In this document: positions 1 to 64,000 of the stretch, in pieces | How positions within the stretch are numbered: the first letter of the stretch is position 1 | Layout of the letters: each line of letters begins with the position of its first letter | Assembly: GCA_913056125.1 (NCBI GenBank) | Contig: CAJXNC010000003.1 | Location: 124,001-188,000 of the forward strand | DNA: 64,000 bases | Source of the DNA: an uncultured Altererythrobacter sp. | Lineage (GTDB): Bacteria > Pseudomonadota > Alphaproteobacteria > Sphingomonadales > Sphingomonadaceae | Direction of reading: 5' to 3' | Program-made: the position numbers and the translations under genes | The notes under the pieces: model-generated | Database searches by the model: none | The model's input: the letters and a program-made list of their open reading frames with translations, nothing else | What the model was told of the DNA's origin: nothing

Positions 1-113
1 TTGAGATTCGGATGACCATCGATCTCATGGTGTTCGGCAGAAGCCGGTGCCGAGCCAAGCGCCATGAGCGCAGCCGCAGCAACAGCCGTGGTGAAAGTCT
101 TAATCCCCCGCAT
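1..113 (-). CDS. Secreted protein, N-terminal fragment (continues beyond the window start)
   Basis: Minus-strand ATG at 113 gives MRGIKTFTTAVAAAALMALGSAPASAEHHEIDGHPNL..., a typical signal peptide; truncated by the window edge. Confidence 0.55.
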   Translation of the reverse strand, partial: MRGIKTFTTAVAAAALMALGSAPASAEHHEIDGHPNL

Positions 114-134
114 AACCTCTCCTGTATGCAAAAA

Positions 135-2024
135 TTAGCGTCCTAAAGAATACACCATAAGATTGCCACTGGCATTTATGGCGACATATTGTTCGCCATC
201 GCTTCCCCGATAGGACATCGGATTGGCGTTGGCATTACCGTTGAGCGTGGTCTCCCATAGCTGCTCACCGGTGTCTGCGTCAAAGGCCCGGAAACGACGA
301 TCATTGGTTGCTCCGACAAAGACCAGACCGCCGGCGGTTACCGTAGGCCCGGCGCTGCCGGAGTTGCCGAGCAACAGGTCGTTCCCGTCCTCATCCTGAT
401 AAACTCCGAGGGGAACCGCCCACATGATTTGGCCGGTATTGGCATTGACGGCGGTCAAACGCGCCCAAGGCGGCTTGTAGCAAGGCGCGGTCGGGCCAAC
501 CGCGCGGCCATTGTCGTCATATTCGCCACTCAGGGGAGCATTGAAAGAGAAGAATGGGCCTTTGCCGTCCACGCTCGCGCGGTCGTAGGCCGGGGCAGAA
601 GTGGCGTCGAAGCTGTAGGGCTGGTCGCCCTCTACTCGTTCGACCCAGCCGACGAGTGAGCCGTCCTGTGTGTTTACGTAGAAAACGCCGGTTTCCGGGT
701 TCGCGGCGGTGCCGCCCCAGTTCACGCCGCCGGTACCGCCGGGGAACTGAATGGTCGATTGCGGCGGCTCGCCCTGGATGTGATACATGAACGGCGTAAA
801 CGGCCCGGCATTGTAGAAGCCACCTGCACGATCCCACATGTCCAGACAGGCCTGCGAATGGGCCGCATTGGTGTCTTCTGCCGTCACGATATCGCCATAG
901 CTCATCGTCATCCGGCTGAGCGGCGGCGTGACCTGCGGAATTGGCTGGGTCGGATGATAATACTCACCCGGAACATCGCCGCGCGGCACGGGCATTTCCT
1001 CCACTGCATGGACCGGTTCACCGGTCTCGGCGTCGAGGATGTAGACATAGCTGGACTTGCCGACATTGGTCAGCGCCATGCGGGTGCCTTCAGGCGTGCT
1101 GACCGGGATCAGCGAACCGGCATAGGACATGTCGATGTCCCACAGGTCGTGATGCACGGTCTGGAAGTGCCATTTGTATTCCCCTGTCTCCAGGTCAACC
1201 GCGACGACGGAATTGCCGTAGACGTTGGAGCCGGGGCGATCCCCGCCAAAATAGTTGTGCGCGGGCCCCGCGATGGGCAGGTAGACCGTCTTGCTGGCAG
1301 CATCGATTGTTGCTGCGAAGCCCCACATATTGGTGCCGCCACGACCGACCGATGAGTTTGCCCCCCAGGTTTCGGAGAACGGTTCGCCCGGATCAGGGGT
1401 TGTATCGAATTCCCACAGCTTCTCGCCCGTGCGGACGTCGAACCCGCGCGGATTGCCTGCGGGACCTTGCGGATTTTCAAGAGAAGCGGCACCGACAACG
1501 GCAACATGGCCGCTGATCGTAGGTGTGCCGCCATAGCCGATGACCATGTCGGCCCTGCCGCCGTCACCGAAACTTCCAACGAGTTCGCCACTGGCCGCAT
1601 CGATGGCCACCAGGAAGGTGCCTTGCGTAACCAGCAGGCGCGGGCCCATATCGCCTTCGCCCGGCCAATAGGCGAGGCCGCGGCCCGAATAGCCGCCAGT
1701 ACCTTCTGCAGCATTGTGCACCCAGAGTTCCTCACCCGTCGCGCCATTAAGCGCGACGATGCGGTTCTGGGCAGTGAAATACATATTGCCGTTCACGACC
1801 AGCGGAACCGCGTTGTTCACGGCGCGCATCTGGTACGACCATGCCTCGCTGAGCGAACCGACATTGCTGCGGTTGATGTCGTCGAGTGGTGAATAGCGGG
1901 TCGCGGCCAGGTCACGATTGATGGTTTGCCAATCGCCTTCTGGAATGGCGTCCTGCGCCAAGACTCCCGTGGCGCATGTGGTTGCCAGCAGCGCTGTCAG
2001 ACAAAGGCTTTTCGCCTTCCGCAT
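135..2024 (-). CDS. PQQ-dependent dehydrogenase (quinoprotein beta-propeller, GDH-like), secreted
   Basis: Start trimmed to MRKAKSLCLTALLATTCATGVLAQ (signal peptide) with a GGAGAAGG RBS; repeated propeller motifs (ALNGATGEELW, AIDAASGELVGSFGDGG, AFDADTGEQLWETTL) and HHDLWDID active-site-like segment. Confidence 0.9.
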   Translation of the reverse strand: MRKAKSLCLTALLATTCATGVLAQDAIPEGDWQTINRDLAATRYSPLDDINRSNVGSLSEAWSYQMRAVNNAVPLVVNGNMYFTAQNRIVALNGATGEELWVHNAAEGTGGYSGRGLAYWPGEGDMGPRLLVTQGTFLVAIDAASGELVGSFGDGGRADMVIGYGGTPTISGHVAVVGAASLENPQGPAGNPRGFDVRTGEKLWEFDTTPDPGEPFSETWGANSSVGRGGTNMWGFAATIDAASKTVYLPIAGPAHNYFGGDRPGSNVYGNSVVAVDLETGEYKWHFQTVHHDLWDIDMSYAGSLIPVSTPEGTRMALTNVGKSSYVYILDAETGEPVHAVEEMPVPRGDVPGEYYHPTQPIPQVTPPLSRMTMSYGDIVTAEDTNAAHSQACLDMWDRAGGFYNAGPFTPFMYHIQGEPPQSTIQFPGGTGGVNWGGTAANPETGVFYVNTQDGSLVGWVERVEGDQPYSFDATSAPAYDRASVDGKGPFFSFNAPLSGEYDDNGRAVGPTAPCYKPPWARLTAVNANTGQIMWAVPLGVYQDEDGNDLLLGNSGSAGPTVTAGGLVFVGATNDRRFRAFDADTGEQLWETTLNGNANANPMSYRGSDGEQYVAINASGNLMVYSLGR

Positions 2025-2350
2025 AAATCCTTCTCCCGCCTTCCCGGAATACACCGAACGCTGTCCTGCAGTGTCGGCGTTAGTTGATTCTGTCCTAAAG
2101 GTGCATCGATCTTTTGACAATGGCCTACCGCCTGCACTAGCAGCGTTCGGCGGCCTGAACGCGGCTAGATTGTTTGGTCCGTCTTGAATTTGTCCGCTTT
2201 CCGTTGCCAATTGCCGATGGAAAGTCGAGATCGAGTTTGTGACAAATTGTCGCGAATCAGGCCAGGCACCTTAGGAGGGCTTGGTTAGGGATTGGGAAGA
2301 GGCTAGCGCGTTTGCGCCAGATCAAAGCAAGGTCTGAATTTGCATTCGAT

Positions 2351-2377
2351 GTAACGCGGCGCCACGCCGCTTGTTAC
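2351..2377. repeat. Imperfect inverted repeat GTAACGCGGC...GCCGCttGTTAC in the divergent intergenic region
   Basis: GTAAC-GCGGC versus GCCGC-TT-GTTAC read directly from sequence, upstream of the 2486 ORF. Confidence 0.4.
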
Positions 2378-2485
2378 GGTAAATAACTCGCACCCGGCCT
2401 GCGATTGGTGGATAGGCCGGGTCGACTGGAAAATCACATGCATCTCGCCATGCGGCAGGTGCCAGATTGGGGGAATTCTTGTCTG

Positions 2486-3034
2486 ATGTTCGACCTAATA
2501 TTCGACTTTCTCTTTAGCATCACAGACTGGCTGAGGACGACCGTACTCCTCGATTTCGCCTTCTGGATCACCGAGACTTCGCTGAGCCTGTTCATGGTGA
2601 CCAACTTCTGGATGGTCCCCATTGCGCAGGTGTTCCACATCCTCGCAATTGGTGCAGCATTCGGCGCCACGCTGATGTTCACCTTGCGCGTACACGGCAA
2701 AGCAGCAACGGACCTGTCACTCGAACAGGTCGCCGGTCGCTACGTTCCGTGGATTTGGTACGGCCTCCTGGTCATCGTCCTTAGTGGGCTGCTCATGATC
2801 ACCGCCGAACCGATTCGAAACATGGTCAACGCCGTGTTCTGGATCAAGATGCTCGTCCTGCTGGTGACCGTCTTCCTTTCGCTTGGCTTCATCAAGTCGG
2901 TGCGGACGAAGGCCGCGGCCAGCGGTGCAGCCTGGGCCGCAAGCTCGGGCGCGAAGACGACTTCGATCCTGCTGATCGTCCTCTGGCTCTTCATCATGCT
3001 GTGCGGTCGCTGGATCGCCTACGTGCCGGTTTAA
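2486..3034 (+). CDS. Small integral membrane protein, DUF6644-like
   Basis: Four hydrophobic segments; likely start MFDLIFDFLFSITDW; segment-by-segment similarity to the next gene (VFHILAIG..., FWIKMLVLLV..., LLIVLWLFIMLCGRWIAYV). Confidence 0.65.
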   Translation: MFDLIFDFLFSITDWLRTTVLLDFAFWITETSLSLFMVTNFWMVPIAQVFHILAIGAAFGATLMFTLRVHGKAATDLSLEQVAGRYVPWIWYGLLVIVLSGLLMITAEPIRNMVNAVFWIKMLVLLVTVFLSLGFIKSVRTKAAASGAAWAASSGAKTTSILLIVLWLFIMLCGRWIAYVPV

Positions 3035-3049
3035 GGGGGAAGAAGAGAA

Positions 3050-3562
3050 ATGATTTATCCTGAACCGACGAATATCTGGGAATCGATCCAGTATTCTCCA
3101 ATGGGCCTGTCCATCGCTGAAAGCCTGTGGGCATTCCCGATGATCGAAACCGTCCATGTGATGGCGCTGGTTACCGTGATCGGTACGATCCTTGTCATGG
3201 ACCTGCGCATGCTGGGCAAGGCTTCGACCAACCAGGCCGTTACCCAGGTATCGGCCGATACGCTGAAATGGACCTGGCTGGGCTTCGTGGTGGCTGCGAT
3301 CACCGGCACGCTGCTGTTCATCAGCAAGGCCAGCAGCTACATGATCAACCCCTACTTCCTGACGAAGATGGGCCTGTTCGTGGTGGTTGGCCTGAACATG
3401 CTCTATTTCCACTTCGTCACGTACAAGACGGTCGATCAGTGGGATAGCTCCGCATCGCCTCCGCAGGCGGTCAAGACTGCGGCGATCATCTCGCTGCTGA
3501 TCTGGATCGTGATCGTGTTCTGTGGCCGTGCAATCGGCTTTACGCTCGGCATCTATTACTGA
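3050..3562 (+). CDS. Small integral membrane protein, DUF6644-like (paralog of preceding gene)
   Basis: ESLWAFPMIETVHVMALVTVIGTILVMDLRMLG motif and C-terminal LIWIVIVFCGRAIGF; RBS-like GGGGGAAGAAGAG upstream. Confidence 0.7.
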   Translation: MIYPEPTNIWESIQYSPMGLSIAESLWAFPMIETVHVMALVTVIGTILVMDLRMLGKASTNQAVTQVSADTLKWTWLGFVVAAITGTLLFISKASSYMINPYFLTKMGLFVVVGLNMLYFHFVTYKTVDQWDSSASPPQAVKTAAIISLLIWIVIVFCGRAIGFTLGIYY

Positions 3563-3584
3563 GCGCGGACACGCCCTGAACAAG

Positions 3585-3614
3585 AAAGGCCGCCCCTCGG
3601 GGCGGCCTTTTTTA
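3585..3614. terminator. Rho-independent terminator, likely bidirectional between convergent genes
   Basis: AAAGGCCGCCCCTCGGGGCGGCCTTTTTT: GC-rich perfect stem plus T tract. Confidence 0.85.
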
Positions 3615-5714
3615 TTCCTCCTCGGGAAGCGCGAAGACGTAGACCGATGACGAGTTGACCGCAGGGACCGGAATCTCCGGCGTGAAGCCGGGAAGGCCGA
3701 GCGAGAGCGGGCTGCCCATGCCGGTGACGACGGCGACATATTGCCGGCCATCGACGGAATAGGTGATCGGTGAAGCATTGGGTACGCCGGTCAGGCCGGT
3801 TCGCCACAGCACGCTGCCATCTTCCTCGTCATAGGCGATGAACTGGCGATCCATGCCACCGGTAAACAGCACCCCTCCGGCAGTTCCCAGCATGCCCATG
3901 TCGAAAGGCGCGCGCTGGCGCGCCTCCCAAACGATTTCTCCGGTCTCCATGTCGATCGCCTGGATGAAGCCGAAATTGCCATCGCTGTCGGGCGGGGCGG
4001 AGTAGAAAACGCTGACACCGCTGGTCAGGAAGCCACCTTCCTGCACCGGACGGAATTCCATGCAGGTGTCGCGCGCATTGACATAGAGGCGACGCGTTTC
4101 CTGGTTGAAGGTGGTCGGGCTCCAGTTTCGTCCGCCGCCTGCGTGCGGGCACATGAAGACGGAAGGCCGGTCGCGGCCGATCGTCTTGGCCGGATCGGCT
4201 GTCTTGCGGCCAGTCACCGGATCGATATCGATGATGAAATCCTGGAAGCCCATGTCGACGGTCGAGATATATTCTCCCGTCGCTGCATCTATCGTGTCGA
4301 ACAGGCCTTCCTTGCCGCCGGTGATGACGACATGACGATCTTCGCCATCGACCTCGACCTCGCCGATCACGCGTTCGAACACCCAGTCGAGGTCGTACTG
4401 GTCGTTGGGCACGTGCTGGAAATACCAGACGAGCTCACCTGTCCGCGGCTCGAAGGCGAGTGTGGAATTGGTGTAGAGCCCGTCATTGTTCTCGCCGGGC
4501 ACCAGGTCGCGAAGCGGGCCGGTGTCGTAGGTCTGCGCCACGCCCCACAGGGCAAGCCCGGTCTCCGCGTCATAGGTTCCGGAGGTCCAGACCGAACCGC
4601 CATGCCGAGCTTCATTGGGTAGGCCGTTCCACGTGTCGCCACCCGGAGATCCCTCCTGCGCGATCGTGTTGAAGGTCCAGAGATGCTCGCCGTTCTCGGC
4701 ATCGAAAGCGACGATTACGCTGCCGCCATCGCGACCGGAGGCGAAGCCAACCATGGCCACGCCTTCAGCCACCAGCGGACCGCCATTCGAACGCAGCTCT
4801 TCAGCGTCGGGCACTTCGACGTCCCATACGGGACGTCCGGTGCGGGCATCGAGTGCCATCATGTGGAGGTCCGACGTGGCGAGTATCAGCATGTCGTCCC
4901 ACAACGCCATGGTCTTCTTGGAAAGCGGTGTGGTGTCCGCCGGCAATTGGCGCTGATAGCGCCATATCGGCCGACCATCGGCGGCGTCGAAGGCGAAGAC
5001 CTCGTCCCCGAAGCCGAAGGTATAGAGCACACCGTCTCGCACGATCGGCTCGTGCATGTTTGGGCCGACAGGCAGGGCCTGGGCCCATGCAATCGTGAGG
5101 TTGCTCACATTGTCGCGATTGATCTGGTCGAGTGGTGAGTAGCCTTGGCCGTTATGGCCGCGCCGCCAGGTCAGCCAGTTCTCGGGCGCCGGGTTCGACA
5201 GCATGTCTTGCGTGACCGGAGTGTAGTTGGCGAAGCGGTCCACGGGTTCGGGCCAATCCGGCATTGGCACCATGGGCGAGATGCCGCCAATGCCGAGCGC
5301 ATTTTGCTCCTCTATCGAAGGGGCAGGGGGCATCATCGTGGCCAGATCTGCCGTGACCGGCAGTTCGAGGGTTCCGCCATTTTCATGGAAGATCAGCGCG
5401 GTGAGAGCGAGGTAATCCTCTTCGGCCAGATTGCCTGTCCCGCCGGGCGGCATGGAGGAGGAGATGTACTCGGTCAATTCACTGACCGGTACATCACCCC
5501 AATTGGCAAGGAAGGTAGGACCCGTCAGCGATTGGGCGAATTGCCCGCCTGCCAGGGTCTCCCCGTGACAGACGGCGCAATTGGCCGCGTAGACCGCCCG
5601 ACCCGTGTCGAGCTGCTGCCCGACGAACATCTCGCTGCCTTGCGCCAGTGCCGAGGCACCTATAGCTCCCGCAAGGCAGGCCGACCCAAGCAGGGCCCCG
5701 CGCAATCTCGACAA
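3612..5714 (-). CDS. PQQ-dependent dehydrogenase with N-terminal cytochrome c domain
   Basis: Signal peptide, then CAVCHGETLAGGQ (CxxCH) and SSSMPPG (possible axial Met), followed by PQQ propeller (NWLTWRRGHNGQGYSPLDQINRDNVSNL..., FAFDAADGRPIWRYQ). Confidence 0.9.
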   Translation of the reverse strand: MSRLRGALLGSACLAGAIGASALAQGSEMFVGQQLDTGRAVYAANCAVCHGETLAGGQFAQSLTGPTFLANWGDVPVSELTEYISSSMPPGGTGNLAEEDYLALTALIFHENGGTLELPVTADLATMMPPAPSIEEQNALGIGGISPMVPMPDWPEPVDRFANYTPVTQDMLSNPAPENWLTWRRGHNGQGYSPLDQINRDNVSNLTIAWAQALPVGPNMHEPIVRDGVLYTFGFGDEVFAFDAADGRPIWRYQRQLPADTTPLSKKTMALWDDMLILATSDLHMMALDARTGRPVWDVEVPDAEELRSNGGPLVAEGVAMVGFASGRDGGSVIVAFDAENGEHLWTFNTIAQEGSPGGDTWNGLPNEARHGGSVWTSGTYDAETGLALWGVAQTYDTGPLRDLVPGENNDGLYTNSTLAFEPRTGELVWYFQHVPNDQYDLDWVFERVIGEVEVDGEDRHVVITGGKEGLFDTIDAATGEYISTVDMGFQDFIIDIDPVTGRKTADPAKTIGRDRPSVFMCPHAGGGRNWSPTTFNQETRRLYVNARDTCMEFRPVQEGGFLTSGVSVFYSAPPDSDGNFGFIQAIDMETGEIVWEARQRAPFDMGMLGTAGGVLFTGGMDRQFIAYDEEDGSVLWRTGLTGVPNASPITYSVDGRQYVAVVTGMGSPLSLGLPGFTPEIPVPAVNSSSVYVFALPEEE

Positions 5715-5737
5715 TGTCCTCTCCCCCTATCGTTATT

Positions 5738-7348
5738 CTACTCTTCGTCGCTGGCAATCCCCAACGGCTCTGCCACGCGGCTTTCGAACATGGCATCGTA
5801 CAGGGCGATCTTGGCTTCGCCCAGCCACGGGCCGACACCAGTATCCGCACCGTCGAGAAGCATGGCTTCGTTCGGGCCGAGCTGGTCGACCGATGGCCAT
5901 TCGGGCAGGCCTTCGCCATTGGGATTGCCGGTGGCGGCAAAGTTCACCCAATATTGCGAGACCATGTCGGCGAACGCTTCTTCGTCCGGATTGCCGCACA
6001 TCAGATCGACAGATGAACCGCCCGGATAGGTGCGCGGGGCACAAAGGTTGCCGAAGACATAGGGAATTTCGCCCGTATGCGCGGCGCCCAGGTCTGCACG
6101 GTCGGGATCGTAGAGCGGATCGTGCTTGAACCAGTAGTGGTAGGCGTTCTGGCCAATCCCGGCTTGGTATTCGGCGAACTGACGGTGCAGCCAGCTCATA
6201 TTGTCGCCGAAGGGCATGGTGCTTGCGGCGGCGGCTTCCTCATCGGTGGTGACCGGGTAGGCGGCACGGCCGAGTTCGACCAGGTCGCCCCAGCGGAAAC
6301 CTTCTCCCTGCTCCCAGCTGGCCAGCGTCGCGGGCGGGCCGAAAGCGCCGGTGAAACTTCCTTCATCCTCGTTCGAACCGGTCAGCACGTCGACCTTGAG
6401 CTGGCGGCCATTGGCGAATGCAACCGAGAGGTCTTCGGGGATGATATAGCCGTCGATAATCATGCCCTGGCCGCGAATATTGGCGAAGACGTCCTGAGCG
6501 TCCATCGCCCGTAGTTCAGCGAGAGTGCCGGCACTAGCGGCCTGCGCTTCGACCCGCTCGCGCGGGGTCATCTGCGCGATCGAGAGGCCCATCCAGTTGC
6601 CCGACTGGCTGATCACGCGGTGCACCAGGCCTTCCGCGGGCGGGGCGCCTGCAAGGCCGCCATTCATGGCAGCGCCGGCGCTTTCGCCGAAGATAGTCAC
6701 GCGGCTGGGATCGCCACCGAAGGCGGCAATGTTGTCCTGTACCCATTGGAGCGCGGCGATGGAATCGCCCAGCGCCTGATTGCCCGAGGCGCCATGCTCG
6801 GAAGCGGCAGTCAGTTCAGGGTGCGCAAAGAAGCCAAGCGAGCCCACACGGTAGTTGAAGGTGACCACAACCGCGCCCTTTTCGGCCAACTGGTTACCCT
6901 GGCTGAAGGGCGAAGAGCCGCCGCCTTCATTGTATGCGCCGCCATAGAGCCAGACCATGACCGGCAGGCTCTCATCGGCGCTTTCGGCGGGTGTCCAGAC
7001 ATTCAGGTAGAGGCAGTCTTCCGAAATTCCCGGGCTGTCGGGCATGTCGGTTGCCGAGTTGGGCGGGAAACGTTCGGGCGAGGGGTTCTGTATGCAGCTA
7101 TCACCCCAGCTCGTCGCTTCGAGCACGCCTTCCCACGATGCGGCCGGCTGCGGCTGTTCCCAGCGCAGATCGCCGACAGGCGGTGCGGCAAAGGGAATGC
7201 CCTTGAACACGGTAACGCCTTCGATGTCGCCGGGTGCACCGGAAACGAGGCCTTGTGCCGTTTCGACCGGGCCTTCCGAAATCGAATTGGCCGAACAACC
7301 GGTGGATGCGGCCAGCAGCAGGCAGGCGGCCATCAAGCGATACTTCAT
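5738..7348 (-). CDS. Type-B carboxylesterase family lipoprotein
   Basis: FGGDPSRVTIFGESAGA nucleophile elbow, EDCLYLNVWTP motif; trimmed start MKYRLMAACLLLAASTGC gives a lipobox. Confidence 0.9.
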   Translation of the reverse strand: MKYRLMAACLLLAASTGCSANSISEGPVETAQGLVSGAPGDIEGVTVFKGIPFAAPPVGDLRWEQPQPAASWEGVLEATSWGDSCIQNPSPERFPPNSATDMPDSPGISEDCLYLNVWTPAESADESLPVMVWLYGGAYNEGGGSSPFSQGNQLAEKGAVVVTFNYRVGSLGFFAHPELTAASEHGASGNQALGDSIAALQWVQDNIAAFGGDPSRVTIFGESAGAAMNGGLAGAPPAEGLVHRVISQSGNWMGLSIAQMTPRERVEAQAASAGTLAELRAMDAQDVFANIRGQGMIIDGYIIPEDLSVAFANGRQLKVDVLTGSNEDEGSFTGAFGPPATLASWEQGEGFRWGDLVELGRAAYPVTTDEEAAAASTMPFGDNMSWLHRQFAEYQAGIGQNAYHYWFKHDPLYDPDRADLGAAHTGEIPYVFGNLCAPRTYPGGSSVDLMCGNPDEEAFADMVSQYWVNFAATGNPNGEGLPEWPSVDQLGPNEAMLLDGADTGVGPWLGEAKIALYDAMFESRVAEPLGIASDEE

Positions 7349-7367
7349 GTCTGGAAATCCCCTCTCT

Positions 7368-8426
7368 CTATTGGTCGTTGCCGCGCGCCTGTTCCCTCTG
7401 CGCACGCGACGAAGTTATGTATCCACGGATCTGCACATTGCCTTCGTGACAGGCATATTCGAAAAGCTCGTAATCCTCGTCGCGCTGCCAATCGAGGCGC
7501 GCGGTCCAGGGACCCGTGAGAATCTCCGGATCCTCGTAATCCACTTCGTAGGTGATGGTGTCGGGACCAGTCATGGTGAAGCGTTCGACCATGTGGGCCT
7601 GCTCGCTCTGCGGCACGTCATTGCGCGGCGGCGAACCCCAAGTGCCGACATTGTTGGGTGAACCCAGACCGTTGAAATTGGTGGTTTCGACAACCAGCGT
7701 ATTGCCGTCTTCCCAATGGCCGCGGCTCTGGCCGAGCCAGAAGCTGTTGCCATGTGGAGCGGAATAATCCTCGCCCAGCGGGATAAGGCGCACTTCGTGG
7801 ACCATTTCCATCTGGATGGCGACCATGCCCGGTGCCTGGAAGATGCGGATCCCGTTATTGTAGTTGAACGGGAACATACTGGCGGGGAGGCCGCGCGTGA
7901 TGCAGCGGTCCCAGGTGTCGAAATCGAGCGGTGTGTCGTAGGTCTGCCCGGCGATATAGGAACTGCGCTTGGTCGCAGCGAGCCGCTGGCCTTCCTCGGT
8001 CAGTGCGGGAAGCTGGCCATCGGCAGGGGCAATCAGGAAGGAGGTGCGACGGTTGGCATCGCCGGGTTCGACCCAGTGACCCATGCCGATCGTTTCTTCC
8101 TCGATTTCGGTAGCGTAGTTCTGCCCGCGCGCTGCCAGCATGGCGCTGCGCTCGGCATATTCCTCCTCATTGAGGAAATAGCGGTTCCCCTGCTCGGCAG
8201 GCCGCTGGAGAGGGGTGAAATTGAGATGGTCGATCGGCCAGGTGCCGCGCAGGTCCGGATCACCCCACTCGGTGGTAGCGGGCTGGTAATCGCGCGGAAC
8301 GTCGGGGACCGTGACCAGGTCCGTTTCCTGCGCCGTTGCAGGAGCGAAAATGGCGAGGGCGCAACCCGCCAGGCCCGCCGGCAATGCCGCGGACCAAGCA
8401 AGTCGCACCCTCCACCCTTGTGTCAC
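7368..8426 (-). CDS. Secreted ~350-aa protein of unnamed family, paralog 1 of a four-gene tandem array
   Basis: Shares WGDPDLRGTWP, HWVE, RRTS..ADGQLPA, WDRC(I/V)xRG(L/F)PAS(M)(F/Y)PF.YNNG, VVETTN, EYACHEGNVQ with three neighbours; signal-like N-terminus; GTG start likely. Confidence 0.85.
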   Translation of the reverse strand: MTQGWRVRLAWSAALPAGLAGCALAIFAPATAQETDLVTVPDVPRDYQPATTEWGDPDLRGTWPIDHLNFTPLQRPAEQGNRYFLNEEEYAERSAMLAARGQNYATEIEEETIGMGHWVEPGDANRRTSFLIAPADGQLPALTEEGQRLAATKRSSYIAGQTYDTPLDFDTWDRCITRGLPASMFPFNYNNGIRIFQAPGMVAIQMEMVHEVRLIPLGEDYSAPHGNSFWLGQSRGHWEDGNTLVVETTNFNGLGSPNNVGTWGSPPRNDVPQSEQAHMVERFTMTGPDTITYEVDYEDPEILTGPWTARLDWQRDEDYELFEYACHEGNVQIRGYITSSRAQREQARGNDQ

Positions 8427-8434
8427 CTACAGGA

Positions 8435-9547
8435 TTACCCGCCGGATTCGCCTGCACCCGGATCCTCGACAGCCTCAAGGCCGGCACGGGCTGCGGTGAT
8501 GTAGTTGCGCGGCTGCACATTGCCCTCGTGGCACGCATATTCGAAAAATTCGTATTCATCGTTGCGCGTCCAGTCGAGACGGGCCGTCCACGGAGCGACG
8601 AAGACCTGCGGGTCCGAATAGGTCGCTTCGTAGATGATGTGGTCCGGGCTGGTCATGGTCAGGCGTTCGACGACCTTCGCCTCGGCGCTGGTCGGGATCG
8701 TGTTCCACGGCGGAACGCCCATGGTTGCCATGTTCAACGGGCTCGGGCCGCGTTCGGAAACCACCGTGGTGGCGCTGTCACCGGTCTTGATGTTGGTGGT
8801 TTCGACAACCAGCGTGTTGCCGTCCCAATAGCCGAGCGACTGACCCATCCATGTACGGACTTCTTCCGGCCAGCGACGGCTTGCGATTTCTTCCGGACCG
8901 CTCAGGATCGGGATCACACGGGCATCGTGGATCATTTCGAGATTGATCACGACATAGCCCGGGCTCTGCATGACCTGGATCCCGTTATTGTAGCGGAACG
9001 GGAACATCGAGGCGGGGAAGCCGCGCGTTACGCAGCGATCCCAGGTGTCGAAATCGTCCATCCACTGGTGGATGGTGTTCGGCGTCCAGCTCGAACGACC
9101 GGTTTCGTAGAGGTTCTGCGCCCATTCGGTCATGGCCGGAAGCTGGCCATCGGCAGGCGAGACGAGCAGCGAGGTACGGCGGCCCGAAGCGTCGGATTCC
9201 ACCCAGTGACCCATGCCGATCGTGCCGGCATTGTCTTCACGCTCATAGGCAGCGTCCGAACCGCTAGCACGGGCCTGGCGCTGGGCGAATTCCTCTTCGG
9301 TGAGCCAGAAGCGATCACCGAAATTCGCCGGACGGCTCATCGGGATGCTGGCAATATTGTCGATCGGCCACATGCCGCGCAGGTCGGGATCGCCCCATGC
9401 AGTGCGCGGCGGATCGAAATCGGTCGGTACCGGCGGCATTACCGTCAGGTCGTCCGGCACCTGCTGTGCCGGAGCGGAAGTGGCAGCCAGCGCTGCCAGC
9501 GAAGCCGCTGCCAGCACCTTGCCGATCGTAGTTTTGAGCTTAGCCAT
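8435..9547 (-). CDS. Secreted ~370-aa protein of unnamed family, paralog 2
   Basis: Same blocks as paralog 1 (AWGDPDLRGMWPIDN, WDRCVTRGFPASMFPF, FFEYACHEGNVQPRNYITAARA); signal peptide MAKLKTTIGKVLAAASLAALAATSAPAQQ. Confidence 0.85.
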   Translation of the reverse strand: MAKLKTTIGKVLAAASLAALAATSAPAQQVPDDLTVMPPVPTDFDPPRTAWGDPDLRGMWPIDNIASIPMSRPANFGDRFWLTEEEFAQRQARASGSDAAYEREDNAGTIGMGHWVESDASGRRTSLLVSPADGQLPAMTEWAQNLYETGRSSWTPNTIHQWMDDFDTWDRCVTRGFPASMFPFRYNNGIQVMQSPGYVVINLEMIHDARVIPILSGPEEIASRRWPEEVRTWMGQSLGYWDGNTLVVETTNIKTGDSATTVVSERGPSPLNMATMGVPPWNTIPTSAEAKVVERLTMTSPDHIIYEATYSDPQVFVAPWTARLDWTRNDEYEFFEYACHEGNVQPRNYITAARAGLEAVEDPGAGESGG

Positions 9548-9601
9548 GTTTCATCTCTCCTAGTAATTCAGGCGGGAGGACCAGCCGTCCCGCAAACCCC
9601 C

Positions 9602-10723
9602 TCAAGACTCTTCGTTATTCCCTACACCCCGGCTCGCCGGATCCATCGACGGCGGAGGGCCGGCATCGGGATCGAGCAGTTCGACATGCGTGCCGCGGGC
9701 ATATTCCTGCTCGCGGGCGGCCCGCGATGCGGTGATGTAATTGCGCAGCTGCACATTGCCTTCGTGGCAAGCATACTCGAAAAATTCGTAGTCGTCATCG
9801 CGCGTCCAATTCACGCGGAGCGTGAACGGCTCTTCCCAGATGACCGTGTCATCCAGTGTCATCTCGTAGGTGATGGTGTCGGGACCGATCATGTGGAACC
9901 GTTCGGTCACCACTGCACTCTCACTCATCGGCGTCGTATTGTTGGGCGGCACGCCGCGTGTCGCCATGTTGAGCGCAGAGGCGCCCGGCTTGATATTGGT
10001 CGTCTCTACCAGCAGCGTATTGTGGTCTTCCCAGCGTCCTCGGCTGTCGCCGAACCAGGCGGACATGGAGGCCGGCCAATGTTCGCCTTCACCGGATACC
10101 GGGATCACCCGCGTGCCGAGCATTTCCAGCGTGATTACGACATAGCCGGGCGACTGGAAGATGCGCACGCCGTTATTGTAGCGGAACGGATACATGGAGG
10201 CGGGGAAGCCGCGCGTCACGCAGCGATCCCAGCTATCGAAATCGGTTACCCAGTCGAAGGTCTGGCCGCCGACCCAGCTCGCGCGCATCAGGGCGGAGCG
10301 GCGATAGCCTTCATCGGTCCAGCCGGGCAGCTTGCCATCCTGAGAGGAGACCACCATCGAGGTACGGCGCGCACCGCCCTGATATTCGATCCAGTGTCCG
10401 AGGCCGATCGTGCCTTCCTCGTCCTCGTTCTCATAGGCTTCCTCGAGCTGCTCGACGCGGCCCTGCTCGGAAGCGATTTCGGCCTCGGTCTTCCAGAAGC
10501 GATCGCCGTACTGGTCCGGCCGGTTGACCGGTAGCTCGGCGAAATCGTTGAGCGGCCAGGTGCCGCGCAGGTCCGGGTCACCCCAAGGCGTGACCGGCGG
10601 CTGGTAATCGTCAGGGACGGGCGGCATCACGGTCAGGTCGTCGGGGACTTCCTGCGCCGTCGCGGGGAAGACAGCAATTGCCGTTGCCAGCAAGGAGCTG
10701 GCGATGGCGCTACGGGTAATCAA
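9602..10723 (-). CDS. Secreted ~373-aa protein of unnamed family, paralog 3
   Basis: PWGDPDLRGTWPLND, WDRCVTRGFPASMYPF, FFEYACHEGNVQLRNYITASRA; TTG start overlapping the TGA of paralog 4. Confidence 0.85.
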   Translation of the reverse strand: MITRSAIASSLLATAIAVFPATAQEVPDDLTVMPPVPDDYQPPVTPWGDPDLRGTWPLNDFAELPVNRPDQYGDRFWKTEAEIASEQGRVEQLEEAYENEDEEGTIGLGHWIEYQGGARRTSMVVSSQDGKLPGWTDEGYRRSALMRASWVGGQTFDWVTDFDSWDRCVTRGFPASMYPFRYNNGVRIFQSPGYVVITLEMLGTRVIPVSGEGEHWPASMSAWFGDSRGRWEDHNTLLVETTNIKPGASALNMATRGVPPNNTTPMSESAVVTERFHMIGPDTITYEMTLDDTVIWEEPFTLRVNWTRDDDYEFFEYACHEGNVQLRNYITASRAAREQEYARGTHVELLDPDAGPPPSMDPASRGVGNNEES

Positions 10724-11787
10724 TTCGATCCTCCGGCTTGGTTTGCGCCTTCGCGTTCGACGCGCGACGCATTGATATAGTTGCGGACCTGCACATTACC
10801 TTCGTGGCAGGCATATTCGAAGATCTCGTAGTCATCGTCACGCTGCCATTCGAGGCGTGCGGACCACGGCTGTTCGAAAACGACCGGGTCTGTCCAGGTG
10901 AATTCGTAGATGATCTCGTCCGGCCCGACCATGTGGAAGCGTTCGACCAGATGGGCCTGTCCACTCACGGGCGTATCGTTTTCACGCGGAGAGCCGGTGG
11001 TGCCGATATTGGTGGCGGAGGGCCCCGGCTTGAAATTGGTGGTTTCGACCATCAGCGTGTTGTGGTCTTCCCAGGTGCCCCGGCTTTCGCCAAGCCAGTG
11101 ATCGATCCGTGTGGGGATGGGCGCTCGGCCATCGGTCGGAATGATGCGGGTCTCGTGCACCATCTCCATCTGGATCGCGACAATGCCCGGCGACTGGAAG
11201 ATGCGCATGCCATTATTGTACATGAAGGGGAACATCGAGGCGGGCAGGCCGCGGGAAATGCAACGGTCCCAGCTGTCGAAATCAAGCCACGTATCGAAGG
11301 GCTGCCCGGCAGCCCAGGTTGACCGCATGGCGTCCGACAGGCGCTGGCCTTCAGGAGTGAAAGCGGGAAGCTGTCCGTCGGCGGGCGAGGTGATCCACGA
11401 GGTCCGGCGATTGGCTGCGGCGACTTCGGCCCAGTGGCCGATGCCCATCGTGTCAGTGGAATCCTCGTTCTGGTAGCGCTGCTCCAGCGCTTCGACCATG
11501 CCGGTACGTTCGGCAAATTCTTCTTGCGTGAGGAGCTGGCGGTTGCCGTGCTCGGAAGCGCGCTGCAACGGGGTGCGGCCATTGAGATGGTCGATCGGCC
11601 AGCCGCCCCGGAAATCGGGTTCGCCCCATGCGGTCAGCTCGGGCTGGTAGTCATCGGACGGGGCCGGAAGCTTGGTCAGGTCTTCTGCCGCGGCCATTTC
11701 GGTCGTGCCATTGGTGGTGCAGCCGCCGACCAGGAGGCCGACGGAAGCAATACCCAGATGAAGCCAGCTCGTGCGCATCGTCATCAC
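10720..11787 (-). CDS. Secreted ~355-aa protein of unnamed family, paralog 4
   Basis: AWGEPDFRGGWPIDHLN, WDRCISRGLPASMFPF, IFEYACHEGNVQVRNYINASR; lipoprotein-like GLLVGGC; overlaps stop of upstream PQQ gene (GTGATGA). Confidence 0.85.
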   Translation of the reverse strand: MMTMRTSWLHLGIASVGLLVGGCTTNGTTEMAAAEDLTKLPAPSDDYQPELTAWGEPDFRGGWPIDHLNGRTPLQRASEHGNRQLLTQEEFAERTGMVEALEQRYQNEDSTDTMGIGHWAEVAAANRRTSWITSPADGQLPAFTPEGQRLSDAMRSTWAAGQPFDTWLDFDSWDRCISRGLPASMFPFMYNNGMRIFQSPGIVAIQMEMVHETRIIPTDGRAPIPTRIDHWLGESRGTWEDHNTLMVETTNFKPGPSATNIGTTGSPRENDTPVSGQAHLVERFHMVGPDEIIYEFTWTDPVVFEQPWSARLEWQRDDDYEIFEYACHEGNVQVRNYINASRVEREGANQAGGSN

Positions 11788-13760
11788 TCGGGCAGCGCGA
11801 AGGTGACGTACTTGCTCTCACCCGGTTCGGGCAGGCCCAGTCCGCCAAGGAAGTGGCCTACGCCACCAACCGGCACGGTGATGTACTGGCGGCCATCGAC
11901 TTCATAGACGGCCGGCACGCCTTCGGTGGCGGCGTCGAAGCGATATTCCCAAAGGATTTCGCCGGTATCGGCATCGCGGGCCCGGAAGGCGCGGTCCGAG
12001 GCGGTATTGACGAACAGGAGCCCGCCGGCGGTTGCGACGGGGCCGCTGCGCGGTGCTTGTGCACCAACGCCGGTAATGCCCTGCTCCTCAAGCGTCAGGA
12101 TCTCGCCATTGGGGATCTCGTAGAGCTTGTCTCCGGTCTCCATGTCGTAAGCCGTGAGGAAGGAGAACGGCGGTTCGATCGGCACCATGCCATTGGGCTG
12201 GAGCCAGAAATTGGTCGGCCAGCGGTAGGGCATCACGTCCGGATCGTCGCTGTTCGGCATGGCCTCCAGCGCGGATTCGCGATTGTCGGGATTGAGGTTC
12301 AACAGCAGCGGCACTTCGCGGCTGACGACATAGATGCGCTTGCGCACGGGGTCGGCAGCGACCGTCCCCCAATTGGCACCGCCGTTATGGCCGGGGTTGG
12401 AGACCGATCCGACGCCGAGGCTGGGCGGCGTGAACATACCGTCATTGCGCGCGCCTTCGAGCTGTTCGCGAACACGGGCCTGGTCTTCCCCGGGGAGGTA
12501 GGGATTGATCATGTCCACCGTGAAGGTGTCGCGACCGAAGCGTTCGGGGCGCGAGGGGATCGGCTGGGTGGGCGAGGTATGCTCGCCCGGCACGTCGGAC
12601 TGCGGCACCGGGGTTTCGATGATGGGCCAGATCGGCGAACAGTCGCGGCGGTCGAGGACGAAGAGATAGCCCGTCTTGGCCGGCTGGATCAGGATCGGAA
12701 CCTGCTCACCCTCGTGCTCGATCGTCATCAGCTTGACCGATGTCGGCAGGTCATAGTCCCACAAATCGTGGTGCACGGTCTGGAAGTGGCAGATACGCTC
12801 GCCAGTATTGGCGTCGAGCGCCACGATCGAGTTGGCGAAGAGGTTGTCGCCCTCGCGGTTGCCGCCATAGAAGTCGTAGCGCGCGGTACCGGTCGACATG
12901 TAGGCAATGCCAAGGTCCTGGTCGACGGTGAATTCCGACCAATTGTGCACGCCGCCGAATTTCTCGCGATCCTGTTCGGGCCAGGTGTCGGAACCGAACT
13001 CGCCAGGGCGCGGGACGACGTGGAAGACCCAGTTCAGCTCGCCCGTCCGGATGTCGTAGGAACCGATATCGGCAGGCGAGGAAGCATAGTCGTAATGGCC
13101 GGCGGGCAGGGCGATGATGATGTTGTCGCCATAGATGCGGCCCGGATTGTCATTGCCGAGCGGGCCGTTGGGAGCGGTGCCGTCCGGGCGCAGCATGTCG
13201 CGCAAATCGACCCCGCCATCGCCGCCGAAACCGGCGATGAACTGGCCGGTCTTGGCGTCGATCGCGCGCAGCATGCCATTGTTGACGACCATCAGGCGTT
13301 CGTCGCTGCCATCACTCCAGTAATTGATGCCGCGGGCGCCAATGCGACCTTCGATATCGCTGCGCCAGATCTCCGCACCGGTAGCCGGGTTGAGCGCGAC
13401 GAGATTGCCATCGCCAGCCAGAACATACATGCGCCCACCGCCAACGACCGGGTTGAAGCGCGGCGGGGACCCTTCGCCGGTGGGGAATTCCCAGGCAACT
13501 TCGAGCTGGGAGACGTTGGACCGGTTGATCTGGTCGAGAGCGGAATATTGCGAGCTTTCAGCACCGCCGAGATAGGCGTCCCAACCGACATAGTCGAAGC
13601 TCTCGGCCGGAACGGCGCTGCTGGCGGAAGCGGGGCCTCCCGAATTGGCAGTACAGGCTGCGGCGGCAAGGGCCAGCGTCGAAATCGCGCCAAGGCGCAT
13701 GGCCCGGCGGGCGAAGCCGGCTTTGCCGAAAGTTGCTTTACGCAAGTGGATCACTCCCAT
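11784..13760 (-). CDS. PQQ-dependent dehydrogenase (quinoprotein, GDH-like)
   Basis: GWDAYLGGAESSQYSALDQINRSNVSQLEVAWEF, HHDLWDYDLPTSVKL, FRARDADTGEILWEYRF. Start uncertain: 13760 (MGVIHLRK) or 13700 (MRLGAISTLALAAAAC, lipobox). Confidence 0.9.
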   Translation of the reverse strand: MGVIHLRKATFGKAGFARRAMRLGAISTLALAAAACTANSGGPASASSAVPAESFDYVGWDAYLGGAESSQYSALDQINRSNVSQLEVAWEFPTGEGSPPRFNPVVGGGRMYVLAGDGNLVALNPATGAEIWRSDIEGRIGARGINYWSDGSDERLMVVNNGMLRAIDAKTGQFIAGFGGDGGVDLRDMLRPDGTAPNGPLGNDNPGRIYGDNIIIALPAGHYDYASSPADIGSYDIRTGELNWVFHVVPRPGEFGSDTWPEQDREKFGGVHNWSEFTVDQDLGIAYMSTGTARYDFYGGNREGDNLFANSIVALDANTGERICHFQTVHHDLWDYDLPTSVKLMTIEHEGEQVPILIQPAKTGYLFVLDRRDCSPIWPIIETPVPQSDVPGEHTSPTQPIPSRPERFGRDTFTVDMINPYLPGEDQARVREQLEGARNDGMFTPPSLGVGSVSNPGHNGGANWGTVAADPVRKRIYVVSREVPLLLNLNPDNRESALEAMPNSDDPDVMPYRWPTNFWLQPNGMVPIEPPFSFLTAYDMETGDKLYEIPNGEILTLEEQGITGVGAQAPRSGPVATAGGLLFVNTASDRAFRARDADTGEILWEYRFDAATEGVPAVYEVDGRQYITVPVGGVGHFLGGLGLPEPGESKYVTFALPE

Positions 13761-13904
13761 TTCCCAATTCTCGCATGGCGACAGGCTGCCCCCATCGCAA
13801 TCGCGCGGGAACCTAGCCGCATTGGCCATGTCTCAACAAGGCCCAATACAGGCCCGAATTTGACTTAATCCGGTTTTTTTGTCGCCAATTGTATCATTGG
13901 CCAA

Positions 13905-14543
13905 TCATTCGCCGGCCTGCATCTCATGGCCCTCCGCGGACCCTTCGGGACGCGGCCCTGCGCCTTCGATCGGACGCTCTTGTACAGCGGTGCTGCCGAA
14001 CACGGTCGAGTGCGTCATGGCGCCTGTCGCCTCGAGCCTCAGAGTGACATTGTCCATGGAACGATTTTCCCAGAACCAGCCATGAATGCCGGTAAAGGCG
14101 GGAATATATGTCCCTTCCATGACCTGTGCTTCGTCGATGCTGTAGCTCTCGGTCATCTCCACGCCGCCCTCATAGGGGTGGGAGTGCATGTCGTAATTGA
14201 CCGGACCGGTCGCTTCCCAGCGGAAGGCCATCGGCTGCCCTTCGGCGATCTCGTACTTGAACTCGACCGATTCGAAAGGTGCCAGTTCGATCTCCCAGCT
14301 ATCGCTGACGCCCTCCGTCACTGCAGGGGCATCCGCGCCCAGCAAGAGTACGTCCTGCGTTGCCATGCGAGCCTGTCCTCGCTCGAATTCCGCATTTTCC
14401 GGGTTGGCGATCTCGGTCAGGCCGGTCGCTTCGCCCACGCCGGTGGGATCGTATCCGGTTTCCGCCGGCAGGACGAAAAAGACGATAATTGCTGCCACGG
14501 CCACGCCGCCGACAGCAAGGATCAGGGGGGTCTTGTTGTTCAT
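13905..14543 (-). CDS. Membrane-anchored periplasmic protein of unknown function
   Basis: N-terminal TM anchor PLILAVGGVAVAAIIVFFVLP; acidic/His-containing C-terminal domain; ATGA overlap with the upstream HupE-like gene. Confidence 0.75.
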   Translation of the reverse strand: MNNKTPLILAVGGVAVAAIIVFFVLPAETGYDPTGVGEATGLTEIANPENAEFERGQARMATQDVLLLGADAPAVTEGVSDSWEIELAPFESVEFKYEIAEGQPMAFRWEATGPVNYDMHSHPYEGGVEMTESYSIDEAQVMEGTYIPAFTGIHGWFWENRSMDNVTLRLEATGAMTHSTVFGSTAVQERPIEGAGPRPEGSAEGHEMQAGE

Positions 14544-15232
14544 GACGAGAGATATCCTTGTATCTGCACTGCGGTGAGCGCCACGCCCACCAGGATGAGG
14601 AGGATGTTGGCGGCGCGGGCGTAGCGATCGAAGCTGGCCCGTTGTCGCCAGGCATTGAAGAGAAGCACCACGAAGGTGAGCACGATGACCTGGCCGATTT
14701 CGACGCCAACATTGAAGGCAATCAGGTTGGTCAGCAGTCCATTGGGCGAAACTTCGAGGTCCATCATCTTGGTGGCCAGACCCAGCCCGTGGAACAGACC
14801 GAAGACGAGCACGGCCAGCCTCGTATCGATATTGAGGCCGATCTTCTTGAAGCCGCCAATATTCTCGACGCCCTTATAGACCACGGACAGGCCGATGATC
14901 GCGTCGATGATGTACGCATTGGCGCCTACGCCCAGCAGAACGCCGCCCATCAACGTGGTCGAATGGCCGATTGTAAACATCGAGACGTAGAGGATGACGT
15001 CCTTCAGCCGCCGCAGGAAGAAGACCACGCCGACGAGGAAGGCGATATGATCATACCCGGTCACCATGTGCTTGGCGCCGAGATAGAGGAAGGGAAAGAT
15101 CGCCGGCCCGTCTATCGTGCGCACGAAGGCCTTGTCGCCTTCGGCCACGTCATGCGCCCATGCTGCTGCCTCAGGCAACAGCATCATGGCCGCCACTGCG
15201 AGTAGCAGAAAGAGGCGATTTGTGGGCGGCAT
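14540..15232 (-). CDS. HupE/UreJ-like membrane protein
   Basis: FLYLGAKHMVTGYDHIAFLVGVVFFL, FTIGHSTTL, LVFGLFHGLGLA, FNVGVEIGQ: hallmark segments of the HupE/UreJ family; trimmed start MPPTNRLFLLLAV. Confidence 0.8.
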   Translation of the reverse strand: MPPTNRLFLLLAVAAMMLLPEAAAWAHDVAEGDKAFVRTIDGPAIFPFLYLGAKHMVTGYDHIAFLVGVVFFLRRLKDVILYVSMFTIGHSTTLMGGVLLGVGANAYIIDAIIGLSVVYKGVENIGGFKKIGLNIDTRLAVLVFGLFHGLGLATKMMDLEVSPNGLLTNLIAFNVGVEIGQVIVLTFVVLLFNAWRQRASFDRYARAANILLILVGVALTAVQIQGYLSS

Positions 15233-15236
15233 GCGC

Positions 15237-15794
15237 CTAGGTCTGGTCCCCGGCGACATATTCTTCCAGCGTTTCGTCATTGTTCGGACGCTGCACGTCT
15301 TCCACCGTCATGCCTTCAGGAAGCTCTTCCGGGGGATACATCTGGTGGCAGGCGCGGCAGACATTATACATCGTGCCGCCGACTTCGAAGACAGCATCGG
15401 GGTCGTGGTCGGCAGCGGCTTGCGCGGCGCGGGCGGAAACGTCGATCAGACCCTGGGCAAAGTCGCTCCAGTCGTCGCCGCGACCATCGGCATAAGCCGG
15501 GGTGAGCATGACTGCACCCAATTCGCCCATGTGAACGGCGGAAGCCTCTACAGTTGCCCAATCCTCGTCAGTTTCCGGACGGATGTCGCGCTCGGTCACC
15601 GTGCCATCATCGTTGAGGATGCTCTCGAACTTCACCGCACCCCAATAGATGTCGGCGGTTGGCTGCACCTCATTGGCCATCAGCTGCTGAGCGGTGCCAT
15701 AGGGCAGTTCCACCGTATCGGCGTCCGAACCGCCACAGGCGGCAAGCATTGCCGTCGATGCCAAAAGTGCCACGTGCCTGATTTTGAATACCAT
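15237..15794 (-). CDS. Monoheme cytochrome c-type lipoprotein
   Basis: MVFKIRHVALLASTAMLAAC lipobox; single CRACH heme motif in TMYNVCRACHQMYPPEELP. Confidence 0.75.
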   Translation of the reverse strand: MVFKIRHVALLASTAMLAACGGSDADTVELPYGTAQQLMANEVQPTADIYWGAVKFESILNDDGTVTERDIRPETDEDWATVEASAVHMGELGAVMLTPAYADGRGDDWSDFAQGLIDVSARAAQAAADHDPDAVFEVGGTMYNVCRACHQMYPPEELPEGMTVEDVQRPNNDETLEEYVAGDQT

Positions 15795-15992
15795 GTTATG
15801 CGCCTCTCCGTTCGCGTTGGCTTTGACCACCCTTACCAAAGGTGTGGGGCAAAGCATAGTTGACAATGTCCGAAAATTGCTCTTGGGGGAAAACCACGTA
15901 AATCGGCGGTAAATCTTCGCTTAGATATACCGTTCGTTGACAAGGGCCGATATTCGGAACCTCGGAACAGAGTTTGAAAGGGTAAGTGGAAC

Positions 15993-16538
15993 ATGGCGAA
16001 GAACAGGGATTCCTCTGGCAATCGGACAAAGGCACCAATGGCAGCACTTGCTGTCGCCATCCTGTCAGTTCCCGTTGCCGGTGCGTTGGCCATGCCGAGC
16101 GACGAGCCGGTCGTGGAACAACCGGCCATGGAAGAGCCGGCCATGGAGTCGGTTGTTGAAGATCAGGCGACTGAAGATCAGGCGACTGAAGAACAAGCGA
16201 CTGAAGATCAGGCGACTGAAGAACAAGCGACTGAAGATCAGGCGACTGAAGAGCAAGTGACAGAAGAGCAGGCGGCAACCGCCAGCCTGTCCGACGAACA
16301 GATGGAAGAAGCCCGTACGATCTTCGCCAATTGGTCCTGCGGCGCCTGCCACGTGATGGGCGATGCCAATGGCACGGGCCACATCGGTCCTTCGCTTGAC
16401 GGCAACAATGCCATGGACGAGGCATTCATTATCAGCCGCGTGACCAATGGCCAGGGCGCAATGCCGGGCTTTGGCGGCCAGCTGACCGATGAAGAGATTG
16501 CATTGCTCGCTACCTACATCATGGAGGCGAAGCGCTAA
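15993..16538 (+). CDS. Secreted monoheme cytochrome c with repeat linker
   Basis: Signal-like N-terminus, (A/V)TE(D/E)Q repeats, then FANWSCGACHVMGDANGTGHIGPSLDG cytochrome c domain and a C-terminal GQGAMPGFGG Met-loop. Confidence 0.85.
   Translation: MAKNRDSSGNRTKAPMAALAVAILSVPVAGALAMPSDEPVVEQPAMEEPAMESVVEDQATEDQATEEQATEDQATEEQATEDQATEEQVTEEQAATASLSDEQMEEARTIFANWSCGACHVMGDANGTGHIGPSLDGNNAMDEAFIISRVTNGQGAMPGFGGQLTDEEIALLATYIMEAKR
16152..16271 (+). repeat. In-frame 15-bp tandem repeat (8 units) encoding VVEDQ/ATEDQ/ATEEQ/VTEEQ
   Basis: Unit gcgactgaagatcag / gcgactgaagaacaa alternates; eight pentapeptides counted from residue 54 to 93 of the cytochrome. Confidence 0.9.
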
Positions 16539-16566
16539 GCTGCGCAATCCGAGAGACCGGATAAGG

Positions 16567-16592
16567 AAAGGGGGCCCTGTGGCCCCCTTTTT
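16567..16592. terminator. Rho-independent terminator between convergent genes
   Basis: AAAGGGGGCCCTGTGGCCCCCTTTTT. Confidence 0.85.
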
Positions 16593-16595
16593 CGT

Positions 16596-17570
16596 TCAGT
16601 CCACAGCGCTGGCAGTCTGTGGCCCGCGCCCTACCTGGGCGAAGTAGTTGGTTACCCCGTCGGGATCGTTGAGCCAGACGGTGATCAGTCCGAACCCGCC
16701 AAGCACGTTGAGCGGGGTTTCCACTGCGATATCGCGATGTTCGCCGCGCGCCGCAGCGAGCGGGGCGTCCGACACGACATATTGGATGCCGGCGCTGCCA
16801 TTATCGGCATTGCTGCCCATCGCTTCATACAGCATCACGATGGTTTCGTTGAACTGGTAGGGATAGAGCGTGGTGCCCAACACAGTTGCTTCCACCGGCT
16901 CGAGCTCCTCGAGGCCGACGAAATCACGGTAGAAAGCGCGGCTTTGTTCGAGATCGGAGACGCCAATGCCAATGCCCACGCCGTCATCGGCATTGTCTTG
17001 GGCGCCGGGGGCGATGAGAAGAACAATGTCGAAGCCGCCTGGATCCTTGACCAGCGCCTGCTTGAGGCCGTCGCCCCTCGAAACGAATTCAGGTTCAGCG
17101 AAGCCCGCATCGGCGAAGCGCTGCTTCACGACATCCTCGTCGGGATAGCGCAGGAGGAAGAAGCGGATACCCGTGCCGCCCGCATAGCCGCCATCTAGAT
17201 TGTAGAGACGATCGCCCTGTTGGCCGGCCGACAGCTTGATCTGCATCGATCCTACACCGGTCAGGATCATCTGCTGCGTCGAGGTCAACTGGATCGGGTT
17301 GAGCGAGTCCAGTGCCAGCGCGTTGACGTAGAAATTGACCATGTCCTCGGTCGCTTCGCGCGGGAATCGGCGGAACACGTTCATGCCTCCGCCGGTGAAG
17401 ATGTCGGCATTGGATGCGTTGAGCTGGGCTTCGGTCAGCTCGCCCGGTTCATAGGCAATGTCCTGCGATGTATCCATCAGCGCGCCTTCGGGCGTGCGGA
17501 CTTCCTGGGCCTGAGTGGAACTTGCCATGAGGGCCGTACCGGCGGCCAGCGCGGTCAGAAGCTTCATCAT
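16596..17570 (-). CDS. VOC/glyoxalase-fold protein with predicted signal peptide
   Basis: MMKLLTALAAGTALMASSTQAQ signal; GVGIGIGVSDLEQSRAFYRDFVGLEEL typical VOC half-module; AAGGAGAG RBS. Confidence 0.8.
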   Translation of the reverse strand: MMKLLTALAAGTALMASSTQAQEVRTPEGALMDTSQDIAYEPGELTEAQLNASNADIFTGGGMNVFRRFPREATEDMVNFYVNALALDSLNPIQLTSTQQMILTGVGSMQIKLSAGQQGDRLYNLDGGYAGGTGIRFFLLRYPDEDVVKQRFADAGFAEPEFVSRGDGLKQALVKDPGGFDIVLLIAPGAQDNADDGVGIGIGVSDLEQSRAFYRDFVGLEELEPVEATVLGTTLYPYQFNETIVMLYEAMGSNADNGSAGIQYVVSDAPLAAARGEHRDIAVETPLNVLGGFGLITVWLNDPDGVTNYFAQVGRGPQTASAVD

Positions 17571-17593
17571 CACTCTCCTTAATCGTCCGGGCC

Positions 17594-19555
17594 TCAATCG
17601 TCCGGAAGGGCCCAGACGTAGACGCCTTCATTGTTTGCCGGGCCGCCACCGCCTTCGCGCATCACCAGGCCGTAAGCGGTAGCCCCGGTCGCGACCACGG
17701 CAATATACTGCTTTCCGTCGCTTCCGCGATAGCTCATCGGAATCGTGTTGGCCGTATATTCCATCTGCTCTTCCCACACGACTTCGCCGGTGTCGGAATC
17801 GAAAGCGCGGAAAATGCCGTCATTGGTCGCGCCGATGAAGACGAGACCCCCGGCTGTGGCCATCGCGCCGCCTGCCGAGTTATTGGCGCCGGTATCGCGC
17901 TTTCCTTCTTCCAGCTGCGGTGTGGTGCCGAGATTGACCTTCCAGGCGATCTCGCCCGTATTGCCGTCGACGGCGATCATGTGGCCCCAGGGCGGACGCA
18001 GGCAGGACATGTTGATGCTTCGCCCGTCCTCCGTTTCATAGGGAGCAAGGAAGCCCGAATAGGCGCCGGGGCCGGTCAGGCTGCCGCGGTCATAGGGTTG
18101 TGTCGAGCCGTCGGTACCATTGCCGTAATTGCCATCCGGATCGCGCGCTTCGATCCAGCCGATCGACCCACCTTCGGTGATGTTGATGAAGATGTAGCCG
18201 CTGGTGGGATCCGCGGCACTGCCGCCCCAGACCGAACCGCCATTATGCGGCATGTTGATCGATGCGCGCGGCTCGTCGCCTTCCTCATGCAGGAAGAAGG
18301 GCGTGAAGGGGCCCGAGTTGAAGAAATAACCGCCATAGGAATCGAGCAGCGCCTGGCACGCATCGACATGCTGCTGGCTGGTATCTTCCGCAGTGACCAG
18401 AAGGTCTGGGCTCCACCACATGCGCTGCAGCGGCTCGGGCTTGACCGGAATCGGTTGGGTCGGGCTGTACCATTCGCCCGGCACATCGCCGCGCGCCACG
18501 AGCATCTCGTTCACACCGTGGATGGGCTCGCCTGTTTCGCGGTTGAGAATGTACATCAGTCCGTTCTTGCCGGTCAGTGCCAGCGAGGGGACGGATTGGC
18601 CATCCACATCGAGATCGACAAGTACGGGCGGGGCGGGAAGGTCCCAGTCCCACAATTCGTGGTGGATCGCCTGGAAGTGCCACTTGCGCTCGCCAGTCTC
18701 GATATCGACCGCGACCAATGAGTTGGCGAAGAGATTGTCGCCCGGGCGGCCACCGCCATAATAGTTGGGGCCGGGGCTGCCGAGGGTGAAATACAGCGTA
18801 TTCGTGTCGGGATCGGCGGTGGTGTACCAGATCCACATATTGGCGCCGGGACGGTCGCGCCAGCTATCGTTGAGCCAGGTGTCGTTGCCGAATTCGCCTT
18901 CGTGCGGAATGGTGTTGAAGCGCCATTTGGCTGCGCCCGACACAGCATCAAAGGCGCGCATGTCGCCATCGCCTTCCGGTCCGGCCCTGTCCATTTCCGG
19001 CGTCCAGGCGCCGATCACCAGCGTGTCGCGGAAGATGCTCGGCGGGTAGGAATAGCGGGCACCGTCCCAGGTCACCTCGCCATTGTCGCCAAAGCTGCGA
19101 TCGACTTCGCCGGTCGCGGCATCAAGGGCGACAATGGAATTGCCTGGATTGTAGTAGAGGCGAGCGCCATGCGACGCATCGCCAGGCCAATAGGTGACCG
19201 CGCGGCGTGCCGTGCCGTCCTCGATCTCGTGGCGCCAGATTTCGCGTCCCGTGCTACCGTCGAGCGCGACGACGGCATCGCCCGTGGGCAGGTACATGAT
19301 CCCGTCGATCACCACCGGCACCGTGCCTGCCATCGAGCTGCCGCCGCCATTGGGCCTGATGCGGAACATCCAGGCCTGTTCGAGCTGGTCGACATTGCCG
19401 CGATTGATATCGGTCATGGGCGCATAGCGATCGCCTTGATGATTGCGCGCATAAAGCGGCCAGTCGCCGGCATCCGGGCTGGTCAGCACGTCCTGTGCCA
19501 TGAGTGGTGTGGCGAGCATGCTGGCTGCAAGTGCCCAGGAGATTGCCTTACGCAT
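17594..19555 (-). CDS. PQQ-dependent dehydrogenase (quinoprotein, GDH-like)
   Basis: Signal MRKAISWALAASMLATPLMAQ; DWPLYARNHQGDRYAPMTDINRGNVDQLEQAW, HHELWDWDLPAPP, FRAFDSDTGEVVWEEQM. Confidence 0.9.
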   Translation of the reverse strand: MRKAISWALAASMLATPLMAQDVLTSPDAGDWPLYARNHQGDRYAPMTDINRGNVDQLEQAWMFRIRPNGGGSSMAGTVPVVIDGIMYLPTGDAVVALDGSTGREIWRHEIEDGTARRAVTYWPGDASHGARLYYNPGNSIVALDAATGEVDRSFGDNGEVTWDGARYSYPPSIFRDTLVIGAWTPEMDRAGPEGDGDMRAFDAVSGAAKWRFNTIPHEGEFGNDTWLNDSWRDRPGANMWIWYTTADPDTNTLYFTLGSPGPNYYGGGRPGDNLFANSLVAVDIETGERKWHFQAIHHELWDWDLPAPPVLVDLDVDGQSVPSLALTGKNGLMYILNRETGEPIHGVNEMLVARGDVPGEWYSPTQPIPVKPEPLQRMWWSPDLLVTAEDTSQQHVDACQALLDSYGGYFFNSGPFTPFFLHEEGDEPRASINMPHNGGSVWGGSAADPTSGYIFINITEGGSIGWIEARDPDGNYGNGTDGSTQPYDRGSLTGPGAYSGFLAPYETEDGRSINMSCLRPPWGHMIAVDGNTGEIAWKVNLGTTPQLEEGKRDTGANNSAGGAMATAGGLVFIGATNDGIFRAFDSDTGEVVWEEQMEYTANTIPMSYRGSDGKQYIAVVATGATAYGLVMREGGGGPANNEGVYVWALPDD

Positions 19556-19633
19556 CCGTCTTTCCCTTGATGATTCCGATTTTGCCAGAGCTTAGCAAAC
19601 TAATTATATAATGTAACGATTATTTCGGCAGGT

Positions 19634-20728
19634 TCAGAACCCCTTCTCCTCCAGCCAGGAATGGATCAGGGCTGCTACCTCGTCGCTATTGGTCTCAAGC
19701 TGGAGGGCATGGCCATTGCCGTGAATGCCGTGCTCCTCCAGCCGCATGTGATCGACCGTGACACCGGCCTGGCGCAGGAAATGGACCATGGCGTGGTTAT
19801 CTGCCGCCATCCAGCTTGCCTCTGCCGTGACAACGACGACGGGCATGTCGCACAGGTTGGGCAATCGGCGAGCCGGATCCGCCTGCACCTTGTAGGCCAC
19901 GAGGCCATCGCCTGGTGAAGGCATGTCCTGGCTAGCGAGAGTCTCGCCTTCACCCAGCGGCGGATCGTAAGTCAGCGGCGCATGGGTGACGCCGAAGGGC
20001 AGGGGACCGCTGATTGCCTCGAATGGCGGGCCGAGCGGTTCGGCAGCGACAATGGCCTTCACAAGCTCCGGTCGCGCATCGGCAAGGAGCCAACCCGGCG
20101 GCCCACCGGCCGAATGGGACAAGATGATGGCGGGTCCGATCCGGTCGAGCAGTTCGGCGCCCGCGCGTTGGGCGTCTGTCTGGGCAGCCGCGTGGTCGGC
20201 AAGTGTCGGGCCGGTCCCGGCAAGGAAGGACAGGAAGGACGGATCGTCCATAGTGCCCGTGCCCGGCCATTTGTCGTGCAGCCGCGCCTGCGGATAATTG
20301 TCCTCGAAATCCTGCGGCCGGGTGAAGAGCCGCTCGAGGAAGATCGTCGGTCCCGGCCTGCCCATCTCGCCCTGGAACTCGGGATTGAAAGGGCTGCGAC
20401 CGTGTTGCGGTCGGTCGACGACATAGACGGCCCAGCCTTGCCGCACGAACCAGTGCACCCAGCCTTCGCGGCCATCGGGCGTGCCGAGGAAATCGGTGCC
20501 CTGTCCTCCGCCGCCATGGATCATGACGATCGGCAGGTCGTGCGTCAGTTTGCGCGGGACCCAGTATTCGACATATTGCTGACCACGCATGGCCTTGCCG
20601 GCCACTGGGTGATCCACCAGTTCGCCGCCGGTCCAGAAGAAGCCTTGTGCAGCCAGTTCGAGCGGATTCTCGCTGCCAGCTTCATGCAGATCCTGTGGCC
20701 GGTAGGACTTCGACGGCTCTTGGCTCAA
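19634..20728 (-). CDS. Alpha/beta hydrolase (esterase-like)
   Basis: IVMIHGGGGQGTDF oxyanion loop, AIILSHSAGGPPGW nucleophile elbow, HGIHGNGHALQ C-terminal His. Start inferred as TTG (LSQEPSKSYRP) overlapping the TGA of the upstream monooxygenase; the longer 534-aa ORF reads out of frame through that gene. Confidence 0.8.
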   Translation of the reverse strand: MSQEPSKSYRPQDLHEAGSENPLELAAQGFFWTGGELVDHPVAGKAMRGQQYVEYWVPRKLTHDLPIVMIHGGGGQGTDFLGTPDGREGWVHWFVRQGWAVYVVDRPQHGRSPFNPEFQGEMGRPGPTIFLERLFTRPQDFEDNYPQARLHDKWPGTGTMDDPSFLSFLAGTGPTLADHAAAQTDAQRAGAELLDRIGPAIILSHSAGGPPGWLLADARPELVKAIVAAEPLGPPFEAISGPLPFGVTHAPLTYDPPLGEGETLASQDMPSPGDGLVAYKVQADPARRLPNLCDMPVVVVTAEASWMAADNHAMVHFLRQAGVTVDHMRLEEHGIHGNGHALQLETNSDEVAALIHSWLEEKGF

Positions 20729-21978
20729 TGGATCTGGCCCTTGCGGTCCTTGAAGTTGATCGCGACCCGGTCCGAAGGATCGGCGTCGGCCCAGCGTGAT
20801 CCCTCGCGCAGCACATCGCCGATCACCTTGTAGGCGAAGAGCATCAGCAGCGCGCCGCTTTCCGGATCGGTATTGAGCGCCTCGATACTGGCGAGGTCCT
20901 TCTTGCGCTGCTCCATGTCCTGTTCCTGCAGCATGCGCTTGTTCTCGGTCGCCGCCGGGGTGACGACTTCCCAGAAGACCCGCCGCCGCTCGTCGCTGAA
21001 ACGGTCGAAGATTTCCTCGTCCTCCTCGCCGCGCAGCACGGCGCCGAGGATGTCGGCCAGCACGATGCCGGTCCATACGCCCGAGGTGAGGCCAAGCCCT
21101 CCGCAGGGATTGGTCGCATGGGCGGCATCGCCCGCCAGCAGCACGCGACCCTTGTGCAGCGTTTCGGCGGCGCGCTGGTGCAGCATGTAGGGGCTGGAGG
21201 AGACCAGCTCGTAATCCTTGCGGCCCTGCATGAACCATTCATAGCGTTGGTGGATGCGGTCTTCGTAAGTCTCCTCCGGCAGCGAGGAATCCTCCATATA
21301 TGTGCAGCGCCACAGGCCGTCGCGGTCGAGCTGGGCGATGACCGCCATATTGACCGGGTCGCACACGAAATTGGCCTGTTCGTAGCCGAGTTCCTGGAAG
21401 GGGAATTTGACATTGGTGGCGACGAAACGCTCGGGCCAGGTGTGGCCTTCGAACTCGATCCCGGCGAGCTTGCGCACCGTGCTGCGCGCGCCGTCGCAGC
21501 CGACAAGCCACTTGGCTTCATAGGTCTGCTCGCCCTCCTCCGAAGAGGTCATCACGACAATACGGTCGTCATACTCCTCATAGCCATGCACCTCGTGTCC
21601 GAAGAGCACTTCGACGCCGAGTTTCCTGGCATGTTCCATCGCCACGCGGGCGACATCGTGCTGCCCGGCATGGAGCTGGTAGTCATAGGGGATGCCCTCG
21701 ATCGGCTCGGTCGTGACGACCGAATGATGGTCGAACTCGGGAATATGCGTGCCGAAGTCGCGGTTCCTGAAGCCGATCTCGTTGAGCTCGTCGAGAATGC
21801 CCAATTCCTCGAGGATGATCAGCGTCGAGGGGAAGTAGACCGCCGCGCGCGGCGAATTGATGATCTGCTCTTCCTTGTCGAGCACGCGCACGCTGGCACC
21901 CGTCTGGGCCAGCGCAAGCGCGGTCAGCATGCCCACCGGGCCGGCGCCGACAATCAGGACATCGGTTGGATCGCTCAT
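20725..21978 (-). CDS. FAD-dependent monooxygenase, aromatic-ring hydroxylase class (FAD_binding_3-like)
   Basis: VLIVGAGPVGMLTALALAQTGASVRVLDKE Rossmann GxGxxG, GCDGARSTVR (DG motif), GRVLLAGDAAHATNPCGGLGLTSG (GD motif). Confidence 0.9.
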   Translation of the reverse strand: MSDPTDVLIVGAGPVGMLTALALAQTGASVRVLDKEEQIINSPRAAVYFPSTLIILEELGILDELNEIGFRNRDFGTHIPEFDHHSVVTTEPIEGIPYDYQLHAGQHDVARVAMEHARKLGVEVLFGHEVHGYEEYDDRIVVMTSSEEGEQTYEAKWLVGCDGARSTVRKLAGIEFEGHTWPERFVATNVKFPFQELGYEQANFVCDPVNMAVIAQLDRDGLWRCTYMEDSSLPEETYEDRIHQRYEWFMQGRKDYELVSSSPYMLHQRAAETLHKGRVLLAGDAAHATNPCGGLGLTSGVWTGIVLADILGAVLRGEEDEEIFDRFSDERRRVFWEVVTPAATENKRMLQEQDMEQRKKDLASIEALNTDPESGALLMLFAYKVIGDVLREGSRWADADPSDRVAINFKDRKGQIH

Positions 21979-24092
21979 CAATTCTCTTCCTCTTGGCGGC
22001 GTGCCGCTTCGGTCAGGACATAGGCGCGGACGGCCTCCGATTGTTCGGCGTTGATCCAGGGGGCGAAGCTGATCATGCCGTTCTGAGCGAGGATGCCGTC
22101 CATCACCACGGCGTTCCATGCGGCGGCGTCCGTGGCCACGGTGGAGCGCATCAGGTCCGGATTGACCGGGCCGTTATGGCAGATGCTGCAAAAGGCGAAG
22201 AATTGCGCCTGGCCCTCTGCGATCTGCTCGGGAGCGAAGCTCTCCTCGCTCGCGACATAGGGCCGCATTTCCAGCGGCGGCAGAGGTTCAATTATGGCGT
22301 CCCCGCCCAGTTTGAATGCCAGCAGCTGGCCATTGGGCGGCGGGCGGCGCATCCAGTCGGTCTGCGAGGCCATGCCCATCGATCCGCCATAGCCCGCCAT
22401 CACGGCGACATATTGTTCGCCATCCACGCGGTAGGTGATCGGCCCCGCCATGATCCCGCGTTCGCCCTGGAAGGTCCAAAGTTCTTCGCCATTGCGGGCA
22501 TCATAAGCGTGGAAGCTGCCATCGGGCAGGCCCTGGAAGACGAGGTTTCCGGCACTTGCCAGCGTGCCACCATTCCAAGGCCAGTCGCGGCGCACTTCCC
22601 AGACCACGCGCTGATTGACCGGGTCCCATGCCTCGAGCTTGCCGTAGGTGATGGAGGTTAGATAGGCGCGGCGTGCCTCTGGCGTTGCCCCGGGCACCGA
22701 TCCTTCGGGCGGGGCAAGGAAGGACACACCTGTGTTCCAGCGGCCAATATTTCGGGTGAAATCGGCATCGTCGGCATAGGCGTTGGGCACTTCCATCACC
22801 GGGATGTAAACGAGGCCGGTGACAGGCGAATAGCTCATCGGCTGCCAGGCATGCGCGCCGATCCCCATCGGGGTGATGAGGTAGGGCTCGTCGGCAAAGC
22901 GCGCTTCGGGAATCTCGACGGGGCGGCCGGTTTCGAGGTCGATCCGTTCTGCCCAGTTCTGTTCGGCAAAGGGCTCTGCGCTGATCAGCTTCCCGTCCTC
23001 GCGATCGATCACGTAGAAGAAGCCGTTCTTGGGCGCCTGCATCGCCACCTTGCGCGGCTCTCCATCAATTTCGAGTGTCGCCAGCGTGATCTGCTGGGTG
23101 GCGGTGAAGTCCCAGGTTTCCCCGGGATTGACCTGATAATGCCACTTGTAGGCACCGGTGTCGGGATCGAGCGCGAGGATCGATGACAGGAACAGATTGT
23201 CGCCCTTGCCATCGCTGCGCACGCGGTGGTTCCACGGGCTGCCATTGCCTACGCCGATAAGGAGCTGGTCGAATTCGGCATCGTAGACGATCGAATCCCA
23301 CACGGTGCCGCCGCCGCCCAGTTCCCAGTAATCGCCAAACCATGTTTCGCCGGCGAATTGTTCGAAGGCAGCGTCCGATGCGGCGCCATCGGGACCGTCC
23401 GCCGGATTGCCGGGCACGGTGTAGAACCGCCAGACAAGCTCGCCATTGTCGGCATCATAGGCCGAGATGTAGCCGCGCACGCCCATCTCGGCGCCCGAAT
23501 TGCCGATCAGCACCTTGCCGCGCACCACGCGCGGGGCGCCGGTAATGGTATAGGGCTGCTGCTGGTCGACGGTGACAACGTCCCACAATTCGTCGCCGGT
23601 TTCGGCATCGAGCGCGATCAGGCGGCCGTCGATCGTGCCGAAGAAGACCTTGCCTTCCCAAACCGCCACACCGCGATTGACCGTATCGCAGCAGGCATGC
23701 GCGCCTTTGGCGCCATCGACTACCGTGTCGTAGCGCCAGATTTCCTCGCCCGTAGCCGCATTGACCGCGCGAACCTTGGACCAGGCGGTGGAGAAGTACA
23801 TCACGCCATCGACGACGATAGGCGTGGCTTCCTGTCCGCGATTGGTGTCGAGGTCGATTGCGAAGGCGAGGCCGAGATGCTCGACATTGTCGGTATTGAT
23901 ATCGGAGAGCGGGCTGAACCGGTCCTCGGCATAGGTACGGCCATGGGACAGCCAATTGTCCGGATCGTTCTCGGCGTCGAGCAGGCGTTCCTCGTCGATG
24001 GCGCCGAAAGTCGTCGGGCTGTCCGAACAGGCGGCGAGGGCCAGTGAGCCAATTGTAGCGACGAATAATGCAATGCGGGCCATGCCCATGCT
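21978..24092 (-). CDS. PQQ-dependent alcohol dehydrogenase-type quinohemoprotein with C-terminal cytochrome c domain
   Basis: Lipobox IGSLALAAC; vicinal Cys pair GAHACCDTVNRG; GETWDFTATQ; C-terminal FFAFCSICHNGPVNPDL heme motif. Confidence 0.92.
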   Translation of the reverse strand, partial: SMGMARIALFVATIGSLALAACSDSPTTFGAIDEERLLDAENDPDNWLSHGRTYAEDRFSPLSDINTDNVEHLGLAFAIDLDTNRGQEATPIVVDGVMYFSTAWSKVRAVNAATGEEIWRYDTVVDGAKGAHACCDTVNRGVAVWEGKVFFGTIDGRLIALDAETGDELWDVVTVDQQQPYTITGAPRVVRGKVLIGNSGAEMGVRGYISAYDADNGELVWRFYTVPGNPADGPDGAASDAAFEQFAGETWFGDYWELGGGGTVWDSIVYDAEFDQLLIGVGNGSPWNHRVRSDGKGDNLFLSSILALDPDTGAYKWHYQVNPGETWDFTATQQITLATLEIDGEPRKVAMQAPKNGFFYVIDREDGKLISAEPFAEQNWAERIDLETGRPVEIPEARFADEPYLITPMGIGAHAWQPMSYSPVTGLVYIPVMEVPNAYADDADFTRNIGRWNTGVSFLAPPEGSVPGATPEARRAYLTSITYGKLEAWDPVNQRVVWEVRRDWPWNGGTLASAGNLVFQGLPDGSFHAYDARNGEELWTFQGERGIMAGPITYRVDGEQYVAVMAGYGGSMGMASQTDWMRRPPPNGQLLAFKLGGDAIIEPLPPLEMRPYVASEESFAPEQIAEGQAQFFAFCSICHNGPVNPDLMRSTVATDAAAWNAVVMDGILAQNGMISFAPWINAEQSEAVRAYVLTEAARRQEEEN

Positions 24093-24159
24093 GCGTTCCC
24101 CTCCCGGCAAGATCATGCACCCTTTGCGGGCGTCATTATCACGAACGTTAGATTAAGGC

Positions 24160-25038
24160 TCAGGACTTGGCGAGTCCTTCCGGGAGCGATCTTGGGCGCT
24201 GGTCGGGACCGATCTCGAAGACGATGTCCGCGCGCCGTGGCAGGTCTTCGAGCATGTGCCGGGTCAGCCGCTCGTAATGCTGGCAGAAGCGTTTCAGCGC
24301 CTCGTCATCCATCACAGCAGGGCCATTGGGATTGCGCGCTTCCAGCTTGAGTTCCTGCTTGCGGCGATTGGCCATTACCGCTCCGAAATTCTCGACCTTG
24401 AGCATGACCAGCATGTCGATCTGGTCGAACAAAACGCGGTAGTCCCCGCGCAGCCAAAGATTGCTGACCGAACGCCAGACTCCTTCGGAATCCTCGTTGC
24501 GTTCGAGCTCGTTGACCGGATCTAGCAATTCCTCATCCGCCTCGGGGCGACAGCCGACGCACCAGCCTTCGAACAGCAGCACGTCGACGGGCCCGGAAAC
24601 CAGTTCGCCATCTTCTTGGCGGTCGTCGCGCGCCTTGTCGAAGCGAGGCATCTCGAAACTGCGCCCGGCTCGGATATGCTCGATGATCGCCATGCCTAGG
24701 CCCGGTGCATGCGTGCCCGGCACGCCGCGCGTGGCGAAGAGTGGATGGATTTCCTTGGCCAGTTCCTGCCGTTCGGCGTGTGTCAGGTAGAGATCGTCGA
24801 TCGACATGCTGACCGCGCGCAGTCTGCGGCCGGCCAGCAGCAATTCGAGAAAGCGCGTCAGCGTGGATTTGCCTGACCCCTGCGCGCCATTGATGCCCAC
24901 CACCAGCGGAACGGGGCTGTCAGCTGCGCGGCGAGCTATTTCGCGGGCAAGCGGACGCCAATAGGTGTCTACGACTTTGGCATAGTCGCGTGGCAGGCCT
25001 TCGGCCTCGATAAGGTCTGCAATGGGATCCGACATCAA
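24160..25038 (-). CDS. P-loop kinase, D-glycerate 3-kinase-like
   Basis: VVGINGAQGSGKSTLTRFL Walker A; SIDDLYLTHAERQ; HPLFATRGVPGTHAPGLG. Confidence 0.8.
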   Translation of the reverse strand: MMSDPIADLIEAEGLPRDYAKVVDTYWRPLAREIARRAADSPVPLVVGINGAQGSGKSTLTRFLELLLAGRRLRAVSMSIDDLYLTHAERQELAKEIHPLFATRGVPGTHAPGLGMAIIEHIRAGRSFEMPRFDKARDDRQEDGELVSGPVDVLLFEGWCVGCRPEADEELLDPVNELERNEDSEGVWRSVSNLWLRGDYRVLFDQIDMLVMLKVENFGAVMANRRKQELKLEARNPNGPAVMDDEALKRFCQHYERLTRHMLEDLPRRADIVFEIGPDQRPRSLPEGLAKS

Positions 25039-26003
25039 CCGATACGGTCTGGCAGGTCCGCGCCCTTAGCGAAAGCCTCAACATTGGCCAGTGCGCGCAT
25101 TCCCATGGCGATGCGCGTTTCCGCATTGGCGCTGCCGAGATGCGGCAACAGCACGACGTCTTCGAGATCGAGCAGCGCTTCCGGCACTTTGGGTTCCGCA
25201 GGATATACGTCGAGGCCCGCCCCGGCGAGGTGGCCGCTGCGCAAGGCTTCGGCCAGCGCGCCATGATCGACCACGCCGCCGCGGGCGGTGTTGATGAGGT
25301 AGGAGCCCGGCTTCATGGCGGCGAGGGCATCCGCGTCGATAAGGTTTGCTGTATCGCTACCGCCGGGCACATGCAGGGAGACGAAGTCGCTCTTGCCCAA
25401 CAGATCGGTGAGGTCGGGCACGAACTCTGCCTGCAATTCCTCGGCCACTTCGGGATCGCAGGGGCGGCGGCCGTAATAGGCTACCTTCATGCCGAAACCG
25501 TGATGCGCGCGCCTTGCGGTTGCGATGCCAATGCGCCCGAATCCGACCAGGCCGAGGACCTTGCCCTTGAGCGCGCTGCCGATGAGGTGGGTGGGGCGCC
25601 AGCCGCTCCAGTTCCCTGCGCGCAACTCGCGTTCACCCTCGCCGGCACGCCGTGCTGCCATCAACAGCAGGGTCAGGGCGATATCGGCGGTCGCATCGGT
25701 GAGCACGCCGGGCGTGTTCGTGACGGGGATGCCCTTGGCCTTGGCCGCTGCCATGTCGATATGGTCGAAGCCGACGCCGTAATTGGCGATCAGCTTCACG
25801 CGGTTTCCGCCGGCAATCACATCGGTGTCGATCCTGTCCGAGACGGTCGGGCACAGTACGTCGAAATCGCCCATTGCCTCTGCGAGCGCCTGCTGGCCCA
25901 TCGGCTGGTCGCTTTCATTCAGGACAACATCGAATTTTTCGGCCAGCTCACGCTCGACCTCTTCGGGCCAGCGACGGGTGATGAGGACACGCAAACGGGT
26001 CAA
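25035..26003 (-). CDS. D-isomer-specific 2-hydroxyacid dehydrogenase (glyoxylate/hydroxypyruvate reductase-like)
   Basis: VLGLVGFGRIGIATARR NAD-binding motif; LINTARGGVVDHGALAEAL; LLPHLGSA; ATGA overlap with the kinase. Confidence 0.9.
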   Translation of the reverse strand: MTRLRVLITRRWPEEVERELAEKFDVVLNESDQPMGQQALAEAMGDFDVLCPTVSDRIDTDVIAGGNRVKLIANYGVGFDHIDMAAAKAKGIPVTNTPGVLTDATADIALTLLLMAARRAGEGERELRAGNWSGWRPTHLIGSALKGKVLGLVGFGRIGIATARRAHHGFGMKVAYYGRRPCDPEVAEELQAEFVPDLTDLLGKSDFVSLHVPGGSDTANLIDADALAAMKPGSYLINTARGGVVDHGALAEALRSGHLAGAGLDVYPAEPKVPEALLDLEDVVLLPHLGSANAETRIAMGMRALANVEAFAKGADLPDRIG

Positions 26004-26006
26004 AGA

Positions 26007-26840
26007 TCAGTCCTTCTGGTTGATCATCTTGGTTTCGGCGCTGGTCGATGCAGGGCCGGTATTGCGCTTGAAGATGCCGCCCTTGCCAGCCTGCCGGTTG
26101 AACAGGTCGGGATCGCCTTCGCGCTGCTCCAGGCCGAAGATTTCGAACAGGCCGGGATGGTTGCCGAGCCCCCCAAAGAGCGCGCGGACATTTTCGATCC
26201 ATTCGCGCAGCGGATCGTCTGCGGCGAGGGCAGGGGTCTGCGCCAGCGAGGCCAGCCACAGGATCGAACCCATGATGCGGTAATCGGCATAATTCGGCTC
26301 GCTGCCGCCAAGGTATTTGTGCTCGCGCAGTGCCATGCGCAGCGGCTCGAGCGAGGCGGAGATGCCGGCCAGGCGATCTTCGCGTCCGGCCTGCAGGTTT
26401 TCCAGCGTGTCGCCCAGCATTACCTCGCGCGTGCTGGTGACATATTCCTTGTCGTGCTCGAAGCAGACATTGCGATAGTCGGCGCAATAGGAGCGCATCC
26501 ACGGGCCGGTGGCGGTCGCCCAGAACCACGCATCGAGCGCCTTGGTCAGTGCGGCGGTGCTTTCATGCGGGATCAGCATGGGGCGGTCGGGATAGGTCTC
26601 GTCGAGATATTCGACGATGCCCCAGCTATCGAGCACCCACTTGCCGTCATCGACAATGGCGGGAAGGCGCTCGGTCTTGCCGCCCGTGCGCTCCATGATT
26701 CCGGTGAAGCCGCCATCGACTACGTCGAGATCGAAGCCCTTATGCGCCACGGCGAACTTGGTGGCCCAGACGAAAGGACTGATCGTCGCTCCGGTCGAGA
26801 CCTGCAAGTCGTAAACCGTGATGGTGTTGTCCTTGGCCAT
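26007..26840 (-). CDS. Glutathione S-transferase family protein resembling LigE/LigP-type beta-etherases
   Basis: MAKDNTITVYDLQVSTGATISPFVWATKFAVAHKGFDLDVVDGGFTGIMERTGG.TERLPAIVDDGKWVLDSWGIVEYLDETYPDRPML closely resembles the Sphingobium LigE N-terminal domain as recalled; not confirmed by search. Confidence 0.75.
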   Translation of the reverse strand: MAKDNTITVYDLQVSTGATISPFVWATKFAVAHKGFDLDVVDGGFTGIMERTGGKTERLPAIVDDGKWVLDSWGIVEYLDETYPDRPMLIPHESTAALTKALDAWFWATATGPWMRSYCADYRNVCFEHDKEYVTSTREVMLGDTLENLQAGREDRLAGISASLEPLRMALREHKYLGGSEPNYADYRIMGSILWLASLAQTPALAADDPLREWIENVRALFGGLGNHPGLFEIFGLEQREGDPDLFNRQAGKGGIFKRNTGPASTSAETKMINQKD

Positions 26841-26956
26841 GGTGATGCGTCCTCTCTTCGTATTTTCCGGGCTTGCTATTGCCAGATGCCGCAAAAGGAA
26901 AGCGCAAGACTTTGCGCCCGATCAGTTATGCGGCGAGAAACACACTGCGACAGGCG

Positions 26957-27880
26957 TTATTTCTCCAGCAGCTTGGCCTCTTCCAGCTTGACGAGGTGCC
27001 ACAGCGTCTCGGTGACCGGCGCTTCGAGCCCCTCGGCCTTGGCCGCCTCTACGATAGCGCCATTGATGGCATCGACTTCGGTCCGGCGACCGGCCTTCAC
27101 GTCCTGCAACATGCTTGCCTCATGGTCGGCATGGTCGGTCATGGAGGTTTCGGTGAGGTCATGGATCGGCTTGGGATCGATCATCGCACCATTGGCATGG
27201 GCGGCCGCCACGCCTTCGTCGACAGCGGCGCGGATGGTCGCGCGCGCATAGTCGCTGGCGCCAAGGAAGCCGGGCGTGCGCAGGGTCAGCGCGCACATCG
27301 GGTTCATTGCCGCGTTGAAGATCGCCTTGGACCAGATTGCCTCGTGAATCTTCGGGTCGAGCTGGGCAGGAAGGTTTCCGGTCGTCAACGCATCGGCGAC
27401 CTTCTGTGCAAAGGCCGGATCCCCGCCGAAAGCGGGGTAGAGCTTGGAATAGCCTTCGCCATGGCTGCGCACCTTGCCGGGGCCTTCAAGGTCGGAGGGC
27501 AGCATGCTGGCGCCGACTATGACCTGAGCGTCCGGGACGAAGCCGGCCAGCTTGCGGTCATTGCCGAGGCCGTTTTGCAGGCTGAGCAAATGGGTGTCCG
27601 GCCCGATGGCGTGCCTGATGCCTTCAAGTGCGCCTGTCGTGTGGAAGGTCTTGGTGAAGACGACCACCAGGTCGAAAGGGCCCGTGGCATCGGCAGGCAG
27701 GCAGGCGGGGATGGGCAGGTGTTCGACCCCGGCGCGCGTATCGAGTTCGAGGCCATGCGCATTGATCGCGTCCACATGCGGCTGGCTAACATCGATCAGC
27801 GTGACCTCGCAGCCGGCGCGGTAGAAGGCAGCGCCGAACAGGCAGCCCATCGCGCCCGAACCGAGGATTCCGACCTTCAT
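26957..27880 (-). CDS. 2-dehydropantoate 2-reductase family (ketopantoate reductase/PanE-ApbA)
   Basis: MKVGILGSGAMGCLFGAAFYRAGCEVTLIDVSQPHVDAIN; VFTKTFHTTGAL; ATGA overlap with the upstream NUDIX gene; longer ORF is out-of-frame read-through of NUDIX. Confidence 0.85.
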   Translation of the reverse strand: MKVGILGSGAMGCLFGAAFYRAGCEVTLIDVSQPHVDAINAHGLELDTRAGVEHLPIPACLPADATGPFDLVVVFTKTFHTTGALEGIRHAIGPDTHLLSLQNGLGNDRKLAGFVPDAQVIVGASMLPSDLEGPGKVRSHGEGYSKLYPAFGGDPAFAQKVADALTTGNLPAQLDPKIHEAIWSKAIFNAAMNPMCALTLRTPGFLGASDYARATIRAAVDEGVAAAHANGAMIDPKPIHDLTETSMTDHADHEASMLQDVKAGRRTEVDAINGAIVEAAKAEGLEAPVTETLWHLVKLEEAKLLEK

Positions 27881-28422
27881 TTGATTTCTCCGAGCATGGC
27901 GGGACCGAGCAGGGCAAGCAGCTTGGTGTCGATGGCCATTCCGGCGTCGCGGAATGCGGCGATCTGCTGCGGCACTTCGGTCAGCGCCACGCGGTGGACC
28001 ACGATATTCTCGCCCGGAACGCCGCCGCCTTCTCCAACCTTGGTCAGGCCGCTTGCGCGCAGGAAGGTGAAGCCTTCGCTGGTCATGCCGGGAGAGGAGA
28101 AGAATGTGCCAAGATCGGCCCACTCGGCAGCTTCGTAACCGGTTTCCTCGACCAGCTCACGCTTGGCAGCGGCGAGCGGATCCTCGCCCTCGGCGCCCTC
28201 ATCGTCACCGATAAGGCCGGCGGGCAGTTCGATGCAGGGACGGCCGAGCGGCACACGATATTGCTCGACCAGGATCACGTGATCGCCATCCAGCGGCAGG
28301 ATCACCGCAGCACGGATGCCGCGCGCGCGGCTGACATATTCCCAGCGGCCACGGCGCTTGGCGGTGATCCACCGGCCCGTCCACATGATCTCTTCGGGCG
28401 CATCAGCGTCTGCAACTGTCAT
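27877..28422 (-). CDS. NUDIX hydrolase (ADP-ribose pyrophosphatase-like)
   Basis: ELPAGLIGDDEGAEGEDPLAAAKRELVEETGYEA Nudix box. Confidence 0.9.
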   Translation of the reverse strand: MTVADADAPEEIMWTGRWITAKRRGRWEYVSRARGIRAAVILPLDGDHVILVEQYRVPLGRPCIELPAGLIGDDEGAEGEDPLAAAKRELVEETGYEAAEWADLGTFFSSPGMTSEGFTFLRASGLTKVGEGGGVPGENIVVHRVALTEVPQQIAAFRDAGMAIDTKLLALLGPAMLGEIK

Positions 28423-28460
28423 GGCATTCGCGCCTATCCGAGCGCGCGGGCGCGTTCAAC

Positions 28461-29135
28461 TCACAGTTCGATCAAGCGGTCAGGAAGCTCGTTCTCGTCA
28501 TCTTCGGCGCGCGGGAAATGTTCGGACAGGACCTTGCCGACATCGCGTACGCCGGCGGCAATGCCTTCGGCCACGCAGCCCTTGCGTATTTCCGTGAGCA
28601 TGTCGGCCATGGCTTCACCCCAGACTTCTGCGGAGACTTTCGCGGCAATCGGCTCGTCAGCGACGATTTCCGCGCGATGCTCGTGCATGGAAAGATAGAT
28701 GAGCACGCCTGTGCGGCCATGGGTGCGCTTTTCCGCACCAACCTTGAACAAGTGGATGGCCTTCTCCCGCACGCGGGCCGATTTGGCCGGGCCGGGGATC
28801 ATCAGGAATTTGAGCGGCGTCCAGAGTTGCATGGCCCAGGTCGTCACGAAGGCGATCAGGCCCAGCGCGATGGTCATGGTTGCCAGTTCGCCCGTACTCC
28901 AGTCATGGCCCCAGCCGCCGCGCAACATGTCCCAGAAGTCGAGGAAGGGCTGCGGCACGAAGGCGAACAGGCTCATCGCGGTAAAGGCCACGCCCGCCGC
29001 CCAGACAAGGGCGACATCGGTATAGCCGTCGGAGCATTCCGCCAGCACGGTCACGATCTCGCCGCTCGTGGTGAGTTCGGCTTCGGCCACCGCATCGGAC
29101 ACGATCGTGTGCTGTTCAGGAGTGAGAATAGCCAT
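28461..29135 (-). CDS. TPM-domain membrane protein
   Basis: MAILTPEQHTIVSDAVAEAELTTSGEIVTVLAE plus two hydrophobic stretches; adjacent to two other TPM proteins and LemA. Confidence 0.75.
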   Translation of the reverse strand: MAILTPEQHTIVSDAVAEAELTTSGEIVTVLAECSDGYTDVALVWAAGVAFTAMSLFAFVPQPFLDFWDMLRGGWGHDWSTGELATMTIALGLIAFVTTWAMQLWTPLKFLMIPGPAKSARVREKAIHLFKVGAEKRTHGRTGVLIYLSMHEHRAEIVADEPIAAKVSAEVWGEAMADMLTEIRKGCVAEGIAAGVRDVGKVLSEHFPRAEDDENELPDRLIEL

Positions 29136-29136
29136 C

Positions 29137-29961
29137 TTACCAGCCTCCCGAGGCGCCGCCGCCTCCGAATGAGCCGCCGCCGCCGGAGAACCCTCCGCCG
29201 CCGCCGAAGCCGCCTCCGCCGCCCCAGCCACCGCCACCACCCCAGTGGTCGCTATCGCCGGAGAGACCGCGGGCTACTGCCTTGCCAGCTTCCCAAAGGA
29301 TGATGTCGCCCACGACATTGCCTGCGCCATAGCGCCGACGACGCCCGCCGCCGCGCACCATCGGCAGGATGAAGAAGAAGACCATGAAGCCGATCCAGAA
29401 GATCGCGCCGATCGGGAAGCCGCCTTCGCGCTCGCGGCCCTGTGTGACCTGTTGGGCGATCGCCGCAGCTTCCTCGGGCGGCAATTCGAGCTGGGTGATG
29501 ATCCGGTCGGCACCATGGACGATGCCGCCGGTCATGTCGCCATTACGGAAATAGGGCTTCATCTCCTCGATAATGTCAAAGGCCAGCCCGTCGGGCATGA
29601 TCGCTTCGAGGCCATAGCCGACCTCGATCCGCATCTGCCTTTCATTGGGAGCGACAATCAGCAGGACGCCGTCATTGCGTTCCTCGTCGCCAATGCCCCA
29701 GTGCCTGCCGAGCTGGTAGCCGTAATCGGCGATGTCATAGCCGCCCAGATCGGGAATGGTGGCTACCACGAATTGCCGCTGGTTGCGCGTCTCGAAATCG
29801 AGCAGCATCTGTTCGAGCGCCGCTTCCTGCTGCGGATCGAGCAGGTCCGCCTGGTCGACCACGGGCGAGTTGTTAAGCTCGGGAAATGTCGGCTGGGCTT
29901 GGGCGAGGCCTGCGAATGCCAGCGTCAGTGTTGCAAGCAGGATCGAAATCCAGCGGATCAT
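29137..29961 (-). CDS. TPM-domain protein with Gly-rich C-terminus
   Basis: Signal peptide; VVDQADLLDPQQEAALEQML; RNDGVLLIVAPNERQMRIEVGYGLE; GGGGGFSGGGGSFGGGGASGGW tail. Confidence 0.9.
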   Translation of the reverse strand: MIRWISILLATLTLAFAGLAQAQPTFPELNNSPVVDQADLLDPQQEAALEQMLLDFETRNQRQFVVATIPDLGGYDIADYGYQLGRHWGIGDEERNDGVLLIVAPNERQMRIEVGYGLEAIMPDGLAFDIIEEMKPYFRNGDMTGGIVHGADRIITQLELPPEEAAAIAQQVTQGREREGGFPIGAIFWIGFMVFFFILPMVRGGGRRRRYGAGNVVGDIILWEAGKAVARGLSGDSDHWGGGGGWGGGGGFGGGGGFSGGGGSFGGGGASGGW

Positions 29962-30509
29962 GCGGCGTCCTCCAATTCGTTCGCGGGCGCGGTGTTGTCA
30001 TTGGCGGGCAGTGATGGATGCCGCTGCATGTGCTGCACCAATTCCTCCGTTCCGGCCATCACGGCAGCTTCCAGGTTCCCGTCGCCGAATGCCGGCAACA
30101 TGATGTCGTCGAGCACTTGCTGGCAATATTCGTCGGTGAAGCTCTCTTCGAGGCCGAGGCCGACTTCGATCCGGACCTTGCGTTCATTGGGAGCAACCAT
30201 GATCATCAAACCGTCATTGCGCTCGCTGTGCCCAAGGCGCCATGCATTGGCATATAGCAGCGAGAAATCGTCGATCTCGTAGCCATGCAGGCTCTCGACC
30301 GTGACCACTCCCATTTGCTGGCCAAACTGCGCTTCCGCCCGGTCGAGAATCTGCGTTAGCTGCGCCTCCGCCTGAGGCGAGAGAATCTCCGCCGCGTCGC
30401 GGACCCGGCCGCCTTCCTCAGTGAAGTAGGGGAAGGCGTTCTCGGGCTCCGCTGCGGCTGTGCAGGCCGCCACAAGGGCGGCCAGCAACACGGTCAGGCT
30501 GCGCCTCAC
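29958..30509 (-). CDS. TPM-domain protein
   Basis: RNDGLMIMVAPNERKVRIEVGLGLEESFTD; lipoprotein/signal N-terminus; ATGA overlap with the next gene. Confidence 0.85.
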   Translation of the reverse strand: MRRSLTVLLAALVAACTAAAEPENAFPYFTEEGGRVRDAAEILSPQAEAQLTQILDRAEAQFGQQMGVVTVESLHGYEIDDFSLLYANAWRLGHSERNDGLMIMVAPNERKVRIEVGLGLEESFTDEYCQQVLDDIMLPAFGDGNLEAAVMAGTEELVQHMQRHPSLPANDNTAPANELEDAA

Positions 30510-31111
30510 TCGCTGCGCATATCGAGAGTCGGGGCGACCTCGGCTCCTTCGGTGACGGCTTCATAGGATTCCATCGGTTCCGCACCGTGGATGATGTTCG
30601 CGCCGATCGTGTCGGGGAAGGTACGGATCGTGGTGTTATAGACGCGCACCGCCTCGTTATAGTCGCGGATGGCGACGCGGATGCGGTTCTCGCTGCCTTC
30701 GAGCTGCGTCATGAAGCGGCCGAAATTCTCCTGGCTGCGCAGTTCGGGATAACGCTCGACGCTGACCATGAGGCGCGACAGGGCACCGGACAGTTCGCCC
30801 TGTGCAGCCTGGAAGGCCTGCATCTTGGCCGGATCGCCAAGGTCGTCTGCCGAAAGCTGGATTTCCGGGCGGGTCGCCGATGCACGCGCCTGGATCACGC
30901 CTTCAAGCGTCTCGCGCTCCTGCTCGGCGGAAGACATGACGATTTCCTGGAGGTTCGGGATCAGGTTTGCGCGTTCCTGGAATGCCGCCTGCACGTCGGC
31001 CCACTTGGCCTTGGCATTCTCTTCCGCGGCCGGCACCGAATTGATGCCGCAGCTCGCCAGCGCAAGGCTTGCAAACATGAGTGTGGCCAGCTTGGCCAGT
31101 CGACTGAACAT
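30506..31111 (-). CDS. lemA: LemA family protein
   Basis: Lipobox LALASCG; WADVQAAFQERANLIPNLQEIV...YNEAVRVYNTTIRTFP typical LemA pattern. Confidence 0.9.
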   Translation of the reverse strand: MFSRLAKLATLMFASLALASCGINSVPAAEENAKAKWADVQAAFQERANLIPNLQEIVMSSAEQERETLEGVIQARASATRPEIQLSADDLGDPAKMQAFQAAQGELSGALSRLMVSVERYPELRSQENFGRFMTQLEGSENRIRVAIRDYNEAVRVYNTTIRTFPDTIGANIIHGAEPMESYEAVTEGAEVAPTLDMRSE

Positions 31112-31171
31112 GCGATGATCCTCCAAAGTCCCCAAGAAATCAGGTGTATTGTTAATATAGCACGGCGATAA

Positions 31172-31210
31172 CCCGTTTCAAGAAACGGGCTTGCACTTGT
31201 CGTTAGTGCA
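31172..31210. promoter_or_regulatory. Two inverted repeats in the lemA-mscL divergent region
   Basis: CCCGTTTC-AA-GAAACGGG (31172-31189) and TGCAC-N9-GTGCA (31192-31210). Confidence 0.4.
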
Positions 31211-31254
31211 CCACGCTGGCAAGTATGTGACAGATATCAGCAGGGGAGTGAGCA

Positions 31255-31683
31255 ATGCTCAAGGACTTCAAGGAATTCATAGCCAAGGGCAATGTGATGG
31301 AACTGGCCGTCGCGGTCATCATCGCAGGCGCCTTTGCAACTATCGTTGGTTCGATGACGAACGACCTCATCATGCCGATCGTCGGTGCGATCTTCGGTGA
31401 CGTCGATTTCTCCAACAAGTACATCGTGCTGAGCGGCGAGGTCGAAGCGGGCATGTCGCTCGAAGCGGCGCGCGAGGCCGGCGCCAATGTGTTGGCATGG
31501 GGTGCCTTCATTTCGACCGTGATCAACTTCCTGATCCTGGCCTTCATCATCTTCCTGCTCGTGCGCTACTCCAAGAAGGTGCAGGAACGCTTCGAAAAGG
31601 AAGAGGAAGCAGCACCGGAAGCGCCTGCCGGCCCGACCGAGATCGAGCTGCTGACCGAGATCCGGGACAGCCTCAAGAAGTAA
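31255..31683 (+). CDS. mscL: Large-conductance mechanosensitive channel MscL
   Basis: MLKDFKEFIAKGNVMELAVAVIIAGAFATIVGSMTNDLIMPIVG; C-terminal LLTEIRDSLKK. Confidence 0.97.
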   Translation: MLKDFKEFIAKGNVMELAVAVIIAGAFATIVGSMTNDLIMPIVGAIFGDVDFSNKYIVLSGEVEAGMSLEAAREAGANVLAWGAFISTVINFLILAFIIFLLVRYSKKVQERFEKEEEAAPEAPAGPTEIELLTEIRDSLKK

Positions 31684-31857
31684 CGGTACGGCTCCGGCCC
31701 GCTCCCCCACCCGGCCTCCCAAGGCATTATCCTGTTTGGGTGGCCGGCCATCCGGGGGAAGCATTCCCCCAGGATCCTTCCTCTGCCGGATGCGGGAGTG
31801 GGCTGGTGCCGCAAGCTCATGGCGGATGCCATGAGCGCACCCCGCAAGGGCAGTCAC

Positions 31858-31885
31858 TTCACATTAAGCTGCGCTTCTCTATATA
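31858..31885 (+). promoter_or_regulatory. Candidate sigma70-type promoter for the tmRNA gene
   Basis: TTCACA - 16 nt - TATATA just upstream of the predicted acceptor piece. Confidence 0.45.
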
Positions 31886-31890
31886 GGGCG

Positions 31891-32312
31891 TGCCGGTTTC
31901 GGCCGGATATGGCGATAAATTGCCGTGCGTAATAGATGCAGCGGACCCGGGGGCAGTACCCGGCGGCTCCACCACAAAACGCTGAGAGACCAGCGGATTA
32001 TGACGGGGCCGAACCAGGATCGACGTGTATTCAAAGGCATGGTTTTTGCTCGGGCTGAGTACCCCGTAAAACTGTTCAAAACACACAAGTGCCAACGATA
32101 ACGAAGCACTCGCAGTTGCAGCGTAATTCTACGTCCTAACGGACTGAATTTACAAAGCTAAAGCGCGGTTGGACCCACCGGGCAACAGAAGCGGATTCCG
32201 GGGGCCCGGGGAGGGCCTAGCAACAGAACCTCCCCACCTTTCCCTCAACAGAGCCTAGAAGGCACACAAAGCGACCAAGCGGGGCGTAAGGGAGCCGAAA
32301 CGCTGCCTAGCG
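31891..32312 (+). ncRNA. ssrA: Two-piece, circularly permuted tmRNA (ssrA); acceptor piece ending in CCA at 31974, spacer, coding piece starting GGGGCCG at 32005; 3' end approximate
   Basis: Acceptor ...GGACCCGGGGGCAGTACCCGGCGGCTCCACCA; GGGGCCG pairs with CGGCTCC as a 7-bp acceptor stem with G3-U; GGGGCCGAACCAGGATCGACG tmRNA 5' motif; tag ORF ANDNEALAVAA* at 32091-32126; inter-piece pairing GTTTCGGC (31896-31903) with GCCGAAAC (32294-32301). Confidence 0.93.
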
Positions 32313-32384
32313 AAGCCCTGCGTCAATGGAAAATGCTATATCCATGCATATATAGCAAAAAACAGACCGAAAACGGGTTCGCAT

Positions 32385-33047
32385 ATGAAAATCAGCAGAC
32401 GCCATTTTATCGGCGGCGCCATCGCCACCACTGTCGGAGCGTCCGCCGCCCAGGCCTGCGTCGAACTGAGTCGCAATCTCGCTCCTCAGGGCGCCGCGCT
32501 GGCACCAGTGACCGAACCGGCACCCATGGCCGCCGACATGCCTCCGCTCCTGAAAGAGGCGCTCGTCGCGCTCGACACCCACGCGCAGCATATCCAGCAT
32601 CGCGACCGGCTGGCGCTGGTCGATTTCGCCGTCCATTCGCGCGAACCACGCTTCCACATCGTCAATGTTGAAAGCGGCGAGGTGGAGGAGAGCTGGCTGG
32701 TCGCACATGGCAGCGGTTCCGATCCGCAGGCGACCGGAGCCTTGCAGAGCTTTTCCAATCGCCCGGGATCGAATGCCACTTCGCGCGGCGCCTATGTCAC
32801 TACCAATTTCTACACCGGGAAACATGGCCGCTCGCAGCGGCTGGTCGGGCTCGACGAAAGCAACGACATGGCGATGGACCGTGCCATCGTGATCCACGGC
32901 GCGAGCTATGTCGATCCGGCGCTGATCCCGGCGCAAGGCCGGATCGGGCGTAGCCAGGGCTGCTTCGCCTTCGAACAAAGCGAGGTTGGCAGGGTAATGG
33001 AGATATTGGGCGAAGGCCGCCTGATCTATGCGGGGAAGCCGGCCTAG
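32385..33047 (+). CDS. Murein L,D-transpeptidase catalytic domain family protein, Tat-like signal
   Basis: SRRHFIGG signal; MAMDRAIVIHGASYVDP...GRIGRSQGCFAFEQSEV matches YkuD-like HxxN/SxGC active site style. Confidence 0.85.
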   Translation: MKISRRHFIGGAIATTVGASAAQACVELSRNLAPQGAALAPVTEPAPMAADMPPLLKEALVALDTHAQHIQHRDRLALVDFAVHSREPRFHIVNVESGEVEESWLVAHGSGSDPQATGALQSFSNRPGSNATSRGAYVTTNFYTGKHGRSQRLVGLDESNDMAMDRAIVIHGASYVDPALIPAQGRIGRSQGCFAFEQSEVGRVMEILGEGRLIYAGKPA

Positions 33048-33295
33048 TTCGCTTCTGCGGCCGCTTTCGCCGCTTCCTTTTCCGCCCGCTCATATTTCAG
33101 GCAGTCTAGGATCTTCGCGCCGGCCAGGAACACTGCACCGGTGCAGGCGAGGAACAGCGCCCAGCCGCCCCAGCCGGGATATTGCTCGAGATAAGCCGTA
33201 CCGCGCGTGCACGCGCCCAGCGCCAGCGCATAGATAATCAGGAACGCTTCACCGCGGGTCTTGATCTTGAACAGTCTTGATAGCTTTTGAAGCAT
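33044..33295 (-). CDS. Small membrane protein, unknown function
   Basis: 83 aa with two hydrophobic segments and charged C-terminus; shares CTAG stop with the convergent gene. Confidence 0.6.
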   Translation of the reverse strand: MLQKLSRLFKIKTRGEAFLIIYALALGACTRGTAYLEQYPGWGGWALFLACTGAVFLAGAKILDCLKYERAEKEAAKAAAEAN

Positions 33296-33417
33296 CCCGT
33301 CCCCTTCTTAACAAAGGATAGAGCAACCATCGTGCCAAACACGGCTGGCTGCGGGATACGAAGGTTAACGCCCGGGCAAGTGTAAGGCAATCCGACAGGG
33401 AAGGTGGAATTGACGTC

Positions 33418-34668
33418 TCAGGTGAGTTCGGACAGATCGAGCAGGTCGAGCATCTTTGTGCGTGCGGCGCGGATTGTGTCTGCCAGCGCCTCATTGCCGA
33501 TATCTGTCGCATCTATCTGATCGGGCCAATAGGCAGAGATCACACCTTCCATCGCCTCTGCCTTTGCCTGTGTCAGCATGAAGCGCGGATCCACCTTGGC
33601 CGGGTCCGCCACCACGCGCAGACGCAGGCAGGCGGGGCCGCCGCCATTGGCCATGGACTGCCGCACATCGACCACCTTCACGTGGCGGATCGGACCGTTG
33701 CCAGCGAGCATGTCCTGCAACCACGACCAGACGGGCACGGAATCGCGGCATTCCTCCGGAACGACCAGCGTCATCTCGCCCGACGGCGGGGTGAGCAGCT
33801 GGGCGTTGAACAGGTAGGATGTGATTGCTTCTGACAGGCTGACACGATCAGCCGGCACTTCCACCACCTGCGCACCGGGGCACTTGGCAGTGATTGCATC
33901 ATAGGTCCCCTGTCGATCGGCAAATGCGAGCTCGTGGGTGAACAGCACCCGCTCATTGGCGACGGCGACCACGTCATTGTGGAAGGCTCCGGCCGCTATG
34001 GCATCGGGATTCTGCTCGACGAAGAGCACGCGCTCGGGATCGAGACCGTGCTTCCGAGCGACGATGCGACTGGCCTGTTCGTGCTGGCGCGCAGGAAATT
34101 TGCCGCCGCTGCGACCATAGACGAAGACTTCGAGACCCGGCGCGCCATGTTCGTCGGCAAAACGCATGTGGTTGGCCGCGCCCTCATCGCCGAAACAGGC
34201 CGGGACAGGGCCGTGCACGGCAAAGGTGCTTTCATCGGCGAAAGCGAGTTTCAGCTGCGCCAGCGTATCGGGCCATTCCTGGCTGCGATGCGGCATGGAC
34301 ACCAGATTGGCGACGGTAAGGTGGCACTTGCCGTCCGCCGTGTCGGGTGCGGGCGAAACAGTGGCGGCGTTGGCCGTCCACATCGAACTGGCCGACCATG
34401 CCCCGGCTATCAGCCCGGGATCGGTAGTCTCGTCGGCAGCCAGTGCTTCAAGCCAGCGCGAGTTGGGACGCGGCAGAGGCAGCAGGAACCCCTGGGCGAG
34501 GCCAGCGTCCATATTGCCGCGCATCTTGGCGATTCCCTGCAGCGCCGCGGCGCGCGGGTAAGAGGTGTCGCCGGCATTTTTCGTCGCCGCCAGATTGCCA
34601 AGGCTGAGCCCGGCATAGTTGTGGCTAGGGCCGACAAGCCCGTCGAAATTGATTTCCTGCAGTTTCAA
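33418..34668 (-). CDS. astB: N-succinylarginine dihydrolase
   Basis: MKLQEINFDGLVGPSHNYAGLSLGNLAATKN; VFVYGRSG; NGGGPACLRLRV; adjacent to astA. Confidence 0.95.
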   Translation of the reverse strand: MKLQEINFDGLVGPSHNYAGLSLGNLAATKNAGDTSYPRAAALQGIAKMRGNMDAGLAQGFLLPLPRPNSRWLEALAADETTDPGLIAGAWSASSMWTANAATVSPAPDTADGKCHLTVANLVSMPHRSQEWPDTLAQLKLAFADESTFAVHGPVPACFGDEGAANHMRFADEHGAPGLEVFVYGRSGGKFPARQHEQASRIVARKHGLDPERVLFVEQNPDAIAAGAFHNDVVAVANERVLFTHELAFADRQGTYDAITAKCPGAQVVEVPADRVSLSEAITSYLFNAQLLTPPSGEMTLVVPEECRDSVPVWSWLQDMLAGNGPIRHVKVVDVRQSMANGGGPACLRLRVVADPAKVDPRFMLTQAKAEAMEGVISAYWPDQIDATDIGNEALADTIRAARTKMLDLLDLSELT

Positions 34669-35684
34669 CGCGCGATGCTCCAGACCATGTCGCCATGGCC
34701 CACTTCGAGCAAGTCGGCAGCACGGCTGTCGATGGCAATGCCATCGCCCCTCACTTCATGTGCGCCGTAGCAGCAGCGGAAATCCGCCAGCCGTCCGGTT
34801 GCGATCAGTGCCTTTTCACCCTTGTCGAGATCGGTTTCGATTATCGGCAGATGGGCCGCTTTCTTGATGCTGGTTACATTGTCGGTGCGCGCTAGCATGG
34901 TTGGGCCGCCATCGAAAATGTCGACATAGCCCTCGTAGGAAAAGCCCTCGTTCTCCAGCATGCGCATGGCGGCGCGGCCATTGGGATGGGGCAGGCCGAT
35001 GACTTTGCGCGCCTCGTCGCTAAGAAGCGCGGTATAGACCGGGTGCTTTGGCATGAGGTCGGCAATGAATTGCGTGCCGTGGACGGCGTTGAACTCGTCG
35101 GCCTCCTGGAAACTCATGCCGAAGAACTTGCCGCCAATGGCGTCCCAGAAGGGTGATCCGCCCTTGTCGTCGATGATGCCGCGCAATTCGGCCAGGATCC
35201 GGTCGCCAAAGCGCTCTCGGTGGCTGGCGATGAACAGGTAGCGGCTTCGTGCGAGTAACAGACCAAGCCCGCCGGCGCGTTCACCCGGATGGAGGAACAG
35301 TCCGCCCACTTCGCTGCATCCGCCGAGATCGTTGGTCAGGGTGAGCATTTCTGCGCGGACCGTGCGATCGAGCTCCTGCGATTGCTGGGTGAGCATGGTC
35401 AGGCGGTAGGAATAGAACGGCCAGCTTTGCCCGACCTGGGTGAAAAGCTGGCTGGTGCCGCGCACTTCGCCCGTCTCGGTGTTTTCCAACACGAGCACGA
35501 ACAGCTCTTCGGCGAGGTCGAGATCTTCGCCATCGCGGGAAAAGGCCTTGGCCGACTGTTCCAGCTTGCTGGTCAATGTCTTCCGGTCGGGCTGCAAATT
35601 GGTGAACCCGCCCCCGGTCAACTTGGCCATTTCGTAAAGTGGCTGGAGGTCCTTCAGCGCAGCGGCGCGGATCACGAAGCTCAT
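34665..35684 (-). CDS. astA: Arginine N-succinyltransferase
   Basis: MSFVIRAAALKDLQPLYEMAKLTGGGFTNLQPDRKTL; CSEVGGLFLHPGERAGGLGLLLARSRYLF; ATGA overlaps at both ends. Confidence 0.95.
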   Translation of the reverse strand: MSFVIRAAALKDLQPLYEMAKLTGGGFTNLQPDRKTLTSKLEQSAKAFSRDGEDLDLAEELFVLVLENTETGEVRGTSQLFTQVGQSWPFYSYRLTMLTQQSQELDRTVRAEMLTLTNDLGGCSEVGGLFLHPGERAGGLGLLLARSRYLFIASHRERFGDRILAELRGIIDDKGGSPFWDAIGGKFFGMSFQEADEFNAVHGTQFIADLMPKHPVYTALLSDEARKVIGLPHPNGRAAMRMLENEGFSYEGYVDIFDGGPTMLARTDNVTSIKKAAHLPIIETDLDKGEKALIATGRLADFRCCYGAHEVRGDGIAIDSRAADLLEVGHGDMVWSIAR

Positions 35685-36892
35685 AATACGTTCCCGGTAG
35701 CGAGGCGGTAGAGCACCAGAGTGCTGAGTGCGGCGCGCTCGGTCAATGACGGGACGATCATAAATTCTTCGGCGGAGTGAATAGCGCCTCCGCGAACGCC
35801 CATCGTATCCACCACCGGAATGCCGCAGGCGGCAATGTTGTTGCCGTCGCACACGCCGCCGGTCGGCTGCCAGCCGATAGTCTGGCCCAGTGCCGCGCCA
35901 GTATCGCGCACGAGATCGAACAGCTTCTGCGCCTTTGCGTCGACCGGTTTGGGCGGGCGGGTGATGCCACCATGGCAATGCACTTCGACTTCATGCAGTT
36001 TTGCTAGAACCTGCAGCAAATCGTTGAAATCGGACATGAAGTCTTCGGCTGCTGCCGTGGTCTTGGGGCGGATGTTGAAACGCAATATGGCGTGGTCGGG
36101 CACGACATTATTGGCCGCTCCGCCTTCGATCTTGGCCGGGTTTATCGGCAGATCGCGATGCTGCATCTTCTTCAGGCGTACCGCACAATCGGCTGCCGCG
36201 ACCAGCGCATTGCGCCCGTCCTGCGGGTTGCGCCCGGCATGGGCCGAGCGTCCGGTGAAGGTGATCGAATAATTGCCGCTGCCGCCGCGCGCGTGGGCCA
36301 GCGTGCCGTCGGGCAAGGTCGATGGCTCATAGGTGAGGGCGGCTAGCTTGCCTTCGGCGAGGTTCCCGATCAGTGCGGCGGAGGAGAGAGATCCGGTTTC
36401 CTCGTCCGAATTCACCATCACGTCATAGCCGAAATTCCGGGCATCCGGCGCGCGCTCGAAGGCCTGGAGGCTCTCGAGGATCAGCGACAGGCCGCCTTTC
36501 ATGTCGGCAGTGCCCGGTCCGTTGAGTGTATCGTCATCGAGCCAGGTGAGTTGCTGGAAGGGATGGTCTGCCGGAAAGACAGTGTCCATGTGGCCGGTCA
36601 GCAGGAAGCGACGGTCCGCCTCGGGGCGCACGCGCAGGACCATGTGGCGCCCGTGCGGCTTTTCATATTCCTTGCCTGCCTCGTCCACCGCGGTGACGCG
36701 TGCGGGCTCTTCCAGCACGATCTCTCCGGGCAGGGTGGAAAAGGCATCGGCCAACGCCTCGGCCATGCTGGCGAGGCCTGCCATATTCGCCGTGCCCGAA
36801 TTGATCTCGGCCCATTTGCAAGTGCGGGTGAGCATGGCCTGCTGGTCCAGCTCTGCGATCAGGTCTCTCTCGTTTTTTGTGAGTTGTTTCAT
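35681..36892 (-). CDS. M20-family metallohydrolase (deacylase/carboxypeptidase-like)
   Basis: LTGHMDTVFPADHPF, GPGTADMKGGLSLILESL, NSDEETGSLSS, GGVCDGNNIAACGIPVVDTMG: M20 metal-site motifs. Confidence 0.9.
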   Translation of the reverse strand: MKQLTKNERDLIAELDQQAMLTRTCKWAEINSGTANMAGLASMAEALADAFSTLPGEIVLEEPARVTAVDEAGKEYEKPHGRHMVLRVRPEADRRFLLTGHMDTVFPADHPFQQLTWLDDDTLNGPGTADMKGGLSLILESLQAFERAPDARNFGYDVMVNSDEETGSLSSAALIGNLAEGKLAALTYEPSTLPDGTLAHARGGSGNYSITFTGRSAHAGRNPQDGRNALVAAADCAVRLKKMQHRDLPINPAKIEGGAANNVVPDHAILRFNIRPKTTAAAEDFMSDFNDLLQVLAKLHEVEVHCHGGITRPPKPVDAKAQKLFDLVRDTGAALGQTIGWQPTGGVCDGNNIAACGIPVVDTMGVRGGAIHSAEEFMIVPSLTERAALSTLVLYRLATGNVL

Positions 36893-37000
36893 GTGCAACC
36901 AGCACTAGCCGGAAATTCAGGCCAGTCAAATTCGGAGTGGTGCACCGGCATCGCGTGGCCTTAACGCAGGCCTAAGGGTTTTGGCCTACGATCATGCCCA

Positions 37001-37510
37001 ATGCCAAGTGCAGCCAATTCTTCGACCGGCGTTCAAAAGCCGCGTGTTGAACCGCGTATTCGCGCGGTGGTACGCGCACAACTGCACGATTCAACTTCGG
37101 TGCGCGATTGCTGCGTAATCGACGTTTCGACCCGCGGGCTACTCGTAACCACCGCAAATCCGCCCAAGCGTGGCGAATTCGTGGAATTTCGTATCGGTCG
37201 TCATGAAATTGCTGGACAGGTGAAGTGGGCTGGCCCCCGGCGGTTCGGAGTTGCCCTGCAGGAACGCGTGAGCCCGAGTGCTGTGATCGAGGGTGGCAAG
37301 GGCGAGATCGCATTGCACAAATCTGTCGGGCAGCTCCGCCGGCGACAAGGAATTGGCACCGCACTGACGGCGAATCCGGACATGTTTGGCCGCGCCGTGC
37401 AGTTTATTGTCTTGCTCGTATGCGCAGCAGTGGCGGCCTATCTCGCCTTTCTGATCACCGGAGCCAGTTTCGAGCCGCTAAACGAGGTAACTCGGGCTAT
37501 GCAAGGCTAG
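37001..37510 (+). CDS. PilZ domain-containing protein with C-terminal TM segment
   Basis: [14 protein letters not shown]...[13 protein letters not shown] PilZ-like; hydrophobic [18 protein letters not shown]. Confidence 0.75.
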
Positions 37511-38352
37511 GACCTCTGCTCCAGTGCGCGCGCAAGTTGCACGAACTCGTCGACCGAGAGCGTTTCCGCCCTGCGTGTGGCGTCGATGCCGACCTGTTCC
37601 AGCATCTCGACAGCACCCGGCAATGATTTGAGGCTTTGCCGCAGCATCTTGCGACGCTGCCCGAAGGCGGCCTCGGTCAGCCGTTCGAGCAGTTTTGCCC
37701 GCACGCCCTCTGGCGCTTTCCCCGGCGTGACATGCACGATGGCACTCATCACTTTGGGCGGCGGGGTGAAGGCGCTCCTGTGCACCTTCATCGCCAGCTT
37801 TGCCGTGCTGCGCCACTGTCCGAGGACGGCGAGCCGCCCGTAGGCAGAACTGCCCGGCTGGGAGACGATGCGCTGGGCAACCTCGAGCTGGAACATCAGC
37901 GTCAGCGAGGTCCATTGCGGCGGCCACTTCTCTCCGCCCAACCAGCGCGTGAACAGCGCCGTGCCGACATTGTAGGGCAGGTTGGCGACCACCGCGAAGG
38001 GCTCGCCCATCAGCTCGCCATGATCGATGGAGAGAGCATCGCCCTCGATGACGCGCAATTGATCGGGAAAGGCCTCGCCGAGTTCGGCGAGTGCGGGCAG
38101 GCAGCGGCGGTCCATCTCGATCGCGGTGACGCGGGCCCCGGCGCGCAGCAGGGCGCGGGTCAGTCCGCCCGGACCCGGACCGATCTCCAGCACCGCTCTG
38201 TCCTGCAGATCGCCAGGTATGGCAGCGATGCGGGTAAGCAACTGCTCGTCGAACAGGAAATTCTGGCCAAGCGCCTTGGACGCGCTGAGTCCATGTGCGG
38301 CAATTACTTCGCGCAGGGGAGGAAGGTCAGGCACGCGCGCGGTTGGCAGCAA
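37507..38352 (-). CDS. rsmA: 16S rRNA (adenine(1518)-N(6)/adenine(1519)-N(6))-dimethyltransferase
   Basis: [47 protein letters not shown]. Confidence 0.96.
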
Positions 38353-39220
38353 TCTCGCCCGCCATACGGATTGCCGCGATCATCGCATTGCCGCTGGCAA
38401 TACCCTTGCCGGCAATATCGAAAGCGGTGCCATGGTCGGGCGAAGTGCGCACGATCGGCAGGCCGAGCGTGACATTGACGCCTTCGTCGAAATCGAGAGT
38501 CTTGAGCGGTACCAGCGCTTGGTCGTGATACATGGCGATGGCGACATCGTAGCTGTCACGCTTGTGAGGGGCGAACAAGGTGTCTGCCGGATGCGGCCCG
38601 GTGGCATCGATTCCCTCTTCGCGAAGCTGCGCGATGGCGGGGGCGATCACCTCGATCTCTTCGATCCCCATGCGCCCGTCCTCCCCGGCATGCGGGTTGA
38701 GGCCGGCGACGGCAATGCGCGGCGCGGCGATGCCAAAGTCGGTGGCAAGGGCGCGCGCAACAATACGCGTGCGCCTCACGATGAGGTCTTTGGTGAGCAG
38801 CGTGGGAACCTTGAACAGCGGGCAATGCACAGTCATCGGCACGGTTCGCAATGATGGCCCGGCGAGCATCATCACCGCATCCTCGCGCGCTGCACCGCAA
38901 GCATCTGCGCATGCTTCTGTCTGGCCAATGAAGCCGGTGTCTACGCTCGCCATTTGCGCCTTCGAAACAGGGCCGGTGACGATTCCCGATGCCTCGCCCG
39001 AGCGAACCAGTTCGAGCCCCTTGCGCAAGGCTGCCATGGCCGCTTCCGCGCTTTCTGCGTCCGGATGTCCGGGTTTGTGCGTGGAAGAGACAATGTCGCC
39101 GACCACGATGAATGAAGGCAAACCCAACTCGTCACGGCGGGCCACGGCCTCGGCAACGATCTCGGGGCCGACCCCTGCCGGGTCGCCGATCGTGACGGCG
39201 AGCGGCGGCAGGGTATCCAT
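38327..39220 (-). CDS. pdxA: 4-hydroxythreonine-4-phosphate dehydrogenase
   Basis: [78 protein letters not shown]. Confidence 0.97.
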
Positions 39221-39224
39221 CGGA

Positions 39225-40556
39225 TCAGTTATATTCGATCACCGCATCGCGGCGAAGGTCACGCATGTAACGCTGGGCACGGCGGTTGATCCGCTCGTCT
39301 TCCATCTGCGCCATGATGTCGTCGAAATCGGGGCCCGAATTGTCGACCGGTTCCTCGCGGCCGCACAGCATCAGCACACGCACGCCTTCGTCCAGCGAAC
39401 CGAAGGGAGGGGTGGATTCGCCGAGATTCATCGTCAGCAGGGAATTGGCAAAGACATCGGGGAGGTCGCGCGCGATCATCCGCTCATTGTCGACAACTTC
39501 GGCGCCCATTGCTTCGGCGCGTTCGTTCGCGTCTTCGCAACCGGTCATCGCCTGGATGCCGGCACCGAACTGTTCGGCGCGCAACTGCGCTTCGCTTTCA
39601 GGCAGCCCCTCGGGAAAATCGATCGAGATCTGCTTCAAGTGGAGGATGGAATCCCGCGGATCGGTCATGCCGATCTGGCGCCGATCGATCAGCAGCATGA
39701 GCGAGTAGCCCCCCGGGATCTCGACCGGACCGGCAAGCTGGCCGACGGACATTTCACGAGCGATCCCTTCCAGGGTCGGGTTCTGCAGCTGCTCGAGGCG
39801 AATCCAGCCCAGGTCGCCGCCCACACCAGCGGTGGACGCTTCGGAAAACTGCCGTGCATAGGCAACAAAGGAACCGCCATTGCGCAGACGATCGACGATC
39901 TGATTGGCATTGGCGAGTACGGTGTCGCGGTTCGTATCATTGGCCGAAAGGTAGATTTCGCCGATGCGATATTCGAATTCGCCGCGCGATGCTGCCAGCC
40001 GGTCCATCAACTCGTTCACTTCCGCCGCCGAGACGTTGACGAAAGGCGCAACGTTGCGTTGCAGCAGGCGCCGATAGGCCAGCTCGCCCTGGATCTGCCG
40101 CTTCAGCGTGCGCGGGGAAGAGCCGATCGACTGGAGATAGACTTCCATCTCTTCCGGTGTGCGGCCAAACCGATCCATGGCGAAGGTGTTATAAGCATTT
40201 TCGACGTCGTCTGCGGTCACTTCCATCTCGAGGGCGGCCGCCTCCTGCACTTGCAGCGTCTCGTCGATCAGATTGCTCAGCACCTGCAACCGCAGGGACT
40301 GCAGTTCATCCTCGGGTATCTGCACTTCGTTTGCGGCGATGATCAAAGCCACACGATCGTTCACGTCGGTGCCGGTGATGATATTGCCATTCACGCGGGC
40401 TGTCGCCCGGCGCATGTTCGGATCGCTATTGCCGATGAACTGGATGTCCTCAGGGATATTCAGCACGTCGTTCTGCGCCATCGCGCCGGTCATGCCGATG
40501 CCCGCCAGCGTGGCGGCCGTGGTGGCAAGAATGATAGTCTTCGCGAAATGCTTCAC
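39225..40556 (-). CDS. surA: Periplasmic peptidyl-prolyl isomerase/chaperone SurA
   Basis: GTG start VKHFAKTIILATTAATLAG signal; parvulin-type domain; located between lptD and pdxA. Confidence 0.9.
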   Translation of the reverse strand: MKHFAKTIILATTAATLAGIGMTGAMAQNDVLNIPEDIQFIGNSDPNMRRATARVNGNIITGTDVNDRVALIIAANEVQIPEDELQSLRLQVLSNLIDETLQVQEAAALEMEVTADDVENAYNTFAMDRFGRTPEEMEVYLQSIGSSPRTLKRQIQGELAYRRLLQRNVAPFVNVSAAEVNELMDRLAASRGEFEYRIGEIYLSANDTNRDTVLANANQIVDRLRNGGSFVAYARQFSEASTAGVGGDLGWIRLEQLQNPTLEGIAREMSVGQLAGPVEIPGGYSLMLLIDRRQIGMTDPRDSILHLKQISIDFPEGLPESEAQLRAEQFGAGIQAMTGCEDANERAEAMGAEVVDNERMIARDLPDVFANSLLTMNLGESTPPFGSLDEGVRVLMLCGREEPVDNSGPDFDDIMAQMEDERINRRAQRYMRDLRRDAVIEYN

Positions 40557-40717
40557 GTTGTTCAAATCCTGAATTTCGTCTCTCAACCCGGGCGACAATG
40601 CGCTCCGGTTCTGCAATCGGCCGATGCCAAAGGGTGGCTTAACCCAAGCTGAGCCGCATTCCCTAACGCCATTGCCGATTGCTGCCAATTCAGCAAGCGC
40701 CATTGTCCATCACCGCC

Positions 40718-42991
40718 TCAGCGGAAGCCGAGATTGCGTAGGGCGAAATGGACGCGGAAGGAGTTGCCGCTCTTGGCGTCGGCGAGTTCGTTATAGTCGC
40801 GCCGCCAGGTGAAGCCGAATTCGAGGCAGTCATCCTCGTAGGCTATGCCAAGGCGGGTGCGCAGGGGCTCGAAACCGTCGGCGGTAAGCGTCGGGTCTTC
40901 GTTGAAGTCGGTGAGGTTGAGAACGGTGGAGCCGAAGATCGACCAGTAGCGCGCAAAGGCGATGCGCCCTGCCGCGCGAATTTCCTCGCGGTCCTGCAGA
41001 TCCTCGAAATTGAGGTCGATATCGCGGTTGAGCCGCAAGTAACCGACTTCGATATAGGTCTGGTCATTGCCCAAGGTGGCATCGACCTCGTTGCGCCGCA
41101 CTGCGAGGTTGTCCTTGTCGAGGCGGAAGCGGTGCGTGAATTTCAGGAAGTCGCGGTAACGCACCACCGTGCGCCCTACGACGTCGGAGAATTGCTCGTT
41201 AAGGCCGGTGCCGTCCGGAAAGAGGGTAGGCTCGTCGGTCAGGCGGTAGGACTGGCCGATCGTCGTTTCCAGCCGCCAGCCGGGAAAGCTTGCCTCCCAG
41301 TCCGCGCCATAGGTGATGCGGGCCCCTTCCTCCACGCGGTCATATCCGGGGAAGCGGTTGAGCGCGAAAAGGTTGCTGTCCTCCAGGTCGATCGCGCGGG
41401 CATCCTCGTTGGGAATGGAGAGATTGCGGATATTGGGTGTGGCGACGATCTGTACGCGCGGGGTGAATGTATGCGTTCCGCCACCCAGTTCGCCGATGAA
41501 CGGCCATTCCACGTCGACTGCGCCCAGCGCCACGGCTCGGCCCTGCCAGCCATTTTCACCGCGATAGCTTGGCGTTGTCGTCAGCAGATTGTTGCTCGAG
41601 TGGTAGACATCTCCGCGGACCAGCGCGGTCAGCGTAACGACCTGACCCATCGGCGTGATGCGGCGGATATCCCATTGGGCGCGGGCAAAGGCGCGCTGAG
41701 TGTCCTGTCCCTCGGAACGGGTAATGGCGAGCGTGTTGAACTGAAGTTCGACGTTTCCGCCGGCAACCGGGTCCTGCATCCGGTAGCGGTAATCCAGCAG
41801 CGGGAGGGCAAGCGGCACTTGTCCCTGGTCCTGCTGCACAAGCAGTGCCTGCGTCGCCCAACCGGCCAGCGTGAAATAGGAATTGTCGTCGATCCGTTCG
41901 ATGTTGATGGTCGAGCGGATGCGGTCCTCTCGGCTGATGTCGTAACGGCGCAGGAAGGTCCGGTCGCTGGCCAGCCGCAGCGATCCTTCCACGCTCCAGT
42001 TCGGATCGAGCTGGAAGCGGCCATTGGCGAAGACATAGCCGCGAAGGGCCTGCTGCGTCGTCGCAACGGTCGAATTGATTGGAATGCGTGTCGAGTGTGT
42101 CGCGTAAGCGGTAACCTGGAAAGCGCCCTTGTCACTGAGCTGCCGGTACTGGCCGGAGACCATCGGCGCAGCACCGGTATAGACATAGCCTGTCAGGGTC
42201 AGGTCACGATTTTCGGCGAAACGCAGGTAATAACTGTCGGTCAGCTCGAAGCCGTTCGATGCGGTCAGCCCGATATCGGGGATGAAGATACCTGAATTGG
42301 CGCTGCCGTCTGCGCGGATGACCAGACCCGGCAAGGGCAGCACACGGGCGCCGAACAGCTCCAGAAAGGCGCCTTCGAAGCGCACGCGGTCGGTTTCGGA
42401 ATCGTAGAAGACTCGATCGGCCGTCACGCGCCAGCTCGGATCTTTCGGGCAACCGTCGGAATCGGTCACGGCGCAGCTCGAATAGACCGCCTTGTCGAGG
42501 ATGATGTCGCCATTGTCGTCCCGCTCGGCCGCTTCGGCAGCCAGTCGTCCGCCCTGACGGAAGGCGAGCAGGAGATTGGCCATGGCGCCGGCACGCAGAT
42601 CGTCTGTCAGGGTCAGGCTTTCGCTGAAAAGCGTGTTGCCGTCGGCATCCACCAGGCGGACATTGCCCTCGGCCACGACTTCGCCCGTCAGGCGGTGCCA
42701 GCTGACGCTGTCTGCCCGTACCGACTGGTCGCCCGAACGAGCAAGCACGTCTCCGCGCGCAGAGACAATGTCGTTTTCGCTGTCATAGCGAATCTCTGCG
42801 GCTTCGAAGGCGACCTGCCTCTGTCCTTGCTCGTTGAATTCGGGCGGAGGGCTGGCCACATCCTGTGCCAGCACGGCCTGCGGTGCCATTGCGGCGGCCG
42901 CGCCCGCCAACAGCAGCACACCAAACCGCGGCAGGCGGAGTATGGCGGCGTACGATTCAGGCTGCGGATCAAGCTGCACTGGGGGGAGCAT
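40718..42991 (-). CDS. lptD: LPS-assembly protein LptD
   Basis: LPRFGVLLLAGAAAAMAPQAVLAQ signal; OstA-like ADSVSWHRLTGEVVAEGNVRLVDADGN; LptD C-terminal beta-barrel segments. Confidence 0.93.
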   Translation of the reverse strand: MLPPVQLDPQPESYAAILRLPRFGVLLLAGAAAAMAPQAVLAQDVASPPPEFNEQGQRQVAFEAAEIRYDSENDIVSARGDVLARSGDQSVRADSVSWHRLTGEVVAEGNVRLVDADGNTLFSESLTLTDDLRAGAMANLLLAFRQGGRLAAEAAERDDNGDIILDKAVYSSCAVTDSDGCPKDPSWRVTADRVFYDSETDRVRFEGAFLELFGARVLPLPGLVIRADGSANSGIFIPDIGLTASNGFELTDSYYLRFAENRDLTLTGYVYTGAAPMVSGQYRQLSDKGAFQVTAYATHSTRIPINSTVATTQQALRGYVFANGRFQLDPNWSVEGSLRLASDRTFLRRYDISREDRIRSTINIERIDDNSYFTLAGWATQALLVQQDQGQVPLALPLLDYRYRMQDPVAGGNVELQFNTLAITRSEGQDTQRAFARAQWDIRRITPMGQVVTLTALVRGDVYHSSNNLLTTTPSYRGENGWQGRAVALGAVDVEWPFIGELGGGTHTFTPRVQIVATPNIRNLSIPNEDARAIDLEDSNLFALNRFPGYDRVEEGARITYGADWEASFPGWRLETTIGQSYRLTDEPTLFPDGTGLNEQFSDVVGRTVVRYRDFLKFTHRFRLDKDNLAVRRNEVDATLGNDQTYIEVGYLRLNRDIDLNFEDLQDREEIRAAGRIAFARYWSIFGSTVLNLTDFNEDPTLTADGFEPLRTRLGIAYEDDCLEFGFTWRRDYNELADAKSGNSFRVHFALRNLGFR

Positions 42992-43095
42992 GGCTTGCCT
43001 ATTGCACTGCTCGTGCCTAACTGCAACGCCAGCATGAAGGCATGCGCCAGGCGGCGCCCGTGCCACGCAAAAAAGCCCAGTCCACCGGAGAAACC

Positions 43096-44556
43096 ATGAA
43101 GATCACCTTTGCCCCGTCCGCCGAAGCCAGTGTGCTCCTCAAGGCGCGCATCGTCGAACAGGACAAGCTGCCCGCCGATTTGTCCCCAGCCATGGCCAAG
43201 GGTGCACAGGCTTCCCGCTTTGCGGGCAAGGTGGGTCAGGTGTTCGAAGGCTTCCAGCAGGAAGGCGACGATGTAGTCAGGCTCGCGCTTGCCGGTGCGG
43301 GCAAGCCCGGCGGCGATGCGCGGCTGGCCAATCTTGAAAAGGCCGGTGCTGCGCTGGCCACGAAATACCTCACCTCCGGCGAGAAGGCGCTCGGCCTCGA
43401 CCTGTCCGACAGCGGCCTTTCCGCGCGCGAAGCTGCAGCCGTTCTGGCGGGACTGCGCCTGCGGAGCTGGCGCTGGGATGCCTATCGCACCAAGCTCAAG
43501 GAAGAGCAGAAGCGCAGCCTCGAGGAAGTCGTCGTCACCGGCGCCAAAGCTGGCACCGAAGCAGCGTGGGAAGTGGAAGCCGCCGTCTGCGCCGGAATCG
43601 AGTTTACCCGCGAACTGGTCGCCGAACCGGCCAATGTCATCTATCCGCAGAGCTTCGTCGAACGCTGTCGCAAGCGCTACGAGGGCACCGGTATCGAGAT
43701 TGCCGTGCTCGACGAGGACGAGATGCGCGAGCTTGGCATGGGAGCGCTGTTGGGTGTCGGCCAGGGTTCGCGCCGCGACAGCAAGCTGCTGGTGCTCAAG
43801 TGGATGGGCGGCAATCCCGGTGACAAGCCGATCGCCTTCGTCGGCAAGGGCGTGACTTTTGACACTGGCGGTATCTCGCTCAAGCCGCCTGCAGGCATGG
43901 AAGACATGAAATGGGACATGGGTGGTGCCGGCGCCGTGGCCGGCGCCATGCTGGCGCTTGCCGGACGCAAGGCCAAGGCCAATGTCGTGGGCGTGTGCGG
44001 ACTGGTTGAGAACATGCCCGACGGCAATGCCCAGCGTCCCGGTGACGTGGTCACCTCCATGTCGGGCCAGACGATCGAGGTCATCAACACCGATGCAGAA
44101 GGGCGTTTGGTATTGTGCGACGCCCTCACCTGGGTGCAGAAGGAATTCCAGCCCGCGCGGATCATCGACCTTGCCACGCTGACCGGTGCGATCATCATCT
44201 CGCTCGGCCACGAGCATGGAGGCCTGTTCTCGAACAATGACAAGCTGGCCGATGATATCCTCGGCGCCGGCAAGGCCTCGGGCGACAAGATGTGGCGTTT
44301 CCCGCTGGCTCCCGAATATGACAAGCTGATCGAAAGCCCGATCGCCGACATGAAGAATGTCGGCCCGCGCTGGGGCGGCTCGATCACCGCGGCGCAGTTC
44401 CTCCAGCGCTTCATCGAGAACGATACGCCGTGGGCGCACCTCGACATTGCCGGCATGGTCTGGGCGGACAAGCCCGGTGCAACTTGGGATAAGGGCGCGA
44501 CCGGCTTCGGCGTGCGTCTGCTCGACAAGCTGGTCAGCGACACGATCGAAAACTGA
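43096..44556 (+). CDS. pepA: Leucyl aminopeptidase (M17)
   Basis: VGKGVTFDTGGISLKPPAGMEDMKWDMGGAGAV; NTDAEGRLVLCDAL. Confidence 0.96.
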   Translation: MKITFAPSAEASVLLKARIVEQDKLPADLSPAMAKGAQASRFAGKVGQVFEGFQQEGDDVVRLALAGAGKPGGDARLANLEKAGAALATKYLTSGEKALGLDLSDSGLSAREAAAVLAGLRLRSWRWDAYRTKLKEEQKRSLEEVVVTGAKAGTEAAWEVEAAVCAGIEFTRELVAEPANVIYPQSFVERCRKRYEGTGIEIAVLDEDEMRELGMGALLGVGQGSRRDSKLLVLKWMGGNPGDKPIAFVGKGVTFDTGGISLKPPAGMEDMKWDMGGAGAVAGAMLALAGRKAKANVVGVCGLVENMPDGNAQRPGDVVTSMSGQTIEVINTDAEGRLVLCDALTWVQKEFQPARIIDLATLTGAIIISLGHEHGGLFSNNDKLADDILGAGKASGDKMWRFPLAPEYDKLIESPIADMKNVGPRWGGSITAAQFLQRFIENDTPWAHLDIAGMVWADKPGATWDKGATGFGVRLLDKLVSDTIEN

Positions 44557-44566
44557 TACGCGCCGC

Positions 44567-45007
44567 ATGAGGGTCGATTTCTACCGCCTCTCGCGCGAAA
44601 CCGCCGAAAGTGCGGTGGCCCTGCTTGCGCGCAAGAGCGTGGAGGCGGGAAAAAAGGTGCTGCTCGTTGCCGATGGGCAGGAGCGTTTGCAGCACTTCTC
44701 CCGCAGCTTGTGGGATTCGCCGCCCGAGGCCTTCCTCGCCAATGGCATGGCCGGGGCAGGGCAGGAGGAGCGCCAGCCGATCCTGCTTTCCGAGACCATC
44801 GATCCTGCCAATGGGGCGCAGTTCCTGATCCTCGCTGACGGAAAGTGGCGCGATCCGGGCGAGGGGTTCGAGCGTGTCATGCTGGTGTTCAACGAAGGCA
44901 CCATCGAAGGCGCGCGGGCCTGCTGGCGTAAGCTCGGCGAGAAAGCGGGCATGGAACGCAATTTCTGGAAGCAGGATGATAGCGGGCGCTGGGTCCAAGG
45001 CCCTTGA
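44567..45007 (+). CDS. holC: DNA polymerase III subunit chi
   Basis: MRVDFYRLSRETAESAVALLARKSVEAGKKVLLVAD; directly downstream of pepA. Confidence 0.92.
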   Translation: MRVDFYRLSRETAESAVALLARKSVEAGKKVLLVADGQERLQHFSRSLWDSPPEAFLANGMAGAGQEERQPILLSETIDPANGAQFLILADGKWRDPGEGFERVMLVFNEGTIEGARACWRKLGEKAGMERNFWKQDDSGRWVQGP

Positions 45008-45052
45008 CCTTCATCGCTGCGTGGGGATGATCGCCGCTCTTCTGGTGGAGGG

Positions 45053-45556
45053 ATGACGATGCACAGGATTATCGGTGTTTGCGCGGCGACTTGTTTGCTG
45101 GCGGCGTGCGGAGGCTCCGACGAGAGGACCATCCAGACCGAGGATGGTGAAGTGACCTACGATATCGACAGTGATGGCGGCGAAAGCACCTTTACCTTCG
45201 AGGGTGAAGATGGCGGCGAGCTGACGATGCAGACCGGCAGCAATGTCGATGCCGACTTGCCCGATGGCTATTCGGTCTACCCCGGCTCGACCGTGGTCAG
45301 TTCGACCAATATGAAGCAGGCGGATGGCGAAGGCTCGATGGTCCTCATGACGACCGACGATTCTCCCGATGAGGTTGTCGCCTATTACCGCGCCCAGGCC
45401 GAAGCTGTCGGCATCACCATCCAGAGCGAGATCACCGCGAATGGCAACAAGCTGATCGGCGGGGAAGGCCCGGACGGCAGTACGTTCAGCGTCAATGCCT
45501 CCCCATCCGACGATGGCACGACGGTGCAACTCCTGGTGGGCCGAGGCCTCAACTAG
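45053..45556 (+). CDS. Putative lipoprotein
   Basis: CAATCLLAACGGSDE lipobox; no recognised domain. Confidence 0.75.
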   Translation: MTMHRIIGVCAATCLLAACGGSDERTIQTEDGEVTYDIDSDGGESTFTFEGEDGGELTMQTGSNVDADLPDGYSVYPGSTVVSSTNMKQADGEGSMVLMTTDDSPDEVVAYYRAQAEAVGITIQSEITANGNKLIGGEGPDGSTFSVNASPSDDGTTVQLLVGRGLN

Positions 45557-45679
45557 CGAACATCACGAAAGCAGGGTGAGCGAGCCGCTCTTGCCCATAT
45601 GCGGCAAGGGCGCTAGGGGCGCGCGCAAAAGGTCCTGCCGGACCTTGGATCTATTGGAACACTCGCGAAGGAACACCCC

Positions 45680-46102
45680 ATGGCGGTCACCCGCACATTC
45701 TCGATCATCAAGCCCGATGCCACCCGCCGCAACCTGACCGGCGCGGTCACCAAGATGCTTGAAGAAGCTGGCCTGCGCGTCGTTGCTTCCAAGCGCATCC
45801 ACATGACCCGCGAACAGGCTGAAGGCTTCTACGCCGTTCACAAGGAACGCCCCTTTTTCGGCGAATTGTGCGATTTCATGATGAGTGAGCCGGTAGTGGT
45901 GCAGGTGCTCGAGGGTGAAGATGCCGTGAAGCGCAATCGCGACGTGATGGGCGCCACCAACCCGGCGGATGCCGACGAAGGCACGATCCGCAAGACCTAT
46001 GCGCTGTCGATCGGCGAAAACACGGTCCACGGTTCGGACAGCGACGAGAATGCTGCGATCGAGATCGCATTCTTCTTCAAGCCCGAAGAAGTCGTCGGCT
46101 GA
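45680..46102 (+). CDS. ndk: Nucleoside-diphosphate kinase
   Basis: [44 protein letters not shown]. Confidence 0.97.
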
Positions 46103-46126
46103 TCCGGCATTGAATCGGAAAATCGA

Positions 46127-46158
46127 AACCCCGTCGGAGCGATCCGGCGGGGTTTTTT
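46127..46158 (+). terminator. Rho-independent terminator downstream of ndk
   Basis: AACCCCGTCGGAGCGATCCGGCGGGGTTTTTT. Confidence 0.85.
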
Positions 46159-46228
46159 GATTCGCCGCAAGGAGGTAGGTCCAATGCTATCCTAGAAGAA
46201 GTCTTCAAGGATCAGGAAAGGATCGAGA

Positions 46229-46480
46229 ATGTCGCATACCCCGCACGAACTGTCGGACGAATTCCCGCAGGATCACGATATCCTTCACGCGCTGAAGATG
46301 AAGGATACGCACTTCCAGAACCTCGCGGAAAAGTATCACGAAGTGAATGGCGAGATTCACCGCATCGAGGTGGAGATCGAGCCGACTTCGGACGAATATG
46401 CCGAATCGCTCAAGAAGAAGCGGCTGGCGCTGCTCGACGAGATCGGCCAGATCGTCGCCAAGGCGAAGGCATCCGCCTAA
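46229..46480 (+). CDS. DUF465/YdcH family protein
   Basis: 83 aa; LKMKDTHFQNLAEKYHEVNGEIHRIE...LKKKRLALLDEI. Confidence 0.85.
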   Translation: MSHTPHELSDEFPQDHDILHALKMKDTHFQNLAEKYHEVNGEIHRIEVEIEPTSDEYAESLKKKRLALLDEIGQIVAKAKASA

Positions 46481-47676
46481 GCCTTCTCCATCTGCCGCCG
46501 CATGCCCGCATGGGCGTGGTGCGGTGATTTGGCTGCGCGGCCCTGTTCGGCATGCATTGCCGACAGGGCTTCGCGCGTTAGTTCGATGCCCAGCAGGTTA
46601 TAGACCCGGGCAATCTCCGCCTCCCAGTCCGCCGAAAGGTCGTCGAAGCTCACCTCGGCTACAGGCCCGGAGAAGCCGTGCAGCGCGGCGTTCATGCGTT
46701 GCTCGCGCAAGGCCAGCTTGCGGCGCCATTCATGCTCGATCGCTTCGAGCGCAACCGACTCGCTCTGATAGGCCATCTGGCACGAAACCAAGGACACGGT
46801 GCTGGCCAGCACGGCATCGCTGTCGCGCCGCGTCACCACGACGCGTGCATCGGGGAACTGTGCCAGCAGCGCACCCAGATCTTCCGCATATTGCGGGCAT
46901 TTGAGGACGCGTGGCAGGGCGGCGTTGTGCATCTGCGCTGCATCGGTGCGCAGCACTCGGGCAAATTCCCGGTAAACTGGACTTGCGTCGCGGCCTTCGG
47001 AAAAGCCGACATAGGAGGGGATCCGATATTGCGCTTCCAGGGCCGCCGGAGAAAGCCCGTGCGACAGCCAGGGCAGTTCCTCGTCCACGCGCGTTGCGCC
47101 AAACGGGTGCAGCGCATCGATCCACGGATTAATGCGCCGTGCCACGGCAAGGCCAAGCCGTGTCTTGAGAGGCCGCAAGTCGAGCCCATGCTTTACCGGG
47201 TTTAGGCTGTTGTAGAGCCGCGTTGCCGAATGCGCCGGGTCGGCCGCCAGCAGGCGGTGCATGCGCGTTGTGCCGGCGCGCATCTGGCCCACGACGACGA
47301 TCGGGCTGGCAATCGGCGTTTGCTCAATGCCCTGGTGTTTCTGCCACAGACGTCCAAGATTGTGCCGCACACGGATCGCCGCGGTCAGCTGCCCATAGGC
47401 CATGGTGTGGCCGAGAGCATTGAGGTCGGCTTCTTCCCGCAATGAGCGGCAAATCGCCTCTAGCCGCGTGCGGAAATCGGCAACGTCTTGTGCACAGCGT
47501 CCGAAGCTCTCGTCTTCGCCCGTAAAGCCCTTTGATCCCACTGCCCACAAGGCTTCGGGCTCCAGCGGGGGGCGATCATGGATACCCTTGTCCCAAATCG
47601 TCTCGATCACCCGGTCGGCCAGCTCTGCCGTGCGCGAACGCGCTAACAGGTGCGGGCGAGGGGGTGGCGAGGCCAT
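46477..47676 (-). CDS. Sulfotransferase family protein
   Basis: PIVVVGQMRAGTTRMHRLLAADP PAPS-like 5' loop; FPDARVVVTRRDSDAVLAS 3' loop. Confidence 0.85.
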   Translation of the reverse strand: MASPPPRPHLLARSRTAELADRVIETIWDKGIHDRPPLEPEALWAVGSKGFTGEDESFGRCAQDVADFRTRLEAICRSLREEADLNALGHTMAYGQLTAAIRVRHNLGRLWQKHQGIEQTPIASPIVVVGQMRAGTTRMHRLLAADPAHSATRLYNSLNPVKHGLDLRPLKTRLGLAVARRINPWIDALHPFGATRVDEELPWLSHGLSPAALEAQYRIPSYVGFSEGRDASPVYREFARVLRTDAAQMHNAALPRVLKCPQYAEDLGALLAQFPDARVVVTRRDSDAVLASTVSLVSCQMAYQSESVALEAIEHEWRRKLALREQRMNAALHGFSGPVAEVSFDDLSADWEAEIARVYNLLGIELTREALSAMHAEQGRAAKSPHHAHAGMRRQMEKA

Positions 47677-47677
47677 A

Positions 47678-48268
47678 TCAGCTCTTGCTGCTCACATATT
47701 GCGCCAGCATGCGCGGATAGAGCTGGTATTCGGCCAGGATTACGCGGCGGCCGAGGCTTTCCGCCGTGTCGTCAGGCAGGATCGCCACCGGCATCTGTCC
47801 AAGTAGCGGTCCACCATCGAGCTCAGGCGTCACCACATGGACCGAGCAGCCGCCGAATTTCTCGCCCGCATCGATGGCACGCTGATGCGTGTCGAGGCCC
47901 TTATACTTGGGCAGGAGCGAAGGGTGGGTGTTGACCATGCAACCCTCCCAGCCTTGCACGAAATCAGCGGTAAGGATGCGCATATAGCCGCACAGAGCGA
48001 GGTAGTCCGCGCCACTTTGGCGCAGGGCCGCATCCATTATCTCCTCATGCGCGCGGCGATCCATCCCGCGATGGTCATGGGAGAATGTCGGAATGCCCTC
48101 CGCCTGCGCGATCCTGAGGCCCGGTGCGTCGGGGACATTGCTGGCCACCAGCACGATCTCATAGGGGCAATCGGGCAGCTTGGAGGCGTAATGCAGCGCT
48201 GACATGGTCGTGCCATTACCCGAAAGCAGGCATGCCACTTTGGCCTTTTCAGGCCGGGGATCAGGCAT
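47678..48268 (-). CDS. purN: Phosphoribosylglycinamide formyltransferase
   Basis: [65 protein letters not shown]. Confidence 0.96.
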
Positions 48269-49358
48269 TGTGCACGGCTTCCCAAGCCTCGGCAGACGTC
48301 CATGTGCCCGCGCTGCCCCTGACCGTGCAGCCCTTCGCGCCCTCGACAATTTCGCCGATCCGGAAGACGCTTTCGCCCGCTTCTTCGAGCGCCTGGGCCA
48401 CGCCTTCGACCTGGTCCGGCTTCACCGCCAGCACCATGCCGATGCCGCAATTGAAAGTGCGTGCCATCTCGCCCGGCACGATATTGCCCTGCTCCTGCAG
48501 GAAGGCCATCAAGCCCGGCTGCGCCCAGCTTGTGGCATGGATCACGGCGTGCGCAGCGTCGGGCAGGACGCGCGGCACGTTTTCGAGCAGTCCGCCGCCG
48601 GTAATATGCGCCAGCGCATCGATCTGGCCGCTGCGGATCACTGGCAGCAGGCTCTTCACGTAAATGCGCGTCGGCTCGATCAGCGTGTCGATCAGCAGTT
48701 TGCTGTCATCGAAAGGGGCAGGTTCGCCGAGCTGCCAGAACTTGTCTTCGGCCAGGCGACGCACCAGCGAATAGCCGTTAGAATGGACGCCCGAACTGGC
48801 AAGGCCAAGCAGGACGTGTCCAGGCGCGACCTTTTCGCCCGTCAGCTGTTCGCCACGCTCGACCGCGCCGACGCAGAAGCCGGCGAGGTCATAGTCGCCT
48901 TCGGCATACATGCCGGGCATTTCCGCGGTTTCGCCGCCGATCAGCGCGCATCCGGCCAGCTTGCAGCCTTCGGCAATGCTGGCGATGACGCGTTCGGCTA
49001 CGCCTTCCACCAGCTTTCCGGTGGCGAAATAGTCGAGGAAGAAGAGCGGCTCTGCACCCTGCACGATAAGGTCGTTGACGCACATGGCGACAAGGTCCTG
49101 TCCGATGGCATCGTGCCGGTCGTTCTCGATGGCGAGCTTGACCTTGGTGCCCACGCCGTCATTCCCGGCGACCAGCAGCGGGTCCTTATAGCCTGCTGCG
49201 CGCGGATCGAAGAAGCCGCCAAAGCCGCCGATCTCGCCATCGGCACCGGGGCGCATGGTGGCCTTGACCAGCGGGCCGATTGCCTTGACCAGGCGGTTGC
49301 CGGCATCGATCGAGACGCCTGCCTTTTCGTAGGTATAGGACGGGGTGTTGGATGACAT
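48261..49358 (-). CDS. purM: Phosphoribosylformylglycinamidine cyclo-ligase
   Basis: [59 protein letters not shown]. Confidence 0.97.
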
Positions 49359-49428
49359 GGCTTCGCCAATGGCGCATTCGCGCTTGGATTTCCACTCGCC
49401 TTTCGGCAAAAGAGCCGCGATTTCCCCG

Positions 49429-50715
49429 ATGCAGCACGTCGCCACCCCCACTTTCACGCAATCGCACCGAGCTTGGCTGGCCATAGCCTTGGCCGCGCTG
49501 GTCGCGTTGTTGCTGGCCGCAGGTGTGGCGCTCTATGCGCAGGTGGCGGGCGAGCGCGGCATCGCGCCGGTTGCCAGCAGCACCGATATCGATGTGCGCG
49601 GGATCGAGGTGAACACCACCGGGGAGACGGCGGAAGAGGCGCGCGAAGCCGGGTGGAAGCGAGCTCAGCGCATAGCCTGGGACCGCCTCGACGGGCCGGA
49701 TATCTCCGAAGAGCAGCTCGAAGGACTGGTTTCAGCCATCGTGGTCGAGGAGGAGCGGATCGGTCCGCGCCGCTATATTGCCCGCCTTGGCGTGATTTTC
49801 GATCGCCAGCGTGCTGGCGGATTGCTCGGCGCGCGGACCACCGGCGCGCGTTCGGCTCCGATGTTGACCCTGCCTGTGCTGGTCGGTGGCGGGACCGAGA
49901 CAATGTTCGAGGTGCGCAATGAGTGGCAGCGCGCCTGGGCCAATTTCAACTTTGGCGAGAGCCGCATCGATTATGTCCGCCCCTCCGGCGCAGGCGGCGA
50001 ATCGCTGCTGCTGACATACGGCCAGACCGGCCGCCGCAGCCGCGCATGGTGGAACGTGGTGCTGGGCGAATTCGGCGCGGCAGACGTGCTAATCCCGGTC
50101 GCGCGGCTTGAATACCAATGGCCCGGTGGCCCGGTGGAAGGTCAGTTCACTGCTCGATACGGTCCAGACAATCGCTATCTCGACGAATTCTCCATGCGTG
50201 CGGAGAGTGCAGAGGAACTGCCCGCCATGCTCGAACGCGCGGTGACACGCTTCGACGAAATATTCGAAGCGGGGCTGGCCAACGGAACATTGTCGCCCGA
50301 CCCGACGCTGACGCTCGACATGGTCGAGATTTCGCCCGAAATCCGCGCCCTGATCGAGGCCAGCATGCAGGCCGAGGCTGCCGAACAGGCGCTTCTCGGC
50401 GATGTCCCGCCAGTCGAGCTTGCTCCCGACGGTACTGCGATCGAGCCGGTCGAACTCGCGCCGATCCAGCCCGTCGTGGTCAATGCCATCAGCGTGCAGG
50501 CGGCCACGCCGGATGCGCGCAGCTTCGACGTTACGCTGGGCGGCTTGCGGCAGGTCCCGGGAGTGCGTGCCGTAGGCGTGACCAGCACGGCGATTGGCGG
50601 AACTTCCGTGCTGCGCGTCGATTATTCGGGCAATATGTCGGAACTCGCCGCTGCGTTGCGCGCCGGCGGCTGGCAGGTCACCGAGGGCCAGAACGCACTT
50701 GCCATAACGCGCTAA
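49429..50715 (+). CDS. DUF2066 domain-containing protein
   Basis: N-terminal hydrophobic anchor; [21 protein letters not shown]...[31 protein letters not shown]; conserved neighbourhood with hdaA/purM. Confidence 0.8.
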
Positions 50716-50736
50716 TCGCGCGCAAAGCCCTGCGTC

Positions 50737-51345
50737 ATGTCGCAGATTGCCCTGCCTCTCGCTCCTTCATCCAAGGGTCCGGCACGTATCGTGCTGGGCA
50801 GCGGCAACGCGCATGTGGCAGAGGCGCTGGTCGATCCATCGACCTGGCCTTACCGCACTGCCGTGCTCACCGGGCCGCCGCGCTCGGGCAAATCGCTATT
50901 GGCACGCTGGTTTGCAGAGAGCGGGAAGGGCGATGTACTCGACGATGCCCACCTCCTGCCCGAGGACGAGGTCTTCCATCGCTGGAACCGCGCGCAGGAG
51001 ACCGGCACGCCGCTGCTTGTCGTCGGTGGAGAACCGCCATGGAAGATTGCCCTGCCGGACCTCAGATCCCGCCTCGGGGCGGCACTACAGCTTGAAATCG
51101 GCCCTCCGGATGACGAAATGGCGGGGGAATTGCTGCTATCCATGGCACAGGAAAGGGGCATGACCTTGCCGATCGAGGCCGTCCAGTATCTCATCCCCCG
51201 GACCGACCGGTCCTATGCCGGGATCGAGCGGCTGGCGCTGATGATCGACCGGCTGAGCCTCGAAAGGAAATCGCCACCTACGCTAGGTATATGGCGTGCC
51301 GCGCTCGAGGCGGTACGGGGACCGGAAGAGCCGCGCTTGCTTTGA
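50737..51345 (+). CDS. hdaA: DnaA-related regulatory inactivator (HdaA-like AAA+ protein)
   Basis: TAVLTGPPRSGKSLLARWFA Walker A; VLDDAHLLPEDEVFHRWNRAQETGTPLLVVG. Confidence 0.82.
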   Translation: MSQIALPLAPSSKGPARIVLGSGNAHVAEALVDPSTWPYRTAVLTGPPRSGKSLLARWFAESGKGDVLDDAHLLPEDEVFHRWNRAQETGTPLLVVGGEPPWKIALPDLRSRLGAALQLEIGPPDDEMAGELLLSMAQERGMTLPIEAVQYLIPRTDRSYAGIERLALMIDRLSLERKSPPTLGIWRAALEAVRGPEEPRLL

Positions 51346-51372
51346 GCGGCCTTTTAGGAGAGAATCTGGGCC

Positions 51373-52071
51373 ATGTTTGAACGGCTTGTCAGCTATCTGG
51401 ACTCTATCAGGGCACGTGACCCGGCGCCGCGCTCGCGCTGGGAAATCCTGCTCTATCCGGGTGTGTGGGCTTTGGCATTTCACCGTGCCGCGCACTGGCT
51501 GTTCGAAGCGAACCTGTTTTTCCTCGCTCGGCTGGTCAATCACATCTCGCGCTGGCTGACGGCGATCGACATCCATCCCGGCGCCAAGATCGGCAAGAAT
51601 TTCTTTATCGACCATGGCTTTACGGTGATCGGCGAGACGGCCGAGATCGGCGACAATGTCACCATCTACCAATGCGTGACACTTGGCGGCACCAACCCGA
51701 CCAACGGCAAGGGCGGCAAGCGCCACCCGACATTGTGCGACAATGTGATTGTCGGCTCGGGCGCGCAGGTGATCGGCCCGATCACGGTGGGCGAGCGTGC
51801 CCGCGTGGGCGCCAATGCCGTGGTGACCGACGATGTGCCCGAAGGCGCGACCATGATCGGCCTCAAGGCGCGTTCGACGCTGGTTCCGGCCGAAACCTGG
51901 CTGCGCGAGTTCATCCCTTACGGCACGCCGTGTGACGAGCCGTGCGAGCCGGGCGTGGAACGTGTCGAGCGTCTCGAGAACGAATTGAACGCACTGCGCA
52001 AGGAACTGGCTGAATTGCGAGCAGAGAAGTCGCTCGACGATCCGACGCGCAAGAGCGGCACCGATAGCTGA
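51373..52071 (+). CDS. cysE: Serine O-acetyltransferase
   Basis: DIHPGAKIGKNFFIDHGFTVIGETAEIGDNVTIYQCVTLGGT hexapeptide repeats. Confidence 0.93.
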   Translation: MFERLVSYLDSIRARDPAPRSRWEILLYPGVWALAFHRAAHWLFEANLFFLARLVNHISRWLTAIDIHPGAKIGKNFFIDHGFTVIGETAEIGDNVTIYQCVTLGGTNPTNGKGGKRHPTLCDNVIVGSGAQVIGPITVGERARVGANAVVTDDVPEGATMIGLKARSTLVPAETWLREFIPYGTPCDEPCEPGVERVERLENELNALRKELAELRAEKSLDDPTRKSGTDS

Positions 52072-52442
52072 TGCGTCCAGCGAACGGCGTATCGCCCGGC
52101 GCAGCCAATATCCTCCCCTTTCCCGGCAATCGTCCGCCGCCGCAAGTGGGCTTCGACCGGTTCGAGCTGGCGCGCATTCTCGACCTCTATGGACGCATGG
52201 TCGCCGCCGGAGAGTGGCGCGACTATGCGATGGATTTCACCAAGAGCTGCGCCACCTTTGCCGCCTTTCGTCGCACGGCGGAGGTTCCGCAAATGCGGCT
52301 GGAAAAGCGCCCCGAACTGCGCAACCGGCAGGGCATGTGGACGCTGTTCGGCGAACAGGGGCAGGTGCTCAAGCGCGGACATGAACTTGCCAATGTTCTC
52401 GCCCCGCTCGAACGCAAGCTGGTCAAGGCGGTCGAGGGTTAG
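52071..52442 (+). CDS. DUF2794 family protein
   Basis: VGFDRFELARILDLYGRMVAAGEWRDYAMDF; TGATG overlap with cysE. Confidence 0.8.
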   Translation: MRPANGVSPGAANILPFPGNRPPPQVGFDRFELARILDLYGRMVAAGEWRDYAMDFTKSCATFAAFRRTAEVPQMRLEKRPELRNRQGMWTLFGEQGQVLKRGHELANVLAPLERKLVKAVEG

Positions 52443-53110
52443 AGCCGCTCCAGCGCATCGACCAATTGGTCGAAATGGTCGATCATCACGTCGCAATCGA
52501 GCTCGGCCACCGGCACGTCATTATAGCCGAAGCTGAGCGCCACCACGGTAGCTCCGGCGGCGCGGCCCGCGCGCGTGTCATAGGACGAATCGCCAATCAT
52601 GGCGAAGCGCCCGCCGCCGCATTTCTCCACCGCATCGAGCAGCATGTCGGGCTTGGGCTTGGCATTTGCGTGACCGAACGTGTCGCCGCCATGGATCACC
52701 GCGAATCGCCCGTCCATGCCCAGCTTTTCGAGCAGCATGCGCGCCGGGCCTTCGAGCTTGTTGGTGCACACGGCCAGCTTGCAGCCCTTCGCTTCGAGTA
52801 CGTCGAGCGCTTCGATACAACCGGGGAAGGGCACGGTATTGTCGGCAATATGCGCCCAGTAATGTTCGAGCAGGTGCGTGCTAAGTTCCTGTAGCCGCTC
52901 GGGAGATACCGCGCCGCCGCTGCTTTCCAGCGCGCGTTCGAGCATCTTCACCGCGCCGCCGCCGATGAAGTGCCGTGCATCCTCTGGAGAAACTGCGGGG
53001 CGGCCCTCTATAGCCAGCGCGTGGTTGATCGCCGGGGTCAGGTCGCGATTGGAGTCGACCAGCGTGCCGTCGAGGTCGAAAAGGACGATATCGAAAGGAA
53101 AATCTGCCAT
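52439..53110 (-). CDS. gph: Phosphoglycolate phosphatase (HAD family)
   Basis: FDIVLFDLDGTLVDSNRDL; VCTNKLEGPARMLL; MIGDSSYDTRAGRAAGATVVALSFGY. Confidence 0.92.
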   Translation of the reverse strand: MADFPFDIVLFDLDGTLVDSNRDLTPAINHALAIEGRPAVSPEDARHFIGGGAVKMLERALESSGGAVSPERLQELSTHLLEHYWAHIADNTVPFPGCIEALDVLEAKGCKLAVCTNKLEGPARMLLEKLGMDGRFAVIHGGDTFGHANAKPKPDMLLDAVEKCGGGRFAMIGDSSYDTRAGRAAGATVVALSFGYNDVPVAELDCDVMIDHFDQLVDALERL

Positions 53111-53171
53111 CGCGCCGCCACATGGTGGCTATCGGTGGAAACCGCAATGATTTGGTGGCATGGGCGCGAAT

Positions 53172-54536
53172 ATGAGGGATGAGGACCGACCGATAGCCGC
53201 AATCGTGCTTGCCGCTGGCAAGGGCACACGGATGAAGAGCCAGCGCCACAAGGTGCTGCACGAAATTGGCGGCAAGCCGATGATCGGGCATTTGCTCGAC
53301 CAGGTCGGCCAGCTTGGCGCGCAGCGCACGGTGGTGGTGGTCGGCGAAGCACAGGAACAGGTCCGCGAGGCGCTGGGCGACAGCGTTTCTTACGCCGTGC
53401 AAGAAAAGCAGCTGGGTACCGGCCATGCAGTGATGCAGGCCAAGCCCGCGCTCGAAGGCTTCGAGGGCGATGTGCTGATCATGTATGGCGACGTGCCCTT
53501 TGTGCGCGCCGAGACCATGACGATGATGCTCAAGCGGCTGCATGGCGAGGATGCACCTGCAGCCGTGGTGCTCGGCTTCAAGCCGATGGACCCGCTGCAA
53601 TATGGCCGCGTGATCGCCGATGGCGATTCCATCGTGAAGATGGTCGAGTTTAAGGATGCCTCGCCCGAAGAGCGCGATTGCGTGCTGTGCAATTCCGGCC
53701 TGATGGCGGTGCGCGGCGACATCCTGTTCAACCTTCTGGGCGAGGTCGGCAACAACAACGCGCAGGGCGAGTTCTACCTGCCCGATATCGTCAATGTCGC
53801 CATTCGCTCCGACATCCCGACTGCTGTCGTGGTTACGCCCGACGAAGGCGAGGTGGCCGGAATCAATTCTCGTGCAGAGCTCGCTGCTGCAGAAGCGCGC
53901 TGGCAATCTCGCAAGCGCGAGGTGGCCATGGCGGCAGGTGCTACGCTCGTCGCGCCCGAAACGGTCTTCTTCAGCCACGATACCGTGCTGGGGCAGGATG
54001 TGCTGGTCGAGCCCAATGTGGTCTTCGGGCCTGGTGTCGAGGTGGCGGACAATGTGACGATCCGCGCTTTCTCGCATCTCGAGGGTGCAAGGCTGGAAGA
54101 AGGCGTCGAGATCGGGCCTTATGCCCGCCTGCGCCCCGGTGCAGTTCTGGAGACGGGGTCCAAGGTCGGCAATTTCGTGGAGATCAAGAACGCCACGTTG
54201 GGAGAAGGCGCCAAGGCCAACCACCTTACCTATCTCGGCGATGCCACGGTGGGCGCGGGCGCCAATATCGGTGCGGGTACGATTACCTGCAATTACGATG
54301 GCTATTTCAAGCACCGCACGGAGATCGGCAAGGGCGCCTTTATTGGCTCCAATAGCGCGCTGATCGCGCCTGTGCGGATAGGTGCCGATGCTATTGTTGC
54401 GGCGGGCAGCGCGGTCAGCCGCGATGTCGCCGACGGAGAATTGCGCATGGTGCGCGCCGAACAGCTGGTCAAACCCGGCTGGGCGGATCGCTTTCACGAT
54501 GCGATGAAGAAGAAAAAGGAAGCTTCGAAGAAATGA
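53172..54536 (+). CDS. glmU: Bifunctional UDP-N-acetylglucosamine pyrophosphorylase/glucosamine-1-phosphate N-acetyltransferase
   Basis: AAIVLAAGKGTRMKSQRHKVLHEIGGKPM; C-terminal left-handed beta-helix. Confidence 0.97.
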   Translation: MRDEDRPIAAIVLAAGKGTRMKSQRHKVLHEIGGKPMIGHLLDQVGQLGAQRTVVVVGEAQEQVREALGDSVSYAVQEKQLGTGHAVMQAKPALEGFEGDVLIMYGDVPFVRAETMTMMLKRLHGEDAPAAVVLGFKPMDPLQYGRVIADGDSIVKMVEFKDASPEERDCVLCNSGLMAVRGDILFNLLGEVGNNNAQGEFYLPDIVNVAIRSDIPTAVVVTPDEGEVAGINSRAELAAAEARWQSRKREVAMAAGATLVAPETVFFSHDTVLGQDVLVEPNVVFGPGVEVADNVTIRAFSHLEGARLEEGVEIGPYARLRPGAVLETGSKVGNFVEIKNATLGEGAKANHLTYLGDATVGAGANIGAGTITCNYDGYFKHRTEIGKGAFIGSNSALIAPVRIGADAIVAAGSAVSRDVADGELRMVRAEQLVKPGWADRFHDAMKKKKEASKK

Positions 54537-54991
54537 GTACAGAGGATCAGGAAAAGGAACTGCAGCAGCGCCGGGCGATGTTGCTGCACGCATCGCGCGA
54601 CATGGCTTTCGAGCAGATGTCCGCAGGTGCGCGCATGGTTCCCTTTGCAGCCGGCGTAAACCCGGATGGCGAGATCAAGTTCTTCCGCTTTGCCGAGCTC
54701 GACACCGAAGTGCCGCTGACCGAGATCTATGCCGATACGCAGAAGCGCCTATCGGGAGCGGCAAAGGAAGGCGTGCTGCTGGCATCCACCACGGTTGCCG
54801 TGGTCGAGGATGCTGAGCTCGAGGGCGATTTCGAGACCGCCGTTAGCGTGCATGTGGAGGAGCCGGGCTTCAGCCGCATGGTGCTTGCCCCCTATCGCAT
54901 CGATCCGGGCGAGGAAGAAGGCGGCAAGGGCAAGCTGGTGCAGGGCGAGATGATCGCCTTCGACGTGGCGCCGATCGTCTTTGCTGCTTGA
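54533..54991 (+). CDS. Hypothetical protein coupled to glmU
   Basis: 152 aa, ATGA overlap with glmU; no recognised domain. Confidence 0.75.
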   Translation: MSTEDQEKELQQRRAMLLHASRDMAFEQMSAGARMVPFAAGVNPDGEIKFFRFAELDTEVPLTEIYADTQKRLSGAAKEGVLLASTTVAVVEDAELEGDFETAVSVHVEEPGFSRMVLAPYRIDPGEEEGGKGKLVQGEMIAFDVAPIVFAA

Positions 54992-55092
54992 GGAATCCGG
55001 GGGCTAACATCCCCGGCCTCCTGCATTTTTCGTTCAGCATTTCTACAAGCACTGTCGGTTAGGGCGCACCGGAACCGGGGGATTTGTCCTTT

Positions 55093-56916
55093 ATGTGCGG
55101 AATTATCGGGATTGTCGGCAAGGAGCCGGTGGCGGATCGCCTGATCGACGGGCTGCGCCGCATGGAATATCGCGGATATGATTCCGCCGGTATCTGCACG
55201 CTCGACGATGGGAAGCTGATCCGCCGCCGCGCAGAGGGCAAGCTGGCCAATCTCGTGGCCGAGCAGAGCCGCAGTCCGGCGACGGGCTCGGTCGGCATCG
55301 CCCATACGCGCTGGGCGACGCATGGTGCCCCTACGACGAACAACGCCCACCCGCATGCGACGGGCGAGGTCGCCATTGTTCATAACGGCATTATCGAGAA
55401 CTTTCGCCCGCTGCGCAGTGGGCTGGTCGAGCGTGGCCGCAAATTTGAAAGCGAAACCGATTCCGAGGTTATCGCCCACCTCGTTTCCGAACAGGTCGAA
55501 AGCGGTGCATCTCCCGAAGAGGCCGTCAAAGCCGTCCTGCCGCAATTGCGTGGCGCCTTTGCCCTGGCCATGGCTTTTCGCGCTTTTCCGGACATGTTGG
55601 TGGGTGCGCGGCTCGGTTCCCCGCTGGTGGTGGGCTTTGGCGAGGGGGAGACCTATCTCGGCTCCGACGCGCTGGCGCTTGCTCCGCTGACGCAGCAGAT
55701 CGCCTATCTCGAAGAAGGCGATTGGGTTGTGATTACGCGCGATGGTGCGACGATCTATGACAAGGATAACAATAAGGTAGATCGCGAAGTTCAGACTTCG
55801 GGTGCATCGGCAGCAGCCATCGAAAAGGGCAATTACCGCCACTACATGCAAAAGGAGATCTTCGAGCAGCCGACCGTGGTGGCGCAGACGCTCAGCTCCT
55901 ATTTGCGCCCGGTCGAGCAGCAGGTGGCCCTGCCGCAGATCGACTTCGACATCACCGCGATCGAGCGCGTGACTATCGTCGCCTGCGGCACCTCATACTA
56001 TGCCGGCATGGTCGCGAAATACTGGTTCGAGCAGTTCGCGCGCGTCCCGGTCGACATCGATTTCGCAAGCGAGTTCCGTTACCGCGAGCCGGTGTTACAG
56101 GATGGCGGGCTGGCGTTGTTCATCTCGCAGAGCGGGGAAACGGCCGATACGCTGGCCGCACTGCGCCATTGCAAGGAAAACGGCCAGGTCATTTCTGCCG
56201 TGGTCAATGTGCCGACCAGTTCGATGGCGCGCGAGGCGGACTTGCTGTTGCCCACCCATGCCGGACCGGAGATCGGCGTTGCATCGACCAAGGCCTTTGC
56301 CTGCCAGCTTGCCGTGCTTGCTGCGCTGGCGGCGCATTTCGCCGTACGCAAGGGCCGCATAAGCCGCGAGGAAGAGGCGGAGATCGTCCGCCATTTGCTC
56401 GAGGCCCCGGCCTGTCTCAATGCCGCGCTCGATCATGACGAGGAAATCGCCAGCATGGCGCATCTCGTCGCCCCGGCCCGCGACGTGCTCTATCTCGGGC
56501 GCGGACAGGACTTCCCGCTGGCGCTGGAGGGTGCGCTGAAGCTCAAGGAAATCAGCTATATCCACGCCGAAGGTTATGCGAGCGGTGAGATGAAGCATGG
56601 CCCCATTGCGCTGATCGACGAGGATGTGCCTGTGATCGTACTCGCACCGTCCGGCCCACTCTTCGAAAAAACCGTGTCCAACATGCAGGAAGTGGCCGCG
56701 CGCGGTGGCAAGGTGGTGCTGATTTCGGACGCACAAGGCATTGCGGAGGCAGGCGAAGATTGCATCGCAACAATCGAAATGCCGCGCGTCCACCCCCTAA
56801 TTGCACCGCTGGTTTACGCCGTACCGGTGCAGCTGCTCGCCTATCACGTCGCCTGCATTAAGGGCACAGATGTCGACCAGCCGCGAAACCTCGCCAAGTC
56901 TGTAACTGTCGAATAG
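55093..56916 (+). CDS. glmS: Glutamine-fructose-6-phosphate transaminase (isomerizing)
   Basis: MCGIIGIVG catalytic Cys; YRGYDSAGI; two SIS domains; C-terminal DQPRNLAKSVTVE. Confidence 0.98.
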   Translation: MCGIIGIVGKEPVADRLIDGLRRMEYRGYDSAGICTLDDGKLIRRRAEGKLANLVAEQSRSPATGSVGIAHTRWATHGAPTTNNAHPHATGEVAIVHNGIIENFRPLRSGLVERGRKFESETDSEVIAHLVSEQVESGASPEEAVKAVLPQLRGAFALAMAFRAFPDMLVGARLGSPLVVGFGEGETYLGSDALALAPLTQQIAYLEEGDWVVITRDGATIYDKDNNKVDREVQTSGASAAAIEKGNYRHYMQKEIFEQPTVVAQTLSSYLRPVEQQVALPQIDFDITAIERVTIVACGTSYYAGMVAKYWFEQFARVPVDIDFASEFRYREPVLQDGGLALFISQSGETADTLAALRHCKENGQVISAVVNVPTSSMAREADLLLPTHAGPEIGVASTKAFACQLAVLAALAAHFAVRKGRISREEEAEIVRHLLEAPACLNAALDHDEEIASMAHLVAPARDVLYLGRGQDFPLALEGALKLKEISYIHAEGYASGEMKHGPIALIDEDVPVIVLAPSGPLFEKTVSNMQEVAARGGKVVLISDAQGIAEAGEDCIATIEMPRVHPLIAPLVYAVPVQLLAYHVACIKGTDVDQPRNLAKSVTVE

Positions 56917-56986
56917 GGCAATTTCTTGCTGTTTTCCGGGGTGTTGCTTTACCGGGAAATAAGGAATTTCAGGCAATACTTCCCGC

Positions 56987-59338
56987 GTGACACAGAACCA
57001 CTCGGGATTGCCGAGCCTGCCATTGCGCCTCAACGCCTTGCAGGTAATCGGTTTGCAGAAGCCGGTCGATGGCGACTGGGCACGTCTGCGCGCGCTGCAA
57101 TATTCCGAGATCGGCAAGCTTTCGACTGTCCGGTTTGCCGGGCATTGTATCGCTGCCATCCTCGTGATGTCGATTTTTCGTGGCGAGATTTCGAATGCCT
57201 TGCTCTCGGTCTGGCTGATCGCGCTCGGCATCGCCGTCGCCAATGTCAGCAGGATAGATCGCGGTCTGATCGACCTTCCGCGGCGCCTGATGACACGCGA
57301 CGAATTCAACAAGCAGGCGGTCGCTGTCGCCGCCGTTGCCGTGCTTTGGTCGACACCGCTCCTGGCCTTCGTACCTGGCGGGGACCGGGCCGATCACTAC
57401 GCCACCTGGTCGATCGTTGCCATGGTCATTGCCGGGTCTGCATCGGTCATGGTGCAGGTGCCGATTGCGACCGTGCTCTATGTGCTTGTCTGCGGTTCGG
57501 CCGCGATCCTGTCTTTCGCCCTGCGTGAGGATTATCCCTTCGCGGCGGTGACTGCCGCATTCTGCGCGGTGGTAGTCTCGTCCGCTCTTGCTGCTGCCCG
57601 GACCTTCCTTACCGCACGCATTGCCGAGGCCGGTGTGCAGGAGAAGGATCAGGTCGTTTCGCTGCTGCTGCGCGAATTCGAGGAGAACGAGGCCGACTGG
57701 TTGTGGCAGGTCGATACGCATCGCCGCATCACCTCTGCCAGCCCGCGCTTCGCCTATGCGTTGGGCAGCGATCCCGCGACAGTAGAAGGCGAGAGCATGA
57801 TCCAGCTTATCTCCGGCGACAAGTGGGAGAGCGGGGACTTGCCCTCGAGTCTCCACGAACTGGCCGAGCGGCTGAAATGCCGGGAGAGCTTTTCCAACCT
57901 CGTCGTCCAGGCCGAAATCGACGGCCAACGCCGTTGGTGGGAGCTTTCCGGTACGCCCATCCTCGGTGAGAATGGCCGCTTCAAAGGCTTCCGCGGTGTG
58001 GGCTCGGATGTGACCGAACGCCGCGAAAGCGACGAAAAGATCGCCTATCTGGCGCGCTACGATACGCTGACGGGCTTGCCCAATCGGCTGATGCTGACAG
58101 AAGGCCTTGCCGAAGCATTGCGCTATTCTGCACAGTGGAAAACGCGCTGCGCTTTCCTGATGATCGACCTCGACCGATTCAAGGCGGTCAACGATTCGCT
58201 TGGCCACCTGGTCGGGGACCGGCTGCTTGCGCATGTCTCCCAGCGCCTCAAGCAGGTGATGACCGAGAATGAGCAGGTCGGACGTCTGGGCGGTGACGAA
58301 TTCGCCGTGGTTATCCGGGATGCATCCTCCGGTGGTTATGTCGAGGACGTTGCCAAACGGATCATCGATATCCTCTCACAGCCCTACATCGTCGACAATC
58401 ACACGCTCTATATCGGCGCCAGCGTGGGTTCGGCGATCGGCCCGCGTGACGGGACCAGCGTCGAAACTCTGATGCGTAATGCCGATCTTGCGCTCTATCG
58501 CGCCAAAGATGCCGGCGGCGGCGAACATTGCAAGTTCCTGCCTGCGCTGCATAGCGATGCCGAGGAGCGCCGCACGCTCGAGGCAAGTCTGCGCAATGCC
58601 ATCGAGAAGGATGAGCTGACGCTCAACTACCAGCCCGTGGTCAATGCCAAGACCGAGCAAGTGGTAAGCTTCGAGGCGTTGCTGCGCTGGAACAGCAAGG
58701 AGCATGGATTTGTCAGCCCCGGCAAGTTTATCCCGTTGGCTGAGGATACTCGCCTGATCGTCCCGATCGGCGATTGGGTTCTGCGTGCTGCCTGCAAGGA
58801 AGCCTCTTCCTGGCCCGAAGACATCAAGGTCGCGGTCAATGTTTCGGGCGAACAGCTGCTTGATCCGCATTTCTCGAGCAATGTCGTGAGCGCGCTTGCC
58901 GATAGCGGCCTGGCCGCACATCGCCTCGAGGTCGAAGTGACCGAAAGCGTGTTCCTGCGTGATGGCCGCACGGCGCGCCAGACGCTCGAAGAAATCATAG
59001 CGCTGGGCTGCACCATCGCGCTGGATGATTTCGGGACCGGTTATTCCTCGCTCGGCTATTTGCGCAATATGCGCTTCTCGACGATCAAGGTCGATCGCAG
59101 CTTTGTGCAGGGTGCATCGGAGGACAGTCCCGAAAGTCTTGCCATTATCCGTGCTGTTGTGGCGATGGCGCAGAGTCTTGAAATGTCGACGACCGCCGAA
59201 GGCGTGGAAGATGCCAAGCAAGCCGAGTTGGTCCGCGACCTGGGGTGCACCAAGATCCAGGGCTTCTATTTCGGGCGCCCCATGCCCGCGACCGAGGCAC
59301 GCAGCCTCGTGGTCAAGCGCCGTCACGTTGCCGCGTGA
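56987..59338 (+). CDS. Membrane sensor with PAS, GGDEF and EAL domains
   Basis: N-terminal TM helices; VGRLGGDEFAVVI; FEALLRWNSKEHG, DDFGTGYSSLGYL, EGVED. Confidence 0.95.
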   Translation: MTQNHSGLPSLPLRLNALQVIGLQKPVDGDWARLRALQYSEIGKLSTVRFAGHCIAAILVMSIFRGEISNALLSVWLIALGIAVANVSRIDRGLIDLPRRLMTRDEFNKQAVAVAAVAVLWSTPLLAFVPGGDRADHYATWSIVAMVIAGSASVMVQVPIATVLYVLVCGSAAILSFALREDYPFAAVTAAFCAVVVSSALAAARTFLTARIAEAGVQEKDQVVSLLLREFEENEADWLWQVDTHRRITSASPRFAYALGSDPATVEGESMIQLISGDKWESGDLPSSLHELAERLKCRESFSNLVVQAEIDGQRRWWELSGTPILGENGRFKGFRGVGSDVTERRESDEKIAYLARYDTLTGLPNRLMLTEGLAEALRYSAQWKTRCAFLMIDLDRFKAVNDSLGHLVGDRLLAHVSQRLKQVMTENEQVGRLGGDEFAVVIRDASSGGYVEDVAKRIIDILSQPYIVDNHTLYIGASVGSAIGPRDGTSVETLMRNADLALYRAKDAGGGEHCKFLPALHSDAEERRTLEASLRNAIEKDELTLNYQPVVNAKTEQVVSFEALLRWNSKEHGFVSPGKFIPLAEDTRLIVPIGDWVLRAACKEASSWPEDIKVAVNVSGEQLLDPHFSSNVVSALADSGLAAHRLEVEVTESVFLRDGRTARQTLEEIIALGCTIALDDFGTGYSSLGYLRNMRFSTIKVDRSFVQGASEDSPESLAIIRAVVAMAQSLEMSTTAEGVEDAKQAELVRDLGCTKIQGFYFGRPMPATEARSLVVKRRHVAA

Positions 59339-59351
59339 GTCGATTGCGTGC

Positions 59352-59424
59352 GCCCATCCGGGCTCATTTCCTTTCGGCTGCTCGCTTCGCCTTTGCCTTG
59401 GCTATGGGGAAGGTCCGGGTGGGC
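59352..59424. other. Long imperfect inverted repeat in the intergenic region (possible structured RNA or terminator)
   Basis: GCCCATCCGG (59352-59361) can pair with CCGGGTGGGC (59415-59424) with one G-U, plus an inner TTCC/GGAA. Confidence 0.35.
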
Positions 59425-59488
59425 AGTCGCCCTTGCGATTCGCTCGCCGCGAACCGAGTTCGTCCTTCCCTTGCAGGCTTCAAGCCGG

Positions 59489-60160
59489 CTACGCGACGGC
59501 TAGAGATTCAAACACGCTCTCGAACAATGCCCGTCCGTCGCTGCCACCGGTCTCATCCTCGACCGCGCGTTCGGGGTGCGGCATCATGCCAAGCACATTG
59601 CCGCTCTCATTGAGCACGCCGGCAATATCGCGCTGCGAGCCGTTGACGCTCTCGGCATAGCGGAAGGCCACCCGGCCTTCGCCTTCGAGCCGGTCGAGCG
59701 TTTCCTCGTCGGCGAAGTAATTGCCGTCATGATGGGCGACGGGGATGGCGATGGTCTGCCCCGCGTCATATCGCGAAGTGAACAGCGACTGGCTGTTCTC
59801 GACCGTCAGCGGCACGGTGCGGCAGACGAAGGTCAACTGGGCATTGCGCATCAGCGCGCCGGGCAGCAGCCCGCTTTCGGCCAGGACCTGGAAGCCGTTG
59901 CACACGCCGAGCACGGGCACGCCACGTTCTGCTGCGTCCTTGATGGCGCGCATGATGGGGCTGTTGGCCGCCATCGATCCGCAGCGCAGGTAATCGCCGT
60001 AGGAAAAGCCGCCGGGCAGGGCGATGAAGTCGAGTCCGTCGGGCAGCGAAGCGTCACCGTGCCAGACGCGCAACGGAGCCTTACCGGAGACCAGCTCAAT
60101 CGCCACCGCCATGTCGCGGTCGCAATTCGAACCGGGGAAGGTGATGACTGCTGCCTTCAT
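59489..60160 (-). CDS. purQ: Phosphoribosylformylglycinamidine synthase, glutaminase subunit
   Basis: [52 protein letters not shown]. Confidence 0.97.
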
Positions 60161-60161
60161 C

Positions 60162-60401
60162 TCAGGCCGTCTCCAGCTTCTCGATCCGGTAATTCTCGAT
60201 CACCATGTTGGCGAGCAGCTTGCGGCACATCTCGTCAAGCGCTTCGTCGCTCGTATTGTCGGCCACGTCCATTTCGATCAGGCGACCGACGCGGACATCT
60301 TTCACCCCGTCGAAGCCGAGGCCTTCCAGTGCGTGGTGGACCGCACGTCCCTGCGGATCGAGGACGCCGGGCTTGAGGTTGACGTGGATGCGGACTTTCA
60401 T
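60162..60401 (-). CDS. purS: Phosphoribosylformylglycinamidine synthase subunit PurS
   Basis: 79 aa [40 protein letters not shown]; next to purQ; the longer ORF is an artefactual upstream extension. Confidence 0.95.
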
Positions 60402-60527
60402 CGTCAGGGCCTTCCTGTTGGGAGGTGGAGTCGCTTTCGTCGCGAGCCTATGGCGATAGACTACGTTATGGGCAAGGGGGACAGCCAAGCTGCCCACGGC
60501 CGGATGGTGAAATCGAGGAATGCAGGA

Positions 60528-61745
60528 ATGATCGGAACGGAGAAATTCACCTTCAGGGGCGCAAAGGGGCAGATGCTCGACGGGCGGCTGGAGAAGCCGC
60601 TCTATCGCGAACCGCGCGGCGTGGCGCTGTTCGCGCATTGCTTCACCTGCACCAAGCACAGCCATGCAGCGACGCGCATTTCCGCTGCGCTGGCAGAGAA
60701 GGGCTTGGCCGTGTTGCGCTTTGATTTTACCGGTCTGGGCGGCAGCGATGGCGATTTTGCCAATGCGGGTTTTGCTTCCAATGTGGAGGATCTGGCGGCT
60801 GCGGCCAATGCGTTGGAGGCAGCGGGGATGGAGCCCTGCTTGCTGATCGGCCATTCGCTGGGAGGTGCGGCGGCGATCGCGGCGGCAGCGCATATCTCGC
60901 AAGTGCGCGGCGTGGCGACGGTCAATGCGCCGTTCGACACGACCCATGTCTTCGAGCATTTCGGCGACTGTATTGAGACGGTCGAGCGCGAGGGTGAGGG
61001 CGACATTACGCTGGCCGGGCGTACTTTCCGCATCACCCGCGATTTCCTCGAGCAGGGCCGCAACCAGCCCCAGGCGCAAAGGCTGCGAGATCTCGGGCGC
61101 TCACTGCTGGTGCTACATGCCCCGCGTGACGAGGTCGTCGGGATCGACAATGCCCGCGAGATCTTTGAGGCCGCGCGCCATCCCAAGAGCTTTCTTGCGC
61201 TCGACGGGGCGGATCACTTGCTGACGCGGCCCGGCAGCGCCGAATATGCCGCGACCATGATCGCCGCTTGGGCCATGCCGCTGCTGAAGGAGGTGATCGA
61301 CGCTGGCGACCTGCCGGTGCGCGGCGTGGTCGAGGTCTCCACCGCGGGAGGCAGGTTTGCGCAATGGGTGCGAACGTCTAGCCATTCCTTCATTGCAGAC
61401 GAGCCAAAGAGTGTCGGTGGCCGGGATGATGGGCCGACGCCCTATGACTTGTTGCTGGCCGCGCTGGGAAGTTGCACGGCCATGACCCTGCAAATGTATG
61501 CCCAGCGCAAGGGCATTGCGCTCGACAATGTCCATGTGGAGCTCAGCCACAGCCGTGACCATCACCCCGATTGCGAGGATTGCGGTCAGGAAGGAAAGGC
61601 GATCCAGTTCATTGACCGATTGATCGAACTCAATGGCGATTTCACCGAAGCGCAGCATAAGAGGATGATCGAGATTGCCGACATGTGCCCCGTCCATCGC
61701 ACGCTGGAGAGCGAAATTCGCGTCATCACAAAGGTGCAGGGTTAG
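60528..61745 (+). CDS. Bifunctional alpha/beta hydrolase / OsmC family protein
   Basis: LLIGHSLGGAAAIAAA nucleophile elbow; C-terminal OsmC-type AALGSCTAMTLQMYAQRKG and DMCPVHRTLE redox Cys motifs. Confidence 0.92.
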   Translation: MIGTEKFTFRGAKGQMLDGRLEKPLYREPRGVALFAHCFTCTKHSHAATRISAALAEKGLAVLRFDFTGLGGSDGDFANAGFASNVEDLAAAANALEAAGMEPCLLIGHSLGGAAAIAAAAHISQVRGVATVNAPFDTTHVFEHFGDCIETVEREGEGDITLAGRTFRITRDFLEQGRNQPQAQRLRDLGRSLLVLHAPRDEVVGIDNAREIFEAARHPKSFLALDGADHLLTRPGSAEYAATMIAAWAMPLLKEVIDAGDLPVRGVVEVSTAGGRFAQWVRTSSHSFIADEPKSVGGRDDGPTPYDLLLAALGSCTAMTLQMYAQRKGIALDNVHVELSHSRDHHPDCEDCGQEGKAIQFIDRLIELNGDFTEAQHKRMIEIADMCPVHRTLESEIRVITKVQG

Positions 61746-61838
61746 GGCCTGATACAAATCGGGACTTGTTGTTGCGAACGCCTCGCATTAACAACCCGCC
61801 TTCGGTCCAATGAGGCCAAAGCAAGATTCGGGGATGGA

Positions 61839-63041
61839 ATGACCGAGGCAGTACAACAGAGCGGCGGCGCGGCGGACAAGCCGAAGGCGGCTGCGCCCTA
61901 TCTTTCGCCCAAGGCCAAGGCACGTATGCTGTGGGTCAAGATTCACCGCTGGCTGGGCCTGGCGACCTTGATCCCCATGGCCATCCTCGGTGTGACGGGC
62001 TCCGCGCAGGTCTGGCCCGAAGAGACCGAGGCCTTGCTCAACACGCAGCGCGAAGTCGCCGCCACGGCTGATCCTGCGGCGATTACCGAGCAGCATATTG
62101 CCAATGCGCGAGAGGCGCTGGAGCCCTACGGGTCGATTGTCTCGGTCAATGTGGGGGCGGTTGGTGAGCCGCTGGTCGCCTCGACCGCCGGCTATGCCGA
62201 TCCGCCCTTCGGTATTGGTGCACCGGGTGGCATGACGCGGCAGGCCTATGTTGATCCCGACAGCGCTGCGGTGATCGATAATACGGACAGCGCTGGCGGG
62301 TTCATGTGGTACATGCACTTCATCCACGGCCTGTTCCTGATCCCCGGCTGGGGCCGCCAGCTGGTTGGCATTATGGGCCTGTTCCTGACCATTTCGGCCG
62401 TGACCGGGATCTATGTCTTCTGGCCCGGCACCAAGCGTGTGATCGCTGCGCTCAAGTGGCAGAAGCGCGACGGTTTCAATCTCAACGTCCATCGCCAGTC
62501 AGGCTTCCTGCTTTCTCTTGTTATCATCATCGAAGCGATTACCGGGGCGTGGATTTCCTTCCCGACCTTCTTTGCCAGCATTGTCGAACCGGGAGTCGAG
62601 CAGCCCGTGCGCCGCCGCGGCCCGCCTCCGGGCGCGCCTGCACCGGCAGAACCGCTCGTAATGGAAGACGGGCAATGGGTCCTCGCGCTGGAACGTGCCA
62701 GTTCAGCTTTCGACGGCCGCCCGACTGCGATCAACGTCCCACGCGGCGAAGACGGCGCGTGGAGCATTTCATTGGCCGGCGAAGGAACCAATGCCACGGT
62801 CAGTGTACCATTGGGCGCGGGCGAAGTGACGGTTGAGGAGCGGCCTGCCGTCAACGGACCGCCTCCCGGCTTCACACAGACTCGCGCCAGCGCGATCGCC
62901 GGTTTCATGCGCCAGGCGCATTACGCCACAATCGGCGGGATCATCTGGGAGATCCTCGTTTTCCTCAGCGGTATCGCGCTGACCTTCCTGTCGATCAGCG
63001 GCGTCTATGTCTGGGCCAAGCGCAAGTTCAGGCGCCGTTGA
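61839..63041 (+). CDS. PepSY-associated TM helix domain protein
   Basis: KIHRWLGLATLIPMAILGVTGSAQVWPEE; MWYMHFIHGLFLIPGWGRQLVGIMGLFLTISAVTGIYVFWPG. Confidence 0.88.
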   Translation: MTEAVQQSGGAADKPKAAAPYLSPKAKARMLWVKIHRWLGLATLIPMAILGVTGSAQVWPEETEALLNTQREVAATADPAAITEQHIANAREALEPYGSIVSVNVGAVGEPLVASTAGYADPPFGIGAPGGMTRQAYVDPDSAAVIDNTDSAGGFMWYMHFIHGLFLIPGWGRQLVGIMGLFLTISAVTGIYVFWPGTKRVIAALKWQKRDGFNLNVHRQSGFLLSLVIIIEAITGAWISFPTFFASIVEPGVEQPVRRRGPPPGAPAPAEPLVMEDGQWVLALERASSAFDGRPTAINVPRGEDGAWSISLAGEGTNATVSVPLGAGEVTVEERPAVNGPPPGFTQTRASAIAGFMRQAHYATIGGIIWEILVFLSGIALTFLSISGVYVWAKRKFRRR

Positions 63042-64000
63042 TCACTCCGATTCGGGCAGCGCAGTGATTTCCACCCGCTGCGCCGGGTCAAGATAGAGCT
63101 GCGCAATGGCCTGCACATCCTCGGGTGTGATCATCTGCAACAGCTCGATACCTTCGGCATAGCGTTGCAGGCGGTCGGCCTGGGTCTGTGCCCGGTCGAC
63201 CAGCTGCATCCAGCCATCATTGGTCTTGAGCAGGTTCTCATAGGCTTCGACATGTGGGGCGCGGGCGCGTAGCAGCACATCCTCGTCCACCGGTGCGCCG
63301 CGCAGTTCCGCGACCGTTGCCAGCATGGCCTCGCGCGCGCTGTCGACATCGGTTTCGGCAATCGAGGCGTTGATGGTGAAGGTGCCCCAGCCGGGCCAGG
63401 TCCGGCTCTGCGAGGCACTGACCGAAGGCGAATAGGTCTGGCCCAGCTCCTCGCGCAGGCTCTCGGTCAGCTTGATGCGCATGATACGCTCAAGCACTTC
63501 CAGCTTCATCGATTCGCGGAAGTCCTCGCCATCGCGGGTCGGCCAGATCATTCGGATCAAAGCCTGATTGGGCTCGCCGTCGTGATACACCACACGCGGG
63601 CTGCGGTCGGCGGTGAAGCTGCGCTGGCGGTTGTCGGCATAGTCCCCGAAGCCTTCCTCGCGTGCGGGTAGGGCACCGAGCGTACGGGCGACGAAGTCGA
63701 TCGCCTGCTGCTCGTCGAAATCGCCGACAATCGCCACTTCGATCGCGCCATGATCGAGCCTGTCGGAGATGGCATCGCGCAGGCCCGCGAAGGTCAGCGC
63801 CATATAGTCTTCCCGCGGCTGGATGGAGAAGCGCGGATCATTGTCGGATATGATCTCGTCCTCGGCAAAGCCGACCGCATTTTCCGGCGTGGCATTGCGC
63901 TGGGCGAACCAGTTGATGACGCTGCGGCGATATTGCTCCTCGCCCGTCGGGCGATAGGCAGGATCGCTAATGGCGGCGGCAAAGAGCTGAAGCTGGATCT
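63042..64000 (-). CDS. M16 family zinc peptidase, C-terminal part (runs off window)
   Basis: Frame open to the window end (...IQLQLFAAAISDPAYRPTGEEQYRRSVINWF...); LEVLERIMRIKLTESLREELGQTYSPSV typical M16 C-domain. Confidence 0.88.
   Translation of the reverse strand, partial: IQLQLFAAAISDPAYRPTGEEQYRRSVINWFAQRNATPENAVGFAEDEIISDNDPRFSIQPREDYMALTFAGLRDAISDRLDHGAIEVAIVGDFDEQQAIDFVARTLGALPAREEGFGDYADNRQRSFTADRSPRVVYHDGEPNQALIRMIWPTRDGEDFRESMKLEVLERIMRIKLTESLREELGQTYSPSVSASQSRTWPGWGTFTINASIAETDVDSAREAMLATVAELRGAPVDEDVLLRARAPHVEAYENLLKTNDGWMQLVDRAQTQADRLQRYAEGIELLQMITPEDVQAIAQLYLDPAQRVEITALPESE

What the first reader, a model, noticed from the sequence alone, without database searches (positions are those of the whole stretch)
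1..24116. 24-kb periplasmic PQQ-oxidoreductase island with unknown substrate
Five distinct PQQ propeller dehydrogenases sit in one stretch with small cytochromes c, an esterase, a secreted VOC protein, an FAD hydroxylase, an alpha/beta hydrolase, small membrane proteins and a four-gene family I cannot name. PQQ dehydrogenases are usually found singly or in pairs, so this density suggests a dedicated periplasmic oxidation pathway for a complex or multi-step alcohol/aldehyde substrate. No PQQ biosynthesis genes, TonB receptor or regulator were seen in the window.
Basis: partly seen in the sequence, partly recalled or inferred. Interest (0 to 1): 0.75.

Follow-up and report, generated by a model that had tools for sequence, protein, structure and literature searches.

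The report
Periplasmic quinoprotein island for lignin-derived aromatics
A marine-type bacterium carries a conserved block of about 25 genes, including five PQQ (quinone-cofactor) oxidation enzymes, that comes and goes together with the enzymes that split the commonest bond in lignin; it is therefore most likely a cell-envelope oxidation stage for breaking down lignin-derived compounds, with several protein families nobody has studied.

Summary
The island is real and larger than reported. Five distinct PQQ propellers lie in 24 kb; the whole 3.0-Mb genome has 14. The block has the same gene order in about 30 Erythrobacteraceae/sphingomonad loci and is a present/absent cassette: genus-mates without it have an empty site between an EL222-type photoreceptor gene and GLYK/DHDH/NUDIX. 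The window cuts it: DUF6152, another esterase and the EL222-type gene lie just left; LigE- and ApbA-type genes belong on the right. A reduced core (two PQQ enzymes, carboxylesterase, YACHEGN family, DUF6152) recurs in Gammaproteobacteria and partly in Acidobacteria.

The best substrate clue is phylogenetic. The island carries a LigE beta-etherase (55% identical). An unlinked LigF beta-etherase occurs in 22 of 24 island genomes and 0 of 16 island-less genus-mates; strong LigB ring-cleavage genes in 24/24 versus 2/16. On a marker tree LigF follows the island in 4 of 5 independent contrasts, never against it. No genus member sampled encodes PqqC, so PQQ is probably scavenged. Best explanation: the periplasmic oxidation arm of lignin-derived (beta-aryl ether/phenylpropanoid) catabolism; the exact substrate and the YACHEGN/DUF6152 functions are unproven. 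EL222 control of the island was tested and not supported.

The parts
1..131 (-). 3' end of YACd, distant relative of the four-gene family (whole gene -738..131)
   Evidence: conserved next to DUF6152 in relatives
135..2024 (-). PQQ1: secreted PQQ propeller, glucose-DH-like without membrane domain, D-I-D motif (ORF to 2210; signal-peptide start at 2024)
   Evidence: PF01011 2.9e-155
2405..3034 (+). DUF6644 membrane protein a (divergent)
   Evidence: conserved
3050..3562 (+). DUF6644 membrane protein b
3612..5714 (-). PQQ2: N-terminal cytochrome c + alcohol-dehydrogenase-type PQQ propeller, D-L-D motif
5738..7405 (-). Secreted type-B carboxylesterase; best solved relative fumonisin B1 esterase
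7368..8426 (-). YACHEGN family copy 1 (secreted, no Pfam/NCBIfam)
8435..9547 (-). YACHEGN family copy 2
9602..10723 (-). YACHEGN family copy 3
10720..11787 (-). YACHEGN family copy 4; AF2 model pTM 0.77, C-terminal calycin-like barrel
11784..13829 (-). PQQ3: PQQ propeller, D-Y-D motif; profile used for the cross-phylum search
13905..14543 (-). Single-span anchored periplasmic protein (ANCHOR), paired with HupE
14540..15280 (-). HupE/UreJ-type membrane protein
   Evidence: PF13795 1.6e-49
15237..15866 (-). Cytochrome c'-like lipoprotein candidate (CRACH)
   Evidence: PF01322 weak, E 0.009
15993..16538 (+). Small cytochrome c (divergent)
   Evidence: PF13442 1.7e-14
16596..17597 (-). Secreted glyoxalase/VOC-fold protein
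17594..19555 (-). PQQ4: PQQ propeller, D-W-D motif
19634..20725 (-). Alpha/beta hydrolase (ORF to 21238; true start inferred; optional in relatives)
20725..21981 (-). FAD_binding_3 aromatic hydroxylase (optional in relatives)
21978..24116 (-). PQQ5: quinohaemoprotein alcohol DH with C-terminal cytochrome c, Ca-type motif (D-F-T)
   Evidence: TIGR03075 646.7 bits, over cut-off
24160..25038 (-). Glycerate-kinase-like protein (also kept at some island-less loci)
25035..26003 (-). D-2-hydroxyacid dehydrogenase (also kept at some island-less loci)
   Evidence: PF02826
26007..26840 (-). LigE-type beta-etherase glutathione S-transferase (ORF to 26894)
   Evidence: 4yam LigE 6.8e-101, 150/275 identical
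26957..27877 (-). ApbA/PanE-type reductase, absent from the island-less loci examined

Best explanation
A present/absent periplasmic oxidation module of lignin-derived aromatic (beta-aryl ether and phenylpropanoid) catabolism. Proposed steps: secreted esterases release ester-bound groups; PQQ dehydrogenases, loaded with scavenged PQQ and with Ca or probably lanthanide, oxidise benzylic or side-chain alcohols and aldehydes in the periplasm and pass electrons to fused or small cytochromes c; oxidised dimers enter the cytoplasm, where LigE (island) and LigF (elsewhere) cut the beta-ether with glutathione and LigB-type dioxygenases open the rings. Shown: gene content, synteny, present/absent cassette, co-occurrence with LigE, LigF and LigB, missing PqqC. 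Inferred: substrate, reaction order, PQQ uptake, and the roles of YACHEGN proteins (perhaps ligand-binding barrels) and DUF6152.
For: Same gene order across the family and an empty site in relatives. Island GST is LigE level: 340.7 bits, 55%, comparable to Saro_2405 versus LigE, 344 bits/61% (PMC5892560). Unlinked LigF (4xt0, 5.6e-100), alone among housekeeping genes, has the same genus profile as LigE: 22/24 versus 0/16, Fisher 2e-9. A C-alpha-dehydrogenase-like SDR is 23/24 versus 0/16; strong LigB 24/24 versus 2/16. Independent contrasts for LigF: 4 with, 0 against, 1 tie; the EL222 control shows no trend. The reduced island of G036 lacks LigE, PQQ2, PQQ4 and PQQ5, and that genome lacks LigF. 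Lignostilbene dioxygenase (6ojr, 2.6e-187) and LigAB lie 6-9 kb left of the window. Other PQQ loci of the genome neighbour tannase, VanA-type Rieske, GMC and FAD_binding_4 flavoproteins.
Against: The cross-phylum core lacks LigE in the loci read, so the core reaction cannot depend on beta-ether cleavage. G036 keeps YACHEGN/PQQ1/PQQ3 without etherases. G041 has LigE/LigF-like genes without the island. Known sphingomonad pathways use cytoplasmic NAD enzymes for these oxidations (PMC5892560, PMC11323797). Dihydroxyacetone-kinase-like and aldolase-like genes next to some cores hint at sugars or polyols. Only five robust independent contrasts; sign test p 0.125.
Confidence: 0.5

Rival explanations
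1. A periplasmic oxidation module for sugars or polyols (glucose-dehydrogenase-like), giving energy through incomplete oxidation and C3 products handled by glycerate kinase, hydroxyacid dehydrogenase or dihydroxyacetone kinase.
For: PQQ1, 3 and 4 are nearest the glucose/quinate family TIGR03074 by domain; GLYK/DHDH adjoin; genes read by eye as DhaK/DhaL and a class II aldolase adjoin cores in L080, L088 and L089.
Against: All TIGR03074 hits are far below its cut-off; GLYK/DHDH persist at some island-less loci; co-occurrence is with etherase and ring-cleavage genes.
Confidence: 0.2
2. A catabolic or detoxifying route for another ester-bearing natural product (fumonisin-like, terpenoid, algal polyphenol) that merely shares hosts with aromatic degraders.
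For: Two esterases; EST_B best solved relative is fumonisin B1 esterase; FAD hydroxylase and second hydrolase are optional cargo.
Against: The EST_B match is family-level only; the LigE gene lies in the cassette and LigF follows it across losses.
Confidence: 0.17
3. A light-regulated island under the adjacent EL222-type LOV-HTH photoreceptor.
For: An EL222-type protein (138/195 identical) adjoins the island wherever both lie on one contig.
Against: Adjacency follows from a fixed insertion site: EL222 is present in 15 of 16 island-less genus-mates (in the six read, at the empty site), and islands in G020, G037 and G048 lack it. Its consensus RGNCYWWRGNCY is not enriched, and the only recurring site lies 30-60 bp 3' of the EL222 gene, where a terminator is likely.
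Confidence: 0.05
4. Empty quinoproteins: structural propellers that do not use PQQ in a host that does not make it.
For: No PqqC in the genus; partial TIGR04528 'acido-empty-quinoprotein' hits; Asn of the TGN motif changed in PQQ1/3/4.
Against: Catalytic Asp, the Lys position and the stacking Trp are conserved in all five, and cytochrome c domains are fused to two; TIGR04528 hits are below cut-off.
Confidence: 0.06

Closest known systems
Sphingomonad beta-etherase pathway (LigD/L/N/O, LigE/F/P, LigG or NaGSTNu; PMC5892560)
   Same: LigE- and LigF-level orthologues and a C-alpha-dehydrogenase-like SDR are in the genome and track the island
   Different: LigE sits in a periplasmic quinoprotein island, apart from LigF; five PQQ enzymes, YACHEGN and DUF6152 proteins are not part of the described pathway; the SDR is only 35-38% identical to a LigD probe
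Pseudomonas ped cluster (PedE/PedH PQQ alcohol dehydrogenases; PMC12997753, PMC5487730)
   Same: Periplasmic PQQ dehydrogenases with cytochromes for alcohols and aldehydes; Ca- and Ln-type motifs side by side
   Different: Five propellers of several types, esterases, YACHEGN/DUF6152 proteins; host lacks PqqC
beta-5 and beta-1 dimer pathways (PcfL/LsdD, LdpA/LsdA) of Novosphingobium (PMC11323797)
   Same: Lignostilbene dioxygenase and LigAB adjacent to the island in this strain
   Different: There the side-chain oxidation shown is by NAD enzymes; a PQQ candidate (Saro_2870) was assayed but is not among the dehydrogenases reported active
EL222 (Erythrobacter litoralis LOV-HTH)
   Same: 71% identical, photoactive-Cys motif GRNCRFLAG kept
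   Different: Neighbour only; control of the island not supported

Membership tests
PQQ-dependent alcohol dehydrogenase, TIGR03075 | Score above curated cut-off (480 bits) | tested here: met
   PQQ5 646.7 bits; PQQ2 at 341.8 bits does not reach it
Membrane glucose/quinate dehydrogenase, TIGR03074 | Score above cut-off and N-terminal membrane domain | tested here: not met
   PQQ1/3/4 score 342-371 against 832.65 and match only model positions from about 143 on
PQQ enzymes in general | PF01011 propeller with catalytic Asp and partner residues | tested here: met
   PF01011 in all five; catalytic Asp, Lys position and Trp conserved
Lanthanide-type PQQ enzymes | D-x-D at the catalytic Asp (PMC11996626) | tested here: met
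   PQQ1 DID, PQQ2 DLD, PQQ3 DYD, PQQ4 DWD; PQQ5 DFT does not; metal not measured
PQQ producers | PqqC/PqqB in the genome | tested here: not met
   No PqqC in 49 genus/family genomes; positive control 16/98 Alphaproteobacteria over cut-off; PqqB none over cut-off
LigE/LigP beta-etherase | Full-length orthology-level similarity to LigE | tested here: met
   340.7 bits, 150/275 identical; next solved GST 46.5 bits
LigE/LigP beta-etherase | Glutathione-dependent cleavage of MPHPV | not testable with these tools
   needs enzyme assay
LigF beta-etherase | Orthology-level similarity to LigF | tested here: met
   4xt0 337.1 bits, E 5.6e-100; next 68.2 bits
LigD/L/N/O C-alpha-dehydrogenase | Nearest solved relative is a Lig C-alpha-dehydrogenase | tested here: inconclusive
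   best 3ioy 3.5e-56, then 4ya6 1.5e-54 and 4y98 1.9e-46
EL222 regulon | Conserved RGNCYWWRGNCY sites at island promoters | tested here: not met
   fewer sites than shuffles give; none conserved at island promoters

The most novel reading that the evidence does not exclude
The core shared by Proteobacteria and, in part, Acidobacteria (PQQ3, PQQ1, carboxylesterase, YACHEGN family, YACd, DUF6152) is a previously undescribed extracytoplasmic catabolic machine: YACHEGN proteins are a new calycin-like enzyme or substrate-binding family, and DUF6152, whose predicted mature protein starts with an invariant His-His and has an invariant NPH, is a copper-site OB-fold partner; together they pre-oxidise lignin-derived oligomers outside the cytoplasm.
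Probability: 0.18. Interest if true: 0.8.

Novelty: new variant of a known kind. Interest (0 to 1): 0.58.

Why it matters
It would put a periplasmic, PQQ-dependent (and probably lanthanide-dependent) stage in front of the cytoplasmic beta-etherase route, in bacteria that appear unable to make PQQ and so would depend on neighbours for the cofactor. It gives a testable setting for two unstudied secreted families (YACHEGN and DUF6152, the latter with no paper in the library), and clean natural presence/absence pairs of close relatives for comparing growth and lignin-dimer use.

Tried and rejected
EL222 control of the island: linkage explained by a fixed site; motif not enriched. PQQ synthesis elsewhere in the genome: PqqC absent with a working positive control, PqqB hits all below cut-off. 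YACHEGN identification by Pfam, NCBIfam and a PDB profile: nothing significant; fold search gives only a partial barrel match (E 4e-4, TM by query 0.2). DUF6152 fold search: OB-fold neighbours only at E about 2e-3. Plasmid collection: only distant YACHEGN and DUF6152 homologues, adjacent to each other in Novosphingobium, Sphingobium and Croceibacterium, no island. My first FAD-hydroxylase query was out of frame; redone in frame. tRNA-His inside PQQ5 judged a false positive. Literature searches gave no description of such an island.
Full report
CHECK. The window is C3:124001-188000 of a 3.01-Mb genome; the scan with PQQ3 places it among Erythrobacteraceae, near Aurantiacibacter and allied genera. 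The five propellers are 25-44% identical to one another. Three (PQQ1, 3, 4) resemble the soluble domain of the glucose/quinate family; PQQ2 has an N-terminal and PQQ5 a C-terminal cytochrome c. The genome holds 14 PQQ-type loci, so five in 24 kb is far above chance.

EXTENT. The window cuts the island. To the left come YACd, DUF6152, an esterase, then an EL222-type LOV-HTH regulator, a FadL-type porin, LigA/LigB subunits and a carotenoid-oxygenase family protein whose best solved relative is lignostilbene dioxygenase I. To the right lie a glycerate-kinase-like protein, a D-hydroxyacid dehydrogenase, a GST and an ApbA-type reductase. The GST's only close relative in the PDB is LigE beta-etherase: 340.7 bits, 150 of 275 identical, next solved GST 46.5 bits.

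CONSERVATION. The YACHEGN family is in 25 of 81 sampled relatives. Where regions were read, the gene order is the same: esterase, DUF6152, YACd, PQQ1, DUF6644 pair, PQQ2, carboxylesterase, YACHEGN copies, PQQ3, ANCHOR, HupE, cytochromes, VOC, PQQ4, optional hydrolase and FAD hydroxylase, PQQ5, then GLYK, DHDH, GST, ApbA, with a few losses. In six genus-mates without it, EL222 lies directly beside GLYK or NUDIX: an empty site lacking also GST and ApbA. DUF6152 is 88-99% identical within the genus, well above its neighbours.

BEYOND THE FAMILY. Of 67 loci found with a PQQ3 profile, most Erythrobacteraceae loci carry the island. A reduced core of PQQ3, carboxylesterase, YACHEGN, PQQ1, YACd and DUF6152 occurs in Gammaproteobacteria or unassigned Proteobacteria (L088, L092) and a Rhodospirillales MAG (L089); other Gammaproteobacteria and Acidobacteria (L086, L104, L105, L107, L109) have parts of it. 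Most of these are metagenome bins, so taxonomic labels should be read with care. About nine loci are PQQ3 paralogues without the island. In a Caulobacteraceae MAG, DUF6644 pairs flank a CopC protein (Pfam) and a CopD-like one (by eye).

SUBSTRATE CLUE. LigE is in the cassette, so its co-occurrence (22/24 island genomes, 0/16 others) is partly linkage. LigF is not: it lies on another contig among housekeeping genes, matches LigF at 5.6e-100, and is in exactly the same genus members as LigE (Fisher 2e-9). The two exceptions are a 69%-complete genome (G005) and G036, whose shortened island lacks PQQ2, PQQ4, PQQ5 and GST. A C-alpha-dehydrogenase-like SDR is in 23/24 versus 0/16, but its nearest solved relative is an unnamed SDR, so I do not call it LigD. 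Strong LigB hits (better than about 1e-70) are in 24/24 versus 2/16. These counts ignore relatedness. On ETF-QO trees the island changed state at least five times; in the five independent contrasts LigF goes with the island in four and against it in none, while EL222 shows no trend. Five contrasts cannot reach significance, so this is consistent support, not proof.

COFACTOR. PqqC is absent from all 49 genus and family genomes sampled, while 16 of 98 Alphaproteobacteria exceed the cut-off in the same search; PqqB has only sub-threshold hits. The host must take up PQQ, or the propellers are empty. Catalytic residues are kept, so I favour uptake. Four of five carry the D-x-D motif used as a lanthanide indicator in PMC11996626; metal use is inferred.

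UNKNOWN FAMILIES. YACHEGN copy 4 folds with pTM 0.77; its C-terminal part resembles fatty-acid/retinoid-binding barrels weakly (E 4e-4, TM by query 0.2). DUF6152 models as an OB-fold (pTM 0.65) with invariant His-His at the predicted signal cleavage and an invariant NPH. A copper site and a ligand-binding role are hypotheses only.

REGULATION. The regulator next door is 71% identical to EL222. Its adjacency is explained by the fixed insertion site, and its published consensus (PMC10521638) is not enriched: 21 sites in 15 regions where shuffles give about 53, and the one recurring site is just downstream of the EL222 gene. I reject control by EL222 on present evidence.

VERDICT. The kind is known (PQQ dehydrogenase clusters, beta-etherase pathway); their joining in one conserved island with two unstudied families is, as far as the searches reached, undescribed.

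Noticed in passing
L010:15294-15914 (+), i.e. window -4706..-4086: EL222-type LOV-HTH photoreceptor gene (71% identical, Cys motif kept) at the island insertion site; kept in most genus-mates with or without the island.
   Followed up: yes
L010:18770-19195 (-) and relatives (alignment A5): DUF6152 is 88-99% identical in the genus members read while neighbours are about 60-85%; invariant His-His at the predicted mature N-terminus and NPH suggest a metal site.
   Followed up: partly
L119:13607-17251: In a Caulobacteraceae MAG two DUF6644 pairs flank a CopC protein and a CopD-like membrane protein, hinting at a copper link.
   Followed up: partly
L080:1849-5393, L088:12336-15529, L089:2040-5421: Genes that read as dihydroxyacetone kinase subunits and a class II aldolase next to the PQQ/YACHEGN core in distant bacteria; in L080 and L089 also a HAD phosphatase.
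   Followed up: no
L011 (G000 C1:318001-338000): Two FAD_binding_4 flavoproteins and a cytochrome c beside a YACHEGN and a PQQ4 paralogue: a second, smaller oxidation cluster.
   Followed up: partly
L016 (G000 C6:187001-207000): C-alpha-dehydrogenase-like SDR near two amidohydrolases, a PQQ dehydrogenase and an aldehyde-dehydrogenase-like gene; likely another aromatic cluster.
   Followed up: partly
window 23407-23493: tRNA-His predicted inside the PQQ5 coding sequence; probably a false positive.
   Followed up: no
window 31854-32199: Alphaproteobacterial permuted tmRNA gene.
   Followed up: no
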